Origin: Microvirga vignae
GTDB taxonomy: Bacteria > Pseudomonadota > Alphaproteobacteria > Rhizobiales > Beijerinckiaceae
Direction: 5' to 3'
Assembly: GCF_001017175.1 (NCBI RefSeq)
Contig: NZ_LCYG01000003.1
Coordinates: 1-64,000, forward strand
Length of the DNA: 64,000 nucleotides
Made by a program: the position numbers and the translations under genes. Below, one piece after another: positions 1-64,000 of the stretch; positions within the stretch are counted from its first letter, which is position 1; each line of letters opens with the position of its first letter. Below the pieces are notes generated by a model that saw only the letters and a program-made list of their open reading frames with translations, had not been told where the DNA came from and ran no database searches.

Positions 1-50
1 GCCACTGACCCCCGCAGCCGAGAGCAGTAGCCGAGACAGCAGCCGAGACA

Positions 51-82
51 GGCCCGGGACACCACCCCGGGCCTTTTCTTTT
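51..82 (+). terminator. Rho-independent terminator of an upstream gene
   Basis: A perfect 8-bp GC stem (51-58 with 66-73) closes a 7-nt loop and is followed by TTTTCTTTT at 74-82. It terminates a rightward transcript entering from outside the window. Positions 29-50 just before it hold a short direct repeat (AGCCGAGACAG), probably the tail of that upstream unit. The pgm gene therefore needs its own promoter between 83 and 265. Confidence 0.85.
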
Positions 83-97
83 ATTAACCATGCGTGA

Positions 98-1897
<1,800 letters not shown>

Positions 1898-1909
1898 TAC
1901 TTCTCATGA

Positions 1910-1939
1910 GCTTTGGGCGATCAATAGGTCGCCCAAAGC
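1910..1939. terminator. Hairpin shared by convergent pgm and VOC genes
   Basis: A perfect 11-bp inverted repeat (GCTTTGGGCGA at 1910-1920, its complement at 1929-1939) has an 8-nt loop. It lies just beyond the pgm stop, and its right arm is inside the last codons of the opposing VOC gene. There is no T-run on either side, so it is a hairpin at the meeting point of two transcripts rather than a textbook intrinsic terminator. Confidence 0.5.
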
Positions 1940-2334
1940 CCTGGCGTTGCCAGTTCCAGCACGTGTCCGTCCGGATCGTGGAAATAGACGCTCGTGCCGC
2001 CGCGCGACCAGGTAACCTTGCTGGCAATCGGAATGTCGCGTGCGCGCAGTCTCTCCTCCCAGGCGACAAGTTCTTCACCTGAGATGGCGAAGCCAATATG
2101 AAGCGGCCCCTGCCCGTCATGACCGGGAATAGTCCCGCCGGGTGTCGTCATGTCCTGGGCTGACGCTCCACGCAGGAAAAGAAGCAGCACGCTTCTCCCG
2201 CCGACATCGAAGGCGCACATGCGCTGGTTCTCGAACAGGAGCGGCAATCCGAGATCGCCCTCATAGAAAGCTCGCGCTCGTGTCAGGTCGTCCACGTAGA
2301 GGGCAGTTTCGAGAACGGAGTTCAGCTGAGGCAT
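1921..2334 (-). CDS. VOC-fold (glyoxalase/dioxygenase superfamily) protein
   Basis: A 137-residue protein of the vicinal oxygen chelate superfamily, which includes glyoxalase I, fosfomycin/bleomycin resistance proteins and ring-cleaving dioxygenases. It shows the paired beta-alpha-beta modules: LETALYVDDLTRARAFYEG near the N-terminus and GTSVYFHDPDGHVLELAT at the C-terminus. Likely metal ligands are His in PLHIGFAI and Glu in HVLELAT. The ATG at 2334 is preferred because it matches the normal family start; a TTG at 2352 in frame would add six residues. The substrate cannot be told from sequence. The gene stands alone and converges on pgm. Confidence 0.8.
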   Translation of the reverse strand: MPQLNSVLETALYVDDLTRARAFYEGDLGLPLLFENQRMCAFDVGGRSVLLLFLRGASAQDMTTPGGTIPGHDGQGPLHIGFAISGEELVAWEERLRARDIPIASKVTWSRGGTSVYFHDPDGHVLELATPGLWATY

Positions 2335-2458
2335 CGGCAGCTCGCGAAGCAATGTTGCATCAATTTTGATCAGCCCTATTTTAAGGCGCGCCGGCTTCCC
2401 CTTACAGAGCCAGCTTTTTCATAGGCGAAAAAATGGGCAGTTTTGCTGACCTTTTAAT

Positions 2459-2488
2459 CTTGCGAACTTAATGAGCAGCTCCTAGTTA
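2459..2488 (+). promoter_or_regulatory. Putative promoter of the small RNA
   Basis: CTTGCG (2459-2464) and TAGTTA (2483-2488), 18 bp apart, resemble the alphaproteobacterial housekeeping promoter pattern. They sit immediately ahead of the predicted RNA start at about 2489-2491. This is a positional and motif-based inference only. Confidence 0.4.
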
Positions 2489-2586
2489 TTGCAGTGCAGC
2501 ACGGCGATTGGCGTTGCCCTGCTGCTGCCCTTCTTGGGCGTTTCCTCCCTAAACTTCGGGCCGCTGTCACCAGCGGCCTTTTTTCT
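2489..2586 (+). ncRNA. Predicted trans-acting small RNA (suhB/mmgR-like, anti-SD type)
   Basis: A compact roughly 95-nt unit with no credible ORF. From 5' to 3' it holds: an imperfect hairpin from GCAGCACGGC (2496-2505) pairing with the segment ending CTGCTGC near 2526; a small GCCC-TTCTT-GGGC hairpin (about 2527-2539); an unpaired anti-Shine-Dalgarno stretch TTTCCTCCCT (2541-2550); and a perfect intrinsic terminator (2559-2585). This order matches alphaproteobacterial sRNAs that block ribosome binding sites. From memory it resembles the Rfam suhB family and the Rhizobiales mmgR (alpha-r8) sRNA; the exact family assignment is tentative. It could alternatively be a leader of the downstream membrane-protein gene. 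Confidence 0.65.
2559..2585 (+). terminator. Intrinsic terminator of the small RNA
   Basis: GGCCGCTG (2559-2566), TCAC loop, CAGCGGCC (2571-2578), then TTTTTTC. It is a perfect stem with a T-run, about 100 bp before the next start codon, so it closes a short transcript rather than a protein gene. Confidence 0.9.
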
Positions 2587-2688
2587 TGGGTTCAGAACGG
2601 GTTGAGGCCGGAGGTCTCACCTCAGGAACCTCGAGGAACCTCGCGCACTCCCCGTGGTTTCCCATCAAGAGAGTCCGGGAGAGTTTCG

Positions 2689-3069
2689 ATGTCCACCCGT
2701 TCAGACGACCCAAATCACAGAGACATTCCGCGCACGCACACCATCAAGCCGATGGACGCGCCGCCCATGAATGCGGGCTCGACCTCGGCGCAGCTGAAGG
2801 GCGACATCGACAGCGGGCGCACGGGTGACAAGAACGAGGTGTTCGACCCAGCGCTTTCCCCTCTCGGCACGGATGACGAGGCCGCCGGTGTTTCACCGAG
2901 CTCAGATCAGGTCGATCTCGCGCGCCATCAGGAAAGCGTGGCCCGCTGGCAAAATGGCAATGATAGGGACAGCTACGCCCACCAGCACTCGCGCAAGGCA
3001 CTTTATGCCTATGTCGGCTTTATCGCCCTCGTTCTCGTGCTCTTTGCCGGCGCCTTCTCGATGTTCTGA
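2689..3069 (+). CDS. Small single-pass membrane protein, function unknown
   Basis: I do not recognise this 126-residue protein. Residues 1-100 are polar, acidic and low in complexity (many Asp, Ser, Gln), predicted soluble and probably disordered. Residues about 103-125 form one hydrophobic segment (YVGFIALVLVLFAGAFSMF) ending at the C-terminus, suggesting a tail-anchored inner-membrane protein. The ATG at 2689 is preceded by GGGAGAG. An in-frame extension back to 2494 would run through the small RNA and its terminator and is rejected. The last 61 bases overlap the 3' end of the opposing LacI-type gene. Confidence 0.7.
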   Translation: MSTRSDDPNHRDIPRTHTIKPMDAPPMNAGSTSAQLKGDIDSGRTGDKNEVFDPALSPLGTDDEAAGVSPSSDQVDLARHQESVARWQNGNDRDSYAHQHSRKALYAYVGFIALVLVLFAGAFSMF

Positions 3070-4127
3070 GGCGACGCGACACTGTCGCGGATGATCAGTT
3101 CGGTTTCCAGGCGAATGCGCTTGGGCGACGGACGGCCCTGCAGGAGATCGATGAGGACCGCGGCCGCCATCTGCCCCAACTCCCGCCGCGGCTGATGGAT
3201 CGTGGTCAATGCAGGTTCAGCCACGGCCGCGAACTCGATGTCGTCAAAACCAGCCACGGATATATCTTCCGGAACCTTCAGCCCTGCGGACAGCAGCGTG
3301 CGCATCAAACCGATCGCCATCTCGTCGCTGGTGCAGAAAACGGCTGTCGGGCGCGTCGAACGCGCCACAAGATCCTGACCAGCCTTCACACCGGATTCGA
3401 TGGTGTAATCGCCTGGAAGAACGAGCGCGGGATCGAAAGGAAGGCCCGCTGCCTTCAAGCCATCCCTGTATCCAAGGAAGCGCTCTTTCTCGAGGACATT
3501 GCCGGCGGGGCCGCTGAGATAGGCGATCCTCCGGTGGCCCGACGATGCGAGATGCTGGGTCATGCGGTTTGCCGCGGCGCGGTTGTCGATCTCGATCTGG
3601 GGAATGTCGGCTGAGGGAATAGCTTCGCAGAGTGCCACGAGCGGAATGCCGATCTTGGCGGGCATTCCCTCTCCCTCCCGGGTCTGCCCGAAGAGATGAC
3701 CGTTGAGGAGAATCGCGCCATCGACACGCCCCGCGGCGGTGAAGGCTGCGAAATGCGCTTCCTTCTCGGGCGAGCCGTCGAGATCGCTGATGATCATGCC
3801 GTAGCCCGCCTCGAACAGCCTCTCCTCGATGCCGCGCAGGATCTTGGAGAAGAACGTGTTCGACAGGTCCGGCAGGACGACGAGCACCATGTAGGTCTTT
3901 TGGGAGCGGAGCGACCGTGCGGCGGGATTGGGCACGTAGCCGGTCTTGGCGATAGCCTCCAGCACGCGGGCGCGCGCCTCCGGCGATACCCGCTCCGGCG
4001 TGGCCAGCGCCCGGCTCACCGTGGCCGTCGAGACATCGGCGAGCTTGGCCACATCCTGGATGCGCACCGCGCGGTGGCTTGCAGCGCCGTCCTCTTCCTG
4101 TCTGTCTGAGACCCCGCTCTCGTCCAT
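3009..4127 (-). CDS. LacI-family transcriptional repressor of the adjacent sugar operon
   Basis: A 372-residue regulator. The N-terminal helix-turn-helix covers about residues 22-45 (IQDVAKLADVSTATVSRAL), followed by the hinge PNPAARSLRS and a periplasmic-binding-protein-like sugar-sensing domain (70-350). The ATG at 4127 follows AGGGGAG. It is divergent from the ABC sugar operon starting at 4390, and a good LacI-type operator lies between the two, so repression of that operon relieved by the imported sugar or a catabolite is the simplest model. The C-terminal tail (about 20 residues, basic) overlaps the preceding convergent gene by 61 bp. Confidence 0.93.
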   Translation of the reverse strand: MDESGVSDRQEEDGAASHRAVRIQDVAKLADVSTATVSRALATPERVSPEARARVLEAIAKTGYVPNPAARSLRSQKTYMVLVVLPDLSNTFFSKILRGIEERLFEAGYGMIISDLDGSPEKEAHFAAFTAAGRVDGAILLNGHLFGQTREGEGMPAKIGIPLVALCEAIPSADIPQIEIDNRAAANRMTQHLASSGHRRIAYLSGPAGNVLEKERFLGYRDGLKAAGLPFDPALVLPGDYTIESGVKAGQDLVARSTRPTAVFCTSDEMAIGLMRTLLSAGLKVPEDISVAGFDDIEFAAVAEPALTTIHQPRRELGQMAAAVLIDLLQGRPSPKRIRLETELIIRDSVASPQNIEKAPAKSTRTRAIKPT

Positions 4128-4143
4128 GAGACTCCCCTACCTT

Positions 4144-4162
4144 GGTTCTGTTTGACAGAACC
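4144..4162. promoter_or_regulatory. Perfect inverted repeat upstream of the LacI gene
   Basis: GGTTCTG (4144-4150), TTTGA, CAGAACC (4156-4162): a perfect 7-5-7 dyad 17 bp ahead of the LacI start codon. It overlaps the putative -35 of the rightward promoter. It may be an autoregulatory operator or an RNA hairpin in the LacI leader. Confidence 0.45.
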
Positions 4163-4199
4163 TTCCGTTTCGGTAAAGTTCTGATGTAATCGTTTACAT
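4152..4199 (+). promoter_or_regulatory. Sugar-operon promoter with LacI-type operator
   Basis: TTGACA (4152-4157), a 16-bp spacer and TAAAGT (4174-4179) form a plausible promoter. Immediately after, at 4184-4199, lies ATGTAATCGTTTACAT, a palindrome centred on CG with one mismatch per half-site. This is the typical shape of a LacI/PurR-family operator. An operator just downstream of the -10 fits simple repression by the divergently encoded LacI protein. Confidence 0.7.
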
Positions 4200-4283
4200 G
4201 GTGGCATTGCCAAAGAATGGCATGCTCCTAGTTCGATAAGACAAGTCCCGCCAGAGGACCACGCGAGAAATCGGAGGAAACGA

Positions 4284-4310
4284 ATGCCAGCACGCACCTT
4301 ATTCGGCTGA
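4284..4310 (+). CDS. Possible 8-codon leader peptide of the sugar operon
   Basis: A very short frame, ATG to TGA, encoding MPARTLFG. It is preceded by a much better ribosome binding site (GGAGGAAACGA at 4273-4283) than the operon's first gene has. It ends 79 bp before the ATPase start codon. It may be a regulatory leader peptide, or the surviving start of a gene whose body was lost. No attenuator hairpin with a T-run is evident after it, so regulation is speculative. Confidence 0.3.
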   Translation: MPARTLFG

Positions 4311-4389
4311 TCGCCACTCCTTAAGAATTGCCTGAACCACCGCTGTCGCGACCGCGTCAGCGAACGGTGTCGCTTACCCGGAGCCGCGC

Positions 4390-5910
4390 ATGGATTCCGT
4401 TCTTCGCGCAGAGAACATCTCGAAATCCTTCGGACCGATCGAGGTCCTGAGCGGCATTTCGCTCGATCTGCGGCCTGGCGAAATTCATGCAGTCATCGGC
4501 GAGAACGGCGCGGGCAAGTCGACCCTCATGCGCATTCTCTCCGGGCATCTCGCCCCCACGAAGGGCAATCTCTATCTCAACGAACAACCGATCACCTTCG
4601 CTGGACCGACGGATGCGGAAAGCCATGGCATCGTTCTGGTGCACCAGGAGATCCTGCTCGCCGAGGATCTGACGGTTGCGCAGAACCTATTTCTCGGCCG
4701 TGAGATCAAGCGCTTCGGCTTCGTGGACGACAGGACGATGCGTGAGCGCACGCGCGGCATCCTGGCGGAACTCGGCACGAGGATCGATCCGGATCACGAG
4801 GTGCGCCGCCTCTCGATTGCCGACCGTCAGCTGGTGCAGATCGCGCGTGCTCTTCTAGTGCCGCACAAGGTCGTGGCCTTCGACGAGCCGACCGCCGTTC
4901 TCACGCCGATCGAAGCCGAAAGCCTCTTCGCCATCATCCGCAGGCTGCGCGAGCACGGCGTGGCGGTACTCTATATCTCCCATCGCCTCAACGAGGTAAA
5001 GGCCATCGCCGACCGGGTGACGGTTTTGCGCGATGGGCGCCATATCGCAACGCGCGACATCGAAGGTCTCGAACCCCTCGGTATGGCTCGCCTCATGGTC
5101 GGGCGCGACATGTCCAAGCTCTATCCCGACAAGCCGGCCACCGCGTCCGATCAGGTCATTCTGTCGGTCCGGGACATGGCCGTGCCCGGCTATGTGGAAA
5201 ACGCCTCCTTCACCTTGAAGCACGGTGAGATCCTCGGCTTCGGCGGGCTGATCGGCGCCGGCCGTACGGAGCTTTTTGAAGGCCTCGTCGGTCTGCGTCC
5301 GAGCCTGGGTCAGATCACTCTCCGTGGCGAGACCGTGCATTTCCGCGATGCGCGCGAGGCCATGGCGGCGGGGATCGTCTATCTCTCCGAGGATCGCAAA
5401 GGCAAAGGCCTGCTGCTGCAGCAGAACTTGAGAATCAACCTGTCCCTCGCGGCCCTCGACAAGTTCACCCGCGGCTCGCTCATCGATGTCGGTGCAGAAG
5501 AGAAGGCGCTCGACGGCGCGATCAAGGATTTCGACATTCGCACCAGAAGCCGGGACCTCCTGGCGGGCCAGCTCTCCGGCGGCAACCAGCAGAAGCTCCT
5601 GCTCGCCAAGATGATGCTGCTTCAGCCGCGCATCATCATCATCGACGAACCCACACGAGGCGTCGATATCGGCACCAAGGAACAGATCTACCGTTTCATC
5701 GCGGGGCTCGCCGAGAACGGCCTTTCCGTCATCGTCATTTCATCGGAGATGCAGGAACTCATCGGCCTCTGCCACCGTGTGATCGTGATGCGCAACGGGC
5801 GCGTCGCGGGCGAGGTCGCGCAAGCCGATCTCTCCGAGGATTCCATCGTTTATCTCGCCACTGGCGTTCATGAAGAAAGGGCGGCGGAAATCGCCGCAGG
5901 CCACGCATGA
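4390..5910 (+). CDS. Sugar ABC importer, duplicated ATPase (RbsA/MglA type)
   Basis: Energises uptake of a monosaccharide or polyol through the adjacent permease. The 506-residue protein has two nucleotide-binding domains in tandem, as in RbsA, MglA and XylG. Domain 1 has Walker A GENGAGKST (about 36-44), signature RLSIADRQLVQIARA and Walker B VVAFDEPT. Domain 2 has a degenerate Walker A (GLIGAGRTE), signature LSGGNQQK and Walker B IIIIDEPTRG. The degenerate second P-loop is normal for this family. It overlaps the permease gene by 4 bp (ATGA), so translation is coupled. The exact sugar is not identifiable. Confidence 0.95.
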   Translation: MDSVLRAENISKSFGPIEVLSGISLDLRPGEIHAVIGENGAGKSTLMRILSGHLAPTKGNLYLNEQPITFAGPTDAESHGIVLVHQEILLAEDLTVAQNLFLGREIKRFGFVDDRTMRERTRGILAELGTRIDPDHEVRRLSIADRQLVQIARALLVPHKVVAFDEPTAVLTPIEAESLFAIIRRLREHGVAVLYISHRLNEVKAIADRVTVLRDGRHIATRDIEGLEPLGMARLMVGRDMSKLYPDKPATASDQVILSVRDMAVPGYVENASFTLKHGEILGFGGLIGAGRTELFEGLVGLRPSLGQITLRGETVHFRDAREAMAAGIVYLSEDRKGKGLLLQQNLRINLSLAALDKFTRGSLIDVGAEEKALDGAIKDFDIRTRSRDLLAGQLSGGNQQKLLLAKMMLLQPRIIIIDEPTRGVDIGTKEQIYRFIAGLAENGLSVIVISSEMQELIGLCHRVIVMRNGRVAGEVAQADLSEDSIVYLATGVHEERAAEIAAGHA

Positions 5911-6905
5911 CCGAAACCGTGCTTCGCACCGGCGCCGAGAAGCGCAGACTCAAGATCGACATGCGGGCGCTTTCGCCCTTCATTGCCCTTGTCGTGCTGG
6001 CGATTGCGGGGGCGCTCATCAATCCCGACTTCCTGACCGCATCGAATATTCTCAACGTCGTCACGCGCTCGGCCTTCATCGCCATCATTGCAGTCGGCGC
6101 CACCTTCGTGATTGCCGCCGGCGGCCTCGATCTCTCGGTCGGCTCCATGGCGGCCCTCACGGCGGGCGTCATGATCCTGACCCTGAACTCGCTTGGCGGC
6201 GCCGATGTCGGCACGCTTGCCATCGGCATGCTGGCGGCCATTGGCTTGAGCGCTGCGTGCGGCCTCGCCAACGGACTCATCGTCACGTTTGGACGCATCG
6301 AGCCCTTCATCGTCACGCTCGGCACCATGGGCATCTTCCGCTCGCTCGTGGTGTGGCTGGCTGCGGGCGGCACCATCACGATGCGCAATTTCGAGCTGCG
6401 CGAGCTCTATCGCCCGGTCTATTTCGGCAGCATCTTCGGCATCCCCGTGCCGATCATCGCCTTCCTGGTCGTCGCCGCCATCGGCGCCTTGATCCTCTAC
6501 CGCACCTCCTTCGGGCGGCATGTGGTGGCGCTGGGCTCCAATGAGGATGTGGCGCGCTATTCCGGCGTGCCGATCTGGCGCGTGCGCACCCTCGCCTACA
6601 TCATTCAGGGCATCTGCGTCGGCATCGCCGTGCTGGTCTATGTGCCGCGCCTCGGCTCCGCCACGCCGACAACCGGCCTGCTGTGGGAATTGCAGGCGAT
6701 CACCGCCGTCGTCATCGGCGGCACGGCACTCAAAGGCGGCGTCGGCCGCGTCTGGGGCACCGTCGTCGGTGCGGTGATCCTCGAACTCGTCGCCAACATC
6801 ATGGTGCTGTCGAACTTCGTCTCCGAGTTCCTCGTGGGTGCGGTTCAAGGTGCCATCATCATTATCGCCATGCTCGTACAGCGGTCAGTCCACCGCGGGC
6901 GATGA
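5907..6905 (+). CDS. Sugar ABC importer permease (RbsC type)
   Basis: A 332-residue inner-membrane permease of the BPD_transp_2/RbsC family with about nine to ten hydrophobic segments, the first at about 22-40 (FIALVVLAIAGALI). Diagnostic family stretches are AAGGLDLSVGSMAA (about 71-84) and TGLLWELQAITAVVIGG followed by GGVGRVWGT. As usual for this class, one gene suffices and the protein presumably forms a homodimer. It is the second gene of the LacI-controlled operon, overlapping the ATPase gene by 4 bp. Confidence 0.95.
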   Translation: MTETVLRTGAEKRRLKIDMRALSPFIALVVLAIAGALINPDFLTASNILNVVTRSAFIAIIAVGATFVIAAGGLDLSVGSMAALTAGVMILTLNSLGGADVGTLAIGMLAAIGLSAACGLANGLIVTFGRIEPFIVTLGTMGIFRSLVVWLAAGGTITMRNFELRELYRPVYFGSIFGIPVPIIAFLVVAAIGALILYRTSFGRHVVALGSNEDVARYSGVPIWRVRTLAYIIQGICVGIAVLVYVPRLGSATPTTGLLWELQAITAVVIGGTALKGGVGRVWGTVVGAVILELVANIMVLSNFVSEFLVGAVQGAIIIIAMLVQRSVHRGR

Positions 6906-6972
6906 ACCGGGGTGAAGTCCACCGGACAAAAAGGACGAAGGGCTTGAAACCAAACCCCTCAGGGAGGAACAG

Positions 6973-7923
6973 ATGAAAACAACGCTTCTGAAAATCGCAG
7001 TCGCAGCCGGTCTCATGACCGGGGTCGCGACAGGAGCGATGGCACAGCAGAAGAACGTGACGATCGCCGTCTCGATTCCGGCCGCCACCCATGGCTGGAC
7101 CGGCGGCGTGGTCTATCACGCGCAGGAAACCGCCAAGCAGCTCGAGAAGGGCTATCCAGGTCTCAAAGTGATCGTGAAGACGTCGCCCGATGGCGCAGCC
7201 CAGGCGAACGCCCTTGACGATCTGATGGCTCAGAAAGTCGACGCTCTCGTCGTCCTGCCCTTCAACTCGGACGAACTGACGAATCCGGTCCGCGAAGTGA
7301 AGAAGCGCGGCACGCTTGTGACGGTTGTCGACCGTGGCCTGAAGGACGCATCGATCCAGGACATCTATGTCGCCGGCAACAACCCTGAATTCGGCCGCGT
7401 GGCGGGCAAGTATTTCGTCGACAACCTGAAGCAGGGCAACGTCGTCGTATTCCGCGGCATTCCCACCGTGATCGACGAGGAGCGCGTGTCCAACTTCGAG
7501 AAGGCCCTCGAAGGCTCGGGCGTGAAGGTGATCGACAAGCAATACGCCAACTGGAACCGCGACGACGCCTTCAAGGTGATGCAGGACTTCCTCTCCAAGC
7601 ATCCGAAGATCGACGCCGTGTGGGCCTCCGACGACGACATGGCGCTCGGCGTCATGGAAGCGATCCGTCAGGCTAAGCGCGAGGACATCAAGTTCGTTCT
7701 CGGCGGCGCCGGCATGAAGGACATGATCAAGAAGGTGATGGACGGCGACAAGATGATTCCGGCCGACGTGTCCTATCCGCCGTCGATGATCTCCACCGCC
7801 ATGGGTGTCACGGCTGCGCATTTCTACACCAACGCGCCCATGCGCGGCACCTACGTGCTCAACGCTCAGCTGATCACGAAGGACAATGCCAAGGAGCACT
7901 ACTTCCCCGACTCGCCGTTCTAA
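6973..7923 (+). CDS. Sugar ABC importer periplasmic binding protein (RbsB type)
   Basis: A 316-residue substrate-binding protein of the Peripla_BP_4 family. A signal peptide ([20 protein letters not shown], cleavage near AMA-QQ at 24/25) sends it to the periplasm. The mature protein starts with [16 protein letters not shown], typical of ribose/galactose-type binders, and the hinge region ends with [20 protein letters not shown] precedes the ATG. The spacing to the permease gene (67 bp) is larger than elsewhere in the operon, and a stable hairpin follows the stop, so this cistron may be made in excess, as is common for binding proteins. Confidence 0.94.
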
Positions 7924-7935
7924 GCGGCTCAACGC

Positions 7936-7963
7936 CCTCGCCCCTCTGCATCGGGGGGCGAGG
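7936..7963 (+). terminator. Intercistronic hairpin after the sugar-binding-protein gene
   Basis: CCTCGCCCC (7936-7944) pairs perfectly with GGGGCGAGG (7955-7963) around a 10-nt loop. No T-run follows. It is best read as an mRNA-stabilising or partial termination element between the binding-protein gene and the two enzyme genes downstream. Confidence 0.5.
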
Positions 7964-8050
7964 CAACGGCAAGCTGCACGCCCACGCACGCGTCTGCAGC
8001 TTTCCCTTGCCTGTTTCGATTGTCACAGCCGCCACCTTGGGAGTTCACCC

Positions 8051-9109
8051 ATGAAGACCATGAAGGGCCCGGGCCTCTTCCTCGCCCAGTTCGCAGGTGA
8101 TGAAGCGCCGTTCAACTCGCTCGATTCCATCTGCCGCTGGGCCGCCTCCCTCGGCTACAAAGGCGTTCAGATCCCCACCTGGGATGCGCGCCTTTTCGAC
8201 CTGAAGAAGGCTGCCGAGTCGGAAGCCTATTGCGACGAAATCCAGGGCGTCGTCCGCTCTCACGGCTTGGAGATCACGGAACTCTCCACACATCTGCAAG
8301 GCCAGCTCGTTGCCGTGCATCCGGCCTATGACGAAGCCTTCGACGGCTTTGCGGCACCGGAGGTTCGCGGCAACCCGAAGGTGCGGCAGGCCTGGGCGGT
8401 CGAGCAGATGCTGATGGCAGCAAAAGCCTCGAAGCGCCTGGGCCTCAAAGCGAGCGTCACCTTCCCCGGAGCGCTCGCCTGGCCCTTCATGTACCCTTGG
8501 CCGCAGCGTCCGGCCGGTCTCATCGAGACGGCATTCGAAGAGCTTGGCCGCCGCTGGAAGCCCATTCTCGACGCCTATGAAGATGCGGATTGCGACGTGG
8601 CTTACGAAATTCATCCCGGCGAGGACATCCACGACGGCGCAACCTTCGAACGCTTCGTCGATGCTGTGGGCGGGCACAAGCGCGCCTGCATCAACTACGA
8701 CCCGAGCCATTTTCTGCTGCAGCAGCTCGACTATATCTCGTTCATCGATCTCTATCATGAGCGCATCAAGGCGTTTCACGCGAAAGACGCCGAGTTCAAC
8801 CCTTCCGGACGCGTCGGCGTCTATGGCGGGTATGAAAGCTGGATCAACCGCGCGGGCCGCTTCCGTTCGCTGGGGGATGGACAGGTGGATTTCAATGCCA
8901 TCTTCTCCAAGCTCGCGCAGTACGATTACGAGTCCTGGGCCGTGCTGGAGTGGGAATGCGCTTTGAAGCATCCGGAGGACGGTGCGCGGGAAGGTGCGGA
9001 ATTCATCAAGGCCCACATTATCCGCGTGACGGAGAAAGCCTTCGACGATTTCGCGGCTGGCGGAACGGACGAAGCGGCCAATCGCCGTCTGCTTGGCATC
9101 AGCGCTTGA
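8051..9109 (+). CDS. Sugar phosphate isomerase/epimerase-family TIM-barrel enzyme
   Basis: A 352-residue member of the AP-endonuclease-2/xylose-isomerase-like TIM-barrel family (IolE/IolH/YcjR relatives). Likely metal ligands are Glu in DVAYEIHPGED, Asp and His in NYDPSHFLLQQLD, His in KAFHAKDAEF, and Glu in WAVLEWECAL. The ATG at 8051 follows GGGAG. A longer in-frame start at 7886 would lie inside the preceding gene and is rejected. It is co-directional with, and 13 bp from, a Gfo/Idh/MocA dehydrogenase. In characterised clusters such pairs oxidise a sugar or polyol and then isomerise or epimerise the keto-sugar. The exact reaction is unknown. Confidence 0.9.
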   Translation: MKTMKGPGLFLAQFAGDEAPFNSLDSICRWAASLGYKGVQIPTWDARLFDLKKAAESEAYCDEIQGVVRSHGLEITELSTHLQGQLVAVHPAYDEAFDGFAAPEVRGNPKVRQAWAVEQMLMAAKASKRLGLKASVTFPGALAWPFMYPWPQRPAGLIETAFEELGRRWKPILDAYEDADCDVAYEIHPGEDIHDGATFERFVDAVGGHKRACINYDPSHFLLQQLDYISFIDLYHERIKAFHAKDAEFNPSGRVGVYGGYESWINRAGRFRSLGDGQVDFNAIFSKLAQYDYESWAVLEWECALKHPEDGAREGAEFIKAHIIRVTEKAFDDFAAGGTDEAANRRLLGISA

Positions 9110-9122
9110 GGGAGGTGACGCC

Positions 9123-10298
9123 ATGACCATTGCAGGATCGCGCGATCAAAAGCTCAACCGCCGCCTTCGCCTCGGCATGGTCGGCGGCGGACGTGGCGCC
9201 TTCATCGGCGCGGTGCACCGCATCGCCGCCCGTCTCGACGACCGATGGGAGTTGTCGGCCGGTGCGCTCTCCTCGGATCCAGAGCGGGCGCGCCTTTCGG
9301 GCGAGGATCTGCTTCTGCCATCCGATCGCATCTATGGCAGTTTCGAGGAAATGGCGCAGCGGGAGGCGGCGCGGGAGGACGGGATCGATGCGGTTGCCAT
9401 CGTCACGCCGAACCATGCGCATGCTTCCGCAGCCGAAGCTTTTCTGAAAGCCGGTATCCACGTGATCTGCGACAAGCCTCTCACCACGACGCGTGAGGAG
9501 GCTGAACGGCTTGCGGAACTCGCGAAAGAGTCGGGCCTGATCTTTGCCGTCACCCACAACTATACGGGCTACCCGCTGGTGCGGCAGGCCCGTGCCATGG
9601 TGGCGGAAGGAGCGCTCGGCGCCATCCGCGTCGTGCAGGTGGAATATGCGCAGGACTGGCTTGCGACGCGGCTTGAAGAGACCGGCAGCAAGCAGGCCGA
9701 GTGGCGCACCGATCCCTCCCGCTCAGGCCCTGCGGGAGCGGTGGGTGATATCGGCACGCATGCGTTCAATCTCGCCGAGTTCATTGTCGGCGATGAGGTC
9801 GCTTCGCTCTCTGCCGAACTGCACACCTTCGTGGAAGGAAGGAGGCTCGACGACAACGCCCATATGATGCTGCGCTTTGCTTCAGGTGCGAAAGGCATGC
9901 TCTGGTGCAGTCAGGTGGCGGCGGGCCTGGAGAACGGCCTTCGCATTCGCGTCTATGGCGCGGAGGCGGGTCTCGAGTGGCACCAGGAAAATCCGAACGT
10001 GCTGCTCTTCTCGCCTCTCGGTGAGCCACCCCGCATCATCCGTCGCAACGGCTATGGCGCCAGCGAGGTGTCGCGAGCCGCCTCGCGCATTCCGGGCGGA
10101 CATCCCGAAGGATATCTGGAGGGTTTCGCGCAGCTTTATACGGATGTGGCGGAGCAGATCGGCGCGCGGATCGAGGGCCGTGAGCCCAATCCCTTCTCGC
10201 TGCAGGTACCGACCGTCGAGCACGGCGTGCGCGGCGTGCGCTTCATCGAGGCGGCGGTCCGATCGTCGCAGGAAAGGGCGGCCTGGGTGGATATTTAA
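9123..10298 (+). CDS. Gfo/Idh/MocA-family NAD(P)-dependent sugar/polyol dehydrogenase
   Basis: A 391-residue oxidoreductase with an N-terminal Rossmann fold (GMVGGGRGAFIGAVHR, about 19-34) and a C-terminal substrate domain. The family EKP motif appears as CDKPLTTT, and the catalytic Asp/His pair is in GDIGTHAFNLAEF. The ATG at 9123 is preceded by GAGGGAGGTG; an earlier in-frame ATG lies inside the preceding gene. It is the last gene of the operon and likely oxidises the imported sugar or its isomer, providing keto-sugar substrate for the TIM-barrel enzyme. No sugar kinase is encoded in the cluster. Confidence 0.92.
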   Translation: MTIAGSRDQKLNRRLRLGMVGGGRGAFIGAVHRIAARLDDRWELSAGALSSDPERARLSGEDLLLPSDRIYGSFEEMAQREAAREDGIDAVAIVTPNHAHASAAEAFLKAGIHVICDKPLTTTREEAERLAELAKESGLIFAVTHNYTGYPLVRQARAMVAEGALGAIRVVQVEYAQDWLATRLEETGSKQAEWRTDPSRSGPAGAVGDIGTHAFNLAEFIVGDEVASLSAELHTFVEGRRLDDNAHMMLRFASGAKGMLWCSQVAAGLENGLRIRVYGAEAGLEWHQENPNVLLFSPLGEPPRIIRRNGYGASEVSRAASRIPGGHPEGYLEGFAQLYTDVAEQIGARIEGREPNPFSLQVPTVEHGVRGVRFIEAAVRSSQERAAWVDI

Positions 10299-10310
10299 GC
10301 CTTACCCATG

Positions 10311-10344
10311 CCCGCAATCCCGCCGCAGCCGGCGGGACTGCGGG
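10311..10344 (+). terminator. Long hairpin at the end of the sugar operon
   Basis: A 15-bp inverted repeat with one mismatch (10311-10325 with 10330-10344) and a 4-nt loop begins 12 bp after the last gene of the operon. There is no T-run, so it may act as a transcript-end stabiliser or a Rho-assisted stop. Confidence 0.5.
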
Positions 10345-10463
10345 TGTGCCCGGCAGGAAGATGGACCCTCGTAAGGGCGGGTTGTTGTCTCCTGCCTTGA
10401 AATCAGTCCCGTAATCATGACGTATAGGATCGACCAAACCTTCTTTGGAAAACCGATCCCGTC

Positions 10464-10871
10464 ATGGCCGCGAACCATCACCACCATGCCCTTGAGGAGC
10501 TGAACGACACGCAAAAGCGCGTTCACCGGATCCTGACCGCTGCTCAGAATCCCCTTTCGGCCTATGAGGTGCTGGACAAGATGCGCGCCAAGGGTGCGGT
10601 CACGCCGCCGACGGTCTATCGCTCCCTCGACAAGCTTATCGAGAAGGGCTTGGCCCACCGGCTTGAGAGCCTCAATGCCTATGTGGCCTGCAAGCACCCC
10701 CATCACCACGAGATGGCGGCCTTTGCCATCTGCGAGAGCTGTGGCCTTGTCACGGAATTCAGCGATCCGAACATCAATGAACGCCTCTCGCAATGGAGTG
10801 AGGATCACTCGTTCTGTTCCAAGAAAGTTACCGTAGAGATCCGCGGCCTCTGCGAAGCCTGTTCAAAGTAA
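10464..10871 (+). CDS. zur: Fur-family metalloregulator, Zur-like
   Basis: A 135-residue Fur-superfamily repressor, most like zinc uptake regulators. The winged helix spans about residues 15-65 (NDTQKRVHRILTA, TPPTVYRSLDKLIEKGLAHR). The dimerisation domain keeps metal-binding features: a His cluster KHPHHHEM, CESC and C-terminal CEAC (a structural CxxC-CxxC zinc site). An extra His run (NHHHHA) stands near the N-terminus. Zur in alphaproteobacteria represses ZnuABC-type uptake genes; none are next to it here. Gene symbol by family resemblance; Fur or Mur cannot be formally excluded. Confidence 0.8.
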   Translation: MAANHHHHALEELNDTQKRVHRILTAAQNPLSAYEVLDKMRAKGAVTPPTVYRSLDKLIEKGLAHRLESLNAYVACKHPHHHEMAAFAICESCGLVTEFSDPNINERLSQWSEDHSFCSKKVTVEIRGLCEACSK

Positions 10872-10896
10872 CATTATTCGTTGGAACTTGCTACCG

Positions 10897-10923
10897 GATC
10901 TATGTTATTATAGATCGTAACAT
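10897..10923. promoter_or_regulatory. Interlocked AT-rich dyads between two Fur-family genes
   Basis: Two overlapping inverted repeats lie in the 200-bp gap: GATCTA (10897-10902) with TAGATC (10911-10916), and ATGTTA (10902-10907) with TAACAT (10918-10923). ATGTTA/TAACAT half-sites resemble alphaproteobacterial Zur boxes, but the spacing is wider than the usual one. A regulatory site for the Zur-like protein or its paralogue is plausible but unproven. Confidence 0.4.
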
Positions 10924-11071
10924 GCTTCTTTGAACGACTTGTCTGCCAAATCGCCAGCTTCCGCAAAGGAATATGCAGAATTGCAAGAGGTTATTGCAAC
11001 GATAGCACATTGTCCGCCAGACGCTTGCCCTATATGAATATGTAGGTTTTGAAATAACAGGAGCGTCGCCC

Positions 11072-11524
11072 ATGAGCACCCGTGCCCTCAGGAAAGAAGA
11101 AGAAGAAAACCTCCTTCGCCGTGCAGACGATCTGTGCCGTCAGAACAATCTTCGGCTGACGCCGATCCGTGAGCGGGTTTACCGCGAGCTGGTTCAGAGC
11201 GGCGGCCCCGTGGGAGCCTACGATCTCGTAGACCGTCTCAGCAGCGACAAGAAGCGCCTGGCTCCGGTCACGATCTACCGTGCTCTCGACTTCTTGCGCG
11301 ATGCGGGCCTCGTTCACCGCCTCGCCACGCAGAACTCCTACGTGGTCTCCCATGGTCAGCCTGAAGTGAACGCCATGAAGATCATGTTCGTGGATTCCAA
11401 GACGGGCGAGACCATCGAGGTCCACTCCACGGAAGTGGCCGAAGCCGTTCGCAAGGCGGCCGAGCAGGCCGGCTTCAAGTCGATCTCGCCCTTCATGGAA
11501 GTTGAAGGCGAACTGGCCCGCTAG
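11072..11524 (+). CDS. Fur-fold regulator lacking metal-binding residues
   Basis: A 150-residue protein with a clear Fur-type winged helix (RLTPIRERVYRELVQSGGP, APVTIYRALDFLRDAGLVHRL, about 26-90). The C-terminal half has none of the expected metal ligands: there is no CxxC, no HHH cluster and only one Cys (in LCRQN near the N-terminus). The linker to the dimer domain is intact in length. It may be a metal-independent DNA-binding paralogue of the Zur-like protein 200 bp upstream, or may sense something else. The ATG at 11072 follows AGGAG. Its TAG stop (11522-11524) is formed by the left end of a repeat element. Confidence 0.85.
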   Translation: MSTRALRKEEEENLLRRADDLCRQNNLRLTPIRERVYRELVQSGGPVGAYDLVDRLSSDKKRLAPVTIYRALDFLRDAGLVHRLATQNSYVVSHGQPEVNAMKIMFVDSKTGETIEVHSTEVAEAVRKAAEQAGFKSISPFMEVEGELAR

Positions 11525-11672
11525 AGCATCGGACCCAAAAGTGGAATGCACTTTTGAGTCCAATGCTCCCTTGTTTAACTGCGCATCGTTGAAAGCGGAA
11601 AACCGGGTTCAACTTTTCGCTGACGTGGCCCTTCGGGTCACTGGCGCGAACCTTCGGTTCCGCAGGATGCGC
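11522..11672. repeat. Two-module palindromic intergenic element (copy A)
   Basis: Module 1 (11522-11569) is a near-perfect palindrome beginning TAGAGCATCGGACCCAAAAG and ending with CAATGCTC. Module 2 (11581-11672) runs from GCGCATCGTT to GGATGCGCC and contains the shared core GGAAAACCGGGTTCAACTTT. The same two modules recur at seven other loci in this window. The element resembles Rhizobiales intergenic mosaic (RIME-type) repeats. It separates the Fur-like gene from the RND pump gene and supplies the former's stop codon. Confidence 0.85.
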
Positions 11673-11783
11673 CAAGGCCTGTTTCACTGAATACGAGAAA
11701 GGCGAAGGCCCTGGTCGCCTCCGCCTTTTCTCTTTGGGCGGCATCATGAAAAAGGTGGGGCAAAGCTGCCCGACCTTTTCTTT

Positions 11784-14700
11784 CTACTCCGCTGCCAGAG
11801 CCTGATGGTGAGCGCGTGTCTCGCTCGCCCTCCCGCTCCGCACGGTTTCCCTGGATATGTAGGTGTAGAACATCGGCACCACGAAAAGTGTGAAGATCGT
11901 GCCGATGGACATACCGGCTGCAATCACGAGACCCATGGAGAAGCGGGCCGCCGCACCCGCGCCGCTGGCATAAAGCAGCGGAGCGACGCCAAGCACCATG
12001 GCGGCCGTGGTCATGAGAATCGGGCGCAGACGGACGCGGGCGGCTTCCTGAATCGCCTCACGTTTGCTGACGCCATGCTTCGCCTTCAGATCGTTGGCGA
12101 ATTCCACCATCAGGATGCCGTGCTTGGTGATCAGGCCCACCAGGGTGATCAAGCCCACCTGGGTGTAGATGTTGAGCGTCGCCAGACCGAGATTCAGGAA
12201 GATCATGGCGCCGAATACGGAGAGCGGAACCGACATCATGATGATGAACGGATCACGGAAGCTCTCGAACTGCGCCGCCAGCACCAGATAGATCACGATG
12301 ATGGCGAGACCGAAGGCGAGCAGAATCGAGCTACCTTCCTGCACCTCGAGACGGGACTGGCCGGCATAATCCTCATAGAAGCCCTGAGGCATGACCTCCT
12401 GCGCGATGGAGCGCAGGGTGGCCAGACCTTCGGATGTGGTCACGCCGGGCAGAGGCAGCGCCGAGATGGTCGCGGCATTGAGCTGATTGAACTGCTCGAT
12501 GGATGCCGGCGCGGCGTCCGTCGTGATGCTTACCAGAGCGGAGAGCGGCACCATGGAGCCGTCGGACGCCCGCACATAGTACTGGCCCAGCAATTCGGGG
12601 TTCAGACGATCAGACTGACGAACCTGGCTCACCACGTCGTAGCTGCGATTGTCTCGATCGAACTTGGAGATCGGAGCGCCGCCGACGAGCGCGCCGAGCG
12701 TGGTGCCGATCTCGCTCACCGGCACGCCAAGGGCCGCCGCGCGGTCGCGATCGACCGTGATGCGCGCACGAGGCGTCTCGTAAGAAATCGAGTTCTGCAC
12801 GACGATGAACTTGCCGGACTTCTGCGCGCGCTGACGCACCTGCTCGGCAACCTCGTAGGCCTGCGACGGATCGCCGATGGTGCGCAGCACGTACTGGATC
12901 GGCAGGCCGCCGCCTGCGCCCGGGAGAGACGGAGGTGCGAAGACGAAGGCCTGGACACCGCCGTTCTGATCCAGAAGATTCTGGATCTCCTGCTTGGTCT
13001 GCGCTCCCTTCTTCGCGCGCTCGTCCCACGGCTTCAGCTTGAAGCCCACGAAGCCGCCGCCGCCGCCATCGATGCCGACGATGAGGAAGCTCGCGTCGAT
13101 CTCAGGAATCTTCTCGGCAGCCCCCGTGAACTGCTTCGAAAATTCCTGCGTGTAATCCGCGGTCGCGTATTTCGGCGCGTTGACGAGACCGAGATAGGCG
13201 CCCTGATCCTCTTCCGGCGCGAGTTCCGAGGGGGTCTTCGAGAACAGGAAGCCTGTCGTCGCAAGCAGCACCAGCACGATGATAAGCGTGACCCAGCGAT
13301 AATCCAGCGAGCCCTTCAGGCGACGCCCATACCAGTTCTCGAGTCGCGTGAACGTACGGTCGACGAAGCTCGCGAACCGGCTCTGTGCCGCGTGAGGCTT
13401 CAGGAGCTTCGAGGACATCATGGGCGAGAGCGTCACCGCGATGATGCCCGAGATGATCACCGAGCCGGCCAGCGTGAAGGCGAACTCGCGGAAGAGCGAA
13501 CCCGTCAGGCCTTGCGTGAAGCCGATGGGCGCATACACCGCCGCCAGCGTGATCGTCATGGACACGATGGGAAGGAAGATTTCCTTCATGCCTACGATGG
13601 CCGCATCGACGGGTTTGAGTCCTTCCTCGATGTGACGGTGGATGTTCTCCAGCACCACGATGGCGTCGTCGACCACGAGACCGATGGCGAGCACCATCGC
13701 CAGCAGGGTCAAGAGGTTGATCGAGTAGCCCAGCGCAAAGAGGAAGAAGCACACGCCGACGAGCGAGAGCGGGATCGTGACGATCGGGATCAGCACCGAT
13801 CGGAAGGAGCCTAAGAACAGCAGAATCACGATCACGACGATGAGCGCAGCTTCGCCGATGGTCTTGAACACCTCTTCGATGGAGGCCGAGATGAAGTCTG
13901 ACGCATCGTAGACGATCTGCACCGTCATGCCTTTGGGCAGGGTCGGACGGATGCTTTCGATCTCCTTGGTCACTTGATCGGCAACCGTAAGCGGGTTGGC
14001 AGACGGTGTCGGCGTGACGCCGATGAAGGTGCCTTCCTTGCCGTTGAAGCTCACCTTCACATCGGTGCTTTCCGGACCGAGCTCCACATCGGCCACGTCG
14101 CGCAGACGCACGACCTGATCGCCATTCGAGCGGATCGGCAGCGCGCCGAAAGTCTCGGGCGTCTGCAACGTGGTCTGCATCTGCAGCGAATAGGCCACGT
14201 ATTCGTTCTGGGTCTTGCCGGGTGCAGCGAGGAAGTTGTTGGCGCCGATGGCCTGCACCACGTCGCCCGCGGTCACACCGCGTGCAGCGAGGCGTACGGG
14301 ATCGATCCAGACGCGCATGGCGAAGTCGCGCCCGCCCAGGATTTCGGCGTTGCCGACGCCTTCGAGCGTGGCAAAGCGCGGCTGCACCACGCGGGTGAGG
14401 AATTCCGACACCTGTTCGGGATTCATCTCCGTGCTTGCGAAGGTGATGTACATGAGGGCGAAGGTCTGGCCTGTGCCCTTCACGATCACCGGATCCTCAG
14501 CCTCGGAAGGAAGCTGCGCGCGCACCTGCTGCACCTTGGCGGTGACTTCGGTGAGCGCCGCGTTCGGGTCCGTGTTCAGGCGCATGCGCACGGACACCGT
14601 GCTCACGCCGAGGCGGCTCTGCGTGGTGACGTAATCGACACCTTCAGCGCTCGATACCGACTTGGCGATGGGCGTGCTGATGAAACCCTGGATCAGGTCG

Positions 14701-14867
14701 GCGCTCGCGCCCGTATAGGCCGTGGTGATCGTGATCGTGGTTTCCTCGACCTCAGGATACTGACGCACCTGAAGGCTCATCAGACCCTGCGCACCGAGCA
14801 ACAGGATCAGGAGGCTCACCACCATCGACAAAACGGGGCGGCGTATGAAAAGTTCTGTGAAACTCAT
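11784..14867 (-). CDS. RND multidrug efflux transporter, inner-membrane pump
   Basis: A 1027-residue hydrophobe/amphiphile efflux (HAE1) pump of the AcrB/MexB superfamily. The N-terminus FIRRPVLSMVVSLLILLLGA is TM1. Two large periplasmic loops lie between TM1-TM2 and TM7-TM8, with 12 TM segments overall. The TM4 proton-relay acidic pair is present in LAIGLVVDDAIVVLENIHRH. It works as a trimer with the adaptor encoded 11 bp upstream and an outer-membrane channel not encoded here. Substrates cannot be deduced. The divergent TetR gene probably controls the pair. Confidence 0.96.
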   Translation of the reverse strand: MSFTELFIRRPVLSMVVSLLILLLGAQGLMSLQVRQYPEVEETTITITTAYTGASADLIQGFISTPIAKSVSSAEGVDYVTTQSRLGVSTVSVRMRLNTDPNAALTEVTAKVQQVRAQLPSEAEDPVIVKGTGQTFALMYITFASTEMNPEQVSEFLTRVVQPRFATLEGVGNAEILGGRDFAMRVWIDPVRLAARGVTAGDVVQAIGANNFLAAPGKTQNEYVAYSLQMQTTLQTPETFGALPIRSNGDQVVRLRDVADVELGPESTDVKVSFNGKEGTFIGVTPTPSANPLTVADQVTKEIESIRPTLPKGMTVQIVYDASDFISASIEEVFKTIGEAALIVVIVILLFLGSFRSVLIPIVTIPLSLVGVCFFLFALGYSINLLTLLAMVLAIGLVVDDAIVVLENIHRHIEEGLKPVDAAIVGMKEIFLPIVSMTITLAAVYAPIGFTQGLTGSLFREFAFTLAGSVIISGIIAVTLSPMMSSKLLKPHAAQSRFASFVDRTFTRLENWYGRRLKGSLDYRWVTLIIVLVLLATTGFLFSKTPSELAPEEDQGAYLGLVNAPKYATADYTQEFSKQFTGAAEKIPEIDASFLIVGIDGGGGGFVGFKLKPWDERAKKGAQTKQEIQNLLDQNGGVQAFVFAPPSLPGAGGGLPIQYVLRTIGDPSQAYEVAEQVRQRAQKSGKFIVVQNSISYETPRARITVDRDRAAALGVPVSEIGTTLGALVGGAPISKFDRDNRSYDVVSQVRQSDRLNPELLGQYYVRASDGSMVPLSALVSITTDAAPASIEQFNQLNAATISALPLPGVTTSEGLATLRSIAQEVMPQGFYEDYAGQSRLEVQEGSSILLAFGLAIIVIYLVLAAQFESFRDPFIIMMSVPLSVFGAMIFLNLGLATLNIYTQVGLITLVGLITKHGILMVEFANDLKAKHGVSKREAIQEAARVRLRPILMTTAAMVLGVAPLLYASGAGAAARFSMGLVIAAGMSIGTIFTLFVVPMFYTYISRETVRSGRASETRAHHQALAAE

Positions 14868-14878
14868 GGCGTTTTTGC

Positions 14879-16012
14879 CTATTGCCCGTTTGCGAGCTTG
14901 GTCGCGTCGAGCTTCGTCACGTCAATGGTGTTGTCGATCTTCACCGTCGAGCCGGCCTGCAGCTTGTTCTGCCCCGAAGCCACGACCTGCTGACCGGGCG
15001 TGATGCCGGAGAGGATCTCGAGCGTGCCCCCGCGGCGGCGGCCGGTTTTCACGAAAACCTGTTTGACCACCTGAACCTGGTTGCCGGCCCGTTCTTCCTG
15101 CTCGATCGTGTAGACGTAGTCGCCGTAGAGGCTGGTGATAACCGCCGTCTGTGGCACCGTAATGACGTTGGGCTGCTCCGGCAGGATCACTTCGACGTGG
15201 AGGAACTGCCCCGGCAGGATGGCCCTGTTCTTGTTGTCCTCGATGAGAGCCTGCACTGAGACGAGGCGCGTCTTCGGATCGACGCGCGGATCCTTACCTG
15301 TCACGCGCCCCTTGTAGGGAAGATCTGCCTCGCTCACGCCCACTCGCACGTCCTGGCCGAGCTTGACGTCGTCCGCCAGCTGTTCAGGAACCGTGAAGTC
15401 GACCTTCATGGAATCGAGATCCTGGAAGCTTGCAATCACCGATCCAGGTTGGAGATATTGTCCGACATCGACCCGCGGAATGCCGATCACACCCGAGAAG
15501 GGCGCCTTCAGGGCCTTCTGCTCAAGGGTGGCTTCCAAGCGCGCAAGGCGCGAACGCGCCGCAGCAAGCACGGCGCTCGCCTGATCGAAATTGGCTTCGG
15601 TGCCGAAGCCGCGCGACGACAGCGTCTTGGCGCGTTCGAAGGCGCTCTCGGCCGTCTTCACAGCCGCCTGAACGTCCTGAATGTCCGCGCGCTCGACGGT
15701 ATCGTCGAGTTGGACGAGAACATCGCCCTCGCGGACGTTCTGGTTGGCCTTGAACTTGATTTCCTTGACGATGCCAGCCGTCTCGAAGGCAAGCTCGACG
15801 CCGTTCGCCGCCTTGGCGGTGCCGATAGCAGCAATGCTCGGCGTCCAGCTCCTAGCCTCCACCTTGGCAGCCGATACCGTTTGCGCCGGGGGCTTCATGT
15901 TGGCAAAGAACTGAGTGATCATCTTGTCCCGGAAGATGTTGAACCCGATCAGCCCGGCACAGAGCAAGATCGCGAAAAGGAAGACGAGACTGACTACGAT
16001 GCGCCGTTTCAT
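14879..16012 (-). CDS. RND efflux periplasmic adaptor (membrane fusion protein)
   Basis: A 377-residue HlyD/AcrA-type adaptor bridging the RND pump and an outer-membrane channel. It starts MKRRIVVSLVFLFAILLCAG, a signal anchor without a lipobox. A lipoyl-like half-motif (ELAFETAGIVKEIKFKANQNVREGDVLVQLD), an alpha-helical hairpin rich in Ala/Arg (about 110-160), a second lipoyl half and beta-barrel (KVDFTVPEQLADDVKLGQDV) follow. The ATG at 16012 begins the canonical membrane anchor; an upstream extension to 16156 would cross the divergent promoter and is rejected. It is the first gene of the efflux operon. Confidence 0.95.
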   Translation of the reverse strand: MKRRIVVSLVFLFAILLCAGLIGFNIFRDKMITQFFANMKPPAQTVSAAKVEARSWTPSIAAIGTAKAANGVELAFETAGIVKEIKFKANQNVREGDVLVQLDDTVERADIQDVQAAVKTAESAFERAKTLSSRGFGTEANFDQASAVLAAARSRLARLEATLEQKALKAPFSGVIGIPRVDVGQYLQPGSVIASFQDLDSMKVDFTVPEQLADDVKLGQDVRVGVSEADLPYKGRVTGKDPRVDPKTRLVSVQALIEDNKNRAILPGQFLHVEVILPEQPNVITVPQTAVITSLYGDYVYTIEQEERAGNQVQVVKQVFVKTGRRRGGTLEILSGITPGQQVVASGQNKLQAGSTVKIDNTIDVTKLDATKLANGQ

Positions 16013-16119
16013 GGGCTTTTTCCGAGAGTTAGGACCCGCAAGGCGGGCTACAGACTTGTAAGATGAAGGTGCGGCATTAGCGCAACTTACTATTGACGCG
16101 AATGCCGTGGCATCATTTA

Positions 16120-16139
16120 TATACCGACTGGACGGTTTA
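16120..16139. promoter_or_regulatory. Putative TetR operator in the efflux divergent promoter
   Basis: TATACCGAC (16120-16128), TG, GACGGTTTA (16131-16139) form a 20-bp palindrome with 7 of 9 matching positions per arm. It lies 17 bp before the TetR start codon and in the 143-bp gap to the divergent adaptor gene. Position and size fit a TetR-family operator controlling both directions. Confidence 0.6.
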
Positions 16140-16155
16140 GTTGCAAGAGTTGCCA

Positions 16156-16725
16156 ATGTTGGGAAATGTCCGAGGCCGCAAGAGTTCCCGCGAGAAGATT
16201 CTCGACGCGGCCGCGGAACTTGTTGCCGAGATCGGCGCCGGTCGCCTGACCCTCGATGCCGTGGCCGAGCGGGCCGGGCTCAGCAAGGGCGGGCTTCTCT
16301 ATAATTTCCCCAGCAAGGATGCGCTGCTGCAGGCCATGATCCAGCGCATGATCGACCAAGTATCGGATGCCAAGGAAAGCCTGCGCGCTCAGATGGCGCC
16401 CGGCCCTAACCTGGAAGCGCGTCTTGTCGCAACCACTCTTCTCAATATGTGCTGCGGCGGCAAGATGCAGGAGGTCGCCACAGGGCTCATGGTAGCCTCA
16501 GCGGAAAACCCGCGCCTGCTCGATCCTGTCCGTGGAGTTATTTCTGCAACATTGGAACAGGTGAAGGCGAATTCCGATGATCTGGATGCCGCGCTTCTGG
16601 GTTGGCTGGCAGTGGAGGGACTGAGCAATCTCGAGATGCACAATCTCAGCCCCTTCTCGGATCAGGACCGCGAGCGGATCGTGCAGGCGATCAATCGCCT
16701 GCTCACGAAGGGCATCGCGAAATAG
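16156..16725 (+). CDS. TetR-family repressor of the RND efflux operon
   Basis: A 189-residue TetR/AcrR regulator. The helix-turn-helix lies at about residues 12-55 (SREKILDAAAELVAEIG, LDAVAERAGLSKGGLLYNFP, SKDALLQAMI). The C-terminal helical domain is ligand-binding and shows no recognisable specificity. The ATG at 16156 is preferred over a TTG at 16141, since AAGAG lies at a suitable distance and the TTG start would run into the operator. The gene is divergent from the efflux adaptor/pump pair with a palindrome between them, the standard arrangement for a drug-responsive repressor. Confidence 0.92.
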   Translation: MLGNVRGRKSSREKILDAAAELVAEIGAGRLTLDAVAERAGLSKGGLLYNFPSKDALLQAMIQRMIDQVSDAKESLRAQMAPGPNLEARLVATTLLNMCCGGKMQEVATGLMVASAENPRLLDPVRGVISATLEQVKANSDDLDAALLGWLAVEGLSNLEMHNLSPFSDQDRERIVQAINRLLTKGIAK

Positions 16726-16736
16726 GCCCTTAAGCT

Positions 16737-17909
16737 TTAAGCCATCCAGGATGGATCGTTCAGCACTTCATCCGTATGCTCGCCGAGACGCGGCGAGGGA
16801 CGCGCGGCCGCCATCGGCTCTCCGTTCATGACGATGGGCGAACGCACGGACGGAATCGCGCCGCCTTTCGCAACGGGTGAAGGCAGATCGATCTTCATGC
16901 CGCGCGCGACCACCTGAGGATCAGCGAACACATCCGCAACCGTGTTGATCGGACCAGCCGGCACGCCCTGCTTTTCGAGGGCAGACAGCAAAGCCTCGCG
17001 CGTTGATTTAAGCGTAAGCTCGGTGAGGAGCGGCACGAGTTCGGCGCGATGCCGCACGCGGCCCGCATTCGTGGAGAAGCGCTCGTCCTGCGCGAGCTCG
17101 GGGTTCCCGAGAACGGCCACGAAGCGGGAAAACTGACCATCGTTGCCCACGGCCACGATCACGTGACCATCAGCCACCGGGAACACCTGATAAGGCACGA
17201 TGTTGGGATGCGCATTGCCCATGCGCCGGGGAGACTTGCCGGAGGCGAGATAGTTCATCGCCTGATTGGCGAGCACGCTCGTCTGCACGTCGAGCAACGC
17301 CATGTCGAGATGCGCACACTCCCCCGTCTGATCGCGACGGCGAAGGGCCGCGAGAATGCCGACCACCGAATAGACGCCGGTGAAGATATCGACGTAAGCG
17401 ACGCCGATCTTCTGCGGCTCTCCTTGAGGATCGCCGGTAAGATCCATGATGCCCCCCAAGCCCTGGATCATGAAGTCGTAGCCCGCACGCGACGCATAAG
17501 GCCCGTTCTGTCCGAAGCCCGTGATCGAGCAATAGACGAGGCGTGGATTGACGGCTTTCAGACTCTCGTAATCGAGACCGTACTTCTTTAGCCCGCCAAC
17601 CTTGAAGTTCTCGATCACGACATCCGCATGAGCCGCGAGCTTGCGTACCAGCGCCTGTCCCTCGGCACTTTCGAAGTCGACAGCGATCGAACGCTTGCCG
17701 CGATTGCAGGAATGGAAATACGCTGCCGACAGATCGCCGCCATCGGCCGCCTCGACAAAGGGGGGGCCCCAGCCGCGCGTGTCATCGCCCGCACCCGGCC
17801 GCTCCACCTTCACCACATCTGCGCCGAGGTCGGCGAGGAGCTGTCCCACCCAGGGACCAGCGAGAATGCGGGCGAGTTCGAGGACTTTGAGACCTGCAAG
17901 CGGTTTCAT
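16737..17909 (-). CDS. gcdG: Class III CoA-transferase (CaiB/BaiF), probable glutarate CoA-transferase
   Basis: A 390-residue family III CoA-transferase. The N-terminus LAGLKVLELARILAGPWVGQ and GADVVKVERPGAGDDTRGWG are diagnostic; the catalytic Asp is the one in AHLDMALLDVQ. Its operon mates are glutaryl-CoA dehydrogenase and a DapB-like reductase, and a GcdR-like LysR gene is divergent. In Pseudomonas the matching pair gcdH-gcdG converts glutarate to glutaryl-CoA (using succinyl-CoA as donor) and then to crotonyl-CoA, so that role is inferred. The ATG at 17909 lies 5 bp after the preceding gene's stop; a TTG at 17918 would overlap it. Confidence 0.85.
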   Translation of the reverse strand: MKPLAGLKVLELARILAGPWVGQLLADLGADVVKVERPGAGDDTRGWGPPFVEAADGGDLSAAYFHSCNRGKRSIAVDFESAEGQALVRKLAAHADVVIENFKVGGLKKYGLDYESLKAVNPRLVYCSITGFGQNGPYASRAGYDFMIQGLGGIMDLTGDPQGEPQKIGVAYVDIFTGVYSVVGILAALRRRDQTGECAHLDMALLDVQTSVLANQAMNYLASGKSPRRMGNAHPNIVPYQVFPVADGHVIVAVGNDGQFSRFVAVLGNPELAQDERFSTNAGRVRHRAELVPLLTELTLKSTREALLSALEKQGVPAGPINTVADVFADPQVVARGMKIDLPSPVAKGGAIPSVRSPIVMNGEPMAAARPSPRLGEHTDEVLNDPSWMA

Positions 17910-17914
17910 GAAAA

Positions 17915-18721
17915 TCAATCCATCACGGCATCGAGGCCGCGCTTCAATCCAACGAAAGACGAGACGCGGCGGGCCGCCAGAAGCGTACCGGCAACGTAAG
18001 GCGCAGCCGATGAGCCTGCATCGTGACGGATCACGAGCCGCTCATTGTCGGCACCGAACACGGCCTCGCATGAAAGCACGAAGGAAGGCATGCGCAGCGA
18101 ATGAACCTGCACCGGCTCCCTTGCGCCGAGAGCACCACCACGCGTTTCGCGCACACCGGTGAGTTCGTTCACCGGCTTTGAGGTCGCAGACTGGCGCACT
18201 TCGCTCAAGAGTTCCGCCAACTCGCGCGCCGTGCCCGAAGGCGTATCGGGCTTCTTCGCCGAAGCGTAGTCGATGACCTCCATATCGGGCACGTAGCGCG
18301 CAGCTTCGAGAGCAAAGCGGCGCAGCAACGTCGCGGTGATGGAGAAGTTGCCGGCCGCAAGAACGCCCCGCCCGGCCTTGAGCGCATGCCCATCGATCTC
18401 CGCATAATCTTCTGCGGAGAGACCCGACGTGCCGATCACCACATGATGGCCCTGCGCCAGCGCCGTCAAAGCGTGCGCCTTCACGGCGCCGGGCTTGGTG
18501 TAGTCGATCACCACGTCGGACGGCGCTTTCAAGGCCTCTTCGAGCGTTGCGCTGATCGCAACGCCAAGGCGGGGAAGACCGGCAGCTTCGCCGGCGTCTT
18601 GGCCCGCAGCGCTGCGGCTGACCGCGCCTGCGAGCTCCAGATCGTCCGAGGCCGCAATCGCAGCCACCAGTGCCTTGCCGACCCAGCCCGTCGATCCTGC
18701 CAGGGTGACCCGAAGAGGCAT
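17915..18721 (-). CDS. DapB-like dihydrodipicolinate reductase homologue lacking the HH motif
   Basis: A 268-residue protein with DapB architecture: Rossmann nucleotide-binding loop LAGSTGWVGKALV (7-19), the VVIGTSGL segment (about 93-100), and C-terminal domain containing KKPDTPSGTA. In canonical DapB this signature is HHxxKxDAPSGTA; here the two His are replaced (IDYASAKKPDTPSGTA) while the catalytic Lys and the substrate-binding PSGTA are kept. It is sandwiched between glutaryl-CoA dehydrogenase and CoA-transferase genes, an unusual place for a lysine-biosynthesis enzyme. It may reduce a related cyclic imine, or be a divergent DapB. Substrate unknown. Confidence 0.85.
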   Translation of the reverse strand: MPLRVTLAGSTGWVGKALVAAIAASDDLELAGAVSRSAAGQDAGEAAGLPRLGVAISATLEEALKAPSDVVIDYTKPGAVKAHALTALAQGHHVVIGTSGLSAEDYAEIDGHALKAGRGVLAAGNFSITATLLRRFALEAARYVPDMEVIDYASAKKPDTPSGTARELAELLSEVRQSATSKPVNELTGVRETRGGALGAREPVQVHSLRMPSFVLSCEAVFGADNERLVIRHDAGSSAAPYVAGTLLAARRVSSFVGLKRGLDAVMD

Positions 18722-18753
18722 CGCCCTTTCCTTTCTGAGAAGAATGCCTGCTC

Positions 18754-19953
18754 TTAGAAGAACGCCTGCAGACCCGTCTGCGCGCGGCCCAGGATGAGAG
18801 CGTGCACGTCATGCGTGCCTTCATAGGTGTTTACGGTCTCCAGGTTCTGCGCGTGACGCATCACATGGTATTCTTCCTGGATGCCGTTGCCGCCGTGCAT
18901 GTCGCGGGCCATACGCGCGATATCGAGCGCCTTGCCGCAATTGTTGCGCTTCACGAGCGAGATCATCTCGGGAGCCATGCGGCCCTCGTCGAACAGACGG
19001 CCGACGCGCAGCGAGGCGTGAAGGCCGAGGGTGATCTCGGTCATCATGTCGGCAAGCTTCTTCTGCACGAGCTGGGTCGCTGCGAGCGGCTTGTTGAACT
19101 GCTTGCGGTCGAGCGTGTACTGGCGGGCGCGGTGCCAGCAATCTTCCGCCGCACCCATCGCGCCCCAGGAGATGCCGTAGCGTGCGCGATTGAGGCAGCC
19201 GAACGGCCCCTTCAGGCCCGACACGTTCGGCAGCAGCGCATCCTCGCCCACCTCGACGCCGTCCATGACGATCTCGCCCGTGATGGAGGCGCGCAAGCTG
19301 AGCTTACCGCCGATCTTTGGCGCAGAGAGGCCCTTCATGCCCTTCTCCAGCACGAAGCCACGGATCTCGTTGTCGTGGGCTTGCGACTTTGCCCACACCA
19401 CGAACACGTCCGCGATCGGGGAGTTCGAGATCCACATCTTCGAACCCTTCAGGCGATAACCGCCGTCGATCTTCTCGGCGCGAGTCTTCATGCCGCCAGG
19501 ATCGGAACCCGCATCCGGCTCGGTGAGGCCGAAGCAGCCCACGAACTCGCCCGAGGCGAGCTTGGGCAGGTACTTCCGGCGCTGCTCCTCGGAGCCATAG
19601 GCATAGATCGGGTACATCACGAGGGAGGACTGCACGCTCATCATCGAGCGGTAGCCGGAATCGACGCGCTCCACCTCACGGGCGACGAGACCGTAGGCGA
19701 CATAAGACGCGCCGGCGCAGCCGTATTCCTCAGGGAGGGTCACACCCAAAAGGCCGAGTTCGCCCATCTCGTTAAAGATCTCGCGATCCGTACGCTCTTC
19801 CCGGTAGGCCTCGATCACGCGCGGCAGGAGCTTTCCCTGGGCATAGGCGCGCGCCGTGTCACGGATCATGCGCTCGTCGTCGGTGAGCAGCTCATCGAGG
19901 AGCAACGGGTCTTCCCACTTGAGCTTTGCGATTTCCTGATGTGCACCTGCCAT
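18754..19953 (-). CDS. gcdH: Glutaryl-CoA dehydrogenase
   Basis: An FAD-dependent acyl-CoA dehydrogenase (399 aa) that oxidises and decarboxylates glutaryl-CoA to crotonyl-CoA in lysine, tryptophan and glutarate breakdown, passing electrons to ETF. Family features: acyl-CoA DH signature [16 protein letters not shown], the GCDH-type segment [17 protein letters not shown], and the C-terminal [18 protein letters not shown], whose Glu corresponds to the catalytic base of human GCDH. The ATG at 19953 has AGAGGA upstream at good spacing; the longer in-frame extension to 20154 would cover the divergent LysR promoter. First gene of the gcdH-dapB-like-gcdG operon. Confidence 0.94.
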
Positions 19954-20098
19954 GATGAGCATTCCTCTTGTGAGCCGACGCGGAAGGCTGTTCCGGAGCG
20001 CCGGGTAAACCTCTTGAATTTTGCCGGAAAATCGCGCTGGACAGGCCCGATGTAAAGCGACATCTTCGCAGCAGGTTATTCGGAATTGGAATGAACTA

Positions 20099-20995
20099 GT
20101 GCTCCGTCGCGGCTTCCTGCCCAATATCGGCAATCTTCTCGCCTTCGAGGCCACGGCCCGGCATGGCAGCGTCTCGCGCGCCGCCGAAGAGCTGAACCTG
20201 ACCCAAAGCGCCGTCTCCCGGCAGATCCAGCAGCTGGAGGATTCGCTCGGCGTTTCCCTCTTCAGCCGCTCCCGTCAGCGGGTGGTGCTGACCGATGTGG
20301 GACGTCTTTATGCCTCCCAGGTACGCGGCACGCTGACTGAACTCTCGGACGCCACCCATCAGGCCATTGCGCTCTCAGGCACAAAGGGTGTTCTGAACCT
20401 CGCGACGCTTCCGACCTTCGGCACCCGCTGGCTCATTCCGCGCATTCCGCATTTTCTTAGCCTTCACCCGGACGCGACGGTGAATTTCGGCGTACGCCTC
20501 GTGCCCTTCGATTTCGCCACCGAGCCTTTCGATGCCGCCATCCACTTCGGCGAGCCGCATTGGCCTGGCGCGATCTGCGAGTTGCTTCGACGGGAGGAGG
20601 CCGTGCCCGTCTGCAGCCCGGCCTATCGGGAGCACGAGAAGATTCGGTCTCCTCAGGATCTCGCCCGCGCGACGCTGTTGCAGCAGAGCACCCGGCCGAC
20701 CGCCTGGGCCGAGTGGTTTGCGAGCGTGACCGTGGAAGCGGGCAATTCGATCCGTGGTCCGCGGTTCGAGCAATTCGCCATGGTAGCGCAAGCCGCGGCC
20801 GCAGGACTCGGCGTCGGGCTCATTCCGAACTTCCTGATTGCAGACGAGCTTGCCTCAGGGCGCCTCGAGGTTCTTTTCCCTCAAAGCATCCTGAGCGTCG
20901 GCGCCTATTATCTCGTCTATCCCGAACACAAGGCGGAAGCGCCTCTGGTGCGTTCCTTCCGCGATTGGATTCTTGAAGAAAGTCATCAGGGATAG
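20099..20995 (+). CDS. gcdR: LysR-family regulator, GcdR/GcvA type
   Basis: A 298-residue LysR-type activator with N-terminal winged helix ([30 protein letters not shown], about 11-45) and a GcvA-like effector domain. It is divergent from gcdH, 145 bp apart. In Pseudomonas the LysR protein GcdR in the same position activates gcdHG in response to glutarate, so the same role is inferred. A GTG at 20099 gives the usual family N-terminus; a TTG at 20021 would add 26 atypical residues reaching into the promoter region. Its 3' end overlaps the opposing MFS gene by 10 bp. Confidence 0.88.
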
Positions 20996-22173
20996 GCGCG
21001 CTTCGGCTTCAAGGTGCGCATGCTTAAGATAAAGGCGGCCCAGCCACAGAACACGATGGCCCCCGCCATGGACAGCGACGTTCCGTTGTAGAGCGCGCTC
21101 GTGAGCGCAATCATCACCGCACCCGTGCTGAGCTGCAGCGTGCCCATGAGCGCCGATGCGGTTCCGGCAATCGGTCCATGCTCTTCCAAAGCCAGAACCG
21201 CTGTCGAGGGGATGACATAGCCGAGGCAGCCGAAGGAAAGGAACAAAAGGCCCCAGAGGACATAGGCATTGTCGATGCCGGCCAGTGTCAGAATGAACAG
21301 CAGGCTCACCAGAGCGACGAAGCCGGAAATGGCCGTGCGCACCAAACGCTCGGCACCGAACCGGCGCATGAGAATGCTGTTGAACTGCGCGCTGCCGATG
21401 AAGGCGATCGCGTTCGAGGCAAAGATCATGCTGTAGTGCGAAGGCGAAAGACCGTAATGCTCAATGAAAATCACGGACGAGCCGGCAAGATACGCAAAGA
21501 AGCTCGCCTGGCTGAAGCCGCCTGTGAAAGCGATGCCTAGGAAGCGGCGGTCTTTCAAAAGAGTCTTGTAAGTGGAGAACGCTTGGCCGATGCCTCGTTG
21601 CCCTGCACTCTCGGGTCGCGTCTCCGGCAGCAGAAAAAAGAGCACGGCCATGCCGGCCAGACCGATCGCCGCGATGGCCCAGAAGATGTAGCGCCAGCTG
21701 TAGAACGCCGTCAGCGTGCTGCCGGCGAGCGGAGCGAGGATCGGCGATACGCTGAAAACCAGCATCGTGGTCGCCATCAGGCGAGCGGCTTCGTGACCGG
21801 TATGCAAGTCGCGAATGATCGCCCGTGGAATCACCATGGCGGCGCAGGAGCCGACGCCCTGCAGGAAGCGAAAGGCGATGAGCATTTCGACGTTCGGCGC
21901 GAAGCTGCAGCCGATGCTGCCGAGGACGAAGAGCCCCAAGCCCGCATAGAGGGGCGGCTTGCGGCCGAAACGGTCGGAGAGCGGCCCATAGGCCAGCTGG
22001 CAGACGGCGACCGCCAGGAAGAAGCTCATCAGGCTCATCTGCACGGCGCTGACATCGACTTGAAGCTCGCGGGCAATGGCCGGGAAGGCAGGCAGATACA
22101 TGTCGATGGCGAAGGGTCCGATAGCGGACAGCATTCCGAGGACGAGCGCATTGCGCAGAAAGGCGGATCGCAT
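20986..22173 (-). CDS. Bcr/CflA-family MFS drug exporter
   Basis: A 395-residue 12-TM major facilitator of the DHA1 Bcr/CflA type. Diagnostic features are the TM1 start MLSAIGPFAIDMYLPAFPAI, loop 2-3 motif A as YGPLSDRFGRKPPLYAG, TM4 motif B RFLQGVGSCAAMVIPRAIIRD, and TM5 motif C-like SPILAPLAGS. It exports a small molecule by proton antiport; characterised relatives move bicyclomycin, sulfathiazole or cysteine. It converges on the GcdR-like gene with a 10-bp overlap and has no obvious partner. Confidence 0.93.
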   Translation of the reverse strand: MRSAFLRNALVLGMLSAIGPFAIDMYLPAFPAIARELQVDVSAVQMSLMSFFLAVAVCQLAYGPLSDRFGRKPPLYAGLGLFVLGSIGCSFAPNVEMLIAFRFLQGVGSCAAMVIPRAIIRDLHTGHEAARLMATTMLVFSVSPILAPLAGSTLTAFYSWRYIFWAIAAIGLAGMAVLFFLLPETRPESAGQRGIGQAFSTYKTLLKDRRFLGIAFTGGFSQASFFAYLAGSSVIFIEHYGLSPSHYSMIFASNAIAFIGSAQFNSILMRRFGAERLVRTAISGFVALVSLLFILTLAGIDNAYVLWGLLFLSFGCLGYVIPSTAVLALEEHGPIAGTASALMGTLQLSTGAVMIALTSALYNGTSLSMAGAIVFCGWAAFILSMRTLKPKRAYP

Positions 22174-22483
22174 GGCAAAGGCTTTCGTGGCCTAAAGCTT
22201 ACGGGAAGCTGGATTGAGAAAACGGCCCGGCAAAAAGGGCATCAACTCGGGCAAACAACGTCTCGAGGGCGTGCCCGGGTCGATGGTCGAAGGCCACGCG
22301 GCGAAGGACACGATCTTGCTTTTATGTCCCAGGCGCCACCCGTCAAGCGGGCCCATCCAAGTTTCGTGGGACAATGTTCCACCAATTGGACGATTACTTA
22401 CCCTTCGTTAGCTATGTTTGGCCATGTCTGGTTAAAGATTCACCGGATGCGCAAGCCCATCCCGGCGGCCAGGCCGGCCGTTC
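22174..22483. other. Gene-free stretch upstream of the MFS gene
   Basis: About 310 bp with no convincing ORF on either strand and no clear promoter beyond general AT-rich patches. It contains small inverted repeats such as CCAATTGG near 22382, and leads into the repeat element. It presumably carries the MFS promoter (leftward). I see nothing else in it. Confidence 0.5.
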
Positions 22484-22620
22484 GAGCATCGAACCCAAAA
22501 GTGGACTTGCACTGTTGGGATCGATCCGATGCTCAGTCTGTAGAGGTGCGCATCGTTGGTTGCGACGCGAAGGGCCGCGCTAGCGAAAAACCGGGTCCAC
22601 TTTTCCGCACGATGCGCTAG
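22484..22620. repeat. Two-module palindromic intergenic element (copy B)
   Basis: Module 1 runs from GAGCATCGAACCCAAAAGTG to GATCCGATGCTC (22484-22534). Module 2 runs from GCGCATCGTT to CGATGCGCTAG (22549-22620) and includes the core AAAACCGGGTCCACTTTTCC. It ends in CTAG; the TAG lies in frame with a headless coding remnant that starts at the next base. Confidence 0.85.
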
Positions 22621-22800
22621 CAAAAGACAACCGCCTCAGCCGAGGCCCTCGCGGTGGTTGAGCGGCTGGTGCGCAACTCGAACGAACCGGGTCTCGTGCT
22701 GATCCTCGCCTGGTACAACTGCCACCACGGCATCCCGCGCGGGCTCTTGAGCTGGAAGCCGGGTGACGAGCCTCCCGCTTATGGCCTCGCCCTCTCCTGA
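22621..22800 (+). pseudogene. 3' remnant of a protein-coding gene cut by a repeat element
   Basis: From the base after element copy B to TGA at 22798-22800 there are 59 open codons with no start codon of good quality. Codon use has strong GC third positions, as in real genes here. The peptide contains VVERLVRNSNEPGLVLILAW, CHHGIPRGLL and WKPGDEPPAYGLALS. I do not recognise the family. The simplest reading is the C-terminal end of a gene whose upstream part was lost when the element arrived or during a deletion. A 70-codon opposite-strand frame covers the same bases but looks like its shadow. Confidence 0.4.
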
Positions 22801-23027
22801 CCAGGGCTCCCCCTTGCTCCCAGGCCGAAGCTGCTGCCGATCAAGCACCCTGACCGTTCGGAAGAGCCCTCAATTTGTCTGTGGCTGTGGATGGAACAGG
22901 CTCCCGACCGCCCCGAAGCCCACAGAATCGCGGAAATTTGAAATGGCCCGGTTTTTGAAAAAACTGCGTGAAAACGGCACGAAATGGTAAATTTCTTCTA
23001 AAAATTAGCCAAGGTTGCCGGGATAGA

Positions 23028-23057
23028 TTGACATTTTTGGGGCTTCGCACCTTAACT
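23028..23057 (+). promoter_or_regulatory. Putative promoter of the peptide importer operon
   Basis: TTGACA at 23028-23033 and TTAACT at 23052-23057 (18-bp spacer) lie 49 bp before the binding-protein start codon, in the most AT-rich stretch of the intergenic region. The -35 is a perfect consensus; the -10 is weak. Confidence 0.5.
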
Positions 23058-23105
23058 CCGTCACAGAACGGCCACGTGTAGTGCCGTCTCAGAGGACCTA
23101 GATAA

Positions 23106-24707
23106 ATGAAGAAATCAGCCCTTTTCGCAGCCATCTGCGTTCCGGCTTTCCTGGCAGCAGCCCCGCTGGCCGCCAAAACCCTCGTGTACTGCTCCGAGGG
23201 CAGCCCGGAGAACTTCTACCCTGGCATCAACACGACCGGCACCTCGTTCGACGTGAACGAGCACATCTACGACAACATCGTGGATTTCGAGCGCGGCGGC
23301 ACCCAGGTCGTTCCCGGCCTCGCTGAGAAGTGGGACATCTCTGCTGACGGCACGGTCTATACCTTCCACCTCCGCAAGAACGCCAAGTTCCATTCCAACA
23401 AGAACTTCAAGCCGACCCGCAACCTGAACGCCGACGACGTCCTGTTCATGTTCGAGCGTCAGTGGAAGGAAGAGAATCCTTACTTCAAGGTCACGAGCCC
23501 GAACCACTCCTACTTCACCGACATGGGCATGCCCAAGCTGCTGAAGTCGGTCGAAAAGGTGGACGACTACACCGTGCGCGTCACGCTCAATCAGCCCGAG
23601 GCACCCTTCCTGTCGAACCTCGCCATGCAGTTCGCCGGCGTGCAGTCGAAGGAATACGCCGACGCCATGCTGAAGGCCGGCACCCCTGAGAAGATCGACC
23701 AAGAGCCGATCGGCTCCGGCCCGTTCTACCTCGTCCAGTATCAGAAGGACGCCATCGTCCGCTTCAAGGCCTTCCCCGAGTACTGGGGCGGCAAGGCGAA
23801 GATCGACGACCTCGTGTTCTCGATCACGCCGGATGCCTCCGTGCGCTGGGCCAAGCTCCAGAAGGGCGAGTGCCACGTCATGCCGTATCCGAACCCGGCT
23901 GACCTCGAGGCCATGAAGAAGGATCCGAACGTCACGGTCATGGAGCAGCCCGGCCTGAACGTCGGCTATCTCGCCTATCAGACCACGAAGAAGCCCTTCG
24001 ACGACGTGCGCGTCCGCAAGGCCTTCAACATGGCCATGAACAAGAAGGCGATCGTCGACGCCGTGTTCCTCGGTTCTGGCATTCCGGCCAAGAACCCGAT
24101 CCCGCCGTCCATGTGGTCGTACAACGACTCCGTGAAGGAAGACGAGTACAACCCGGAAGCTGCCAAGAAGCTCCTGGCGGAGGCTGGCTACCCGAACGGT
24201 CTCGAGACCGACCTCTGGGCCATGCCGGTTCAGCGTCCCTACAACCCGAATGCCCGCCGCATCGCCGAGCTGATGCAGGCCGACCTCGCCAAGATCGGCG
24301 TGAAGGCTGAGATCAAGAGCTTCGAGTGGGGCGAGTACCGCAAGCGCGCTCAGGCCGGCGAGCACCAGATGGCTCAGCTGGGCTGGACGGGCGACAACGG
24401 CGACCCGGACAACTTCCTGCACACCCTGCTGGGCTGCGCCTCGGCGCAGAGCGCTTCGGGCTCGAACATCGCCAAGTGGTGCTACAAGCCGTTCGACGAT
24501 CTCGTGACGAAGGCGAAGGTTGTGACGAACCAGGCCGAGCGCACCAAGCTCTATGAAGAAGCTCAGAAGATCTTCAAGGAGCAGGCTCCGTGGTTCACGG
24601 TGGCTCACGCCGTGCAGCTGAAGCCGGTCCGCAAGGAAGTGGTTGACTTCAAGCTCTCGCCGTTCGGCCGCCACACCTTCTACGGCGTCGACATCAAGGG
24701 CAAGTAA
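23106..24707 (+). CDS. Peptide ABC importer periplasmic binding protein (DppA-like)
   Basis: A 533-residue family 5 extracellular solute-binding protein. A signal peptide (MKKSALFAAICVPAFLAAAP, cleavage near 24) precedes a mature sequence KTLVYCSEGSPENFYPGINT that is very like E. coli DppA. The core family stretch is VVPGLAEKWDISADGTVYTF. It delivers dipeptides or short oligopeptides (DppA also binds heme) to the DppBC permease encoded downstream. Codon use is very biased to C/G endings, as expected for a highly expressed protein. A strong terminator right after the stop suggests it is made in large excess over the membrane components. Confidence 0.93.
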   Translation: MKKSALFAAICVPAFLAAAPLAAKTLVYCSEGSPENFYPGINTTGTSFDVNEHIYDNIVDFERGGTQVVPGLAEKWDISADGTVYTFHLRKNAKFHSNKNFKPTRNLNADDVLFMFERQWKEENPYFKVTSPNHSYFTDMGMPKLLKSVEKVDDYTVRVTLNQPEAPFLSNLAMQFAGVQSKEYADAMLKAGTPEKIDQEPIGSGPFYLVQYQKDAIVRFKAFPEYWGGKAKIDDLVFSITPDASVRWAKLQKGECHVMPYPNPADLEAMKKDPNVTVMEQPGLNVGYLAYQTTKKPFDDVRVRKAFNMAMNKKAIVDAVFLGSGIPAKNPIPPSMWSYNDSVKEDEYNPEAAKKLLAEAGYPNGLETDLWAMPVQRPYNPNARRIAELMQADLAKIGVKAEIKSFEWGEYRKRAQAGEHQMAQLGWTGDNGDPDNFLHTLLGCASAQSASGSNIAKWCYKPFDDLVTKAKVVTNQAERTKLYEEAQKIFKEQAPWFTVAHAVQLKPVRKEVVDFKLSPFGRHTFYGVDIKGK

Positions 24708-24726
24708 GCCTTTTCACTCAACCTAC

Positions 24727-24761
24727 GGCGGAGCGGCTTCCTTCAGCCGCTCCGCCTTTTT
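24727..24761 (+). terminator. Strong terminator/attenuator between binding protein and permease genes
   Basis: A perfect 12-bp stem GGCGGAGCGGCT (24727-24738) with its complement (24745-24756), 6-nt loop, then TTTTT. It sits 20 bp after the DppA-like stop and 12 bp before the permease ATG. Partial read-through would explain higher expression of the binding protein than of the permease and ATPases. Confidence 0.88.
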
Positions 24762-24772
24762 ACGTTCAGACG

Positions 24773-25783
24773 ATGCTCAGATTCATTTTTACCCGCGTCA
24801 GCCTGATCATCCCGACCTTTATCGGGATCACGCTGCTTGCCTTCTTCCTGATCCGCCTTGTCCCGGGCGATCCGATCGAAACACTCGCGGGCGAGCGCGG
24901 CATCGATCCCGCCCGCCACGAACAGCTCCGCAAGGAATACGGATTCGACCAGCCGATCCTCGTGCAGTACGGCATCTATCTCTCCCGTGTCCTGCAAGGC
25001 GATCTGGGCAAGTCGATGATCACGCAGGAACCGGTCCTCAACGAGTTCTCTTCGCTGTTCCCGGCGACGATCGAATTGGCTCTCTGCGCGATTCTCTTTG
25101 CGCTCATCATCGGTCTTCCAGCGGGCATCATCGCTGCCATCCGGCGAAACTCGATCTTCGATCATGGCGTGATGGGTGTATCGCTTGCCGGCTATTCCAT
25201 GCCGATCTTCTGGTGGGGTCTCATCCTCATCCTGCTCTTCTCGGTGCAGTTCGACCTGACACCGGTCTCGGGCCGCATCGACGTGCTGTATTACATCGAA
25301 CCGATTACGGGCTTCCTGCTGATCGACACGCTGCTCTCCGATGAGGTGGACGCCTTCTGGTCGGCGGTCCAGCACTTGATCCTGCCCACCATCGTGCTGG
25401 GCACGGTTCCGCTCGCGGTGATCGCCCGCATGACCCGCTCCGCCATGCTGGAAGTTCTTGGCGAGGATTACATCCGCACCGCCAAGGCGAAGGGTCTCTC
25501 GCGCTTCCGCATCGTGGCTCTGCATGCCCTGCGCAACGCCCTGATCCCTGTCGTCACCGTGATCGGCCTGCAGATCGGCGTGCTGTTCACCGGCGCGATT
25601 CTGACTGAGACGATCTTCTCCTGGCCCGGCGTGGGCAAATGGCTTATCGACGCCATCTTCCGCCGTGACTATCCCGTGCTGCAGGGCGGCGCTCTGCTGC
25701 TCGGCGTCGTGGTGATGAGCGTGAACCTCCTCGTCGACCTCGCCTACGGCCTCATCAATCCTCGCATCAGGCATACGCGATGA
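24773..25783 (+). CDS. Peptide ABC importer permease 1 (DppB-like)
   Basis: A 336-residue inner-membrane permease of the DppB/OppB family with six hydrophobic segments. The N-terminus FIFTRVSLIIPTFIGITLLAF is TM1, and the EAA loop for ATPase contact is EDYIRTAKAKGLSRFRIV. The insertion between TM3 and TM4 (FDLTPVSGRIDVLYYIEPIT) is longer than in short homologues but occurs in DppB. It overlaps the next gene by 4 bp (ATGA), consistent with stoichiometric assembly of a DppB-DppC heterodimer. Confidence 0.94.
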   Translation: MLRFIFTRVSLIIPTFIGITLLAFFLIRLVPGDPIETLAGERGIDPARHEQLRKEYGFDQPILVQYGIYLSRVLQGDLGKSMITQEPVLNEFSSLFPATIELALCAILFALIIGLPAGIIAAIRRNSIFDHGVMGVSLAGYSMPIFWWGLILILLFSVQFDLTPVSGRIDVLYYIEPITGFLLIDTLLSDEVDAFWSAVQHLILPTIVLGTVPLAVIARMTRSAMLEVLGEDYIRTAKAKGLSRFRIVALHALRNALIPVVTVIGLQIGVLFTGAILTETIFSWPGVGKWLIDAIFRRDYPVLQGGALLLGVVVMSVNLLVDLAYGLINPRIRHTR

Positions 25784-26691
25784 CCACTGAAACCATGGAA
25801 GCTCCGGCCGTCGCAGTGCCGACGGCCACCCCTCCCCACCCCCTGCGTGAGTTCTGGGGCTATTTCAGCGCCAATCATGGCGCTGTGGCCGGCCTCGTGA
25901 TCATCGTGGCCGTGGTGCTCGTCGCATTGCTGGCGCCGGTGATCGCACCGCATGATCCGAACCTCACGAACACCGCCATCGCCCTGCAGCCGCCGTTCTG
26001 GCAGGCGGGCGGCTCGATCTCCTATCCGCTCGGCACGGATCCGATCGGACGCGACATCCTCTCCCGTCTGATCTACGGCGCGCAGCTGTCGCTCCTCATC
26101 GGCATCGCGGTGGTGACGCTCTCCATCGTCATCGGCACGGTGCTCGGCCTCGTCGCGGGTTTCTTCCGCGGCCTGACGGAGATCTTCATCATGCGCCTGA
26201 TGGACATCGTCCTCACGCTGCCGAGCCTTCTGCTCGCCATCGTGATCGTGGCGGTGTTGGGCCCCGGCCTCATGAACGCCATGCTCGCCGTCGCCCTCGT
26301 GATCTTGCCGCATTACGTGCGTCTTGCTCGCGCCGCAGTGATCACGGAAACCTCCAAGGACTACGTGATGGCGGCCCGCGTGAGCGGCGCCGGAACGACC
26401 CGCCTGATGTTCAAGGAAGTGCTCCCGAACTGCACCGCACCGCTCATCGTGCAGGCTTCGCTCGGCATCTCCACCGCAATCCTCGACGCCGCGGCCTTGG
26501 GCTTCCTCGGCCTCGGCGCGCAGCCGCCGTCGCCGGAATGGGGCACCATGCTGGCCGATGCCCGCGAGTTCGTGCTCCGTGCATGGTGGGTCGTGACCTT
26601 CCCCGGTCTTGCGATCCTCGTCACGGTGCTTGCCTTCAATCTTCTGGGCGACGGTCTTCGTGACGCCCTCGATCCCAAACTGAAGCGCTGA
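25780..26691 (+). CDS. Peptide ABC importer permease 2 (DppC-like)
   Basis: A 303-residue partner permease of the DppC/OppC type. An N-terminal cytoplasmic tail contains the OppC_N region ([20 protein letters not shown]); TM1 is [17 protein letters not shown]. The periplasmic segment [20 protein letters not shown] is the family hallmark, and the EAA motif is [20 protein letters not shown]. Together with the preceding permease it forms the translocation channel. The gene for ATPase 1 starts 2 bp after its stop. Confidence 0.94.
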
Positions 26692-26693
26692 TC

Positions 26694-27710
26694 ATGGCTC
26701 TTGTCGAAATTGAAAATCTGTCGGTCGAATTTCCGACCCAAGGCGGCATCATGCGTGCCGTGGACGGCGTGAGCCTCAAGCTCGAAGAGGGCGAGGTTCT
26801 CGGCGTCGTGGGCGAATCCGGTTCCGGCAAAAGCGTGACGATGCTGGCCCTCATGGGCCTCATCCCCTTCCCCGGCCGCGTGAGGGCCGACAAGCTCACC
26901 TTCAACGGCCGCGACCTCCTGACAATCTCCGAGAAGGAGCGACGCAAGCTCACGGGCAAGGACGTCGCCATGATCTTCCAGGAGCCGACCACCAGCCTGA
27001 ACCCGTCCTTCACCGTCGGGTTCCAGCTCACCGAGACACTGCGCCTGCATGAGGGCATGGATCGCAAGGCGGCTGAGCGCCGGGCCATCGAGCTCCTCAG
27101 CCAGGTTGGTATTCCCTCGCCGGAAAGCCGCCTCTCCGCGTATCCGCACCAGCTCTCCGGCGGCATGAACCAGCGCGTCATGATCGCGATGGCGATTGCG
27201 TGCAATCCGAAGCTTCTGATCGCGGACGAGCCCACCACCGCTCTTGATGTGACGATTCAGGCGCAGATCCTCGATCTGCTCATGAATCTGCAGAAGGAGC
27301 GCAAAATGGGCCTCGTCATGATCACGCACAACATGGGCGTCGTCGCCGACACCGCTCAGCGCGTGATGGTGATGTATGCGGGCCAGATCATGGAGGAGCG
27401 CTCCGCTGCCGACCTCTTCGCCTCACCGCAGCACCCCTACACCGCAGCGCTTCTCGCTGCGCTCCCCGAGCGCAGCGAAGGCGGACGTCTTGCGACGATC
27501 CCCGGCGTGGTGCCCGGTCTCTACGATCGTCCGAAGGGCTGCCTGTTCAGCCCGCGCTGCGCCTATGCCACCGAGCATTCGCGCAATGTGCGGCCCGAGT
27601 TGCGTCCCTGGGCCAGTGGCCATATCCGCTGCCATTACCCGCTCGGCGATCCGAACCGGAACGCCGCCATCCATCACGATCATCCCCTAAAGACGGAGGC
27701 CGCGTCGTGA
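26694..27710 (+). CDS. Peptide ABC importer ATPase 1 (DppD-like)
   Basis: A 338-residue ATPase. Walker [10 protein letters not shown] (about 40-48), Q-loop [10 protein letters not shown], signature LSGGMNQR, Walker [13 protein letters not shown] and switch His ITHNMG are all present. The C-terminal oligopeptide/dipeptide transporter domain (about 240-320) holds Cys residues in [10 protein letters not shown] and RCHYPLG. In some OppD/DppD proteins such cysteines bind an Fe-S cluster, so that is possible here. It overlaps the next ATPase gene by 4 bp and should heterodimerise with it. Confidence 0.94.
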
Positions 27711-28690
27711 GCGCTCCCGTTGTTGAAGCCAAGAACCTGAAGCAGATCTACAAGATCAAGCGCGGCCTCTTCAAGGAACCCGCTCAGCTGCAGGCTGTCG
27801 GCGGCATCACGTTTTCCATCGAGCCCGGCAAGACGCTGGCCGTCGTGGGCGAATCCGGCTGTGGCAAGTCCACGCTTGCCCGCATGGTGACCCTCATCGA
27901 AAAGCCGACGGAGGGACAACTCTCCCTCGATGGCATCGATGCGGTGAACCCGCCGTCGAACTACGCCAAGGAGCTGCGCCGCATGGTGCAGCTGGTGTTC
28001 CAGAATCCTTACGGCTCGCTCAACCCGCGCAAGAAAGTTGGCACGATCCTGGAGGAGCCGCTCGTCATCAACACCAGCCTCTCCTCGGCCGAACGCAAGG
28101 AGCGGGTGCGCGCGATGATGGCGAAGGTGGGCCTGCGTCCCGAGCACTACAACCGCTATCCGCACATGTTCTCCGGCGGCCAGCGCCAGCGTATCGCGAT
28201 TGCGCGCGCGCTGATGCTCTCGCCGAAGCTCGTGGTGGCGGACGAGCCGGTCTCGGCGCTCGACGTGTCGATCCAGGCGCAGGTGCTGAATCTTCTCGCC
28301 GATCTGCAGCAGGAGATGGGTCTCGCCTATCTCTTCATCTCGCACGATCTCGGCGTCGTCCGGCACATCGCCCATGACGTGCTCGTCATGTACCTTGGCC
28401 ATGCGGTCGAGCATGGGCCGAAGGAGAAGATCTACGCCCGTCCGCTGCATCCCTATACGCAGGCGCTTCTCTCCTCCACGCCCGGCATCACTGGCGTGAA
28501 ACGCAAGCGCATTGTGCTGAAAGGCGAGCTCCCCTCGCCTCTCAACCCGCCGAAGGGTTGCGTGTTCTCGACACGCTGCCCCTATGTGACGGATCGCTGC
28601 AAGGTGGAACGCCCACAGCTTCGCGAGCTCGACGGCCGGCAGGTCGCCTGCCACTACGCCGAGAACTTCCTGAAGGAACAGGCGGCTTAG
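27707..28690 (+). CDS. Peptide ABC importer ATPase 2 (DppF-like)
   Basis: A 327-residue ATPase, partner of the DppD-like protein. Walker [11 protein letters not shown]-loop [10 protein letters not shown], signature FSGGQRQR, Walker [13 protein letters not shown] and switch HDLGV are intact. The C-terminal domain repeats the Cys pattern ([22 protein letters not shown]). It is the last gene of the five-gene dpp-like operon. Its TAG stop (28688-28690) belongs to the left end of a repeat element. Confidence 0.94.
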
Positions 28691-28783
28691 AGCATTTTCC
28701 GGCGAAGTGGATCCGGTTCGCCGTCAGAAAATGCGGCAGAACAACGAAGAGAGCCGATTCCACCCCAGTGGAAACGGCTCTAA
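28688..28783. repeat. Palindromic intergenic element, variant (copy C)
   Basis: A variant of the window's repeat family: TAGAGCATTTTCCGGCGAAG ... CAGAAAATGCGG (28688-28737) followed by a second dyad GAGCCGATTCCACCCCAGTG ... GGCTCT (28751-28781). It lies between the convergent DppF-like and AI-2E-family genes, can fold into two stable hairpins, and may serve as a bidirectional transcript end. Its first TAG is the stop of the upstream gene. Confidence 0.75.
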
Positions 28784-28785
28784 AT

Positions 28786-30810
28786 TCAAGCGGGCAGCGG
28801 CAGGCGCTTTCCTGCCGCTGCCCCGTTGGCTGCCTGACCCGTCGTGACGGCTTCAGGCAGCTGTTCCTCTCCCGTGGCGGCCTTCAGGCATTGCACCACC
28901 GCATCGCGCATCGACGAGACGTAGTAATCCGCTCCCAATGTCGCGCGCATCGTCTCACTTTTCAAAACCGCATCTTCCGCAGGCCACAGGCCCACGAGAA
29001 TGGGCGCCTTGGGCGCCTTCTTCCTCAAGCGCCGCAGCAGATAGCGCAGATGCGCGGGCGTGCCGCTGATCTCCAGATAGCTGATGCACACCATCTGCAC
29101 GCCGGTCATGTCGAGATTGTAGATCGCCGAGCGTGACACCGCTTCGTGAGGGACGAGACGGCTCCCGAGCCCATGCTTATTCAAGAGCTGCGCCAGCATC
29201 TCGGATGCCGCCTCGTCGAGAGGACCGCGACCTGCGATGCACATGACGGCGCCTTCGGCTTTCCACGCCTCGGAGATCTTATCCTCGTGAGGCATCTCGC
29301 CAACGACGGCGGGCCCCTTGATCGCAGGCTTCTCGCTTGGCGGGGGCGCCACCGGCTCATCCGCGGTCTCATGCGGTGGCGGCTCGACATCCTCGTGAGA
29401 GCCAAGATCCTGCACGAGGGCCTTGATCACATCGCGTACCTGATCAAGCTGGCGATGGGTCAGCACGCCACGTGTCGCGTCATTGGCAGCAAGTTGAAGC
29501 CCTTTGAGAGCCACCTCATCGTAGTAGGATGTGAGTGAGCGCTCTTTCAGCAGAATTTCTGCCGAATCCAGTGCCTCGTCGGGATCGCCGGCGAGCATGC
29601 GCTGATAGAGATTTTCTGCGGGCGTCAGAGCAGGTCTATCGCCAAGCAGCACATCAAGAAATTCGAGCCGCTCAACGTGGCGTCCCAGCACCACGAGGCA
29701 CAGGGTGAGAGGCGTTGCGATGAGCAGTCCCACCGGGCCCCAGATCCACGTCCAGAAGATCGCCGAAATAACGACGGCGAAAGGCGACAGGCCGGTGCTC
29801 TGCCCATAGACGATGGGCTCGACCACGTGACCCATCAGGGGTTCGCCGATCACGAACAGAGCCAGCGTCATGAGGGCCATGGACCAGCCGGGATCGACGG
29901 CGGCGGCAAGAAGAATCGGAGGGGCGGCGGCCACGAACGAGCCAATATAGGGCACGAAGCGCATGAGCGCCGCGAAAACGCCCCACAGGGCCGGGCTCGG
30001 CACGCCGATCAGCCAAAGGCCGATACCGGCAACCAGGCCGAAGGCCGCGTTTAGCGCAAGCTGAGTGAGGAAGTAGCGGCTCAAGCGTCGCGCGCCATCG
30101 TCCATGGCCGCCGTGGTGCGGTGCAGGTCGCTCGAGCCGAACAGGCGGATCATGCGGTCACGCAGATCCTCGCGCTGCATGAGGATGAAGACCAGCACAA
30201 CGAACACAATGCCCATGGTGGCCAGAGGCTCGAGCAGGGGCAGCAGGAAATTGCGTGCGACCTGCGCCGGTGTGGGCTCCGGCTCATGCACCTCCACAGG
30301 CATCGGCTTCGGCTCTTCCGGCGCAGGTGCTGCTGCGCTGGGAGAGGCAGGAGCCTGTGCTTCCGCAGGCTGCTCTCCCACGGCCTTGTCGAATCGACGG
30401 CCGAAATCCCGGAGCATGGTCGGCAGCTTGCCCAACGTTCCCTCCCGCAGGGAGCCGACCTTTCTCTCGATTGTGGTCTGATAGCGCGGAATGTCCGAGG
30501 CAAGGCCTGCCAGCTGGAACCCGATGAGGCCGCCAAGAGAAACGATGATCCCGAGCGTCACGAGCACCGCGATGATGACTGACGTGACGCGGCCCAGATG
30601 CCATTTGCGCATCAGGTCGACGAAGGGGGCGAGCACGAAGGCGAGCAGGATCGCGAGCACCACGGGCAGGAAGACATCCTGTCCCACATAGAGCGCTGCC
30701 AGTATGACCACGCCTACCGCAAGGGTCAGCAATCCGGACAGGCCCGGAACGCCGGGAGGCTGAATCTCCGTCTCTGAGGGTGGCGGGACGGGTAAGCGGG
30801 CGGGAGGCAT
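28786..30810 (-). CDS. AI-2E/YdiK-family transporter with C-terminal cytoplasmic domain
   Basis: A 674-residue membrane protein, about twice the usual 340-380 of the AI-2E (TqsA/YdiK/PerM) family. Residues about 25-390 hold the permease core with 7-8 TM segments, the family stretch RFVPYIGSFVAAAPPILLAA and the TM8 region WGPVGLLIATPLTL. A Pro/Ala/Glu-rich insert sits at about 150-185. Residues about 400-480 are helical, 485-515 a Pro-rich linker, and 520-650 an alpha/beta domain (VMCIAGRGPLDEAASEML, PHEAVSR, MVCISYLEISG, PILVGLWPAED) resembling a Rossmann or B12-binding-like fold without the cobalamin His motif DxHxxG. Function of the fused domain unknown. Confidence 0.85.
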   Translation of the reverse strand: MPPARLPVPPPSETEIQPPGVPGLSGLLTLAVGVVILAALYVGQDVFLPVVLAILLAFVLAPFVDLMRKWHLGRVTSVIIAVLVTLGIIVSLGGLIGFQLAGLASDIPRYQTTIERKVGSLREGTLGKLPTMLRDFGRRFDKAVGEQPAEAQAPASPSAAAPAPEEPKPMPVEVHEPEPTPAQVARNFLLPLLEPLATMGIVFVVLVFILMQREDLRDRMIRLFGSSDLHRTTAAMDDGARRLSRYFLTQLALNAAFGLVAGIGLWLIGVPSPALWGVFAALMRFVPYIGSFVAAAPPILLAAAVDPGWSMALMTLALFVIGEPLMGHVVEPIVYGQSTGLSPFAVVISAIFWTWIWGPVGLLIATPLTLCLVVLGRHVERLEFLDVLLGDRPALTPAENLYQRMLAGDPDEALDSAEILLKERSLTSYYDEVALKGLQLAANDATRGVLTHRQLDQVRDVIKALVQDLGSHEDVEPPPHETADEPVAPPPSEKPAIKGPAVVGEMPHEDKISEAWKAEGAVMCIAGRGPLDEAASEMLAQLLNKHGLGSRLVPHEAVSRSAIYNLDMTGVQMVCISYLEISGTPAHLRYLLRRLRKKAPKAPILVGLWPAEDAVLKSETMRATLGADYYVSSMRDAVVQCLKAATGEEQLPEAVTTGQAANGAAAGKRLPLPA

Positions 30811-30992
30811 CGTTGTTCAGTCTCTGCTGGCAGCGAGGATATCTCGCCGGTCAGCAAACAACGTATGGACCCGCAAAACGATCCTTGGCCGTTCAGGCCG
30901 AGGCAAACTTGAGACCTTTTGCCATCTGGGGGCCGGGGCCGTTCATCCCCATCTCAAGACTATCCCAGGTCTATTCCCGCGAACTTCAGCCC

Positions 30993-31772
30993 ATGTCGCT
31001 CACGAGACGCAGCCTTCTGGTCGGTGCGGCTCTTGCCGCCTCTTCCCCTCTTCATGCCCAACAGGACCAAGCCCAAAAGATGCCGGTGACGGAGAAACGC
31101 AACACCTTCACGAGCGGTGGCAAGACCATTGCCGTCGAGACCTTTCAGGCTGCCGGCGGCGCAGCCCGCCCTTCCGTGCTCATGCTGCACGGTGCGGACG
31201 GGTTGAGCTACAACACGGAGTATCGCCAGGGTGCTCGGGGCGTGGCCGCAGCCGGCTATCAGGTGCACCTTGTCCATTACCTGGACCGCACAGGCGAGAA
31301 GCGGGCCTCCTTCGCCACCCTGTTCCAGAACTTCATGCCCTGGATGAACACGGTGCAGGATGCGCTGACCTTTGCGTCCAACCACCCTGGAGCGGATGCA
31401 AGCCGCATCGGCATCATCGGCATTTCGCTGGGTGCGGCGCTCGGCCTCGCCGTCTCTTCGACAGACCCGCGCGTGAAGACGCTCGTGAACTATTTCGGTC
31501 CTCTGCCCCAGGGCGCGGTTGCCACCACCTCGCGCCTGCCGCCGACCCTGGTTCTGCACGGCTCAGCCGATCCCATCGTGCCGGTGGCGAACGCCTATGC
31601 GGTTGAGGCACTGCTACGCCAGCAGAACGTGCCGCATGAGGTGAGGGTCTATCCAGGCCAGGGCCACGGCTTCCGGGGAGCGGCGGAAAAGGATGCCACG
31701 CAGCGGGCGCTCGCCTTCCTGCACCGTCATCTGGCCGGCGCCGACACGGCGCCTCTTCCGATGGGCGGCTAG
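30993..31772 (+). CDS. Exported dienelactone-hydrolase-family alpha/beta hydrolase
   Basis: A 259-residue alpha/beta hydrolase. The N-terminus MSLTRRSLLVGAALAASSPL has a twin-Arg followed by a hydrophobic stretch and AQQ, so Tat or Sec export to the periplasm is likely. Catalytic triad: nucleophile Ser in GIIGISLGAALG (a GxSxG where true dienelactone hydrolases have Cys), Asp in GSADPIVPV, His in GQGHGF. The oxyanion region is LMLHGADGL. The ATG at 30993 begins the signal peptide; the frame extends further upstream through the divergent promoter and is not used. Substrate unknown. Its TAG stop lies in a repeat element. Confidence 0.88.
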   Translation: MSLTRRSLLVGAALAASSPLHAQQDQAQKMPVTEKRNTFTSGGKTIAVETFQAAGGAARPSVLMLHGADGLSYNTEYRQGARGVAAAGYQVHLVHYLDRTGEKRASFATLFQNFMPWMNTVQDALTFASNHPGADASRIGIIGISLGAALGLAVSSTDPRVKTLVNYFGPLPQGAVATTSRLPPTLVLHGSADPIVPVANAYAVEALLRQQNVPHEVRVYPGQGHGFRGAAEKDATQRALAFLHRHLAGADTAPLPMGG

Positions 31773-31887
31773 AGCCTCGGACAAGAAAAGTGGACTTGCG
31801 CTCTTGGGATCGATCCGATGCTCCCTTCATAGAGCAGCGAATCGTCATGCGCGGAAAACCGGGTCCACTTTTCCGCACGATGCGCTA
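31770..31887. repeat. Two-module palindromic intergenic element (copy D)
   Basis: Module 1 begins TAGAGCCTCGGACAAGAAAA and ends ATCGATCCGATGCTC (31770-31823). Module 2 runs from GAGCAGCGAATCG to CACGATGCGCTA (31831-31887) with the core GGAAAACCGGGTCCACTTTT. It supplies the stop codon of the upstream hydrolase gene and ends 40 bp before the M3 peptidase start. Confidence 0.85.
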
Positions 31888-31927
31888 AGGTCGCTACAAC
31901 TCAATCAACCCAAACTCCCAGCGGAGC

Positions 31928-34006
31928 ATGTCGGCAATGGCATCCAGCGCGAATCTCTCGAGCAATCCCCTTCTTTCCACTTGGAACACGCCCTTCACCC
32001 TTCCACCCTTCGAGAGCATTCGTCCTGAGCATTACAAGCGTGCCTTCGACCACGCGTTAGCGGAACAGCAATCTGAGATCGCAGCAATCGCCGGGAGCAC
32101 AGAGGAGCCTACCTTCGCCAACACTATTGAGGTTCTGGAACGCAGCGGCGCTACCCTCAAGCGCGTGGGTGGCGTGTTCTTCAACCTCGCAGGATCGCAC
32201 ACCAACGAGGCGATCCAGGCCGCCGAGCGCGAGATGGCGCCGATCCTCGCCAAGCACCGGAACAGCATTTTCATGAACGAGGCGCTCTACAGGCGCGTTG
32301 CTGCTCTGTACGACAAGCGTGAGAGCCTCGGCCTCGATGCACAACAGACTCGCGTCCTCGACCGCTACAACACCATTTTCGTGCGCGCGGGCGCAAAGCT
32401 CGGACCGGAGGAGAAGAAGCGTCTGGCCGCCATTACCGAGCGCCTAGCAAGCCTTGGCACGCAGTTCTCGCAGAATGTCCTGGCGGACGAGAAGTCCTAT
32501 CAGCTCGTGCTCGAGACCGGAGAGGATCTCGCAGGCCTTCCCTCGTTCCTGCGCGAAGCAGCAGCGCAAGCCGCGGAAGAGCGCGGGTTGAGGGGCAAAT
32601 ACGTCATCACCTTGTCGCGCTCCAGCATCGAGCCTTTTCTGCAGTTCTCCAAGCGCCGCGACCTTCGCGAGCAGGCTTTCAAGGCCTGGGCCTCACGCGG
32701 CGACAATGGCAACGCCACCGACAACAAGGCCATCATCGCCGAGATGGCGGCTTTGCGCGTCGAGCGCGCGAAGCTCTTGGGCTATGAGACTTTCGCCGAT
32801 TTCAAACTCTCCGACACCATGGCGAAGACCCCGGATGCCGTGCAGAGGCTCCTGAGCGACGTGTGGACGCCCGCTCGTGCTCGCGCCGAGGCTGAGCGTG
32901 ATGACCTGCAGGCGCTGGCACAGTCACAGGGCGACAACATTGCTATCGAGCCGTGGGACTGGCGCTTCTATGCGGACCAGGTGCGGATGGCGCGCCATAA
33001 CCTCGATGAGGCGACGATCAAGCCTTACTTTCAACTCGACCGGATTATCGAGGCTTCGTTCGAGACCGCGCATCGGCTCTTTGGTCTGAGCTTCCAGGAA
33101 CTGAAGGATTTTCCGAAGTATCATCCGGACATTCGTGCTTGGCAGGTGCTGGATGCGAATGGCAATCACGTTGGTATCTTCATCGGCGATTATTTCGCAC
33201 GTTCATCCAAGCGCAGCGGTGCATGGATGAGCGCCTTCCGCTCCCAGGAGAAACTCACGGGCGACGTGCGGCCCATCATCGTGAACGTCATGAACTTCGC
33301 CAAAGGTGGCGCGGGCGAGCCCTCGCTCCTGAGCTTCGACGATGCGCGCACGCTCTTCCACGAATTCGGCCATGGTCTGCACGGCCTTCTCTCCAACGTG
33401 ACCTACCCGCTCCTGGCTGGCACGGCGGTCTCGACAGACTTCGTGGAATTGCCCTCTCAGCTGTACGAGCACTGGCTGTCGCAGCCGGATATTCTCCGTC
33501 GCTACGCCACCCATTACCGGACGGGCGAGCCGATTCCGGAGGAATTGCTCGAACGCCTGATGGCCGCGCGAAACTTCAACCAAGGCTTTGCCACGGTGGA
33601 ATATCTCGCCTCCGCCTTCGTCGATCTCGAACTTCACCGCCGCAAGGACGTGACAGGGCTCGATGTCTCCGCCTTCGAGAAGGAGATTCTGGAGAAGATC
33701 GGCATGCCGCGCGAGATCATCATGCGTCATCGCACGCCGCACTTTACTCACGTCTTCGCGGGCGACGGCTATTCCGCGGGCTATTACAGTTATCTCTGGT
33801 CGGAGGTGCTGGATGCCGATGCCTTCATGGCCTTCGAGGAAACGGGCGACGTCTTCAACAAGGACATGGCGGAGAAGCTGAAGCGCTTCATCTATTCCGC
33901 CGGCAACCTGCGCGATCCGGCGGAGGCCTACACGGCCTTCCGGGGCCGTCTGCCCACGGCTGACGCGCTTCTGGCCAAGCGCGGACTGGCAGCGCTGTGC
34001 GAATAG
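31928..34006 (+). CDS. M3-family zinc metallopeptidase (oligopeptidase A/dipeptidyl carboxypeptidase)
   Basis: A 692-residue cytoplasmic oligopeptidase of the Dcp/PrlC type. The zinc motif is HEFGH (His478, Glu479, His482), with the third ligand Glu likely in DFVELPSQ about 25 residues later, and the substrate loop HTPHFTHVFAGDGYSAGYYSY-type segment near 610-635. There is no signal peptide. It degrades short peptides, possibly those imported by the dpp-like system 3 kb upstream. ATG codons at 31928 and 31937 are both usable; CGGAG precedes the first. Dcp versus OpdA cannot be settled by eye. Confidence 0.93.
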   Translation: MSAMASSANLSSNPLLSTWNTPFTLPPFESIRPEHYKRAFDHALAEQQSEIAAIAGSTEEPTFANTIEVLERSGATLKRVGGVFFNLAGSHTNEAIQAAEREMAPILAKHRNSIFMNEALYRRVAALYDKRESLGLDAQQTRVLDRYNTIFVRAGAKLGPEEKKRLAAITERLASLGTQFSQNVLADEKSYQLVLETGEDLAGLPSFLREAAAQAAEERGLRGKYVITLSRSSIEPFLQFSKRRDLREQAFKAWASRGDNGNATDNKAIIAEMAALRVERAKLLGYETFADFKLSDTMAKTPDAVQRLLSDVWTPARARAEAERDDLQALAQSQGDNIAIEPWDWRFYADQVRMARHNLDEATIKPYFQLDRIIEASFETAHRLFGLSFQELKDFPKYHPDIRAWQVLDANGNHVGIFIGDYFARSSKRSGAWMSAFRSQEKLTGDVRPIIVNVMNFAKGGAGEPSLLSFDDARTLFHEFGHGLHGLLSNVTYPLLAGTAVSTDFVELPSQLYEHWLSQPDILRRYATHYRTGEPIPEELLERLMAARNFNQGFATVEYLASAFVDLELHRRKDVTGLDVSAFEKEILEKIGMPREIIMRHRTPHFTHVFAGDGYSAGYYSYLWSEVLDADAFMAFEETGDVFNKDMAEKLKRFIYSAGNLRDPAEAYTAFRGRLPTADALLAKRGLAALCE

Positions 34007-34024
34007 CGGGCGTGAAAACGCCTG

Positions 34025-34222
34025 CTAGACCAAAGTGGGGAGAAGCTGCTTCATGCGGCGCGTAAAGCGGAAATGCATCCGCACATTTTGCGGCGGGTTT
34101 CTCGGCGGAGCTACTTCCTTGGGCTGAAGAGACGAAGCGGAAGGGCTTTGACGCAGGACGCTCAAGAGGAAAGCCATTCCCTTGGGATCGGTTTCCAGGG
34201 CTTTCGCATCGAGCACAGGCAT
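34025..34222 (-). CDS. Small hypothetical protein
   Basis: A 65-residue frame beginning MPVLDAKALETDPKGMAFLL and rich in basic and Pro residues at the C-terminus. The ATG at 34222 has GGGA nine bases upstream; another ATG at 34231 sits too close to that site. I do not recognise the family. The N-terminal half looks like a structured amphipathic segment, and the gap it fills (34007-34305) holds no other gene. It could still be a chance ORF. Confidence 0.4.
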   Translation of the reverse strand: MPVLDAKALETDPKGMAFLLSVLRQSPSASSLQPKEVAPPRNPPQNVRMHFRFTRRMKQLLPTLV

Positions 34223-34305
34223 AGGGAGCATTCCCTTCTTGGTTGGTGTTTTTTACGGAACGCAACACAGCAGGAAAAACGGCCAACTTGTGGCAAAGTT
34301 CCCGA

Positions 34306-35316
34306 CTAGATGGAGAACCTGAGCTCACTGACCTGCTTTGAAACCTGCCCCGGCTCGAGAATTGACGACGGAAAATGGGCGATATTGGGGCTATCCGGAA
34401 ACCGCTGAGGTTCCAGGCAGAGGCCTGCATGACGGCCATATTGCGCGCCGTTGAGGCCGGAAACGGGCATGTTGATGAGATGACCCGCATAGAACTGGAC
34501 GCCCGGCTCGGTCGTCCAGAGTTCCATGTTCAGCCCATTCCCCGGAGATTTGAGAACCGCCGCCTGACGGAGTACCCCATAAGAGCCGCGCAGCACGTAA
34601 TTCGTATCGTAGAGGGTGTCGTCGTTGATCAACTCGGCGCCAACGGGCCTTAAACTGGTGAAATCGTAAGCCGTATCCGCCACGGGCCTGATTTCGCCTG
34701 TGGGAATGAGATCGGGATGCGTCGGCGTGATGTAATCGGCCGCGATCATTAGCTGATGGGAGAGAATGTCCGCGCTGCCATCCAGATTGAAATAGCCATG
34801 CGTGGTGAGATTGACCGGGGTCGGGCGGTCGGTGATGGCCGTCAGTTCGATCCGTACTGTGGCCAAAGGCAGCAAGGTATAGGTGCAGGTGGCGATCAGG
34901 CGTCCCGGATAGCCCATGTCTCCGTCTTCGGAGACGAGGCTCAGGGTGACGCTGGACTCGCTGTGCTCGACGAGGCTCCAGAGCCGCGTGCCGAAGCCCC
35001 TGGAGCCGCCATGAAGCTGATTGGGTCCCTCATTCGCGTCAAGCTTGTAGGTTTCATCATTCAGCGTGAACCGGGCCCCGCCGATGCGGTTGGCATGACG
35101 TCCCACGACGGCTCCGAAATAGGGCGAGTGGGCGATGTAATCCTCGATGGAGTTCAGCCCCAGCAGCACCCTCTGCGGCCCGTTCCCCGTCGGCACGACG
35201 AGGTCGCGGATCACGGCACCCCAGGTCAGCACGCGCATCTCAACCCCGTCGGGGCCGGCCAGCGTGATCTGCAGGACATCCTCTCCATCGACGGAGCCGA
35301 ACCGTTCGATCGCCAT
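34306..35316 (-). CDS. galM: Aldose 1-epimerase (mutarotase)
   Basis: Interconverts alpha and beta anomers of aldoses. The 336-residue protein has the usual family length. Catalytic residues are visible: His in NRIGGARF/QLHGGSRGF region, the general-acid His in NLTTHGYFNLDG, and the general-base Glu in HAGLCLEPQRFPDSPN. The N-terminal part has VLTWGAVIRDLVVP. It starts 4 bp after the stop of the SMP-30 lactonase gene and is probably co-transcribed, so both likely process a sugar such as galactose, arabinose or glucose and its aldonolactone. Confidence 0.93.
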   Translation of the reverse strand: MAIERFGSVDGEDVLQITLAGPDGVEMRVLTWGAVIRDLVVPTGNGPQRVLLGLNSIEDYIAHSPYFGAVVGRHANRIGGARFTLNDETYKLDANEGPNQLHGGSRGFGTRLWSLVEHSESSVTLSLVSEDGDMGYPGRLIATCTYTLLPLATVRIELTAITDRPTPVNLTTHGYFNLDGSADILSHQLMIAADYITPTHPDLIPTGEIRPVADTAYDFTSLRPVGAELINDDTLYDTNYVLRGSYGVLRQAAVLKSPGNGLNMELWTTEPGVQFYAGHLINMPVSGLNGAQYGRHAGLCLEPQRFPDSPNIAHFPSSILEPGQVSKQVSELRFSI

Positions 35317-35320
35317 GATC

Positions 35321-36202
35321 TCACCCTTCGAAGATGTTGGTCTTCAGGCCTCTGATGCCGCCGGTCTCGACCTTGAAGAGATGGCCCGCCATGGGATCCT
35401 CATGGGGATCGCGGCCGATGGCGGCGGTGGTGATGTAGAGCGTGGTCAGGTCCGGCCCGCCGAAGGCGCATTTCGTGACCTGCGCGGTCGGCACCGGTAC
35501 GGTACGCTCCACCGATCCGTCAGGAGCAAAGCGCGTGATGCGCGAGCCACCCCAGTGACAGACCCAGACATAGCCTTCCGCATCCACGGCCATGCCGTCC
35601 GGATGGCCCCAACCTTCCTCGAAATGCACAAAGCGCCGCCGCTCGCCCACTTGGCCCCCGCTCATGTCGAAGGCATAGATCATGCCGTTCACCGTATCGG
35701 TGGCATAGAGAATCTGCCCGTCATGACTGAAGGCGGGGCCGTTGGTGACGATGAAGCCGGAATGGAACCGGCTCAGTTCCTTTCCATCCCAACGCCAGAA
35801 GGAGCCGCTCTCGTCCGTCTCCTCATCATGCATGGTGCCGAAATAGATCGCGCCATCCGGCCCCGCATATCCGTCGTTGATGCGGTTGCCGGGAAGGTCT
35901 TTTTCCGGCGCAATGATGGGCTCGGCTTCGCCCGTCTTCAGGTTGAAACGGGAAAGGCCTGACTTGAAACCAGCCACCACGACATCGGGATCGGGGGTGA
36001 GCGCGATGAAGCCGATGCGCTCCGGTGCCGCGATACGCGAATGCTCGTTCGACTCCGGATGGTAGCGCCACACGGCCGGGTTCTTGATATCGACCCAGAA
36101 CAGGGTGTTGGCGCGCTCGTCCCACACAGGCCCTTCGCCGAGCACGCAGGCGCTTGCCACCGCCACATGTGGCGTCTGAGGGTGAACGATGGGATTTGTC
36201 AT
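35321..36202 (-). CDS. SMP-30/gluconolactonase-family lactonase
   Basis: A 293-residue six-bladed beta-propeller lactonase. Metal-binding residues are visible in the expected places: Glu in LGEGPVWDE, Asn in NRINDGYAGPDGAIYFGTM, Asn in VTNGPAFSHDGQILY and Asp in GHPDGMAVDAEGYVWV. It hydrolyses an aldonolactone to the aldonic acid in oxidative sugar pathways (arabinose, galactose, xylose or glucose). It lies upstream of, and almost abuts, the aldose epimerase gene. No sugar dehydrogenase or dehydratase is adjacent, so the sugar is unknown. The ATG at 36202 is preceded by AAAGGGGA. Confidence 0.92.
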   Translation of the reverse strand: MTNPIVHPQTPHVAVASACVLGEGPVWDERANTLFWVDIKNPAVWRYHPESNEHSRIAAPERIGFIALTPDPDVVVAGFKSGLSRFNLKTGEAEPIIAPEKDLPGNRINDGYAGPDGAIYFGTMHDEETDESGSFWRWDGKELSRFHSGFIVTNGPAFSHDGQILYATDTVNGMIYAFDMSGGQVGERRRFVHFEEGWGHPDGMAVDAEGYVWVCHWGGSRITRFAPDGSVERTVPVPTAQVTKCAFGGPDLTTLYITTAAIGRDPHEDPMAGHLFKVETGGIRGLKTNIFEG

Positions 36203-36279
36203 GATGTCCCCTTTTCAAATCAGGCGGCCCGCCGTCATCCGCGCCTGCCGGTAACGAGCACAGGGCGGACGCGGTTCAA

Positions 36280-37515
36280 TCAGGCGGAAGCCGCATCCGC
36301 GATTCGCTTGGCCAAGGTCACGAGGCTCAAATCCGAGCCCGCCGGTCCCATAAGGGACAGGCCGAACGGTGCGCCGAGGCGCGAGGCGAGCGGGATCGAG
36401 ACCTGCGGCAGCCCGGAGAGCCCCGACAGGCAGAGCAGGTTCAGGGCGTTGTTGCGATAGTCGTTGAGCGCCTCGTCGCTCTCGGAAAGCAAAGGTGCCA
36501 CGTCCGGCATGGCCGGCAGAATCAGCACCGTGTCCTGAGCCAGCAGGGCGCTGAAGCGTGCCCGGAAGGCGCTGCGAATCACCTGCGCCTCGACCACTTG
36601 AGAATCGGTGACGCCGCGGGAGAATTCGAAACGGTCCGCCACGCCTGGTCCCAGAGGCGGATGGTAGCGCTCGATCATCGGCCCGTCGACGCCCCAGGCC
36701 TCCCGGCTCTGGATGTAGCGCATGGCCCAATAAAGAGCGGTGAAGCCTTCGGTGGCGACAGTCACATCCTCGGATGCGCCAAGCACCGCCTCGACTTGGC
36801 GGACGGCGGGCTCGAGCGCCTCCTTCGCCTCTCGGCCCAGAAGGCCGAAGGCATCCCTGGCCAGAAGAATCTTTGGGTTGGCTGACAAGGGGTTGCCGTC
36901 GGACCCGAGCATGACCTCACCCACCCGCACGAAGGTCGCGCCGTCGCGGGTGAAATATCCGCAGGTGTCGAAGGAGGGCGCGAGATCGTGGCAGAGTTCC
37001 AGGCTCACCCGGCCATGGGTGGAGCGGATGCCGAAGAGGCCGCAATGGCTGGCTGGCGCACGCACGGAACCGCCCGTATCGGTCCCGAGCGCGAAATCGC
37101 AGAGGCCGTTGGAGACGGCTGCCGCCGAGCCTGAGGAGGAGCCACCGGGAATGCGATTCGGCGCGCCACCATTCACAGGGGTTCCGAAATGGGCGTTCTT
37201 GCCGCTCATGGAGAAGGCAAGCTCGTCCGTGATCGTCTTGCCGACGAGCCGCGCCCCGGCATCGAGAAGCCTTTGCACGATCGGTGCCGTGCGGGTCTTG
37301 ATTCCGGACATCGCCAGCATGTGGGGCGATCCGCAGCTCGTCGGGTAGCCCGCGACATCGAACAGGTCCTTGGCCGCAAAGGTCAGCCCGGAGAGAGCCC
37401 CGCTCGCAGCATGAGGCACGGCAGCAGCCGGATAGGGCATGAAGGCGCGGGCGGGATCGGCATCGAGAAGCATGGGATCACAGAGCTTGAGGGAACGAGG
37501 CAGCGAATGTGTCAT
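36280..37515 (-). CDS. Amidase signature-family enzyme
   Basis: A 411-residue amidase. The Ser-cisSer-Lys triad is present: Lys in TFAAKDLFDVAG (about 50), Ser in PGGSSSGSAAAVS (about 123-135) and the nucleophile Ser in GTDTGGSVRAPAS. Its short length is like the compact amidase subgroup that includes plant AMI1 (indole-3-acetamide hydrolase), but substrate cannot be assigned. It is divergent from an amino-acid/amide-type ABC importer (112-bp gap), which may bring in its substrate. The ATG at 37515 follows GGGGAGGA closely. A very long in-frame extension upstream is antisense to that importer and is rejected. Confidence 0.9.
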   Translation of the reverse strand: MTHSLPRSLKLCDPMLLDADPARAFMPYPAAAVPHAASGALSGLTFAAKDLFDVAGYPTSCGSPHMLAMSGIKTRTAPIVQRLLDAGARLVGKTITDELAFSMSGKNAHFGTPVNGGAPNRIPGGSSSGSAAAVSNGLCDFALGTDTGGSVRAPASHCGLFGIRSTHGRVSLELCHDLAPSFDTCGYFTRDGATFVRVGEVMLGSDGNPLSANPKILLARDAFGLLGREAKEALEPAVRQVEAVLGASEDVTVATEGFTALYWAMRYIQSREAWGVDGPMIERYHPPLGPGVADRFEFSRGVTDSQVVEAQVIRSAFRARFSALLAQDTVLILPAMPDVAPLLSESDEALNDYRNNALNLLCLSGLSGLPQVSIPLASRLGAPFGLSLMGPAGSDLSLVTLAKRIADAASA

Positions 37516-37626
37516 TCCTCCCCTGGAACAAGCAAGGCATGAATCCGTGAACCTTGGCAGTTTGGGCTTTCTTCGGGCTATGATCGGCCCTACATCCACG
37601 CCGATCCTTGGAACAGGAACCGCATC

Positions 37627-38832
37627 ATGACGAAGGCATCGATGACCCGCTGGCTGGCTCTTGGACTGGCGCTTGCGTTCGCAAGCCCCTCCGCTGAGGC
37701 GCAGCAGGCCCCGATCAAGCTCGGCGAGCTCAATTCCTACGCCCGCTGGGCCGCCTTTACGGTGCCTTACCGCAACGGCTGGCAGATGGCGCTGGAGGAG
37801 ATCAACGCCAAAGGCGGCGTGCTCGGCCGCAAAATCGAGATCGTCTCCCGCGACGACGGCGCGACCACGGGCGATGCTACGCGCGTGGCGGACGAGCTGG
37901 TGAACCGCGAGGGCGTGTCCCTGCTCTTCGGCTCGTTCCAGTCGAATGTCGGCGTCGCCATGGCGGATTACGCCAACCAGAAGAAGATCCTCTACATCGC
38001 CGCGGAACCCCTGACCGACGCCGTCACCATGGCGCAGGGCAACCGCTATACCTTCCGCATCCGTCCCAGCAATTTCATGCAGGTCGGCATGCTGGTGGAT
38101 CAGGCAAAAGCTTCCGGCGCGAAGCGCTGGGCGATTGTTGCGCCGAACTACGAATACGGCCAGTCGGCGGCGGAAGTGTTCAAACGCCTCATCAAGGAGC
38201 GCGTGCCCGGAGCCGAGATCGTCGCCGAGCAGTATCCGGCGCTCGGCAAGATCGAGGCGGGTGCCACCGTCTCCGCGCTCGAACAGGCCAAGCCCGACGG
38301 CATCTTCAACGTGCTCTTCGGACCCGACCTCACGCAGTTCGTGCGCGAGGGCAACACGCGCGGCCTCTTTGAAGGCGCAACGGTTCTCTCTCTTCTGACC
38401 GGCGAGCCTGAATGGCTTCTTCCGCTGAAGGACGAAGTGCCGGAAGGCTGGACGGTGACGGGTTACCCTTGGGACGAGATCACCGATCCCAAGCACAAGG
38501 CCTTCATCGACTCCTATCGCGCTAAGTTCAACGATACTCCGCGCCTTGGTTCGCTTTTGGGCTACATGGTCCTCCATATGATCCGCGATACCATCGAGCG
38601 TGCAGGCTCCGTTGAGACCGATGCGCTGATCAAGGCGCTGGAGGATGCGAAATTCGACTCCGTCATCGGCCCCGTCACCATGCGTGGGCTGGACAACCAG
38701 TCCACCATGGGCGCCTGGGTTGGCAAGCTCGTGCTGAAAGGCCCCAATGGCGGTATGAAGGATTGGACCTACAAGGACGGCACGTCGTTCATGCCGACAG
38801 AAGCCGAGGTGAAGGCGGTGCGGAAGGATTGA
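37627..38832 (+). CDS. Branched-chain-amino-acid/amide-type ABC binding protein (LivK-like)
   Basis: A 401-residue Peripla_BP_6 family protein. The signal peptide ends near SAEA-QQ (about 24), with mature start APIKLGELNSYARWAAFTVP. The two-lobed fold shows GWQMALEEINAKGGVLGRKI and the SLLFGSFQSNVGVAMADYAN substrate-loop region. Members of this family bind leucine-type amino acids, short-chain amides, urea or aromatic acids; the neighbouring amidase favours an amide or amino acid. First gene of a four-gene importer operon. Confidence 0.92.
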   Translation: MTKASMTRWLALGLALAFASPSAEAQQAPIKLGELNSYARWAAFTVPYRNGWQMALEEINAKGGVLGRKIEIVSRDDGATTGDATRVADELVNREGVSLLFGSFQSNVGVAMADYANQKKILYIAAEPLTDAVTMAQGNRYTFRIRPSNFMQVGMLVDQAKASGAKRWAIVAPNYEYGQSAAEVFKRLIKERVPGAEIVAEQYPALGKIEAGATVSALEQAKPDGIFNVLFGPDLTQFVREGNTRGLFEGATVLSLLTGEPEWLLPLKDEVPEGWTVTGYPWDEITDPKHKAFIDSYRAKFNDTPRLGSLLGYMVLHMIRDTIERAGSVETDALIKALEDAKFDSVIGPVTMRGLDNQSTMGAWVGKLVLKGPNGGMKDWTYKDGTSFMPTEAEVKAVRKD

Positions 38833-38880
38833 TGGCTTGACGGCAGAGCGCGCAATCGACGTCCGTTGAGAGGATCGGCC

Positions 38881-40728
38881 ATGGACCTTTCCTTCCTCGC
38901 CATTCAGGCTCTCAACGGGCTCTCCAGCGCCTCGTCGCTCTTCATCACCGCCTGCGGCCTCACGCTCGTTTTCGGCGTCACGCGGATCGTGAACTTCGCG
39001 CACGGTTCGCTCTACATGATCGGCGCCTATACGGCTGCGACGCTCGTGCCGCGGCTGCTCGAACTCTCCTTCGGTCCGGCGACGTTCTGGGCCGGCATTC
39101 TCGCCTCCGCCATCATCGTCGGCCTGATCGGCGTCCTGATCGAAGTTCTGCTCCTGCGCCGCATCTATGGCGCACCGGAGCTGTTTCAGCTGCTCGCCAC
39201 CTTCGGCGTGGTGCTGGTGGTGCAGGACCTCACGATCCTGATCTTCGGCCCCGAGGACATTCTCGGGCCCCGTGCTCCAGGCCTGCGCGCACCGGTCGAA
39301 ATTCTCGGGCGACGTTTTCCGTCCTACGAACTCGTGCTCATCGCGGCCGGTCCCATCGTGCTCGCGCTCGTGTGGCTGCTCCTGCGCAAGACACGCTTCG
39401 GCGTTCTGGTGCGCGCGGCAACGCAGGATCGGGAGATGATTGCGGCGCTCGGCGTGAACCAGGCGCTGCTCTTCACGGGGACGCTGTTCCTCGGCGCATT
39501 TCTCGCAGGTCTCGGCGGCGCACTCCAGATTCCGCGCGTCTCGGCCAATGCGGGCATGGATCTCTCGATCATTGCCGAAGCCTTCGTCGTCACTGTCGTT
39601 GGCGGCATGGGCAGCGTGCCCGGTGCATTTCTGGCGGCGCTCATTATCGGCGAGCTGCAGGCCTTCGGTATCTTGATCTTTCCGAAGAGCACGCTTGTCG
39701 TCGTCTTCCTGCTCATGGCTGTCGTGCTCGCCGTCCGCCCTTATGGTTTCTTCGGACGTCCCGAAGTGATCGGCGGCACGCATGCGGTGGGCATCTCAAG
39801 CCAAAAGCACTCTCCTTTCGCGCCCCTGACGATCCTCGCCGTCGTCGGCACCCTCGCAAGCCTGCCGCTCATCGGCGATGCCTATGTGCTCAAGGTCGCC
39901 ACCGAGATCCTGATCTTCGCGCTCTTCGCCTTCAGCCTGCAGCTTCTCATCGGCGTCAGCGGAGTCGTAAGTTTCGGCCATGCCGCCTTCTTCGGATTAG
40001 GGGCCTATGGCGCGGCGCTTGCCGTGAAGTGGTTCGCGCTGCCAATGGAGGCCGCACTTCCTGCCGGGCTCTTTCTCGCGGCAGTCGGAGCCCTGATCAT
40101 CGGCGCTTTCGTGGTGCGCCTGTCGGGCATCTATCTCGCCATGATGACGCTTGCCGCTGCGCAGATCATCTTCGCCGTTGCCTTTCAGTGGGTCGATGTC
40201 ACCGGAGGCGATAACGGCATCGTCGGCGTGTGGCCTTCCGCCTGGGCGAGCCGGCAGGTGTCCTATTACCTCTTCACGCTTGCCGTCACCGCAGTGACCG
40301 TTCTGTTGTTGATGCGCATCATCAACGCACCATTCGGCTATTCGCTACGTGCCGCAAGGGATTCCGAAGCTCGGGCCGAAGCCATCGGCCTGAAGATTCG
40401 CCAGCATCGCTGGCTGGCCTTCACGATCTCAGGCGCAGCCGCCGGTCTCGCCGGTGGAATTTACGCCTTCTCTCGCGGCTCCGTGGATCCGACCCTGCTC
40501 GGTATCCCGACATCCGTGGATGCGCTGACGATGCTCCTCATCGGCGGCATCCAGACCGTCACCGGCCCGCTCGTGGGTGCCGGTGTTCTGCATGTGCTGC
40601 GCGATCAGATCATGCCGCTCACGTCCCTGTGGCGCCTGCTGCTGGGCCTGAGCATCATCGCCATCGTGCTCATCTTCCCGCGCGGTCTCGTGGGCACCGT
40701 TCGCACATGGCGGGAGGAACAGGCATGA
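38881..40728 (+). CDS. Fused LivH-LivM ABC permease
   Basis: A 615-residue permease in which two normally separate subunits are joined. Residues about 1-290 are LivH-like (GLTLVFGVTRIVNFAHGSLY, VVGGMGSVPGAFLAALIIGE). After a linker (about 290-325) residues 325-610 are LivM-like (SLQLLIGVSGVVSFGHAAFFGLG, GGIQTVTGPLVGAG). Both halves keep their family signatures, so the fusion should be functional as an internal heterodimer. The ATG at 38881 follows AGAGGA; a TTG at 38866 would be too close to that site. It overlaps the ATPase gene by 4 bp. Confidence 0.93.
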   Translation: MDLSFLAIQALNGLSSASSLFITACGLTLVFGVTRIVNFAHGSLYMIGAYTAATLVPRLLELSFGPATFWAGILASAIIVGLIGVLIEVLLLRRIYGAPELFQLLATFGVVLVVQDLTILIFGPEDILGPRAPGLRAPVEILGRRFPSYELVLIAAGPIVLALVWLLLRKTRFGVLVRAATQDREMIAALGVNQALLFTGTLFLGAFLAGLGGALQIPRVSANAGMDLSIIAEAFVVTVVGGMGSVPGAFLAALIIGELQAFGILIFPKSTLVVVFLLMAVVLAVRPYGFFGRPEVIGGTHAVGISSQKHSPFAPLTILAVVGTLASLPLIGDAYVLKVATEILIFALFAFSLQLLIGVSGVVSFGHAAFFGLGAYGAALAVKWFALPMEAALPAGLFLAAVGALIIGAFVVRLSGIYLAMMTLAAAQIIFAVAFQWVDVTGGDNGIVGVWPSAWASRQVSYYLFTLAVTAVTVLLLMRIINAPFGYSLRAARDSEARAEAIGLKIRQHRWLAFTISGAAAGLAGGIYAFSRGSVDPTLLGIPTSVDALTMLLIGGIQTVTGPLVGAGVLHVLRDQIMPLTSLWRLLLGLSIIAIVLIFPRGLVGTVRTWREEQA

Positions 40729-41519
40729 CGCTTCTCTCCGTACAAGACTTGAGCAAATCCTTCGGCGGCGTGGCGGCGGCGCGGGACGTGAGCTTCATGC
40801 TCGAACGGGGCGAGATGCTTGCCATCATCGGGCCGAACGGTGCCGGGAAATCCACCGTTTTCAACATGGTTGGCGGACAGCTGCGTCCCGATCATGGTGC
40901 TGTTCTGCTTGATGGGCAGAACATCACGCTTGCCTCACCGCAAAAGCGTTTTCGTCTTGGCGTCGGGCGCACCTTCCAGGTGGCGCAGACTTTTCTCTCC
41001 ATGAGTGTGGCCGAGAACGTGCAGATGGCCCTTGTCAGCCACAACCGGAAAAGCACCGCGCTCTGGGCTCCGGCACGCATGCGCTATCACGAAGAGGCAC
41101 TTGCGCTGCTGGAGCAGGTGGGCATGGCGGAATCCGCCGATCACCCTTGCTCGGCGCTGGCCTATGGCGACGTGAAGCGCGTGGAACTCGCCATTGCACT
41201 GGCGGGGCGACCGAAGCTCCTGCTGATGGATGAGCCCACCGCCGGCATGGCGACACGGGAAAGGGCCGCCCTGATGGATCTGACCGCTGAGATCGCGGAC
41301 GCGAAGGGGATCGGCGTTCTCTTCACCGAGCATGACATGGATGTGGTGTTCGGCCATGCGGAGCGAGTGATCGTCCTCGTGCGCGGGCGGATCATCGCCA
41401 CCGGCTCGCCCGAAGAGATCCGCCAGATCGAGGAAGTACGGCGTGCCTATCTGGGCGACGACCATGCGCTGGAAAAGCCGAAAGGGGTGAGCCCGGCGGA
41501 AGGGGTGAGCCCGGCATGA
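40725..41519 (+). CDS. Amino-acid/amide ABC importer ATPase 1 (LivG-like)
   Basis: A 264-residue ATPase. Walker A is GPNGAGKST, and the LivG-type helix reads GVGRTFQVAQTFLSMSVAENV. The signature region is LAYGDVKRVELAIAL instead of LSYGQQRR/LSGG, Walker B is LLLMDEPTAGM, and the switch His is in FTEHDMDVV. The ATG at 40725 overlaps the permease stop (ATGA). The extreme C-terminus carries an 18-bp tandem duplication giving KGVSPAEGVSPA, absent from typical LivG. It overlaps livF by 4 bp. Confidence 0.93.
   Translation: MTLLSVQDLSKSFGGVAAARDVSFMLERGEMLAIIGPNGAGKSTVFNMVGGQLRPDHGAVLLDGQNITLASPQKRFRLGVGRTFQVAQTFLSMSVAENVQMALVSHNRKSTALWAPARMRYHEEALALLEQVGMAESADHPCSALAYGDVKRVELAIALAGRPKLLLMDEPTAGMATRERAALMDLTAEIADAKGIGVLFTEHDMDVVFGHAERVIVLVRGRIIATGSPEEIRQIEEVRRAYLGDDHALEKPKGVSPAEGVSPA
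41482..41517 (+). repeat. 18-bp tandem duplication at the livG 3' end
   Basis: Two adjacent copies of AAGGGGTGAGCCCGGCGG (41482-41499 and 41500-41517, 16 of 18 identical). It adds six residues to LivG and contains GGGGTGAG, a ribosome-binding-site-like segment, just ahead of the livF start at 41516, so the duplication also duplicates the livF SD region. Confidence 0.8.
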
Positions 41520-42229
41520 GCGAGCCGCTTCTCGAAATCTGGAATCTCACCGCTTCTTATGGCCGCGCCCAGGTGCTGTTCGGCCTGACCTTCGGGCTCA
41601 ATGCAGGCGAGGTCCTGGCGCTCATCGGGCGCAATGGCGCAGGAAAGACCACCACCTTGAAGGCCATTATGGGCCTCGTGCCCGCAACGGCCCAAAAGGC
41701 CACCTTCAAGGGCCGCTCCCTCGCACGCCTTCCCACCTACAAGATCGCCCGCCTGGGGCTAGGCTATGTCCCAGAGGATCGGCGCATCTTCACCGACCTG
41801 ACGGTGGAGGAAAATTTGGAGGCAGGCCGCAAGGCGGCGGGTCCGGGCCGCTCCCCCTGGACGCCGGAGCGGCTGTTCCGGCTCTTTCCCAACCTGGCCG
41901 AGATGCGGGGGCGGCGTGGCAATCAGATGTCCGGCGGCGAGCAGCAGATGCTCACCATCGCACGCACCCTCATGGGCAATCCGGATGCCATTCTGCTGGA
42001 CGAGCCGTCCGAGGGCATCGCCCCCGTGGTCGTACAAATGATGGCGGAGGCGATCCGGGCCATGAAGGCCGAAGGCGTGGCCGTGCTCCTTTCCGAGCAG
42101 AACTGGGCCTTCGCGGCCGGCATCAGCGACCGCACCATCGTGATCGAACGCGGCGAAATGCGCTTCCAAGGCTCCATCGACGAGCTCATGACCAACGAGT
42201 CCTTGAGGGCGGAGACGCTAGGGATCTAG
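41516..42229 (+). CDS. Amino-acid/amide ABC importer ATPase 2 (LivF-like)
   Basis: A 237-residue ATPase of the LivF type. Walker A GRNGAGKTT, family segment LGYVPEDRRIFTDLTVEENL, signature MSGGEQQMLTIARTL, Walker B AILLDEPSEGIAP and an unusual switch segment VLLSEQNWAFA (Gln replaces the usual His, as in many LivF proteins). It pairs with the LivG-like protein to drive the fused LivHM permease. Last gene of the operon. Confidence 0.94.
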   Translation: MSEPLLEIWNLTASYGRAQVLFGLTFGLNAGEVLALIGRNGAGKTTTLKAIMGLVPATAQKATFKGRSLARLPTYKIARLGLGYVPEDRRIFTDLTVEENLEAGRKAAGPGRSPWTPERLFRLFPNLAEMRGRRGNQMSGGEQQMLTIARTLMGNPDAILLDEPSEGIAPVVVQMMAEAIRAMKAEGVAVLLSEQNWAFAAGISDRTIVIERGEMRFQGSIDELMTNESLRAETLGI

Positions 42230-42269
42230 TAATGGCCCAGATACGGAAACAAACGTAGCCCTTAAACCA

Positions 42270-42298
42270 TTGACGCGACGGGCCGAAAAGTCGATATC
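42270..42298 (+). promoter_or_regulatory. Putative promoter of the ferredoxin gene
   Basis: TTGACG (42270-42275) and GATATC (42293-42298) with a 17-bp spacer lie 63 bp before the ferredoxin ATG. It fits alphaproteobacterial promoters reasonably well, and the preceding operon ends 40 bp earlier. Confidence 0.45.
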
Positions 42299-42361
42299 CA
42301 GCCCAAACGGCGCGGGCTCCCGCGCCATTCCTCTGACCCTACGCTAAGGAATTCCCGCTTC

Positions 42362-43793
<1,432 letters not shown>

Positions 43794-43860
43794 TCAGAGT
43801 TCATGGAGATGGGCCCGCTCGCCTCTTGCGGAGCAGGCCCGTTCCTGAAACTCTCTCCCT

Positions 43861-45099
43861 ATGACAAATCGACCCGATCTCACCCTCGGCCGCCGCGTGA
43901 TGGCGATGATCGAGGATCTGGCCCGGCATACGGACGAGTATGGGAGCCTGACGCGTCTCTATCTCTCGCCCGCCCATCGCGCCGCAGCCGATACGACGCT
44001 GGAGTTCATGCGCGAAGCCGGGCTCAAGGCCCATATCGACGCGCTCGGTTCCGTGGTGGGCCGCCTGGACGGCGCCAATCCGGAAGCGCCTGCCCTCCTC
44101 ATCGGCTCCCATATCGATACGGTCGTGGATGCCGGCCGCTATGACGGCAATCTCGGCGTCGTGCTCGGCATCGTCGTGGCCGAGGCCCTGAAGGCTGAAG
44201 GCCTTACGCCCTCCTGTCCCATCGAGATCGTGGCCTTCGGGGACGAGGAGAATGTCCGCTTCCCCACCAATCTCTCCACGTCTTATGCTCTTGCAGGGCG
44301 CTACGATCCGGCCTGGCTCGACGGCAGGGATGCGAACGGCATCAGCTTACGGGATGCGCTGCTCGAATTCGGCGGCGACCCTCTCGGCATCGCAGCCCTG
44401 GCGCGCGACCCGGCGCGTTACCGCGGCTATCTCGAAGTGCATATCGAACAGGGTCCGCAGCTCGAGGCGCGCAACCTTCCCGTCGGCATCGTCTCTGCCA
44501 TCAACGGCATCACCCGCGCCCGCGCCTATGTGATCGGCGAGGCGGGACACGCGGGCACCGTGCCGATGAACATGCGTCGCGATGCGCTGGCAGCGGTTGC
44601 CGAGATGATCGGCATCGTGGAGCGCGCAAGCTCCACACGTCACGACACGGTCGCGACCGTGGGCGTGGCCCAGGTGCAGCCCGGTGCGATCAACGTCATT
44701 CCGGCACGCGTCGATTTCACGCTCGATGCCCGCTCGCCCGACGATGCGGTGCGCCATGCCATGGTGCAGGACATCGTCACCGAATGCGAGGCCGCCGCTC
44801 AGCGGCGCGGCGTCTCGCTTACGCTCGAGCCCTTCATGGAATCGCCCGCCACACCCATGGACAAGGATCTCATGGCGCAGTTGGAAGAAGCCGTGAAAAG
44901 TTTACGCATCGAGCCGATGCGCCTTGTCTCGGGCGCGGGGCACGATGCGGTGGCCATCGCGAACCTCTGCCCGGCCGCCATGCTGTTCGTGCGCTGCAAG
45001 GGCGGCATCAGTCACAACCCGGCCGAGTCGATCACGCTCGAGGATGCGGACACGGCGGCCCGCGTCTTGTTTCAGGCCGTCAAAAGGATTGTCGCTTGA
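43861..45099 (+). CDS. M20-family Zn-dependent amidohydrolase (allantoate/N-carbamoyl amino acid type)
   Basis: A 412-residue enzyme of the hydantoinase/carbamoylase (AllC/AmaB/HyuC) group. Metal ligands are in GSHIDTVVDAGRYDGNLGV (His and bridging Asp), GDEENVRF (the Glu pair), EVHIEQGPQLE (His) and ISHNPAES (His). The dimerisation domain is in the middle (GEAGHAGTVPMNMRRDALAA). It hydrolyses a ureido or N-acyl compound, releasing ammonia, CO2 or an amino acid. The next gene, an acetyltransferase, overlaps its stop by 4 bp (TTGA). Confidence 0.9.
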   Translation: MTNRPDLTLGRRVMAMIEDLARHTDEYGSLTRLYLSPAHRAAADTTLEFMREAGLKAHIDALGSVVGRLDGANPEAPALLIGSHIDTVVDAGRYDGNLGVVLGIVVAEALKAEGLTPSCPIEIVAFGDEENVRFPTNLSTSYALAGRYDPAWLDGRDANGISLRDALLEFGGDPLGIAALARDPARYRGYLEVHIEQGPQLEARNLPVGIVSAINGITRARAYVIGEAGHAGTVPMNMRRDALAAVAEMIGIVERASSTRHDTVATVGVAQVQPGAINVIPARVDFTLDARSPDDAVRHAMVQDIVTECEAAAQRRGVSLTLEPFMESPATPMDKDLMAQLEEAVKSLRIEPMRLVSGAGHDAVAIANLCPAAMLFVRCKGGISHNPAESITLEDADTAARVLFQAVKRIVA

Positions 45100-45536
45100 A
45101 CTTCCATCTCGAGCTTCTCCCGAAGCCGCACTCCATCGTCCGCCAGATCATTCTCAACGGCCTCAGCGACTTCAATCGCAACGCTTTCATGCCGGATCTG
45201 AAGACCGAGGATCTGGCTGTCGTCATCCGCGCCGTCGACTCCAGGACCATCGTCGGCGGGTTGTGGGCTCATACCGGTTGGGAATGGCTGACGATCGAGC
45301 TGATCTTCGTGCCGGAGAGCCTGCGCAAGCAAGGGATCGCGCGCAGCCTGATCGCGATGGCGGAGAAAGAGGCCATCAGGCGCGGGTGCCATTCCGCGTG
45401 GCTCGACACGCTCAACTCTGAGGCTCTCGCTCTCTACGAGCGGCTTGGATACGGGTGCTTCGGCGAACTCAAGGATTTTCCGAAAGGCTCGAGCCGTTTC
45501 TTCCTGCAAAAGAAGCTCGCTGCTGAGGTTTCTTAG
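45096..45536 (+). CDS. GNAT-family N-acetyltransferase
   Basis: A 146-residue acetyltransferase. The acetyl-CoA-binding motif A is LIFVPESLRKQGIARSLIAM (R-x-x-G-x-A), followed by motif B LNSEALALYERLGYGCFGEL. A TTG start at 45096 overlaps the preceding stop codon (TTGA) and has AAAAGGA seven bases upstream, which makes this start convincing despite being non-ATG; the frame further upstream lies inside the M20 gene. It is probably co-translated with the amidohydrolase. Substrate unknown. The TAG stop (45534-45536) is the left end of a repeat element. Confidence 0.85.
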   Translation: MNFHLELLPKPHSIVRQIILNGLSDFNRNAFMPDLKTEDLAVVIRAVDSRTIVGGLWAHTGWEWLTIELIFVPESLRKQGIARSLIAMAEKEAIRRGCHSAWLDTLNSEALALYERLGYGCFGELKDFPKGSSRFFLQKKLAAEVS

Positions 45537-45694
45537 AGCATCGGATGAGAAAAGTGGACCTGCACTTTTGGAATTGATCCGATGCTCTCTTCATAGAGCA
45601 GCGCATCGTTCGGGGCGGAACCGGAGGTCCGCGTCAGCGACCCGAAGGGCCGCGCTAGCGAAAAATCGGGTCCACATTTCCGCGCGATGCGCTA
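45534..45694. repeat. Two-module palindromic intergenic element (copy E), stop codons at both ends
   Basis: The longest copy. Module 1 begins TAGAGCATCGGATGAGAAAA (45534) and ends GATCCGATGCTC (45585). Module 2 spans GAGCAGCGCATCG to GCGATGCGCTA (45597-45694) and includes an internal GGTCCGCGTCAGCGACCCGA segment. The left TAG ends the rightward GNAT gene; the right CTA is the TAG stop of the leftward GNAT gene. The element thus exactly fills the gap between two convergent genes. Confidence 0.9.
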
Positions 45695-46207
45695 GCCGCG
45701 CCAATCCTCCGAGAGGACGGCCCACCGCTCGTGATCACGCCATTCGCCATTGATCTTGAGATAACGCGGCGAGTAGCCCTCCTGCCGGAAGGCGAGACGC
45801 TTCACGAGCGCGCGTGACGGCTCGTTGCCGGGCTGGATGTTGGCTTCCAGGCGATGGAGCCCGAGTTCGTTGAAGGCATGTGTCACCACGAGGCCAACAG
45901 CCTCGCTCATCAGGCCGCGTCCATTCATGCCCGCAACGGCGTAATAGCCCATATACGCATTCTGAAAGAAGCCGCGCACGATCTCGCTGAGGTTGATGAC
46001 GCCGACGATCCTGTTGCTCGCGCGCTCGCGCGCGATGAATCCAACGGATCTGTCTCCATCGCAACGGGAGAGATAGCCCTGGAAACTTGCAAGATCGCGG
46101 CAGGGCGACACCCATGGTTCATGCAGCGCAAGGCTCGCGAGATTGGCCGAGACCAGTTCGGGTCCATCGGCCGACCGGACATGGTTGATGATAACGCGCG
46201 GCTGCAT
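45692..46207 (-). CDS. GNAT-family acetyltransferase, RimJ/RimL type
   Basis: A 171-residue GNAT protein of the ribosomal-protein-acetyltransferase-like group. It shows GFIARERASNRIVGVINLSE, the acetyl-CoA motif YYAVAGMNGRGLMSEAVGLV and the C-terminal HRLEANIQPGNEPSRALVKR, all typical of RimJ/RimL. The ATG at 46207 has AGGGATG upstream; earlier in-frame ATGs (46216, 46234) lack a fitting site. Targets may be protein N-termini or small molecules. Its TAG stop is the right end of the adjoining repeat element. Confidence 0.88.
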   Translation of the reverse strand: MQPRVIINHVRSADGPELVSANLASLALHEPWVSPCRDLASFQGYLSRCDGDRSVGFIARERASNRIVGVINLSEIVRGFFQNAYMGYYAVAGMNGRGLMSEAVGLVVTHAFNELGLHRLEANIQPGNEPSRALVKRLAFRQEGYSPRYLKINGEWRDHERWAVLSEDWRG

Positions 46208-46284
46208 GCTATTCATCCCTATTTCAGGAACCATGACTTAGACATTGAAGTTGTCGTCCGTCCCTTGCAACGAAAGATAGGATC

Positions 46285-46590
46285 ATGCGAGCGTCCATCA
46301 TCCCTGCCATCGCTATTGTCTTCAGCGCCGGTTTTCTTGCCTCCGCCCCGGAAGCGCAGGCCCGTTTCAGCCCGCAGCAGATCGAAGCGCCTTCCCTCGT
46401 CGAGAACGTGGCCTGCGTCACCCGCCGCGTCCGAACGGTGCGTCCGAACGGTCGCGTCGTCTATCGCACCGTCCGCAACTGTGGTGTACCGGCCTGGCAA
46501 GTCAGGCCTACCCGCTGCCGCGTCGTGCAGGAACGTGTCTATCGTCCGAACGGCAATGTGATCGTACGCAACGTGCGTCGCTGCCGCTGA
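46285..46590 (+). CDS. Small secreted Arg-rich protein with internal repeat
   Basis: A 101-residue protein with a signal peptide (MRASIIPAIAIVFSAGFLAS, cleavage near AQA-RF at 26). The mature part is strongly basic (about 20 Arg) and contains two copies of a motif: RPNGRVVYRTVRNC (about 52-65) and RPNGNVIVRNVRRC (87-100). The four Cys (44, 65, 78, 100) could form disulphides in the periplasm. I do not recognise a characterised family; small secreted proteins of this kind are common in Rhizobiales. AGGA precedes the ATG. It is divergent from the GNAT gene and followed by a terminator. Confidence 0.8.
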   Translation: MRASIIPAIAIVFSAGFLASAPEAQARFSPQQIEAPSLVENVACVTRRVRTVRPNGRVVYRTVRNCGVPAWQVRPTRCRVVQERVYRPNGNVIVRNVRRCR

Positions 46591-46614
46591 TCCAAGAACG
46601 CCTGACATCTCAGG

Positions 46615-46638
46615 GGCTCGGATCATTCCGGGCCTTTT
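46615..46638 (+). terminator. Terminator of the small secreted protein gene
   Basis: GGCTCGGA (46615-46622), TCAT loop, TCCGGGCC (46627-46634) with one G-T pair, then TTTT. It lies 25 bp after the stop codon and ends just before the 3' end of the convergent ammonia-lyase gene. Confidence 0.7.
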
Positions 46639-46639
46639 C

Positions 46640-48271
46640 CTATTCCAATGCTCCAACCGCACTCTCGACCGCCTCCACAACGGCGCCGGAACGCACGAGG
46701 TCGAGCGCCTGGCGCATCTCGGTCGCGTACCAGCGGTCGCCATCCAATGCCGGTGGAATGACAGCGCGGATCGCCTCCATCGCAGCGCGTGAGCCCGCGC
46801 CGAGAGGATAATCCTCGGCGAGCGGTTCCACGAGCGTGAGGGCTTGCGCGGCCATCAGCAACTCGCCGGCCACGATCTGCTCCACGTTCTCCACGATGAT
46901 GCGCGCTTTCCGTCCGCACCAGGTGGAGTTGGAGATGTGGTCCTCCGCGTTGGACTTGCCGGGGATGGAATCCACTGAGCCGGGCGTGGCAAGACCGCGG
47001 TTTTCCATCACCAGTGCCGACATGGAGCACTGCACGGTAGCAAAGCCCGTGTTCAGTCCGCGCTTGCCGGCAAGCAGATTGCGCGGCAGGCCGTAGGACA
47101 TGGTGGGATCGATGAGGCGCGCGAGGCGGCGCTCGGAAATCGCCCCGAGATCGGCCATGGCAATGCCAAGGAAATCCATGGCCTGCGCCATGTACTGCCC
47201 ATGGAAGTGACCGCCGGAGATCGACACATAGCCGCCCTGGCCATCATCGAAGATGAGCGGATTGTCCGTGGCGGAGTTCATTTCCGTGCCGACGATGCGC
47301 TCCACATACTCTACCGCCTCGACGGCCGGCCCGTGAACCTGCGGCGTGCAGCGGAGTGAATAGACGTCCTGCACACGGGGGGCAGCGGGCGTTCCGGGCT
47401 GGCGCGGCTCGTCGGGGAAGACGATGTCGCGCGCACCTTGCGAGCAGCGCTTGGAGCCTTCGAGAATGCGCAGCAGATTGCGTGCCACGCGCGCCTGGCC
47501 CGGGTGCGGACGCGCCTTGTGCACACGCGGATCGAAGGCCGCAAGCTCGCCACGCATGGCTTCGAGCGACAGGCACATGGCAACATCCGCATGCTTCAGG
47601 ATACGGCGCGCATCGCTGGTGGCGAGAGAGGCGAGTGCAAGCGATGTCGTGGAGCCGTTGATGAGTGCGGACGCATCCTTCGCGCCAAGCTCGAAATCGG
47701 GCTCGAAGCCTGCCGCACGGATCGCTTCGCGCGCAGGCATCACGCGGCCTTGATAGACCATGTGAGCCTCTTCGAAGCCGCAGACCGCGCCCGCCATGTG
47801 AGCGAGCGGCGCGAGATCGCCGGAAGCGCCGACCGAACCCTTTTGCGGGATGATCGGGTGCAAGCCAGCGTTGAGGAAAGCGAGCAGCCGCTCGACCAGC
47901 TCGACTCGCGGGCCGGAATAGTTCGACGCAAAGGCATTGGCGCGCAACAGCATCATGGCGCGCGTCACGTCTTCCGCGAAAGGTTCGCCGAGGCCGGTGG
48001 CGTGGGCATAGACCGTCTTCTGCTGATAGGCTGCCATGTCGGCGATCAGAACGCGCTGATCCTTGAACAGGCCGACGCCGGTGTTGAAGGCATACATGAG
48101 CGGTGCGTCGTCATGCATCCAGGTGCGGTCGATATAGGCCCTCGTCGCCGCAATCCGCTCCCGCGCCTCGGGCGCCAGTTCCGCTTGCGCAAAGCGCCCT
48201 TGGGCATCGGGTCGTGCCACGCGCACCACATCCTGAATCTGAAGCGTCGCTCCATCGAGCTTGACCGTCAT
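46640..48271 (-). CDS. HAL/PAL-family aromatic amino acid (histidine-type) ammonia-lyase
   Basis: A 543-residue lyase of the MIO family. The self-forming 4-methylidene-imidazole-5-one prosthetic group comes from Ala149-Ser150-Gly151 in KGSVGASGDLAPLAHMAG. Further family features are Tyr in the inner loop AFNTGVGLFKDQ, NGSTTSLALASL and the QDVYSLRCTPQVHG segment of histidine ammonia-lyases. It releases ammonia from histidine (to urocanate) or a related amino acid. The selectivity loop residues cannot be read safely by eye. No other histidine-utilisation gene lies nearby, so a role other than hutH is possible. Confidence 0.9.
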   Translation of the reverse strand: MTVKLDGATLQIQDVVRVARPDAQGRFAQAELAPEARERIAATRAYIDRTWMHDDAPLMYAFNTGVGLFKDQRVLIADMAAYQQKTVYAHATGLGEPFAEDVTRAMMLLRANAFASNYSGPRVELVERLLAFLNAGLHPIIPQKGSVGASGDLAPLAHMAGAVCGFEEAHMVYQGRVMPAREAIRAAGFEPDFELGAKDASALINGSTTSLALASLATSDARRILKHADVAMCLSLEAMRGELAAFDPRVHKARPHPGQARVARNLLRILEGSKRCSQGARDIVFPDEPRQPGTPAAPRVQDVYSLRCTPQVHGPAVEAVEYVERIVGTEMNSATDNPLIFDDGQGGYVSISGGHFHGQYMAQAMDFLGIAMADLGAISERRLARLIDPTMSYGLPRNLLAGKRGLNTGFATVQCSMSALVMENRGLATPGSVDSIPGKSNAEDHISNSTWCGRKARIIVENVEQIVAGELLMAAQALTLVEPLAEDYPLGAGSRAAMEAIRAVIPPALDGDRWYATEMRQALDLVRSGAVVEAVESAVGALE

Positions 48272-48330
48272 GGCTATCCCTCACGTTCTTCTTAAAGGGA
48301 TAATCGGGCAGCCTTAAACGCGCAACAGCC

Positions 48331-48610
48331 GCCCGGGAGGGCCAGGGTTGGGAGTGGTGTGACCGAGTGAGCGATTGAACGAGATCCCTCCCCGTCATCC
48401 CCGGACTTGCTCCGGGGATCCACGTCTTCCTGGCGCGACGGTTCCTCAAGACGGGGATGGCCGGCACAAGGCCGGCCATGACGAGGTCATGTTATTGCGC
48501 TTTCTGGATGTGGCGCCGCGCTCCGACTTTCCGACCCCACCCTTCTTCCCTCTGCCGCACGTCGGGAACTCCCGACTTGCGCAAGCCAAAGCGGATATCG
48601 GGAACACCCG
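48331..48610. repeat. Long dispersed intergenic repeat (copy 1)
   Basis: About 280 bp shared, with gaps, with 62331-62553. It contains a perfect dyad CCCCGGA/TCCGGGG (48399-48417), a perfect dyad ATGGCCGGC/GCCGGCCAT (48457-48479), and GTCGGG-AACT-CCCGAC (48561-48576). This type of GC-rich multi-hairpin repeat, with the phrase GATCCACGTCTTC, is frequent between genes in Rhizobiales. It fills the 370-bp space between the ammonia-lyase and ugpC-like genes; no ORF is convincing there. Confidence 0.75.
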
Positions 48611-48641
48611 GGATTCGTGGGAAGGGAAGAGCGCAGAACTC

Positions 48642-49721
<1,080 letters not shown>

Positions 49722-49820
49722 TGGTTCATTCCTTTTCACGTCAGCCGGCGCTTGAGAGAAGCATCAGGCTGGAAAATTCCGATATTCCCTTGATGCCCCT
49801 CCCGCCCAAGCAGGAAGGAC

Positions 49821-49841
49821 GACGCGCGAAGCTCGCGCGTC
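49821..49841 (-). other. Hairpin at the end of ugpE
   Basis: GACGCGCGA (49821-49829), AGC, TCGCGCGTC (49833-49841): a perfect 9-bp stem right at the ugpE stop codon in the ugpE-ugpC spacer, without a T-run. It may protect the upstream message or lower ugpC expression. Confidence 0.5.
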
Positions 49842-50685
49842 ACTTTTCCGTTTCGACGAGACCCTTCACGAAGAGCCGCTGCATAAAGATGACGACCAGC
49901 ACCGGCGGCACCATCGCGAGCACCGCCGTCGTCATGGCGATCTGCCACTCGGTGAGCGCGTCCGTGGTCGTGATCATCTTCTTGATGCCGATGACGATGG
50001 TCTGCATCGAGCTCTTGGTCGTGATCAGCAGCGGCCAGAGATACTGGTTCCAGCCGTAGATGAACTGGATCACGAAGAGCGCCGCGATCGTCGTCATGGA
50101 GAGGGGAAGGAGCGTGTCCTTGAAGAAGCGGAACGCGCCCGCGCCATCGATCTTGGAAGCTTCCAGAAGCTCGTCGGGAATCGTCATGAAGAACTGACGG
50201 AAGAGAAGAGTGCCGGTCGCGGATGCGATCAGCGGCAGGACGAGACCCGTATAGGTATCGAGCAGACCTAAGTCAGCGACGATCTTGTAGGTCGGATAGA
50301 TACGCACTTCGACAGGGAGCATCAGCGTGATGAAGATGACCCAGAAGGCCGTCTTGCGGAACGGGAACTTGAAATAGACCACCGCATAGGCCGACAGGAT
50401 CGAGATCAGGATCTTACCGAGTGCGATGCCCATCGCCATGATCATCGAGTTGATCATCATGCCCATTACGGGCTCGCGGGCTGCCTTGCCGCCATAGAAC
50501 AGCGTGCGGCTGTAGTTCTCTGCGGCCTGATCGCCCGGAATCAGCGGCATGTTGCCGTTGATGATGGTGGCGGCATCGAAGGTCGATGCCATGATGGCCA
50601 GATAGACCGGAAAGGCCACGACGATGACGCCGACGACGAGCGTCAGATAGGCCATGAAGTCTCTAAAGGGACGATTCTCGACCAT
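49840..50685 (-). CDS. ugpE: Glycerol-3-phosphate-type ABC importer permease (UgpE)
   Basis: A 281-residue MalG/UgpE-type permease with six TM segments, starting with TLVVGVIVVAFPVYLAIMAS. The EAA loop is DELLEASKIDGAGAFRFFKD, and FIYGWNQYLWPLLITT is the typical final-TM region of UgpE. The ATG at 50685 overlaps the ugpA stop by one base (TGATG), giving coupled translation. The same frame runs further upstream but only as antisense/overlap with ugpA. Confidence 0.94.
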   Translation of the reverse strand: MVENRPFRDFMAYLTLVVGVIVVAFPVYLAIMASTFDAATIINGNMPLIPGDQAAENYSRTLFYGGKAAREPVMGMMINSMIMAMGIALGKILISILSAYAVVYFKFPFRKTAFWVIFITLMLPVEVRIYPTYKIVADLGLLDTYTGLVLPLIASATGTLLFRQFFMTIPDELLEASKIDGAGAFRFFKDTLLPLSMTTIAALFVIQFIYGWNQYLWPLLITTKSSMQTIVIGIKKMITTTDALTEWQIAMTTAVLAMVPPVLVVIFMQRLFVKGLVETEK

Positions 50686-51566
50686 CAGTACTGCACCTTG
50701 CGTTCGACATAGCGGAACTGAATGGCGGTGAGCGCGATCACGATGACCATGAGGATCACCGATTGCGCGGCCGAGCCGCCGAGATCGCCGCCAAGGCGGC
50801 CATCCGCATAAACCTTGTAGACCAGGGTCGTGGTCTGACCGGCCGGGCCGCCGCCCGTCACGGCATCGATGATGCCGAACGTCTCGAAGAACACGTAGAC
50901 GACCGTGACGACGAGAAGGAAGAAGGTGGTCGGCGACAGAAGCGGGAAGATGATCGTCCAGAAGCGACGCAAGGGGCCTGCGCCATCGATGGCCCCCGCC
51001 TCGATCACGCTCTTCGGGATCGCCTGCAGGCCTGCGAGGAAGAACAGGAAGTTGTAGCTGATATGCTTCCAGGTGGCGGACAGGACCAGCAGGATCATGG
51101 CATGATTGCCGTTGAGCATCGGGTTCCAGTCGATGCCGACCGCGCGGATCGGGCGCGCCAGGGTGCCGAGCGTCGGGTGGAACATAAAGATCCACAACAC
51201 GCCTGCGATGGCGGGAGCCACGGCGTAGGGCCAGATCAGCAGCGTCTTGAAGGCATGTCCGCCACGCAGGCTCTTGTCGGCCTGGGTAGCGAGAAGAAGC
51301 GCAACGGAGAGCGAGAAGAACGCCACCAGGGTCGAGAAGATCGCGGTAGTGATCATGGCCCGGTAATATTCGGGCTGCTTGAACAGGTCGATATAGTTCT
51401 CAAAGCCGACGAATTCGGAAGCAAGGCCGAAGGCGTCTTCCCGCAGGAAGGACTGCCAGATGGCCTGAGAGGCCGGCCAGTAGAAGAAAATGACGGTGAT
51501 CGCCATCTGCGGAAGAATCAGCAGAAGCGGCAGCGTCCAACCTGAAAAATGAGCTCGTTTTTCCAT
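50685..51566 (-). CDS. ugpA: Glycerol-3-phosphate-type ABC importer permease (UgpA)
   Basis: A 293-residue MalF/UgpA-type permease. TM1 is [20 protein letters not shown]; the UgpA-like [19 protein letters not shown] stretch follows. The EAA loop is [20 protein letters not shown]. It forms a heterodimer with UgpE. The ATG at 51566 (MEKRAHFSG) gives the normal family N-terminus; starts at 51605-51608 are possible but no site has a strong ribosome binding sequence. Confidence 0.93.
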
Positions 51567-51635
51567 CGCGCTACGGTTGTCCGGTGATGGTGCAGATGAC
51601 GGCATCAACCGGTCTGCGAGGTTGCCTCATAAGAT

Positions 51636-51666
51636 CATCCCGGACAGCGTTCGGCTGCCCGGGATG
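51636..51666 (-). other. Intercistronic hairpin between ugpB and ugpA
   Basis: CATCCCGGACAG (51636-51647) pairs with CTGCCCGGGATG (51655-51666), 12 bp with one wobble, loop of 7. In the ugp transcript no T-run follows it. Such hairpins after binding-protein genes commonly stabilise the upstream message so that binding protein exceeds permease. Confidence 0.6.
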
Positions 51667-51688
51667 AAAAATCGTTCGTCAGTCAGGC

Positions 51689-52993
51689 TTAGCGAACGGT
51701 GCGCTCGAACTGACGCAGGATCTGGTTGCTGCGGGAAACCGCGGCGTCCAGAGCGTCCTTGGCAGGCTTCTGACCGGCGAGAGCCGCCTCGATCTCCTCG
51801 GAGATCACGTCGCGGATCTGAACCATGTTGCCGAAGCGCAGACCGCGGGAATTCTCGGTCGGCTCCTTGTTGGTCAGCTCCTTCAGAGGCGTCTCGAGGA
51901 CCGGGTTCTTCTCGTAGAAGCCCGAAGCCTTGGTCTTCTCATAAGCTGCCTTCGTGATCGGGAGATAGCCCGATTCCTGGTGCAGCTTCGCCTGACGGTC
52001 GGTGTCCGAAAGGAAGGCGAAGAACTTGGCGATGCCCTTGTACTCGTCGGCCGACTTGCCGCCCATGACCCACAGCGAAGCGCCGCCGATGATGGAGTTC
52101 TGCGGAGCGCCCTGGACGTCCGGATAGTACGGCATCGGCACCGAGGTGTAGTCGAACTTCGCGTTGGCCTTCACGTTGCCGTAGAAGCCCGAGGAGTTCA
52201 GGAAGATCGCGCATTCACCGGACGTGAAGCGGCCTTCGCTCTTCGAGTCGCGGCCCGAGTAGTCGTAGGTTTTGTCCTTCTGCAGATCGACGAGGTTCTG
52301 CAGGTGCTTCACGTGCGTCGGAGAGTTGAACTTCATCTCCGTGTCGAAACCGTCGAGGCCGTTGGCCTTGGTGGCCATCGGCAGGTTGTGCCAGGCCGAG
52401 AACTGCTCGATGTTGGCCCAGGTCGCCCAGGCGTTCGAGAAGCCGCAGGTTTCGTGGCCGGCAGCCTTGAGCTTCTTGGCGGCGGCGAACACGTCAGGCC
52501 AGGTCTTCGGGATCTCGTTGACGCCGGCCTTCTTCAGCTCGTCCTTGTTGATCCACATGACCATCGAGGAGGAGTTGAAGGGAAAGGAGAGCATCTCGCC
52601 CTTTGCCGTGGAGTAGTAGCCGGTGATCGCGGGCAGGTAAGCCTTGGGATCGAACTTCTCGCCGGCTTCGGCCATCAGCTGGTAGACCGGCTTCACTGCG
52701 CCCTTCGCGCCCATCATGGTCGCGGTGCCCACTTCGAAAACCTGCAGGATGTGCGGAGCGTTGCCTGCGCGGAACGCGGCGATGCCGGCGTTCAGGGTAT
52801 CGGCATAGGTGCCCTTATAGCTGACGACGACCTTGTAGTCTTTCTGCGCGTTGTTGAACTCGTCGGCTAGCTTGTTGATCACCTCGTTGTTGGCGCCCGT
52901 CATGGCGTGCCACCAGTGGATCTCCGTCTGAGCGAAGGCGGAAGTGCTCGTCGCGAGACCGAAGGCCAGGGCGCCGAGAAGGGACTTCTTCAT
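51689..52993 (-). CDS. ugpB: Glycerol-3-phosphate-type ABC periplasmic binding protein (UgpB)
   Basis: A 434-residue family 1 solute-binding protein close to E. coli UgpB. The signal peptide (MKKSLLGALAFGLATSTSAF-AQ) is followed by TEIHWWHAMTGANNEVINKL, the UgpB hallmark. Other UgpB-like parts are FPFNSSSMVMWINKDEL, CGFSNAWATWANIEQFSAWH and GGASLWVMGGKS. It binds sn-glycerol-3-phosphate or glycerophosphodiesters, a phosphorus source. First gene of the ugpBAEC operon. ATGs at 52993, 52996 and 53002 are possible; GGGAGAG lies at 53003-53009. A three-repeat Pho box stands 70 bp upstream. Confidence 0.94.
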   Translation of the reverse strand: MKKSLLGALAFGLATSTSAFAQTEIHWWHAMTGANNEVINKLADEFNNAQKDYKVVVSYKGTYADTLNAGIAAFRAGNAPHILQVFEVGTATMMGAKGAVKPVYQLMAEAGEKFDPKAYLPAITGYYSTAKGEMLSFPFNSSSMVMWINKDELKKAGVNEIPKTWPDVFAAAKKLKAAGHETCGFSNAWATWANIEQFSAWHNLPMATKANGLDGFDTEMKFNSPTHVKHLQNLVDLQKDKTYDYSGRDSKSEGRFTSGECAIFLNSSGFYGNVKANAKFDYTSVPMPYYPDVQGAPQNSIIGGASLWVMGGKSADEYKGIAKFFAFLSDTDRQAKLHQESGYLPITKAAYEKTKASGFYEKNPVLETPLKELTNKEPTENSRGLRFGNMVQIRDVISEEIEAALAGQKPAKDALDAAVSRSNQILRQFERTVR

Positions 52994-53062
52994 CATAATC
53001 ATCTCTCCCATATCATCCCTCAGGGATGTTATTGTCGTTCACCATCCCCGCGCGAAAGCTGG

Positions 53063-53091
53063 ATGACGTTTTAATGACACATCCATGACAA
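53063..53091 (-). promoter_or_regulatory. Pho box (three direct repeats) upstream of ugpB
   Basis: Read on the minus strand: TTGTCAT (53091-53085), GGAT, GTGTCAT (53080-53074), TAAA, ACGTCAT (53069-53063). These are 7-bp repeats with an exact 11-bp period, matching the PhoB-binding consensus CTGTCAT-N4-CTGTCAT with an additional third repeat. The site lies 70 bp ahead of ugpB, which is PhoB-controlled in other proteobacteria. It predicts induction on phosphate starvation. Confidence 0.85.
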
Positions 53092-53203
53092 TCATAGCCG
53101 GCTTCAAAATGGAAGCCCTTTTCATTGAAAAGACTTAACAACTGGGGATGGGAACAGGCCGGAAGTGCTCGTCGTTGACGGAGTATCCAAAGGTAAGAAG
53201 CCC

Positions 53204-53950
53204 ATGCCCCAGATGATTACAGCCCTTTTTAAGGACCCCGCTCAGGCCCGTCAGGCGCTTCAGGCGCTCTTGGAAATGGGAATCGCCCAGCACCGGATCG
53301 TCGCGGTGGGCACCGAGGACGCCCGCGAGATTTCCTCGATCTCCGGCTTTCGAACCCTGTCTGCCCGCGACAACTCCCTGGAAGCCCTCCACGACCTGAA
53401 CCTGCCGGGAGAAGACCTGCGCGTGTTCGAGAAAGGTTTGCGCAACGGCTGCACGATGATCGCCGCCCAGGTCGACCGCAATGACATGGAAGAAGCTGCA
53501 CGGGTGCTGGAGATGTTCGATCCCGTGGATCTCGACAGCAGCAGCCGGGAATGGCTGAAGGCTGGAGAAGAAAAAGCCGGAGAAGAAAAAGCTGGAGAAG
53601 AACTTGGCGCCGGCCCGGGCGCACCTCTGGCCGCGGGCATCGCCGGCGGCGCTCAAGCCGGCCGGACCAATACAGGCTTGCTTCCCGGTATGGGCCTGAT
53701 GGCGGAAGGCACGGATGATCTGGGTAGCGCCGATCTGCGCACGGACGAGACCGGCCAACCGAATGCGGGCGCACAGACCACGGCGGGAACGGGCGCACGC
53801 CGCAGCGACGAACGGGCGGACCGGGAGGGTGTGAACGAACTCGCCGTCGCCTCCCAACCCTCCCCGGATCAGCCCGGCCTGATGCAGCGGCACATGAACC
53901 GCGGCGGCCGGATCTGGGCCTATCGCACCTTCGACGAGGGCACGGTTTAG
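53204..53950 (+). CDS. Stress-type protein with KAGEE repeat and low-complexity tail
   Basis: A 248-residue protein. Residues 1-105 look like the YflT/general-stress-17M-like alpha/beta domain (MITALFKDPAQARQALQALL at the start, then AAQVDRNDMEEAARVLEMF). At about residues 119-133 a pentapeptide occurs three times (KAGEE KAGEE KAGEE), encoded by an imperfect 15-bp tandem repeat. The rest is Gly/Ala/Thr/Asp-rich and probably disordered, ending in GRIWAYRTFDEGTV. The ATG at 53204 is chosen because the domain starts there. The function is unknown. Its TAG stop belongs to a repeat element. Confidence 0.75.
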   Translation: MPQMITALFKDPAQARQALQALLEMGIAQHRIVAVGTEDAREISSISGFRTLSARDNSLEALHDLNLPGEDLRVFEKGLRNGCTMIAAQVDRNDMEEAARVLEMFDPVDLDSSSREWLKAGEEKAGEEKAGEELGAGPGAPLAAGIAGGAQAGRTNTGLLPGMGLMAEGTDDLGSADLRTDETGQPNAGAQTTAGTGARRSDERADREGVNELAVASQPSPDQPGLMQRHMNRGGRIWAYRTFDEGTV

Positions 53951-54057
53951 CGCATCGTGCGGACCCAAAGGGCCGCGCCAAATGATGCGCCGCTTGGAAA
54001 AGGGAGCATCGGATCGAATTCGAAAAGTGGATTCCGCTTTTCTCGTCCGAGGCTCTA
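53948..54057. repeat. Two-module palindromic intergenic element (copy F), inverted, stop codons at both ends
   Basis: Module order is reversed relative to copies A, D and E: TAGCGCATCGTGCGGACCCA to ATGATGCGCC first, then GAGCATCGGATCGAATTCGA to GTCCGAGGCTCTA. The left TAG (53948-53950) ends the stress-type gene; the right CTA (54055-54057) is the TAG stop of the convergent FAD oxidoreductase gene. Confidence 0.9.
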
Positions 54058-55263
54058 GATCACGTTGCGCTCTATCAGCGGACGGTTCGCCAGGACGCGC
54101 TCGTAGCCGAGCTCGGAGAGATCGAGCGTGCGGTACCCACCATGGACGATCAGTTCGGAGAGGCCGCGTCCGACGGCCGGCGCCTGCTGCAGGCCGTGGC
54201 CCGAGAAACCGTTGCAGAGATAGAAGTTCTCGATTTCGTTCGTCGTGCCGATGATCGCATTGTGATCGAGCAGGCTCATGTCGTAGGGACCGGACCAGGC
54301 GCGACCGGGCTTGATGGCCTCGAAGGCGGGAATGCGGTGCGCGAGCGAAGGCCAGATGAATTCCTCGAAGAAGGAGAAGTCGATCTCCTGGCTTGCGGGA
54401 TCCTCGTCGGACCAGTCGGGATCCACATCCGCTTCCGGCGACGCGCCGCAGATGAAGTGGCCCTCGCCTTCCGGGCGCACGTAAGCACCGGAGGTGTCGA
54501 TGAGTAGCGGCAGGTTCTCCACCGGCTCCTTGCACGAGAAGGTGAACACGTAGCGGCGCTTCGCCTGTACCGGAATCGTGATGCCGGCCATCGCGGCAAG
54601 CGCAGCACCACCTGAGCCCGCGCAGTTGATGAGCGTGCCGCAGGCGATGCGCGTGCCGTCCCGCAAGCGCACGGCGACGACGCGGTTACCCTCGCGCTCC
54701 ACTTCCGCGACTTCGCCCTTCACGTATTCAGCGCCGAGCGAACGAGCCTTCTTGCGGAAAGCCTGCAGGAGGCCCCAGCCGTCGAACCAGCCCTCGCCCG
54801 AGCGGCCCCAGGTGCCGGCAGCGAGGTCTTCCACGTTGAGCCAGGGGAAACGCTGCTTCAACTCGTCCGGCTTCAGGAAGAGAATATCCGCGCCTTCCGC
54901 AGCCTGCAGCGCCTGGTTCTCGCGGAGGATCTGCTCGCCTGCTCCGGACGCACAATAGAGATAGCCACCTTCCTTCAGACCGATCTCCGGCTTGTCGCCG
55001 TCGACGGTGAGGTAATCGGCGATGTTGCGCAGGAAGTGGATTCCATAAAGTGAGATGCGGATGTTCACCGCGCTCGAATATTGCTGGCGGATCGAAGCCG
55101 CCGACAAAGCGGAAGCCGACAGCTGATAGGTCGGATCCTTTTCGATGACGATGACGCGCCCCTTGAAACCGGAATCGGCCAGAAGATGGTAAGCGGTGGA
55201 GGAGCCCATGACGGCGCCACCCACGATCACGATATCGGCAATGCTTGAGGCAGAAGTGGTCAT
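54055..55263 (-). CDS. FAD-dependent amino acid/amine oxidoreductase (DAO family)
   Basis: A 402-residue flavoprotein of the DAO/sarcosine-oxidase-beta superfamily. The FAD Rossmann loop is DIVIVGGAVMGSSTAYHLLA; other family parts are SASALSAASIRQQYS, NCAGSGGAALAAMAG, YVRPEGEGHFICGASPEAD and the C-terminal FAD contact NGFSGHGLQQAPAVGRGLSE. It oxidises a secondary or primary amine of an amino-acid-like substrate. It overlaps the Lrp gene by 4 bp (ATGA) and faces a saccharopine-dehydrogenase/aminoadipate-semialdehyde dehydrogenase cluster, so a lysine-derived substrate such as pipecolate is a fair guess. The longer upstream frame is rejected. Confidence 0.88.
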   Translation of the reverse strand: MTTSASSIADIVIVGGAVMGSSTAYHLLADSGFKGRVIVIEKDPTYQLSASALSAASIRQQYSSAVNIRISLYGIHFLRNIADYLTVDGDKPEIGLKEGGYLYCASGAGEQILRENQALQAAEGADILFLKPDELKQRFPWLNVEDLAAGTWGRSGEGWFDGWGLLQAFRKKARSLGAEYVKGEVAEVEREGNRVVAVRLRDGTRIACGTLINCAGSGGAALAAMAGITIPVQAKRRYVFTFSCKEPVENLPLLIDTSGAYVRPEGEGHFICGASPEADVDPDWSDEDPASQEIDFSFFEEFIWPSLAHRIPAFEAIKPGRAWSGPYDMSLLDHNAIIGTTNEIENFYLCNGFSGHGLQQAPAVGRGLSELIVHGGYRTLDLSELGYERVLANRPLIERNVI

Positions 55264-55688
55264 CGTTCGAATTTCGTTGAGAGGATGATGGAGGATTGCG
55301 TGCGCTCCACCCCTTCCAATGCGCCGATCTTGTCGATGGCGGCATCGAGGGTGGGAACGTCTTCCGCCTCTACCACTGCCAGAAGATCGAAGACACCGGC
55401 AACGGAATGAAGCGCACGCAATTCTGGCATGCGCTGCAGCGCCGTGGCAACAGCGGCGGACGCTTTCGGCGCGACGACGATGGTGACATGCGCCCGCACC
55501 ACGCGCCGGCTGATCTCTTCCGCGAGTCTCAATGTATAGCCGACGATCACTCCGCGCCGCTCCAGGCTCTCCACCCGCGCCTGCACGGTCGTGCGGGACA
55601 GCTTGAGGCGGCGGGCGGCTTCCGCATGGCCGATGCGGGCATTCTCCCTCAAGAGGGCGATCAGGGCACGATCCGTGGCGTCGAGCAT
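55260..55688 (-). CDS. Lrp/AsnC-family transcriptional regulator
   Basis: A 142-residue feast/famine regulator. The N-terminal helix-turn-helix is LDATDRALIALLRENARIGH and AEAARRLKLSRTTVQARVE (2-45). The RAM ligand-binding domain follows (VRAHVTIVVAPKASAAVATA, VAGVFDLLAVVEAEDVPTLD). It is translationally coupled to the FAD oxidoreductase and divergent from the catabolic genes at 55939, so an amino acid (lysine or aminoadipate) is the likely effector. ATG at 55688 gives the usual family start; an ATG at 55763 would add 25 residues. Confidence 0.9.
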   Translation of the reverse strand: MLDATDRALIALLRENARIGHAEAARRLKLSRTTVQARVESLERRGVIVGYTLRLAEEISRRVVRAHVTIVVAPKASAAVATALQRMPELRALHSVAGVFDLLAVVEAEDVPTLDAAIDKIGALEGVERTQSSIILSTKFER

Positions 55689-55792
55689 CACTTTGACCAG
55701 TTTTAACGGCAATATGCCGATAACTACTCGGCTTTCCGTCGGCTTGTCTATGGCGCTTTGCATGGCTTTGCCGTTCTCTCCCCTGATCACCG

Positions 55793-55926
55793 GCGCATCG
55801 TGCGGACCCGAAGGGCCACGGCAGTGAAAAGTGGACCCGGTTTTCCGCCTCAAACGATGCGCCTCTCGGAAGAATGAACATCGGATCGGACCCAAAAGTG
55901 GAATCCACTTTTGGGTCCGATGCTCC
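55793..55926. repeat. Two-module palindromic element in a divergent promoter region (copy G)
   Basis: Module 2 comes first (GCGCATCGTGCGGACCCGAA to AACGATGCGCC, 55793-55863). Module 1 follows (GAACATCGGATCGGACCCAA to GGGTCCGATGCTCC, 55876-55926), with a perfect long dyad around AAAGTGGAATCCACTTT. Unlike the other copies it sits between divergent genes and ends 12 bp before the start codon of the saccharopine-dehydrogenase-like gene, overlapping the beginning of that gene's ribosome binding site. Confidence 0.85.
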
Positions 55927-55938
55927 AGGGAGGTTTGA

Positions 55939-57078
55939 ATGACCATGAAATCCATTCTCGTCATCGGCGCCGGCAAGATCGGTTCCACCATCGTCGACAT
56001 GCTCAACGAGACCGGCGACTACGACGTCACGGTGGCCGACGCCTCTGAAGCTGCCCTTGCGGCTGTGGCCAAGAACGGCATCAGGACGATCCAGCTCGAC
56101 TTCAATGACGCGGTGGCCCTGCAGAACGCCCTGAAAGGCCATTACGCCGTGCTGAGCGCCGCGCCCTATCACCTGACCGGCCATGTGGCCCAGGCTGCGC
56201 GCCTTGCCGACGTGAACTATTTCGACCTCACCGAGGACGTCGCCACCACCCGCATGGTGAAAGAGCTGTCGGAAGGCGCCGCCACGGCCTTCATTCCGCA
56301 ATGCGGCCTTGCCCCGGGCTTCATCTCCATCGTGGCGCACGACATCGCAAGCCGCTTCGACAAGCTCGACACGGTGCGCCTGCGCGTCGGCGCGCTGCCC
56401 CAATATCCGTCGAACGCCCTGTCCTACAACCTCACCTGGAGCACGGACGGCGTCATCAACGAGTATATCGAGCGCTGCGAAGCGGTGGTCGACGGCCGCT
56501 TACGCGAAGTGCCCGCCATGGAAGAGCTGGAAGAGTTCTCCCTCGACGGCACCCGCTATGAGGCCTTCAACACCTCGGGCGGTCTCGGCACCCTGTGCGA
56601 AACCCTCGAAGGCAAGGTGCGCAACCTCAACTACAAGACGATCCGCTATCCGGGCCACTGTGCCCTGATGCGTGTCCTCCTCAACGACCTGCAGCTGCGC
56701 AATCGCCGCGAGGTTCTGAAGGACATCCTGGAGAACGCCGTTCCCGCCACCATGCAGGACATGGTAATCGTGTTCGTGACCGTGACCGGCGAGCGCGGCG
56801 GCCGCTATGTGCAGGAAACCTATGCCCGCAGCATCTACGGCCAGAAGGTCGCGGGCGTGCAGCGCACCGCGATCCAGGTGACCACGGCTGCCGGCATCTG
56901 CGCCATGCTCGACCTGCTGGTCGAAGGCAAGCTGCCGAAACAGGGTTTCGTGCGCCAGGAAGAGATCGACCTCGACACCTTCCTCGCCAACCGCTTCGGC
57001 CGCGTCTATGCGGGCGTGCGTCTGGACGAGGCCGGCGAACCGGCCGTGAAGAACATCCGCCTCGACGCCGTTGCATGA
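55939..57078 (+). CDS. Saccharopine dehydrogenase-like oxidoreductase
   Basis: A 379-residue protein of the saccharopine dehydrogenase (Lys9/SDH, glutamate-forming) family. The NAD(P) Rossmann loop is ILVIGAGKIGSTIVDML (5-21); a catalytic-domain stretch reads PQCGLAPGFISIVAHDIASR, typical of SDH-family members. The C-terminal domain ends in RVYAGVRLDEAGEPAVKNIR. In the saccharopine route it would split saccharopine into glutamate and aminoadipate semialdehyde, the substrate of the dehydrogenase encoded next. The ATG at 55939 follows AGGGAGGT. No lysine-2-oxoglutarate reductase is adjacent, so the true substrate is not certain. Confidence 0.85.
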   Translation: MTMKSILVIGAGKIGSTIVDMLNETGDYDVTVADASEAALAAVAKNGIRTIQLDFNDAVALQNALKGHYAVLSAAPYHLTGHVAQAARLADVNYFDLTEDVATTRMVKELSEGAATAFIPQCGLAPGFISIVAHDIASRFDKLDTVRLRVGALPQYPSNALSYNLTWSTDGVINEYIERCEAVVDGRLREVPAMEELEEFSLDGTRYEAFNTSGGLGTLCETLEGKVRNLNYKTIRYPGHCALMRVLLNDLQLRNRREVLKDILENAVPATMQDMVIVFVTVTGERGGRYVQETYARSIYGQKVAGVQRTAIQVTTAAGICAMLDLLVEGKLPKQGFVRQEEIDLDTFLANRFGRVYAGVRLDEAGEPAVKNIRLDAVA

Positions 57079-57154
57079 CGACTTGGGCATGACGATTTGG
57101 AACAGGCTCTTGAGCTTCCACGGCTGAGAGCCCGTCCGGCTTCTTTCCGAAATC

Positions 57155-57202
57155 GCATGATCCTATTCGGGAAAAGCAGTTCCCACATTTTGCGATCATG
57201 CT
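57155..57202. repeat. Palindromic intergenic element, variant (copy H)
   Basis: GCATGATCCTATTCGGGAAA through CATTTTGCGATCATGC forms a large imperfect dyad with the same architecture (outer palindrome, inner GGGAAAAGCAG/TTCCC core) as a widespread Rhizobiales repeat. It lies between the saccharopine-dehydrogenase-like gene and its terminator. Confidence 0.6.
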
Positions 57203-57206
57203 TTAA

Positions 57207-57240
57207 GACGGTGGCCTGAAGGCCGCCGTCGTTTCTGTTT
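57207..57240 (+). terminator. Terminator after the saccharopine-dehydrogenase-like gene
   Basis: GACGGTGGCC (57207-57216), TGAA, GGCCGCCGTC (57221-57230) with one G-T pair, then GTTTCTGTTT. A strong hairpin and T-rich tail separate this gene from the aldehyde dehydrogenase gene, so the latter may have its own promoter or depend on read-through. Confidence 0.8.
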
Positions 57241-57303
57241 AAAGACAAGCGAAGGTGGTGGGCTTTGAATAAGGCCCGAACCCGTTTCCATGGGAGAATG
57301 ACA

Positions 57304-58851
57304 ATGTCCGCCCTGCAATCCGTTTCGCCCTCGTCCGCCAGCGTGGCGGAAGAAGCCCGCGCCATTCTCGCCCGTCTCGGCGTGCCGGACAGCGCTTTCG
57401 CCCCCACGGGCCGTCCCGCCCTCTCCCCGATCACGGGCGAGGTGATCGCCCATGTCCGCGAGACCACGCCGGAGGAGGCCAAGGCCGCGATCGGGCGCGC
57501 TGACGCCGCCTTCAAGGCCTGGCGCACGATTCCCGCCCCGAAGCGCGGCGAGTTCATCCGCCTGCTCGGCGAGGAGCTGCGCGCCGCCAAGGACGATCTC
57601 GGCCGTCTCGTGACGCTGGAGGCCGGCAAGATCGTCTCCGAGGGCCTCGGCGAGGTTCAGGAGATGATCGACATCTGCGATTTCGCCGTCGGTCTCTCTC
57701 GCCAGCTTTACGGCCTCACCATCGCCACCGAGCGCGCCGACCACCGCATGATGGAAACCTGGCATCCGCTGGGCGTGTGCGGCGTGATCTCCGCCTTCAA
57801 TTTCCCCGTCGCCGTGTGGTCGTGGAATGCCGCGCTTGCCCTCGTGTGCGGTGACAGCGTGGTGTGGAAGCCCTCCGAGAAGACCCTGCTGACGGCGCTC
57901 GCCACGCAGGCCATCGTCGAGCGTGCCGCGAAGCGCTACGGCGGCGTGCCGGAAGGCCTCTGCGAAGTTCTCCTCGGCGGCCGCGAGATCGGCGAGATCC
58001 TCGTCGACGATCACCGCGTGCCGGTCCTCTCGGCCACCGGTTCCACCGCGATGGGTCGCCAGGTCGGTCCGAAGCTCGCTCAGCGCTTTGCTCGTGCGAT
58101 CCTCGAACTCGGCGGCAACAACGCCGCGATCGTCGCTCCTTCGGCTGATCTCGATCTCGCGCTTCGTGGCATCGCTTTCGCCGCCATGGGCACGGCCGGT
58201 CAGCGCTGCACCACGCTGCGTCGCCTCTTCGTGCATGACAGCGTGTACGACCAGCTCGTTCCGCGCCTCGTCAAGGTGTATGGCAGCGTGAAGATCGGCG
58301 ATCCGCGCGAGCAGGGCACGCTCGTCGGCCCGCTGATCGACAAGGCCGCCTTCGAGGGCATGGAGCGCGCGCTCGACGAGGCCCGCACTGCCGGCGGCAA
58401 GGTGCATGGCGGCGGACGCTACACGGATGTGGCGGCTGATGGTCTCTACGTTCGTCCCGCTCTCGTCGAGATGCCGAAGCAGACCGGTCCCGTTCTGCGC
58501 GAGACCTTCGCTCCGATCCTCTACGTGATGCGCTACACGGATTTCGACGAGGTGATCGAGCAGCACAACGCGGTCGGCGCCGGTCTCTCCTCGTCGATCT
58601 TCACGCTCAACATGCGTGAGGCCGAAGCCTTCATCTCGGTGACGGGTTCGGATTGCGGCATCGCCAACGTGAATATCGGCCCCTCGGGTGCCGAGATCGG
58701 CGGCGCGTTCGGCGGCGAGAAGGAAACGGGCGGCGGCCGCGAGTCGGGCTCCGATTCCTGGAAGGCCTATATGCGCCGCGCCACCAACACGATCAATTAC
58801 GGCAACACGCTTCCGCTCGCCCAGGGCGTGAAGTTCGACGTGGGCGCCTGA
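57304..58851 (+). CDS. amaB: Aldehyde dehydrogenase, ALDH7 (aminoadipate-semialdehyde dehydrogenase) type
   Basis: A 515-residue ALDH most like the ALDH7A1/AmaB/Pcd group, which oxidises L-2-aminoadipate-6-semialdehyde to 2-aminoadipate with NAD+ in lysine catabolism. Signatures: FNFPVAVWSWNAALALVCGD, Rossmann SATGSTAMG, Glu base in LELGGNNAAIV, nucleophile Cys in GTAGQRCTTLRRL, and the ALDH7-specific C-terminal segment NVNIGPSGAEIGGAFGGEKE. The ATG at 57304 has GGGAGA eight bases upstream; ATG 57298 is too close. It is followed by a perfect terminator and then the TPP enzyme gene. Confidence 0.9.
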   Translation: MSALQSVSPSSASVAEEARAILARLGVPDSAFAPTGRPALSPITGEVIAHVRETTPEEAKAAIGRADAAFKAWRTIPAPKRGEFIRLLGEELRAAKDDLGRLVTLEAGKIVSEGLGEVQEMIDICDFAVGLSRQLYGLTIATERADHRMMETWHPLGVCGVISAFNFPVAVWSWNAALALVCGDSVVWKPSEKTLLTALATQAIVERAAKRYGGVPEGLCEVLLGGREIGEILVDDHRVPVLSATGSTAMGRQVGPKLAQRFARAILELGGNNAAIVAPSADLDLALRGIAFAAMGTAGQRCTTLRRLFVHDSVYDQLVPRLVKVYGSVKIGDPREQGTLVGPLIDKAAFEGMERALDEARTAGGKVHGGGRYTDVAADGLYVRPALVEMPKQTGPVLRETFAPILYVMRYTDFDEVIEQHNAVGAGLSSSIFTLNMREAEAFISVTGSDCGIANVNIGPSGAEIGGAFGGEKETGGGRESGSDSWKAYMRRATNTINYGNTLPLAQGVKFDVGA

Positions 58852-58869
58852 TCATTCCGAAAATCCCTG

Positions 58870-58896
58870 CGGAGGGCAGCGATGCCCTCCGTTTTT
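58870..58896 (+). terminator. Terminator after the aldehyde dehydrogenase gene
   Basis: CGGAGGGC (58870-58877), AGCGAT, GCCCTCCG (58884-58891), TTTTT: a perfect 8-bp intrinsic terminator 18 bp after the stop and 32 bp before the next ATG. Confidence 0.9.
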
Positions 58897-58927
58897 CTGG
58901 TCCCCTCGTTTACACCGTGAGCCTTCC

Positions 58928-60607
58928 ATGACAGCGACTTCCCGCACCGGCGGCCAGATTCTTGTCGATCAGCTTACTCTGCACGGAGTCGATCACATCT
59001 TCTGCGTTCCGGGCGAGAGTTATCTCGCTGCCCTGGACGCGCTGCATGATGCGAACATCAACGTCACCGTCTGCCGCCAGGAAGGTGGTGCTGCGATGAT
59101 GGCCGAGGCCTACGGCAAGCTCACCGGCCGCCCCGGCATCTGCTTCGTCACCCGTGGCCCCGGCGCGACGAACGCCTCGCCCGGCATTCATATCGCCAAG
59201 CAGGATTCGACGCCGATGATCCTCTTCGTCGGCCAGATCGAGCGCGGCATGCGCGAGCGTGAAGCCTTCCAGGAACTCGACTACCGCGCCGCCTTCGGCC
59301 CGCTCGCCAAGTGGGCGACGGAGGTGGACGATCCGGCTCGCTTCCCCGAGATCATCTCGCGCGCCTTCCATGTCGCGACATCGGGCCGTCCCGGTCCTGT
59401 CGTGATCGCGCTGCCGGAAGACGTGCTCACCGAGATGGCGGACGTTGCCGATGCGCCGCGTTACCAGGTCGTCGAGACGCATCCATCGCTTGCGCAGATG
59501 GCCGATCTGCAGAAGCTGCTTCACGGCGCGAGGAAGCCGGTGGCGCTCATCGGCGGCAGCCGCTGGTCCGAAGTCGCGGTGCAGCGCTTCGTGCGCTTTG
59601 CCGAGCGCTTCGAGCTGCCGGTCGCCTGCACCTTCCGCCGCCAGATGCTCTTTCCGGCCGACCATGCCTCCTATATCGGCGATCTCGGCCTCGGCGTGAA
59701 TCCGAAGCTCTTGGCGCGCATCAAGGAAGCCGATCTCGTCCTGCTCGTGGGCGGCCGTCTCTCCGAGATCCCGAGCCAAGCCTATACGCTCCTCGACATT
59801 CCGGCACCGCAGCAGAAGCTCGTTCACATCCATCCGGATCCGAGCGAGCTGGGCCGCGTCTATTCTCCGCATCTTGCCATCAACGCCTCGCCCATCGCCT
59901 TCACGGCGGCGCTGGAAGGCGTGCATCCGCCGGCGTCGCTCCCCTGGAGCGAGAGCACCAGGACGGCGCATGCGGATTATCTCAACTGGAGCAACCCGGC
60001 TTCGGTCCGCGTGCCGGGCGCGCTGCAGATGGGCGAGGTGATGGCGCACCTGCGCGAGGTGATGCCCTCCGACACGATCTACTGCAACGGCGCGGGCAAC
60101 TTCGCCACCTGGGTGCATCGCTTCTGGCCTTTCCGTCACTATGGCACGCAGCTTGCCCCCACCTCCGGCTCCATGGGCTACGGCGTGCCCGCCGCCGTCG
60201 GCGCCAAGCGCATTCAGCCCGACAGCACGGTCGTGGTGTTTGCCGGCGACGGCGATTTCCTGATGAACGGTCAGGAATTCGCGACCGCCGTGCAATACGA
60301 CCTTCCGATCCTCGTCATCCTGCTCGACAACGGCATGTACGGCACGATCCGCATGCACCAGGAGCGCGAATATCCCGGCCGCGTCTCGGCGACGATGCTG
60401 AAGAACCCGGACTTCGCAGCCTATGCGAAAGCCTTCGGCGGCTATGGCGAGCGGGTGGAAACCACGGAAGATTTCCCTGCCGCACTCCAGCGCGCCCTGA
60501 CCTCCAGCAGGCCTGCGATCCTGCACTGCATGCTCGACCCTGAGGCGATCACGCCCACCCTGTCGCTCTCCGCGATCCGCGACAAGGCGCTGGAGAGCAA
60601 GAAGTAA
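58928..60607 (+). CDS. Thiamine-pyrophosphate enzyme, acetolactate-synthase-like
   Basis: A 559-residue TPP-dependent enzyme with the three-domain layout of the acetolactate synthase/2-oxoacid decarboxylase/benzaldehyde lyase superfamily. The N-terminal PYR domain carries the TPP-activating Glu (CRQEGGAAMMAEAYGKLTGR), the central domain is Rossmann-like, and the C-terminal PP domain has the Mg/TPP motif GDGDFLMNGQEFATA...LDN. It is not next to an ilvH-type small subunit, and its neighbours are lysine-type catabolic genes. A 2-oxoacid decarboxylase or ligase role (for instance on 2-oxoadipate) is a hypothesis only. Confidence 0.88.
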   Translation: MTATSRTGGQILVDQLTLHGVDHIFCVPGESYLAALDALHDANINVTVCRQEGGAAMMAEAYGKLTGRPGICFVTRGPGATNASPGIHIAKQDSTPMILFVGQIERGMREREAFQELDYRAAFGPLAKWATEVDDPARFPEIISRAFHVATSGRPGPVVIALPEDVLTEMADVADAPRYQVVETHPSLAQMADLQKLLHGARKPVALIGGSRWSEVAVQRFVRFAERFELPVACTFRRQMLFPADHASYIGDLGLGVNPKLLARIKEADLVLLVGGRLSEIPSQAYTLLDIPAPQQKLVHIHPDPSELGRVYSPHLAINASPIAFTAALEGVHPPASLPWSESTRTAHADYLNWSNPASVRVPGALQMGEVMAHLREVMPSDTIYCNGAGNFATWVHRFWPFRHYGTQLAPTSGSMGYGVPAAVGAKRIQPDSTVVVFAGDGDFLMNGQEFATAVQYDLPILVILLDNGMYGTIRMHQEREYPGRVSATMLKNPDFAAYAKAFGGYGERVETTEDFPAALQRALTSSRPAILHCMLDPEAITPTLSLSAIRDKALESKK

Positions 60608-60639
60608 GCTCTGCCGTTTCAGAGCCCGCCAGAAACAAG

Positions 60640-60670
60640 AAAGGCGCTATGATCACCGTAGCGCCTTTTC
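60640..60670. terminator. Bidirectional terminator between convergent genes
   Basis: AAAGGCGCTA (60640-60649) pairs perfectly with TAGCGCCTTT (60659-60668). TTTTC follows on the plus strand, and on the minus strand CTTTCTTG follows. It can end both the TPP enzyme transcript and the opposing isochorismatase-family transcript. Confidence 0.85.
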
Positions 60671-60692
60671 TGCAGGTCCATGCGGGTTCAGA

Positions 60693-61250
60693 TCATGCCG
60701 AAACGAAAGCCTCGCTCGCAGGCTTGACCCTGATCATCGCCGTTCCCGCATCGAAGCCATCGAGCAAAGCATTGTGATGATCCACGATCTGCTCGACATT
60801 GAGCTTCGGCATGTCGGCCGTCGTATGGGCGTCGGCCACGAGCGTCACGTCGTAACCCAGGCTCACGGCGCGGCGGCAGGTGGTGTCGACGCAATATTGC
60901 GTCATGAGCCCGCCAACGACGAGGTGACGGACTCCATGGCTCGCCAGAACATCCTGCAGATCCGTCTCGTAGAACGAGTCGCAGGCCGTCTTGTTGACGA
61001 CGACATCGTCGTTCGTCCGCCCGAGATCTTTGCAGATCTCCCATCCCGGAGTACCAACTTCCAGGCGGTGCCCCGGCTCTCCATTGTGCTGGACGAAGAT
61101 GACGGGGAGGCCCTGGCGTCTGGCCTCGCCCGCCAATCCGAAGATGCGGCCACGCACCTCGTCGAAGCGCTGCCTGACGGCGGGGCGCTCCGATCCTTTT
61201 TCGGGAAGAATGCCTTCCTGCACGTCGATGATGACGAGAGCTTTCGTCAT
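60693..61250 (-). CDS. Isochorismatase-family cysteine hydrolase
   Basis: A 185-residue hydrolase of the isochorismatase/nicotinamidase/ureidoacrylate-hydrolase family. The catalytic triad is visible: Asp in ALVIIDVQEG (about residue 9), Lys in VVNKTACDSFYETDLQ, and Cys in GGLMTQYCVDTTCRRA. The cis-peptide region precedes the Cys as usual. The substrate is unknown; the gene starts 5 bp after the transaldolase stop and is co-transcribed with it. An upstream in-frame extension lies inside the transaldolase gene and is rejected. Confidence 0.9.
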   Translation of the reverse strand: MTKALVIIDVQEGILPEKGSERPAVRQRFDEVRGRIFGLAGEARRQGLPVIFVQHNGEPGHRLEVGTPGWEICKDLGRTNDDVVVNKTACDSFYETDLQDVLASHGVRHLVVGGLMTQYCVDTTCRRAVSLGYDVTLVADAHTTADMPKLNVEQIVDHHNALLDGFDAGTAMIRVKPASEAFVSA

Positions 61251-61255
61251 GACCT

Positions 61256-62227
61256 TCAGGCCGCCTTCGCCTCGTCGAGCCGCTTCGCGACGAGCGTGCG
61301 CAAGCTGCGCAGGTCCTTCACGAAGGAGCGGATGCCCTCGGCGAGCTTTTCGGTCGCCATCGCATCTTCGTTGAGCGCGAAGCGGAAGGTCTTCTCGTCC
61401 ATGCGCGGCAGGGCCGGGATCTTCTCGACATTGTCGGCCGAGAGCTTGCGGGGCAGTTCGCCTTCCGCCTTCGCCAGCTCGTCGAGGAGCGCGGGCGAGA
61501 TGGTGAGGCGGTCGCAACCGGCGAGCGCTTCGATTTCGCCGATGTTACGGAAGGACGCGCCCATCACCACGGTCTTGAAGCCTTGCGCCTTGTACGAAGC
61601 GTAGATGTTGCGCACGGAGAGCACGCCCGGATCGGTCTCGCCGGTATAGGGCCCACCGCCCGCCTTCACGTGCCAGTCGAGGATGCGACCGACGAAGGGC
61701 GAAATGAGGAACACGCCCGCCTCCGCACAGGCCTGCGCCTGGGCCATGGAGAACAGGAGGGTGAGATTGCAGTCGATGCCTTCCTTCTGAAGGACCTCCG
61801 CTGCGCGGATGCCCTCCCAGGTGGAGGCGATCTTGATGAGGACGCGCTCGCGCCCGACGCCGCGCTCCTCGTAAGCCTTGATGATCTCCCGCGCCGTGGC
61901 GATCGTTCCCTGCGTGTCGAAGGAGAGATCCGCATCCACCTCCGTCGAGACGCGGCCCGGAACGATGCCGGCGAGCTCCGCCCCGAAGGCAACGGCGAGG
62001 CGGTCGCAGATCGCAGCCACCACGCTCTCGTGCGTTCCACCCTGCTTGCGGCCCCAGGCCAGGGTCTCCTCAAGGAGGTGCCCGTAGGCAGGGATCTCGA
62101 CCGCTTTGAGCAGCAGGGTCGGATTGGTGGTGCAGTCCTGAGGCTTCAGGCGGCGCACCGCGTCGAGATCGCCGGTATCGGCGACAACCACCGTCATGGC
62201 GCGCAATTGGTCGAGCTTGGAGGGCAT
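61256..62227 (-). CDS. tal: Transaldolase (classical TalB type)
   Basis: Transfers a dihydroxyacetone unit between sedoheptulose-7-phosphate and glyceraldehyde-3-phosphate in the pentose phosphate pathway. The 323-residue protein matches TalB length. Features: N-terminal [29 protein letters not shown], the Schiff-base Lys in [13 protein letters not shown] (about 137), [20 protein letters not shown], and [11 protein letters not shown]. The ATG at 62227 has GGAG upstream and gives the normal N-terminus. Upstream of it lies a long dispersed repeat. Confidence 0.96.
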
Positions 62228-62330
62228 TCCGGTCTCCGTGGGTTTTTCTGGTGTCAGACTTAGTGGCTTAAGGGGCCTGAGTGAAGACATTTCAGTGTCA
62301 TTCCCGGCCTGCGCACCTCCCCTTTCCCGG

Positions 62331-62553
62331 CGGGGAGGGGCAGGGGTGAGGGTGGTGCGACCGGGTGAGTGGTGGAGCCCGATCGCTTCCCGCCATGCCC
62401 GCGCCTGTCGCGGGCATCCACGTCTTTTGACGTGGCGGCTCCTAAGACGCGGATGGCCGGCACGAGGCCGGTCATGACGTGATATCTCCCTCTCCGGCGC
62501 AAATCGGGTGTTCCCGACTTGCGTCCTCAAAGGCGGATCTCGGCGGGGGAGAA
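62331..62553. repeat. Long dispersed intergenic repeat (copy 2)
   Basis: About 220 bp similar to 48331-48610, missing roughly 60 bp in the middle. It shares the opening GGTGCGACCGGGTGAG, GGCATCCACGTCTTTTGACG, GGATGGCCGGCACGAGGCCG (near-perfect dyad at about 62453-62475) and the closing CGGGTGTTCCCGACTTGCGT. It fills the space between the transaldolase start and the 3' end of a LysR gene on the same strand. Confidence 0.75.
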
Positions 62554-62560
62554 ATACAGC

Positions 62561-63451
62561 TCACATGAAGAGACTGCGGTTGGCCTTCACCCGGTCGAGC
62601 ATGAAGGCGTGAACCTCGGCAATGCGGTGGAGGCTGCGCACCTCGGCATGGGTGACGATCCAGTAGGTGCGGGTGAAGGAGATCTCCGGCAGCACCACCT
62701 TCAGCTCCGGATATTGCCGGGCGGCGTAATCGTGAATGATCCCGATGCCGACCCCTGCCCGCACGGCTTCGAGCTGCGCCACCACGCTGGCGCATTCGTA
62801 GCGTCGGGGACCGTATTTCTCGAGACCGGAGAAATATTCCAGCGCCGGGCTGTAGATGAGATCCGCCACATAGGTGACGAGCAACCGGCCAGACAGATCC
62901 TCCGGTATGGCGGGGATCCCGTGCCGCTCGACATAGCCTTTCGAGGCGTACATCCGCAGCCGGTAATCGGTGAGCTTGCGCGAGACGAGGCGGCCCTCGG
63001 TCGGCTGCTCGACGGTGACCGCGATGTCCGCCTCGCGCTTGGAGAGCGAGAAAGTGCGCGGCAAGGCGACGAGCTGGATCGTGAGATCCGGATGCCGCTC
63101 GGCCAGCGCGCCGAGCTCCGCCGCCAGGAAGTAGGTGCCGAGTCCGTCCGGCGCGCCGACGCGCACGGTGCCGGACAGCGCAAGATCGGAGCCGCCCACT
63201 TCGCTCGCGACCGCCAGGGCCTGGCTTTCCATGCTCTCGGCTTTCGCCAGCAGACGCTCGCCCTGCTCGGTGAGGGTGTAGCCTTGCGGCTTTCGCTCGA
63301 AGAGCTTGGCCTTCAGGGCGTTTTCAAGGGACGAGATGCGGCGGGAAACCGTGGTATGATCCGCTTCCAGACGGCGGGCGGCGAGCGTCAGCCGGCCCGC
63401 TCTGGCAACAGCGAGGAAAAAGCGAAGATCGTCCCAATCGAAAGCGCTCAT
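62561..63451 (-). CDS. LysR-family transcriptional regulator
   Basis: A 296-residue LysR-type regulator. The winged helix is DDLRFFLAVARAGRLTLAAR and ADHTTVSRRISSLENAL (7-45), followed by a linker helix and an effector domain (TVRVGAPDGLGTYFLAAELG). It is divergent from mmsA (114-bp gap) and so probably controls valine/inositol-type catabolism starting there. The effector cannot be predicted. The ATG at 63451 gives the normal N-terminus. In related bacteria a LysR gene next to mmsA is a frequent arrangement. Confidence 0.92.
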   Translation of the reverse strand: MSAFDWDDLRFFLAVARAGRLTLAARRLEADHTTVSRRISSLENALKAKLFERKPQGYTLTEQGERLLAKAESMESQALAVASEVGGSDLALSGTVRVGAPDGLGTYFLAAELGALAERHPDLTIQLVALPRTFSLSKREADIAVTVEQPTEGRLVSRKLTDYRLRMYASKGYVERHGIPAIPEDLSGRLLVTYVADLIYSPALEYFSGLEKYGPRRYECASVVAQLEAVRAGVGIGIIHDYAARQYPELKVVLPEISFTRTYWIVTHAEVRSLHRIAEVHAFMLDRVKANRSLFM

Positions 63452-63565
63452 GCCGACGGTTTAGCATATTGGGATTTTTGCACAACGCAGCCTCACCTTC
63501 GCCCATAGTCGTGCAGTTTCGACAATGCTAGAACAGGGCACCTAAAATTTCAGGAGAGAAACGCC

Positions 63566-64000
63566 ATGCGCGAAGTCGGACATTTCATCGGCGGCAAGCA
63601 GGTTCCCGGAAAGTCGGGCCGCACCACGGAATTATTCCAGCCCATGACCGGCGAGGTGATCGGCCGGGTCGCGCTGGCCTCGAAGGACGAGCTGCGCCAG
63701 GCCGTCGAGAACGCCAAGGCCGCCCAGCCCGCCTGGGCCGCCACCAACCCGCAGCGCCGCGCCCGCGTGATGATGAAGTTCCTCGAACTCATCGCCAAGG
63801 AGACGGATTCCCTCGCCGAACTGCTCGCCCGCGAGCACGGCAAGACCATTCCCGACGCGAAGGGCGACATCCAGCGCGGCGTCGAGGTGGTGGAATTCGC
63901 CTGCGGCATCCCGCACCTCATGAAGGGTGAGTTCACGGAAGGCGCCGGCCCCGGCATCGATATTTATTCGATCCGCCAGCCGCTCGGCGTCGTGGCCGGC
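63566..64000 (+). CDS. mmsA: Methylmalonate-semialdehyde dehydrogenase (CoA-acylating), N-terminal part
   Basis: The first 145 codons of an aldehyde dehydrogenase cut off by the window end; the full enzyme is about 500 residues. HFIGGKQVPGKSGRTTELFQ, LLAREHGKTIPDAKGDIQRG and FACGIPHLMKGEFTEGAGPG are typical of MmsA/IolA, which converts methylmalonate or malonate semialdehyde to propionyl-CoA or acetyl-CoA in valine and inositol breakdown. AGGAGAG stands at 63552-63558 before the ATG at 63566. The Rossmann domain, catalytic Cys and Glu lie beyond the window. Confidence 0.92.
   Translation, partial: MREVGHFIGGKQVPGKSGRTTELFQPMTGEVIGRVALASKDELRQAVENAKAAQPAWAATNPQRRARVMMKFLELIAKETDSLAELLAREHGKTIPDAKGDIQRGVEVVEFACGIPHLMKGEFTEGAGPGIDIYSIRQPLGVVAG

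Follow-up and report, generated by a model that had tools for sequence, protein, structure and literature searches.

In Streptococcus pneumoniae, the excerpts cited here describe RUP as a non-autonomous element of ~107 bp which is present in about 108 copies and inserts at TA, and, noting that its ends resemble those of IS630-Spn1 in the same genome, they propose mobilisation by IS630-Spn1 (PMC2229807, PMC3049150). In Pseudomonas syringae, the part of the source we draw on presents MITEPsy1 as a 100-nt element with CTAG or YTAA as its target, a 4-nt duplication and ends like those of ISPsy2, which is labelled ‘IS5?’ (PMC3189936). A third point of comparison, again taken from a partial text, is given by the RIME and AB/C palindromes, which are intergenic palindromic repeats of Sinorhizobium (PMC2573895). 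Here we analysed a 64-kb window (i.e., the whole stretch of DNA under study) on contig C89 of a 6.47-Mb draft genome of Microvirga, a GC-rich soil bacterium (G000; henceforth the home genome), in which we found a repeated, non-coding, two-hairpin insertion with inverted ends and a length of roughly 85-155 bp (distance from end A to end B, 82-155). Comparing sequences, we propose that this element is a non-autonomous MITE of an IS630-family insertion sequence (IS), which would be moved by the transposase of that IS, would take YTAR as its target and would rebuild the stop codons on which it lands; we put the probability of this reading at roughly 0.8.

The initial annotation of the window had described eight loci as variants of one palindromic family with two modules in either order, and seven of their ends as stop codons of flanking genes. 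All seven coincidences proved exact (11524, 28690, 31772, 45536 and 53950 on the plus strand; 45692 and 54055 on the minus strand), and six of the eight loci are copies of one element. Copies in A-B arrangement lie on the plus strand at 11522..11672 (TA at 11522-11523, element at 11524-11672, right TA decayed to CA), 22484..22619 (element at 22484-22617, right TA at 22618-22619, left TA decayed to TC), 31770..31887 (TA at 31770-31771, element at 31772-31885, TA at 31886-31887) and 45534..45694 (TA at 45534-45535, element at 45536-45692, TA at 45693-45694). Copies in B-A arrangement lie on the minus strand at 53948..54057 (TA at 53948-53949, element at 53950-54055, TA at 54056-54057) and 55793..55925 (TA flanks decayed on both sides). 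Both arrangements are therefore present as had been described, but they are a single asymmetric A-B element seen in its two orientations. The TAG codons at 11522-11524 and 31770-31772 are the stops of the plus-strand genes at 11072-11524 and (as called) 31080-31772, respectively. The copy at 45534 stops both of the convergent genes around it (plus strand, 45096-45536, with TAG; minus strand, 45692-46216, with TAG on that strand), as does the copy at 53948 (plus strand, 53165-53950; minus strand, 54055-55230), and the copies at 22484 and 55793 stop no gene.

The other two loci fall outside this family. The plus-strand element at 28688..28782 (TA at 28688-28689, element at 28690-28780, TA at 28781-28782) belongs to a separate, analogous family of the same design, with two hairpins between TA followed by GAGCATTTTCCGGCGAAGTGG and GGAAACGGCTC followed by TA; it begins GAGCATTTTCCGG..., and the TAG at 28688-28690 is the stop of the plus-strand gene at 27707-28690. 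This second family occupies 29 places in the genome, with a right end recognisable in 24, TA on both sides in 19 of these 24 and a YTAR target in 18 of those 19, and 7 of the 28 gene 3′ ends that face it coincide with an element end. The palindrome GCATGATCC... at 57155..57205 (no strand assigned) is unrelated: it has no TA at its left end and is found at the same position in six relatives. It ends in GATCATGC, is followed by a terminator-like hairpin at 57207-57230 and lies upstream of a gene called at 57343, and the stretch 57155-57230 has the appearance of a regulatory or terminator region that is fixed in place rather than of a recent insertion. The motif CTAG is scarce in the window (22 occurrences in 64 kb, where base composition predicts ~230), and 7 of the 22 are found at the edge of or inside an element. 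At the Rfam gathering score, the sole match in the window was to the suhB/mmgR sRNA family, at 2520-2594.

In its anatomy, one copy runs from a first TA through GAGCATCGGAC..., hairpin A, ...GATCCGATGCTC, a spacer, GCGCATCGT..., hairpin B (with a variable interior) and ...ACGATGCGC to a second TA. The ends of the element are GAGCATCGG and, as reverse complement, GCGCATCGT, which gives short inverted ends of the form G-A/C-GCATCG. Its 135 scored copies have the features that define a MITE, i.e., they are short, repeated and non-coding with inverted ends. These copies were collected from the home genome with two search patterns, which found 64 and 110 places (the second pattern being evaluated among the matches listed, 100 of 110), while reversed control sequences gave no match for either pattern. 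The matches formed 152 clusters, from which we obtained 137 scored copies with both ends, or 135 after removal of two duplicates. The left search pattern included TAG (with up to 3 mismatches allowed), so that the left flank is biased, a bias that affects neither the right flank nor the IS copies; the gene ends used throughout are predictions of a codon-score caller trained on 237 ORFs.

We found a TA flank at 99 of 135 left ends and, on the right side, which lay outside the search pattern, at 96 of 135, with 73 copies carrying both. Where TA was present on both sides, the rebuilt target was YTAR in 70 of 73 copies (CTAG in 43, CTAA in 14 and TTAG in 13; other in 3), and flanks other than TA were mostly TG or CA (10 and 9 on the left, 12 and 10 on the right). 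The base inside the right TA was C in 95 of 96 copies and the base before the left TA was variable (C in 80, T in 16 and other in 3 of 99), which limits the duplication to TA itself. A 4-bp duplication was also considered and rejected: in 13 out of 13 cases a T before the left TA is paired with C at its right counterpart. The insertion preference at gene ends that had been suggested for the window is thereby supported and sharpened to a preference for YTAR with a 2-bp TA duplication.

Across the genome, 157 gene 3′ ends face an element end, and 64 of them stop exactly on the terminal TAR, none at 1-4 bases from it, 12 at 5-10 bases upstream and 2 inside the element; the coincidence is above what random placement next to genes would give, the level at which the suggestion of the initial annotation would have been refuted. 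With only 2 of 157 genes ending inside the element, truncation in random frames is ruled out as the source of these stops. Exact coincidence was found on both sides (32 of 84 at the right end, i.e., outside the search pattern, and 32 of 73 at the left end), and of the 135 copies, 55 provide the end of one gene or more and nine the end of two. Where a gene stops at an element end, the codon is TAG in 57 cases and TAA in 7, with TAA found where the element end begins with A. We also turned to the PLSDB gene table for 11 Microvirga plasmid loci, 4 of them without table entries for the stretch and 1 without recognisable ends; among these plasmids, one of 5 facing 3′ ends lies exactly on the element (JO965_RS45950, with its stop at 1626-1628 of locus L480) and the other 4 do not.

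To establish which came first, the stop or the element, we compared orthologous sites in the two closest of the genomes used, G015 (about 90-91% identity in a 10-kb test region) and G004 (80-88%). We looked for empty sites at the window copies and at 50 of the 52 stop-type copies outside the window, and both flanks could be mapped in one or both relatives for 52 copies (45 of 55 stop-type copies and 7 others). Exact empty sites, in which the two flanks overlap by exactly 2 bp, were found in 25 copy-by-relative cases, with TA as the core in 16, TG in 3, CA in 3 and another dinucleotide in 3. Two of the six TG or CA cores come from C109:1829, a single copy that is itself without TA, and for cores other than TA a mutation in the target or in the relative has to be supposed. 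Among stop-type copies there were 22 exact-empty entries (19 copies), a further 21 near-empty entries and 32 that were occupied or filled in some other way. One exact-empty entry was dropped for its poor junction alignment, and the 21 readable cases provided 28 end-by-relative comparisons on 26 distinct ends, two ends being counted in both relatives.

A stop codon was already found at the same position of the empty relative in 25 of the 28 comparisons (23 of 26 distinct ends), which means that the element mainly lands on an existing stop, duplicates its TA and adds the third base. These 25 stops comprise 13 TAA, 8 TAG and 4 TGA; of the 13 TAA, 10 correspond to TAG in the home genome and 3 to TAA still. 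The question raised by the initial annotation, whether empty orthologues end at the same TAG, thus has a divided answer: they mostly end at the same place, but with TAG in only 8 of 25. At five sites (C123:88617, C42:10404, C68:250670, C92:23002 and the window copy at 53948), the empty relative has a single YTAR that serves two convergent genes as their stop, and the copy in the home genome has split it. For the 53948 copy, the empty YTAG common to both stops is found in G004, G003, G006 and G011. The corresponding site of G015 (L117) has kept hairpin A and is missing hairpin B; by this alignment, the hairpin modules can be lost separately. Two cases run counter to the trend: C79:211150 has no stop at its empty site, and at 45534 the site is exactly empty in G015, where the rightward gene is 13 residues longer. 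TGA is found in the empty relative at three window sites, namely the leftward gene at 45534 (G015), the 31770 site (empty in G004 and occupied in G015) and the site of the second-family element at 28688 (empty in both relatives, each with TGA), and there a change to TAA or TAG would have to have preceded insertion. The copy at 55793 is missing from G015 and G004.

Some target sites appear to have been used more than once. Copies shared in the same orientation at orthologous sites are up to 0.96 identical. At three sites the relative carries a copy in the opposite orientation at the same TA (C152:15842 and C68:161029 in G015, the window copy at 11522 in G004), and the members of these pairs are 0.79-0.80 identical after turning, with a mean of 0.82 (sd 0.05) for unrelated copies. 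The simplest reading of these identities is that each of the three pairs would reflect two independent insertions. In-place inversion of a shared copy was rejected, as the opposite-orientation pairs are no more similar than unrelated copies. At C109:885, the copy in G015 lies ~20 bases aside and the TA that is occupied in the home genome is empty there, meaning that it is not a same-TA case.

Whether target choice alone accounts for the stop coincidences bears directly on an alternative in which selection keeps elements as clean gene-end cassettes of a stop and a hairpin, the stop being the contribution of the element. As a null we took the proportion of non-genic YTAR sites that are stops, from 20 relative loci and stretches of the home genome in which elements had been masked, and matched it for core and for the directions of the neighbour genes. 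Of 69 copies, 39 were on a stop vs. 22.0 expected, an excess that plain target choice leaves unexplained and that leaves room for selection favouring copies at stops. In convergent gaps, CTAG showed no excess (9/16 vs. 7/13) and CTAA/TTAG did (11/14 vs. 9/22, p 0.04), and in co-directional gaps both were in excess (CTAG: 13/20 vs. 18/66, p 0.003; CTAA/TTAG: 6/11 vs. 38/192, p 0.015). Two further observations are in line with a cassette: 2 of 19 exact-empty copies seem to create or move a stop (C79:211150 and the rightward gene at 45534), and, with respect to a possible role of RNA structure, changes on both sides of the hairpin A stem number 31 vs. 7.0 expected if they were independent, next to 133 one-sided changes, although the copies are related to each other. 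Against it, the empty relative already has the stop in nearly all comparisons, the stem changes are mostly uncompensated (71 outer-only, 62 inner-only and 21 paired), and none of the 15 terminator-like sites between 44000 and 58000 falls within the three elements there; on the last count, we also rejected a reading of the element as an intrinsic terminator. We therefore consider the cassette unlikely, and selection for elements that end genes, which the initial annotation had offered as its second option, is not the main cause of the pattern even if the excess leaves it a part. Masked CTAG sites lie inside genes in 110 of 217 cases and scored copies inside a called gene in 1 of 137 (a gene that an insertion had broken into halves may have been missed here). 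Part of the excess would be accounted for if copies that interfere with a downstream start are lost, and a transposase that favours gene ends may also lie behind it. The stop pattern is caused mainly by target choice, probably together with loss of harmful copies.

Two other families of transposase could be proposed as the mobilising enzyme. REP/BIME-like repeats, the substrates of a REP-associated tyrosine transposase (RAYT), are likewise small intergenic palindromes with paired hairpins, and the CTAG at the foot of the element is reminiscent of the GTAG-tagged REP described in the consulted part of PMC3733652. However, the end tag here is the duplicated target TA (mostly within YTAR), neither GTAG nor CGTC, the duplication is visible at empty sites, and no Y1_Tnp match was found at E 0.001 in the home draft genome, with the control positive in E. 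coli, Caulobacter and others; we regard mobilisation by a RAYT as extremely improbable. A transposase of the IS5/IS427 group has somewhat more in its favour, as the home genome has DUF4096 elements of its own with TA-flanked inverted ends (e.g., L062, with CTA before GATCCTCTCTGACGG... and a closing TAG). Such ends were, however, recovered at only 3 of 11 DUF4096 loci (AGAGCCCG, GATCCTC and CGGCCTG), with L066 and L067 as candidates and six loci without clear ends, and none of the recovered ends matches those of the element (GAGCATCGG, GCGCATCG), whereas IS630 ends do. This leaves an IS5/IS427 origin improbable, and we return to the IS630-family IS as the candidate driver.

The home genome has 10 matches to DDE_3 (IS630-family). 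One full copy (L298, 980-2026) has the ends TA-GAGCATTGGAC and TA-AAGCATCGGAC within CTAG, a truncated copy (L300) has TA-GAGCATCGGACGA, and a cousin of these copies (L297) has TA-GAGCAGCGGGC. IS630 itself favours CTAG. When part of the transposase was used as a query, 15 of 31 Microvirga genomes gave strong matches. Pairs of such ends 900-1250 bp apart were found at 21 of the 30 loci returned, with TA on both sides in 19 of 21 (18 of which were re-measured); L430 and L442 have no TA on the left, where their ends match weakly (8 of 10) and may be spurious. The IS is about 1,050 bp long and encodes a DDE_3 transposase, and the element encodes none. The similarity between the two is confined to the A end and covers about 11-13 bases (GAGCAYCGGAC), the B end of the element, GCGCATCGTGC, being a poor match to the IS; ends like those of an IS630-family IS of the same genome are thus found for L298 and L300, for the A end alone. 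Judged by this shared A end and the TA-flanked YTAR target, the IS630-family IS is the probable driver. Full IS630 copies coincide with stops at 3 of 22 facing gene ends, i.e., less often than the element. The fetched stretches also contain nine pairs of lone element ends that are spaced like an IS. Of the IS630-family copies, the one whose end matches best, L300 (G000:C105), is interrupted by another inserted sequence, which encodes a protein that we take to be IS110-like.

Under the IS630 reading, the transposase would move the element by cut-and-paste with duplication of TA. Many of the non-genic YTAR sites that are safe to hit would be TAA or TAG stops after a pyrimidine, including those where the stops of two convergent genes overlap by 4 bp. 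Once the element is inserted, both flanks would consist of TA and the terminal base of the element, mostly G, such that TAG is regained whichever way the element lies, and a pair of genes with one YTAR in common would be pulled apart with both stops kept. Copies inside genes would be removed by selection, and copies at stops would persist.

The core of hairpin A (with at most 1 mismatch) is present in 8 of 297 genomes of the order, at 79 places in the home genome, 42 in G262 and at most 6 in each of six others, and it is absent from the 11 genomes sampled from other genera of the same family. G262 comes from another family of the order, and some of its 42 places are 58-59 bases apart; by these matches, this lineage appears to have amplified a related repeat. 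In five Mesorhizobium records, the core occurs in an apparently single-hairpin form. The composite element matches 13 plasmid records, of which 10 are from Microvirga and none from Sinorhizobium.

We conclude that this is most probably an IS630-type MITE family, apparently new for Microvirga, which has the unusual habit of landing on stops and rebuilding them. Its distinctive property is the combination of a YTAR target with a terminal G, which turns stop codons into self-renewing sites; the excerpts retrieved from the literature on repeats, MITEs, IS630 and stop codons contain no report of such stop rebuilding. More tentatively, and as a possibility that we hold somewhat less likely than its negation, IS630-type elements that start with G and target YTAR may form a ‘safe-landing’ class for which stops, and above all 4-bp convergent overlaps, are the preferred long-term home, with a slow shift from TAA to TAG and separation of genes as the consequence. 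If this were so, the first base of the terminal repeat should be under selection for G. The rebuilding of stops itself offers a simple, testable explanation of how a compact, GC-rich genome can be filled by a transposon while its genes stay intact: the target is often a stop codon, which the insertion restores on both sides. If general, it would link the end sequence of a transposon to stop usage (TAA to TAG) and to the separation of overlapping convergent genes, and annotators could take a TAG at the edge of a repeat as a genuine gene end.

Among the known systems, RIME and the AB/C palindromes are, like the element, intergenic palindromes of the same bacterial order, the comparison being one of descriptions only, from the part of the source cited above. 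MITEPsy1, as described in its excerpt, has a similar target, but the element duplicates TA only and has IS630-like ends. RUP with IS630-Spn1 is the closest working model, as both RUP and the element are short and TA-inserted with IS630-like ends. The element differs in its GC-rich two-hairpin A-B structure, its preference for YTAR and CTAG, the rebuilding of TAG on both sides and its frequent position at stops, features that go unreported for RUP in the consulted parts of PMC2229807 and PMC3049150. The IS630-family IS of Microvirga (L298, L420-L449) have the start of the A end, the TA flanks and the YTAR target in common with the element.
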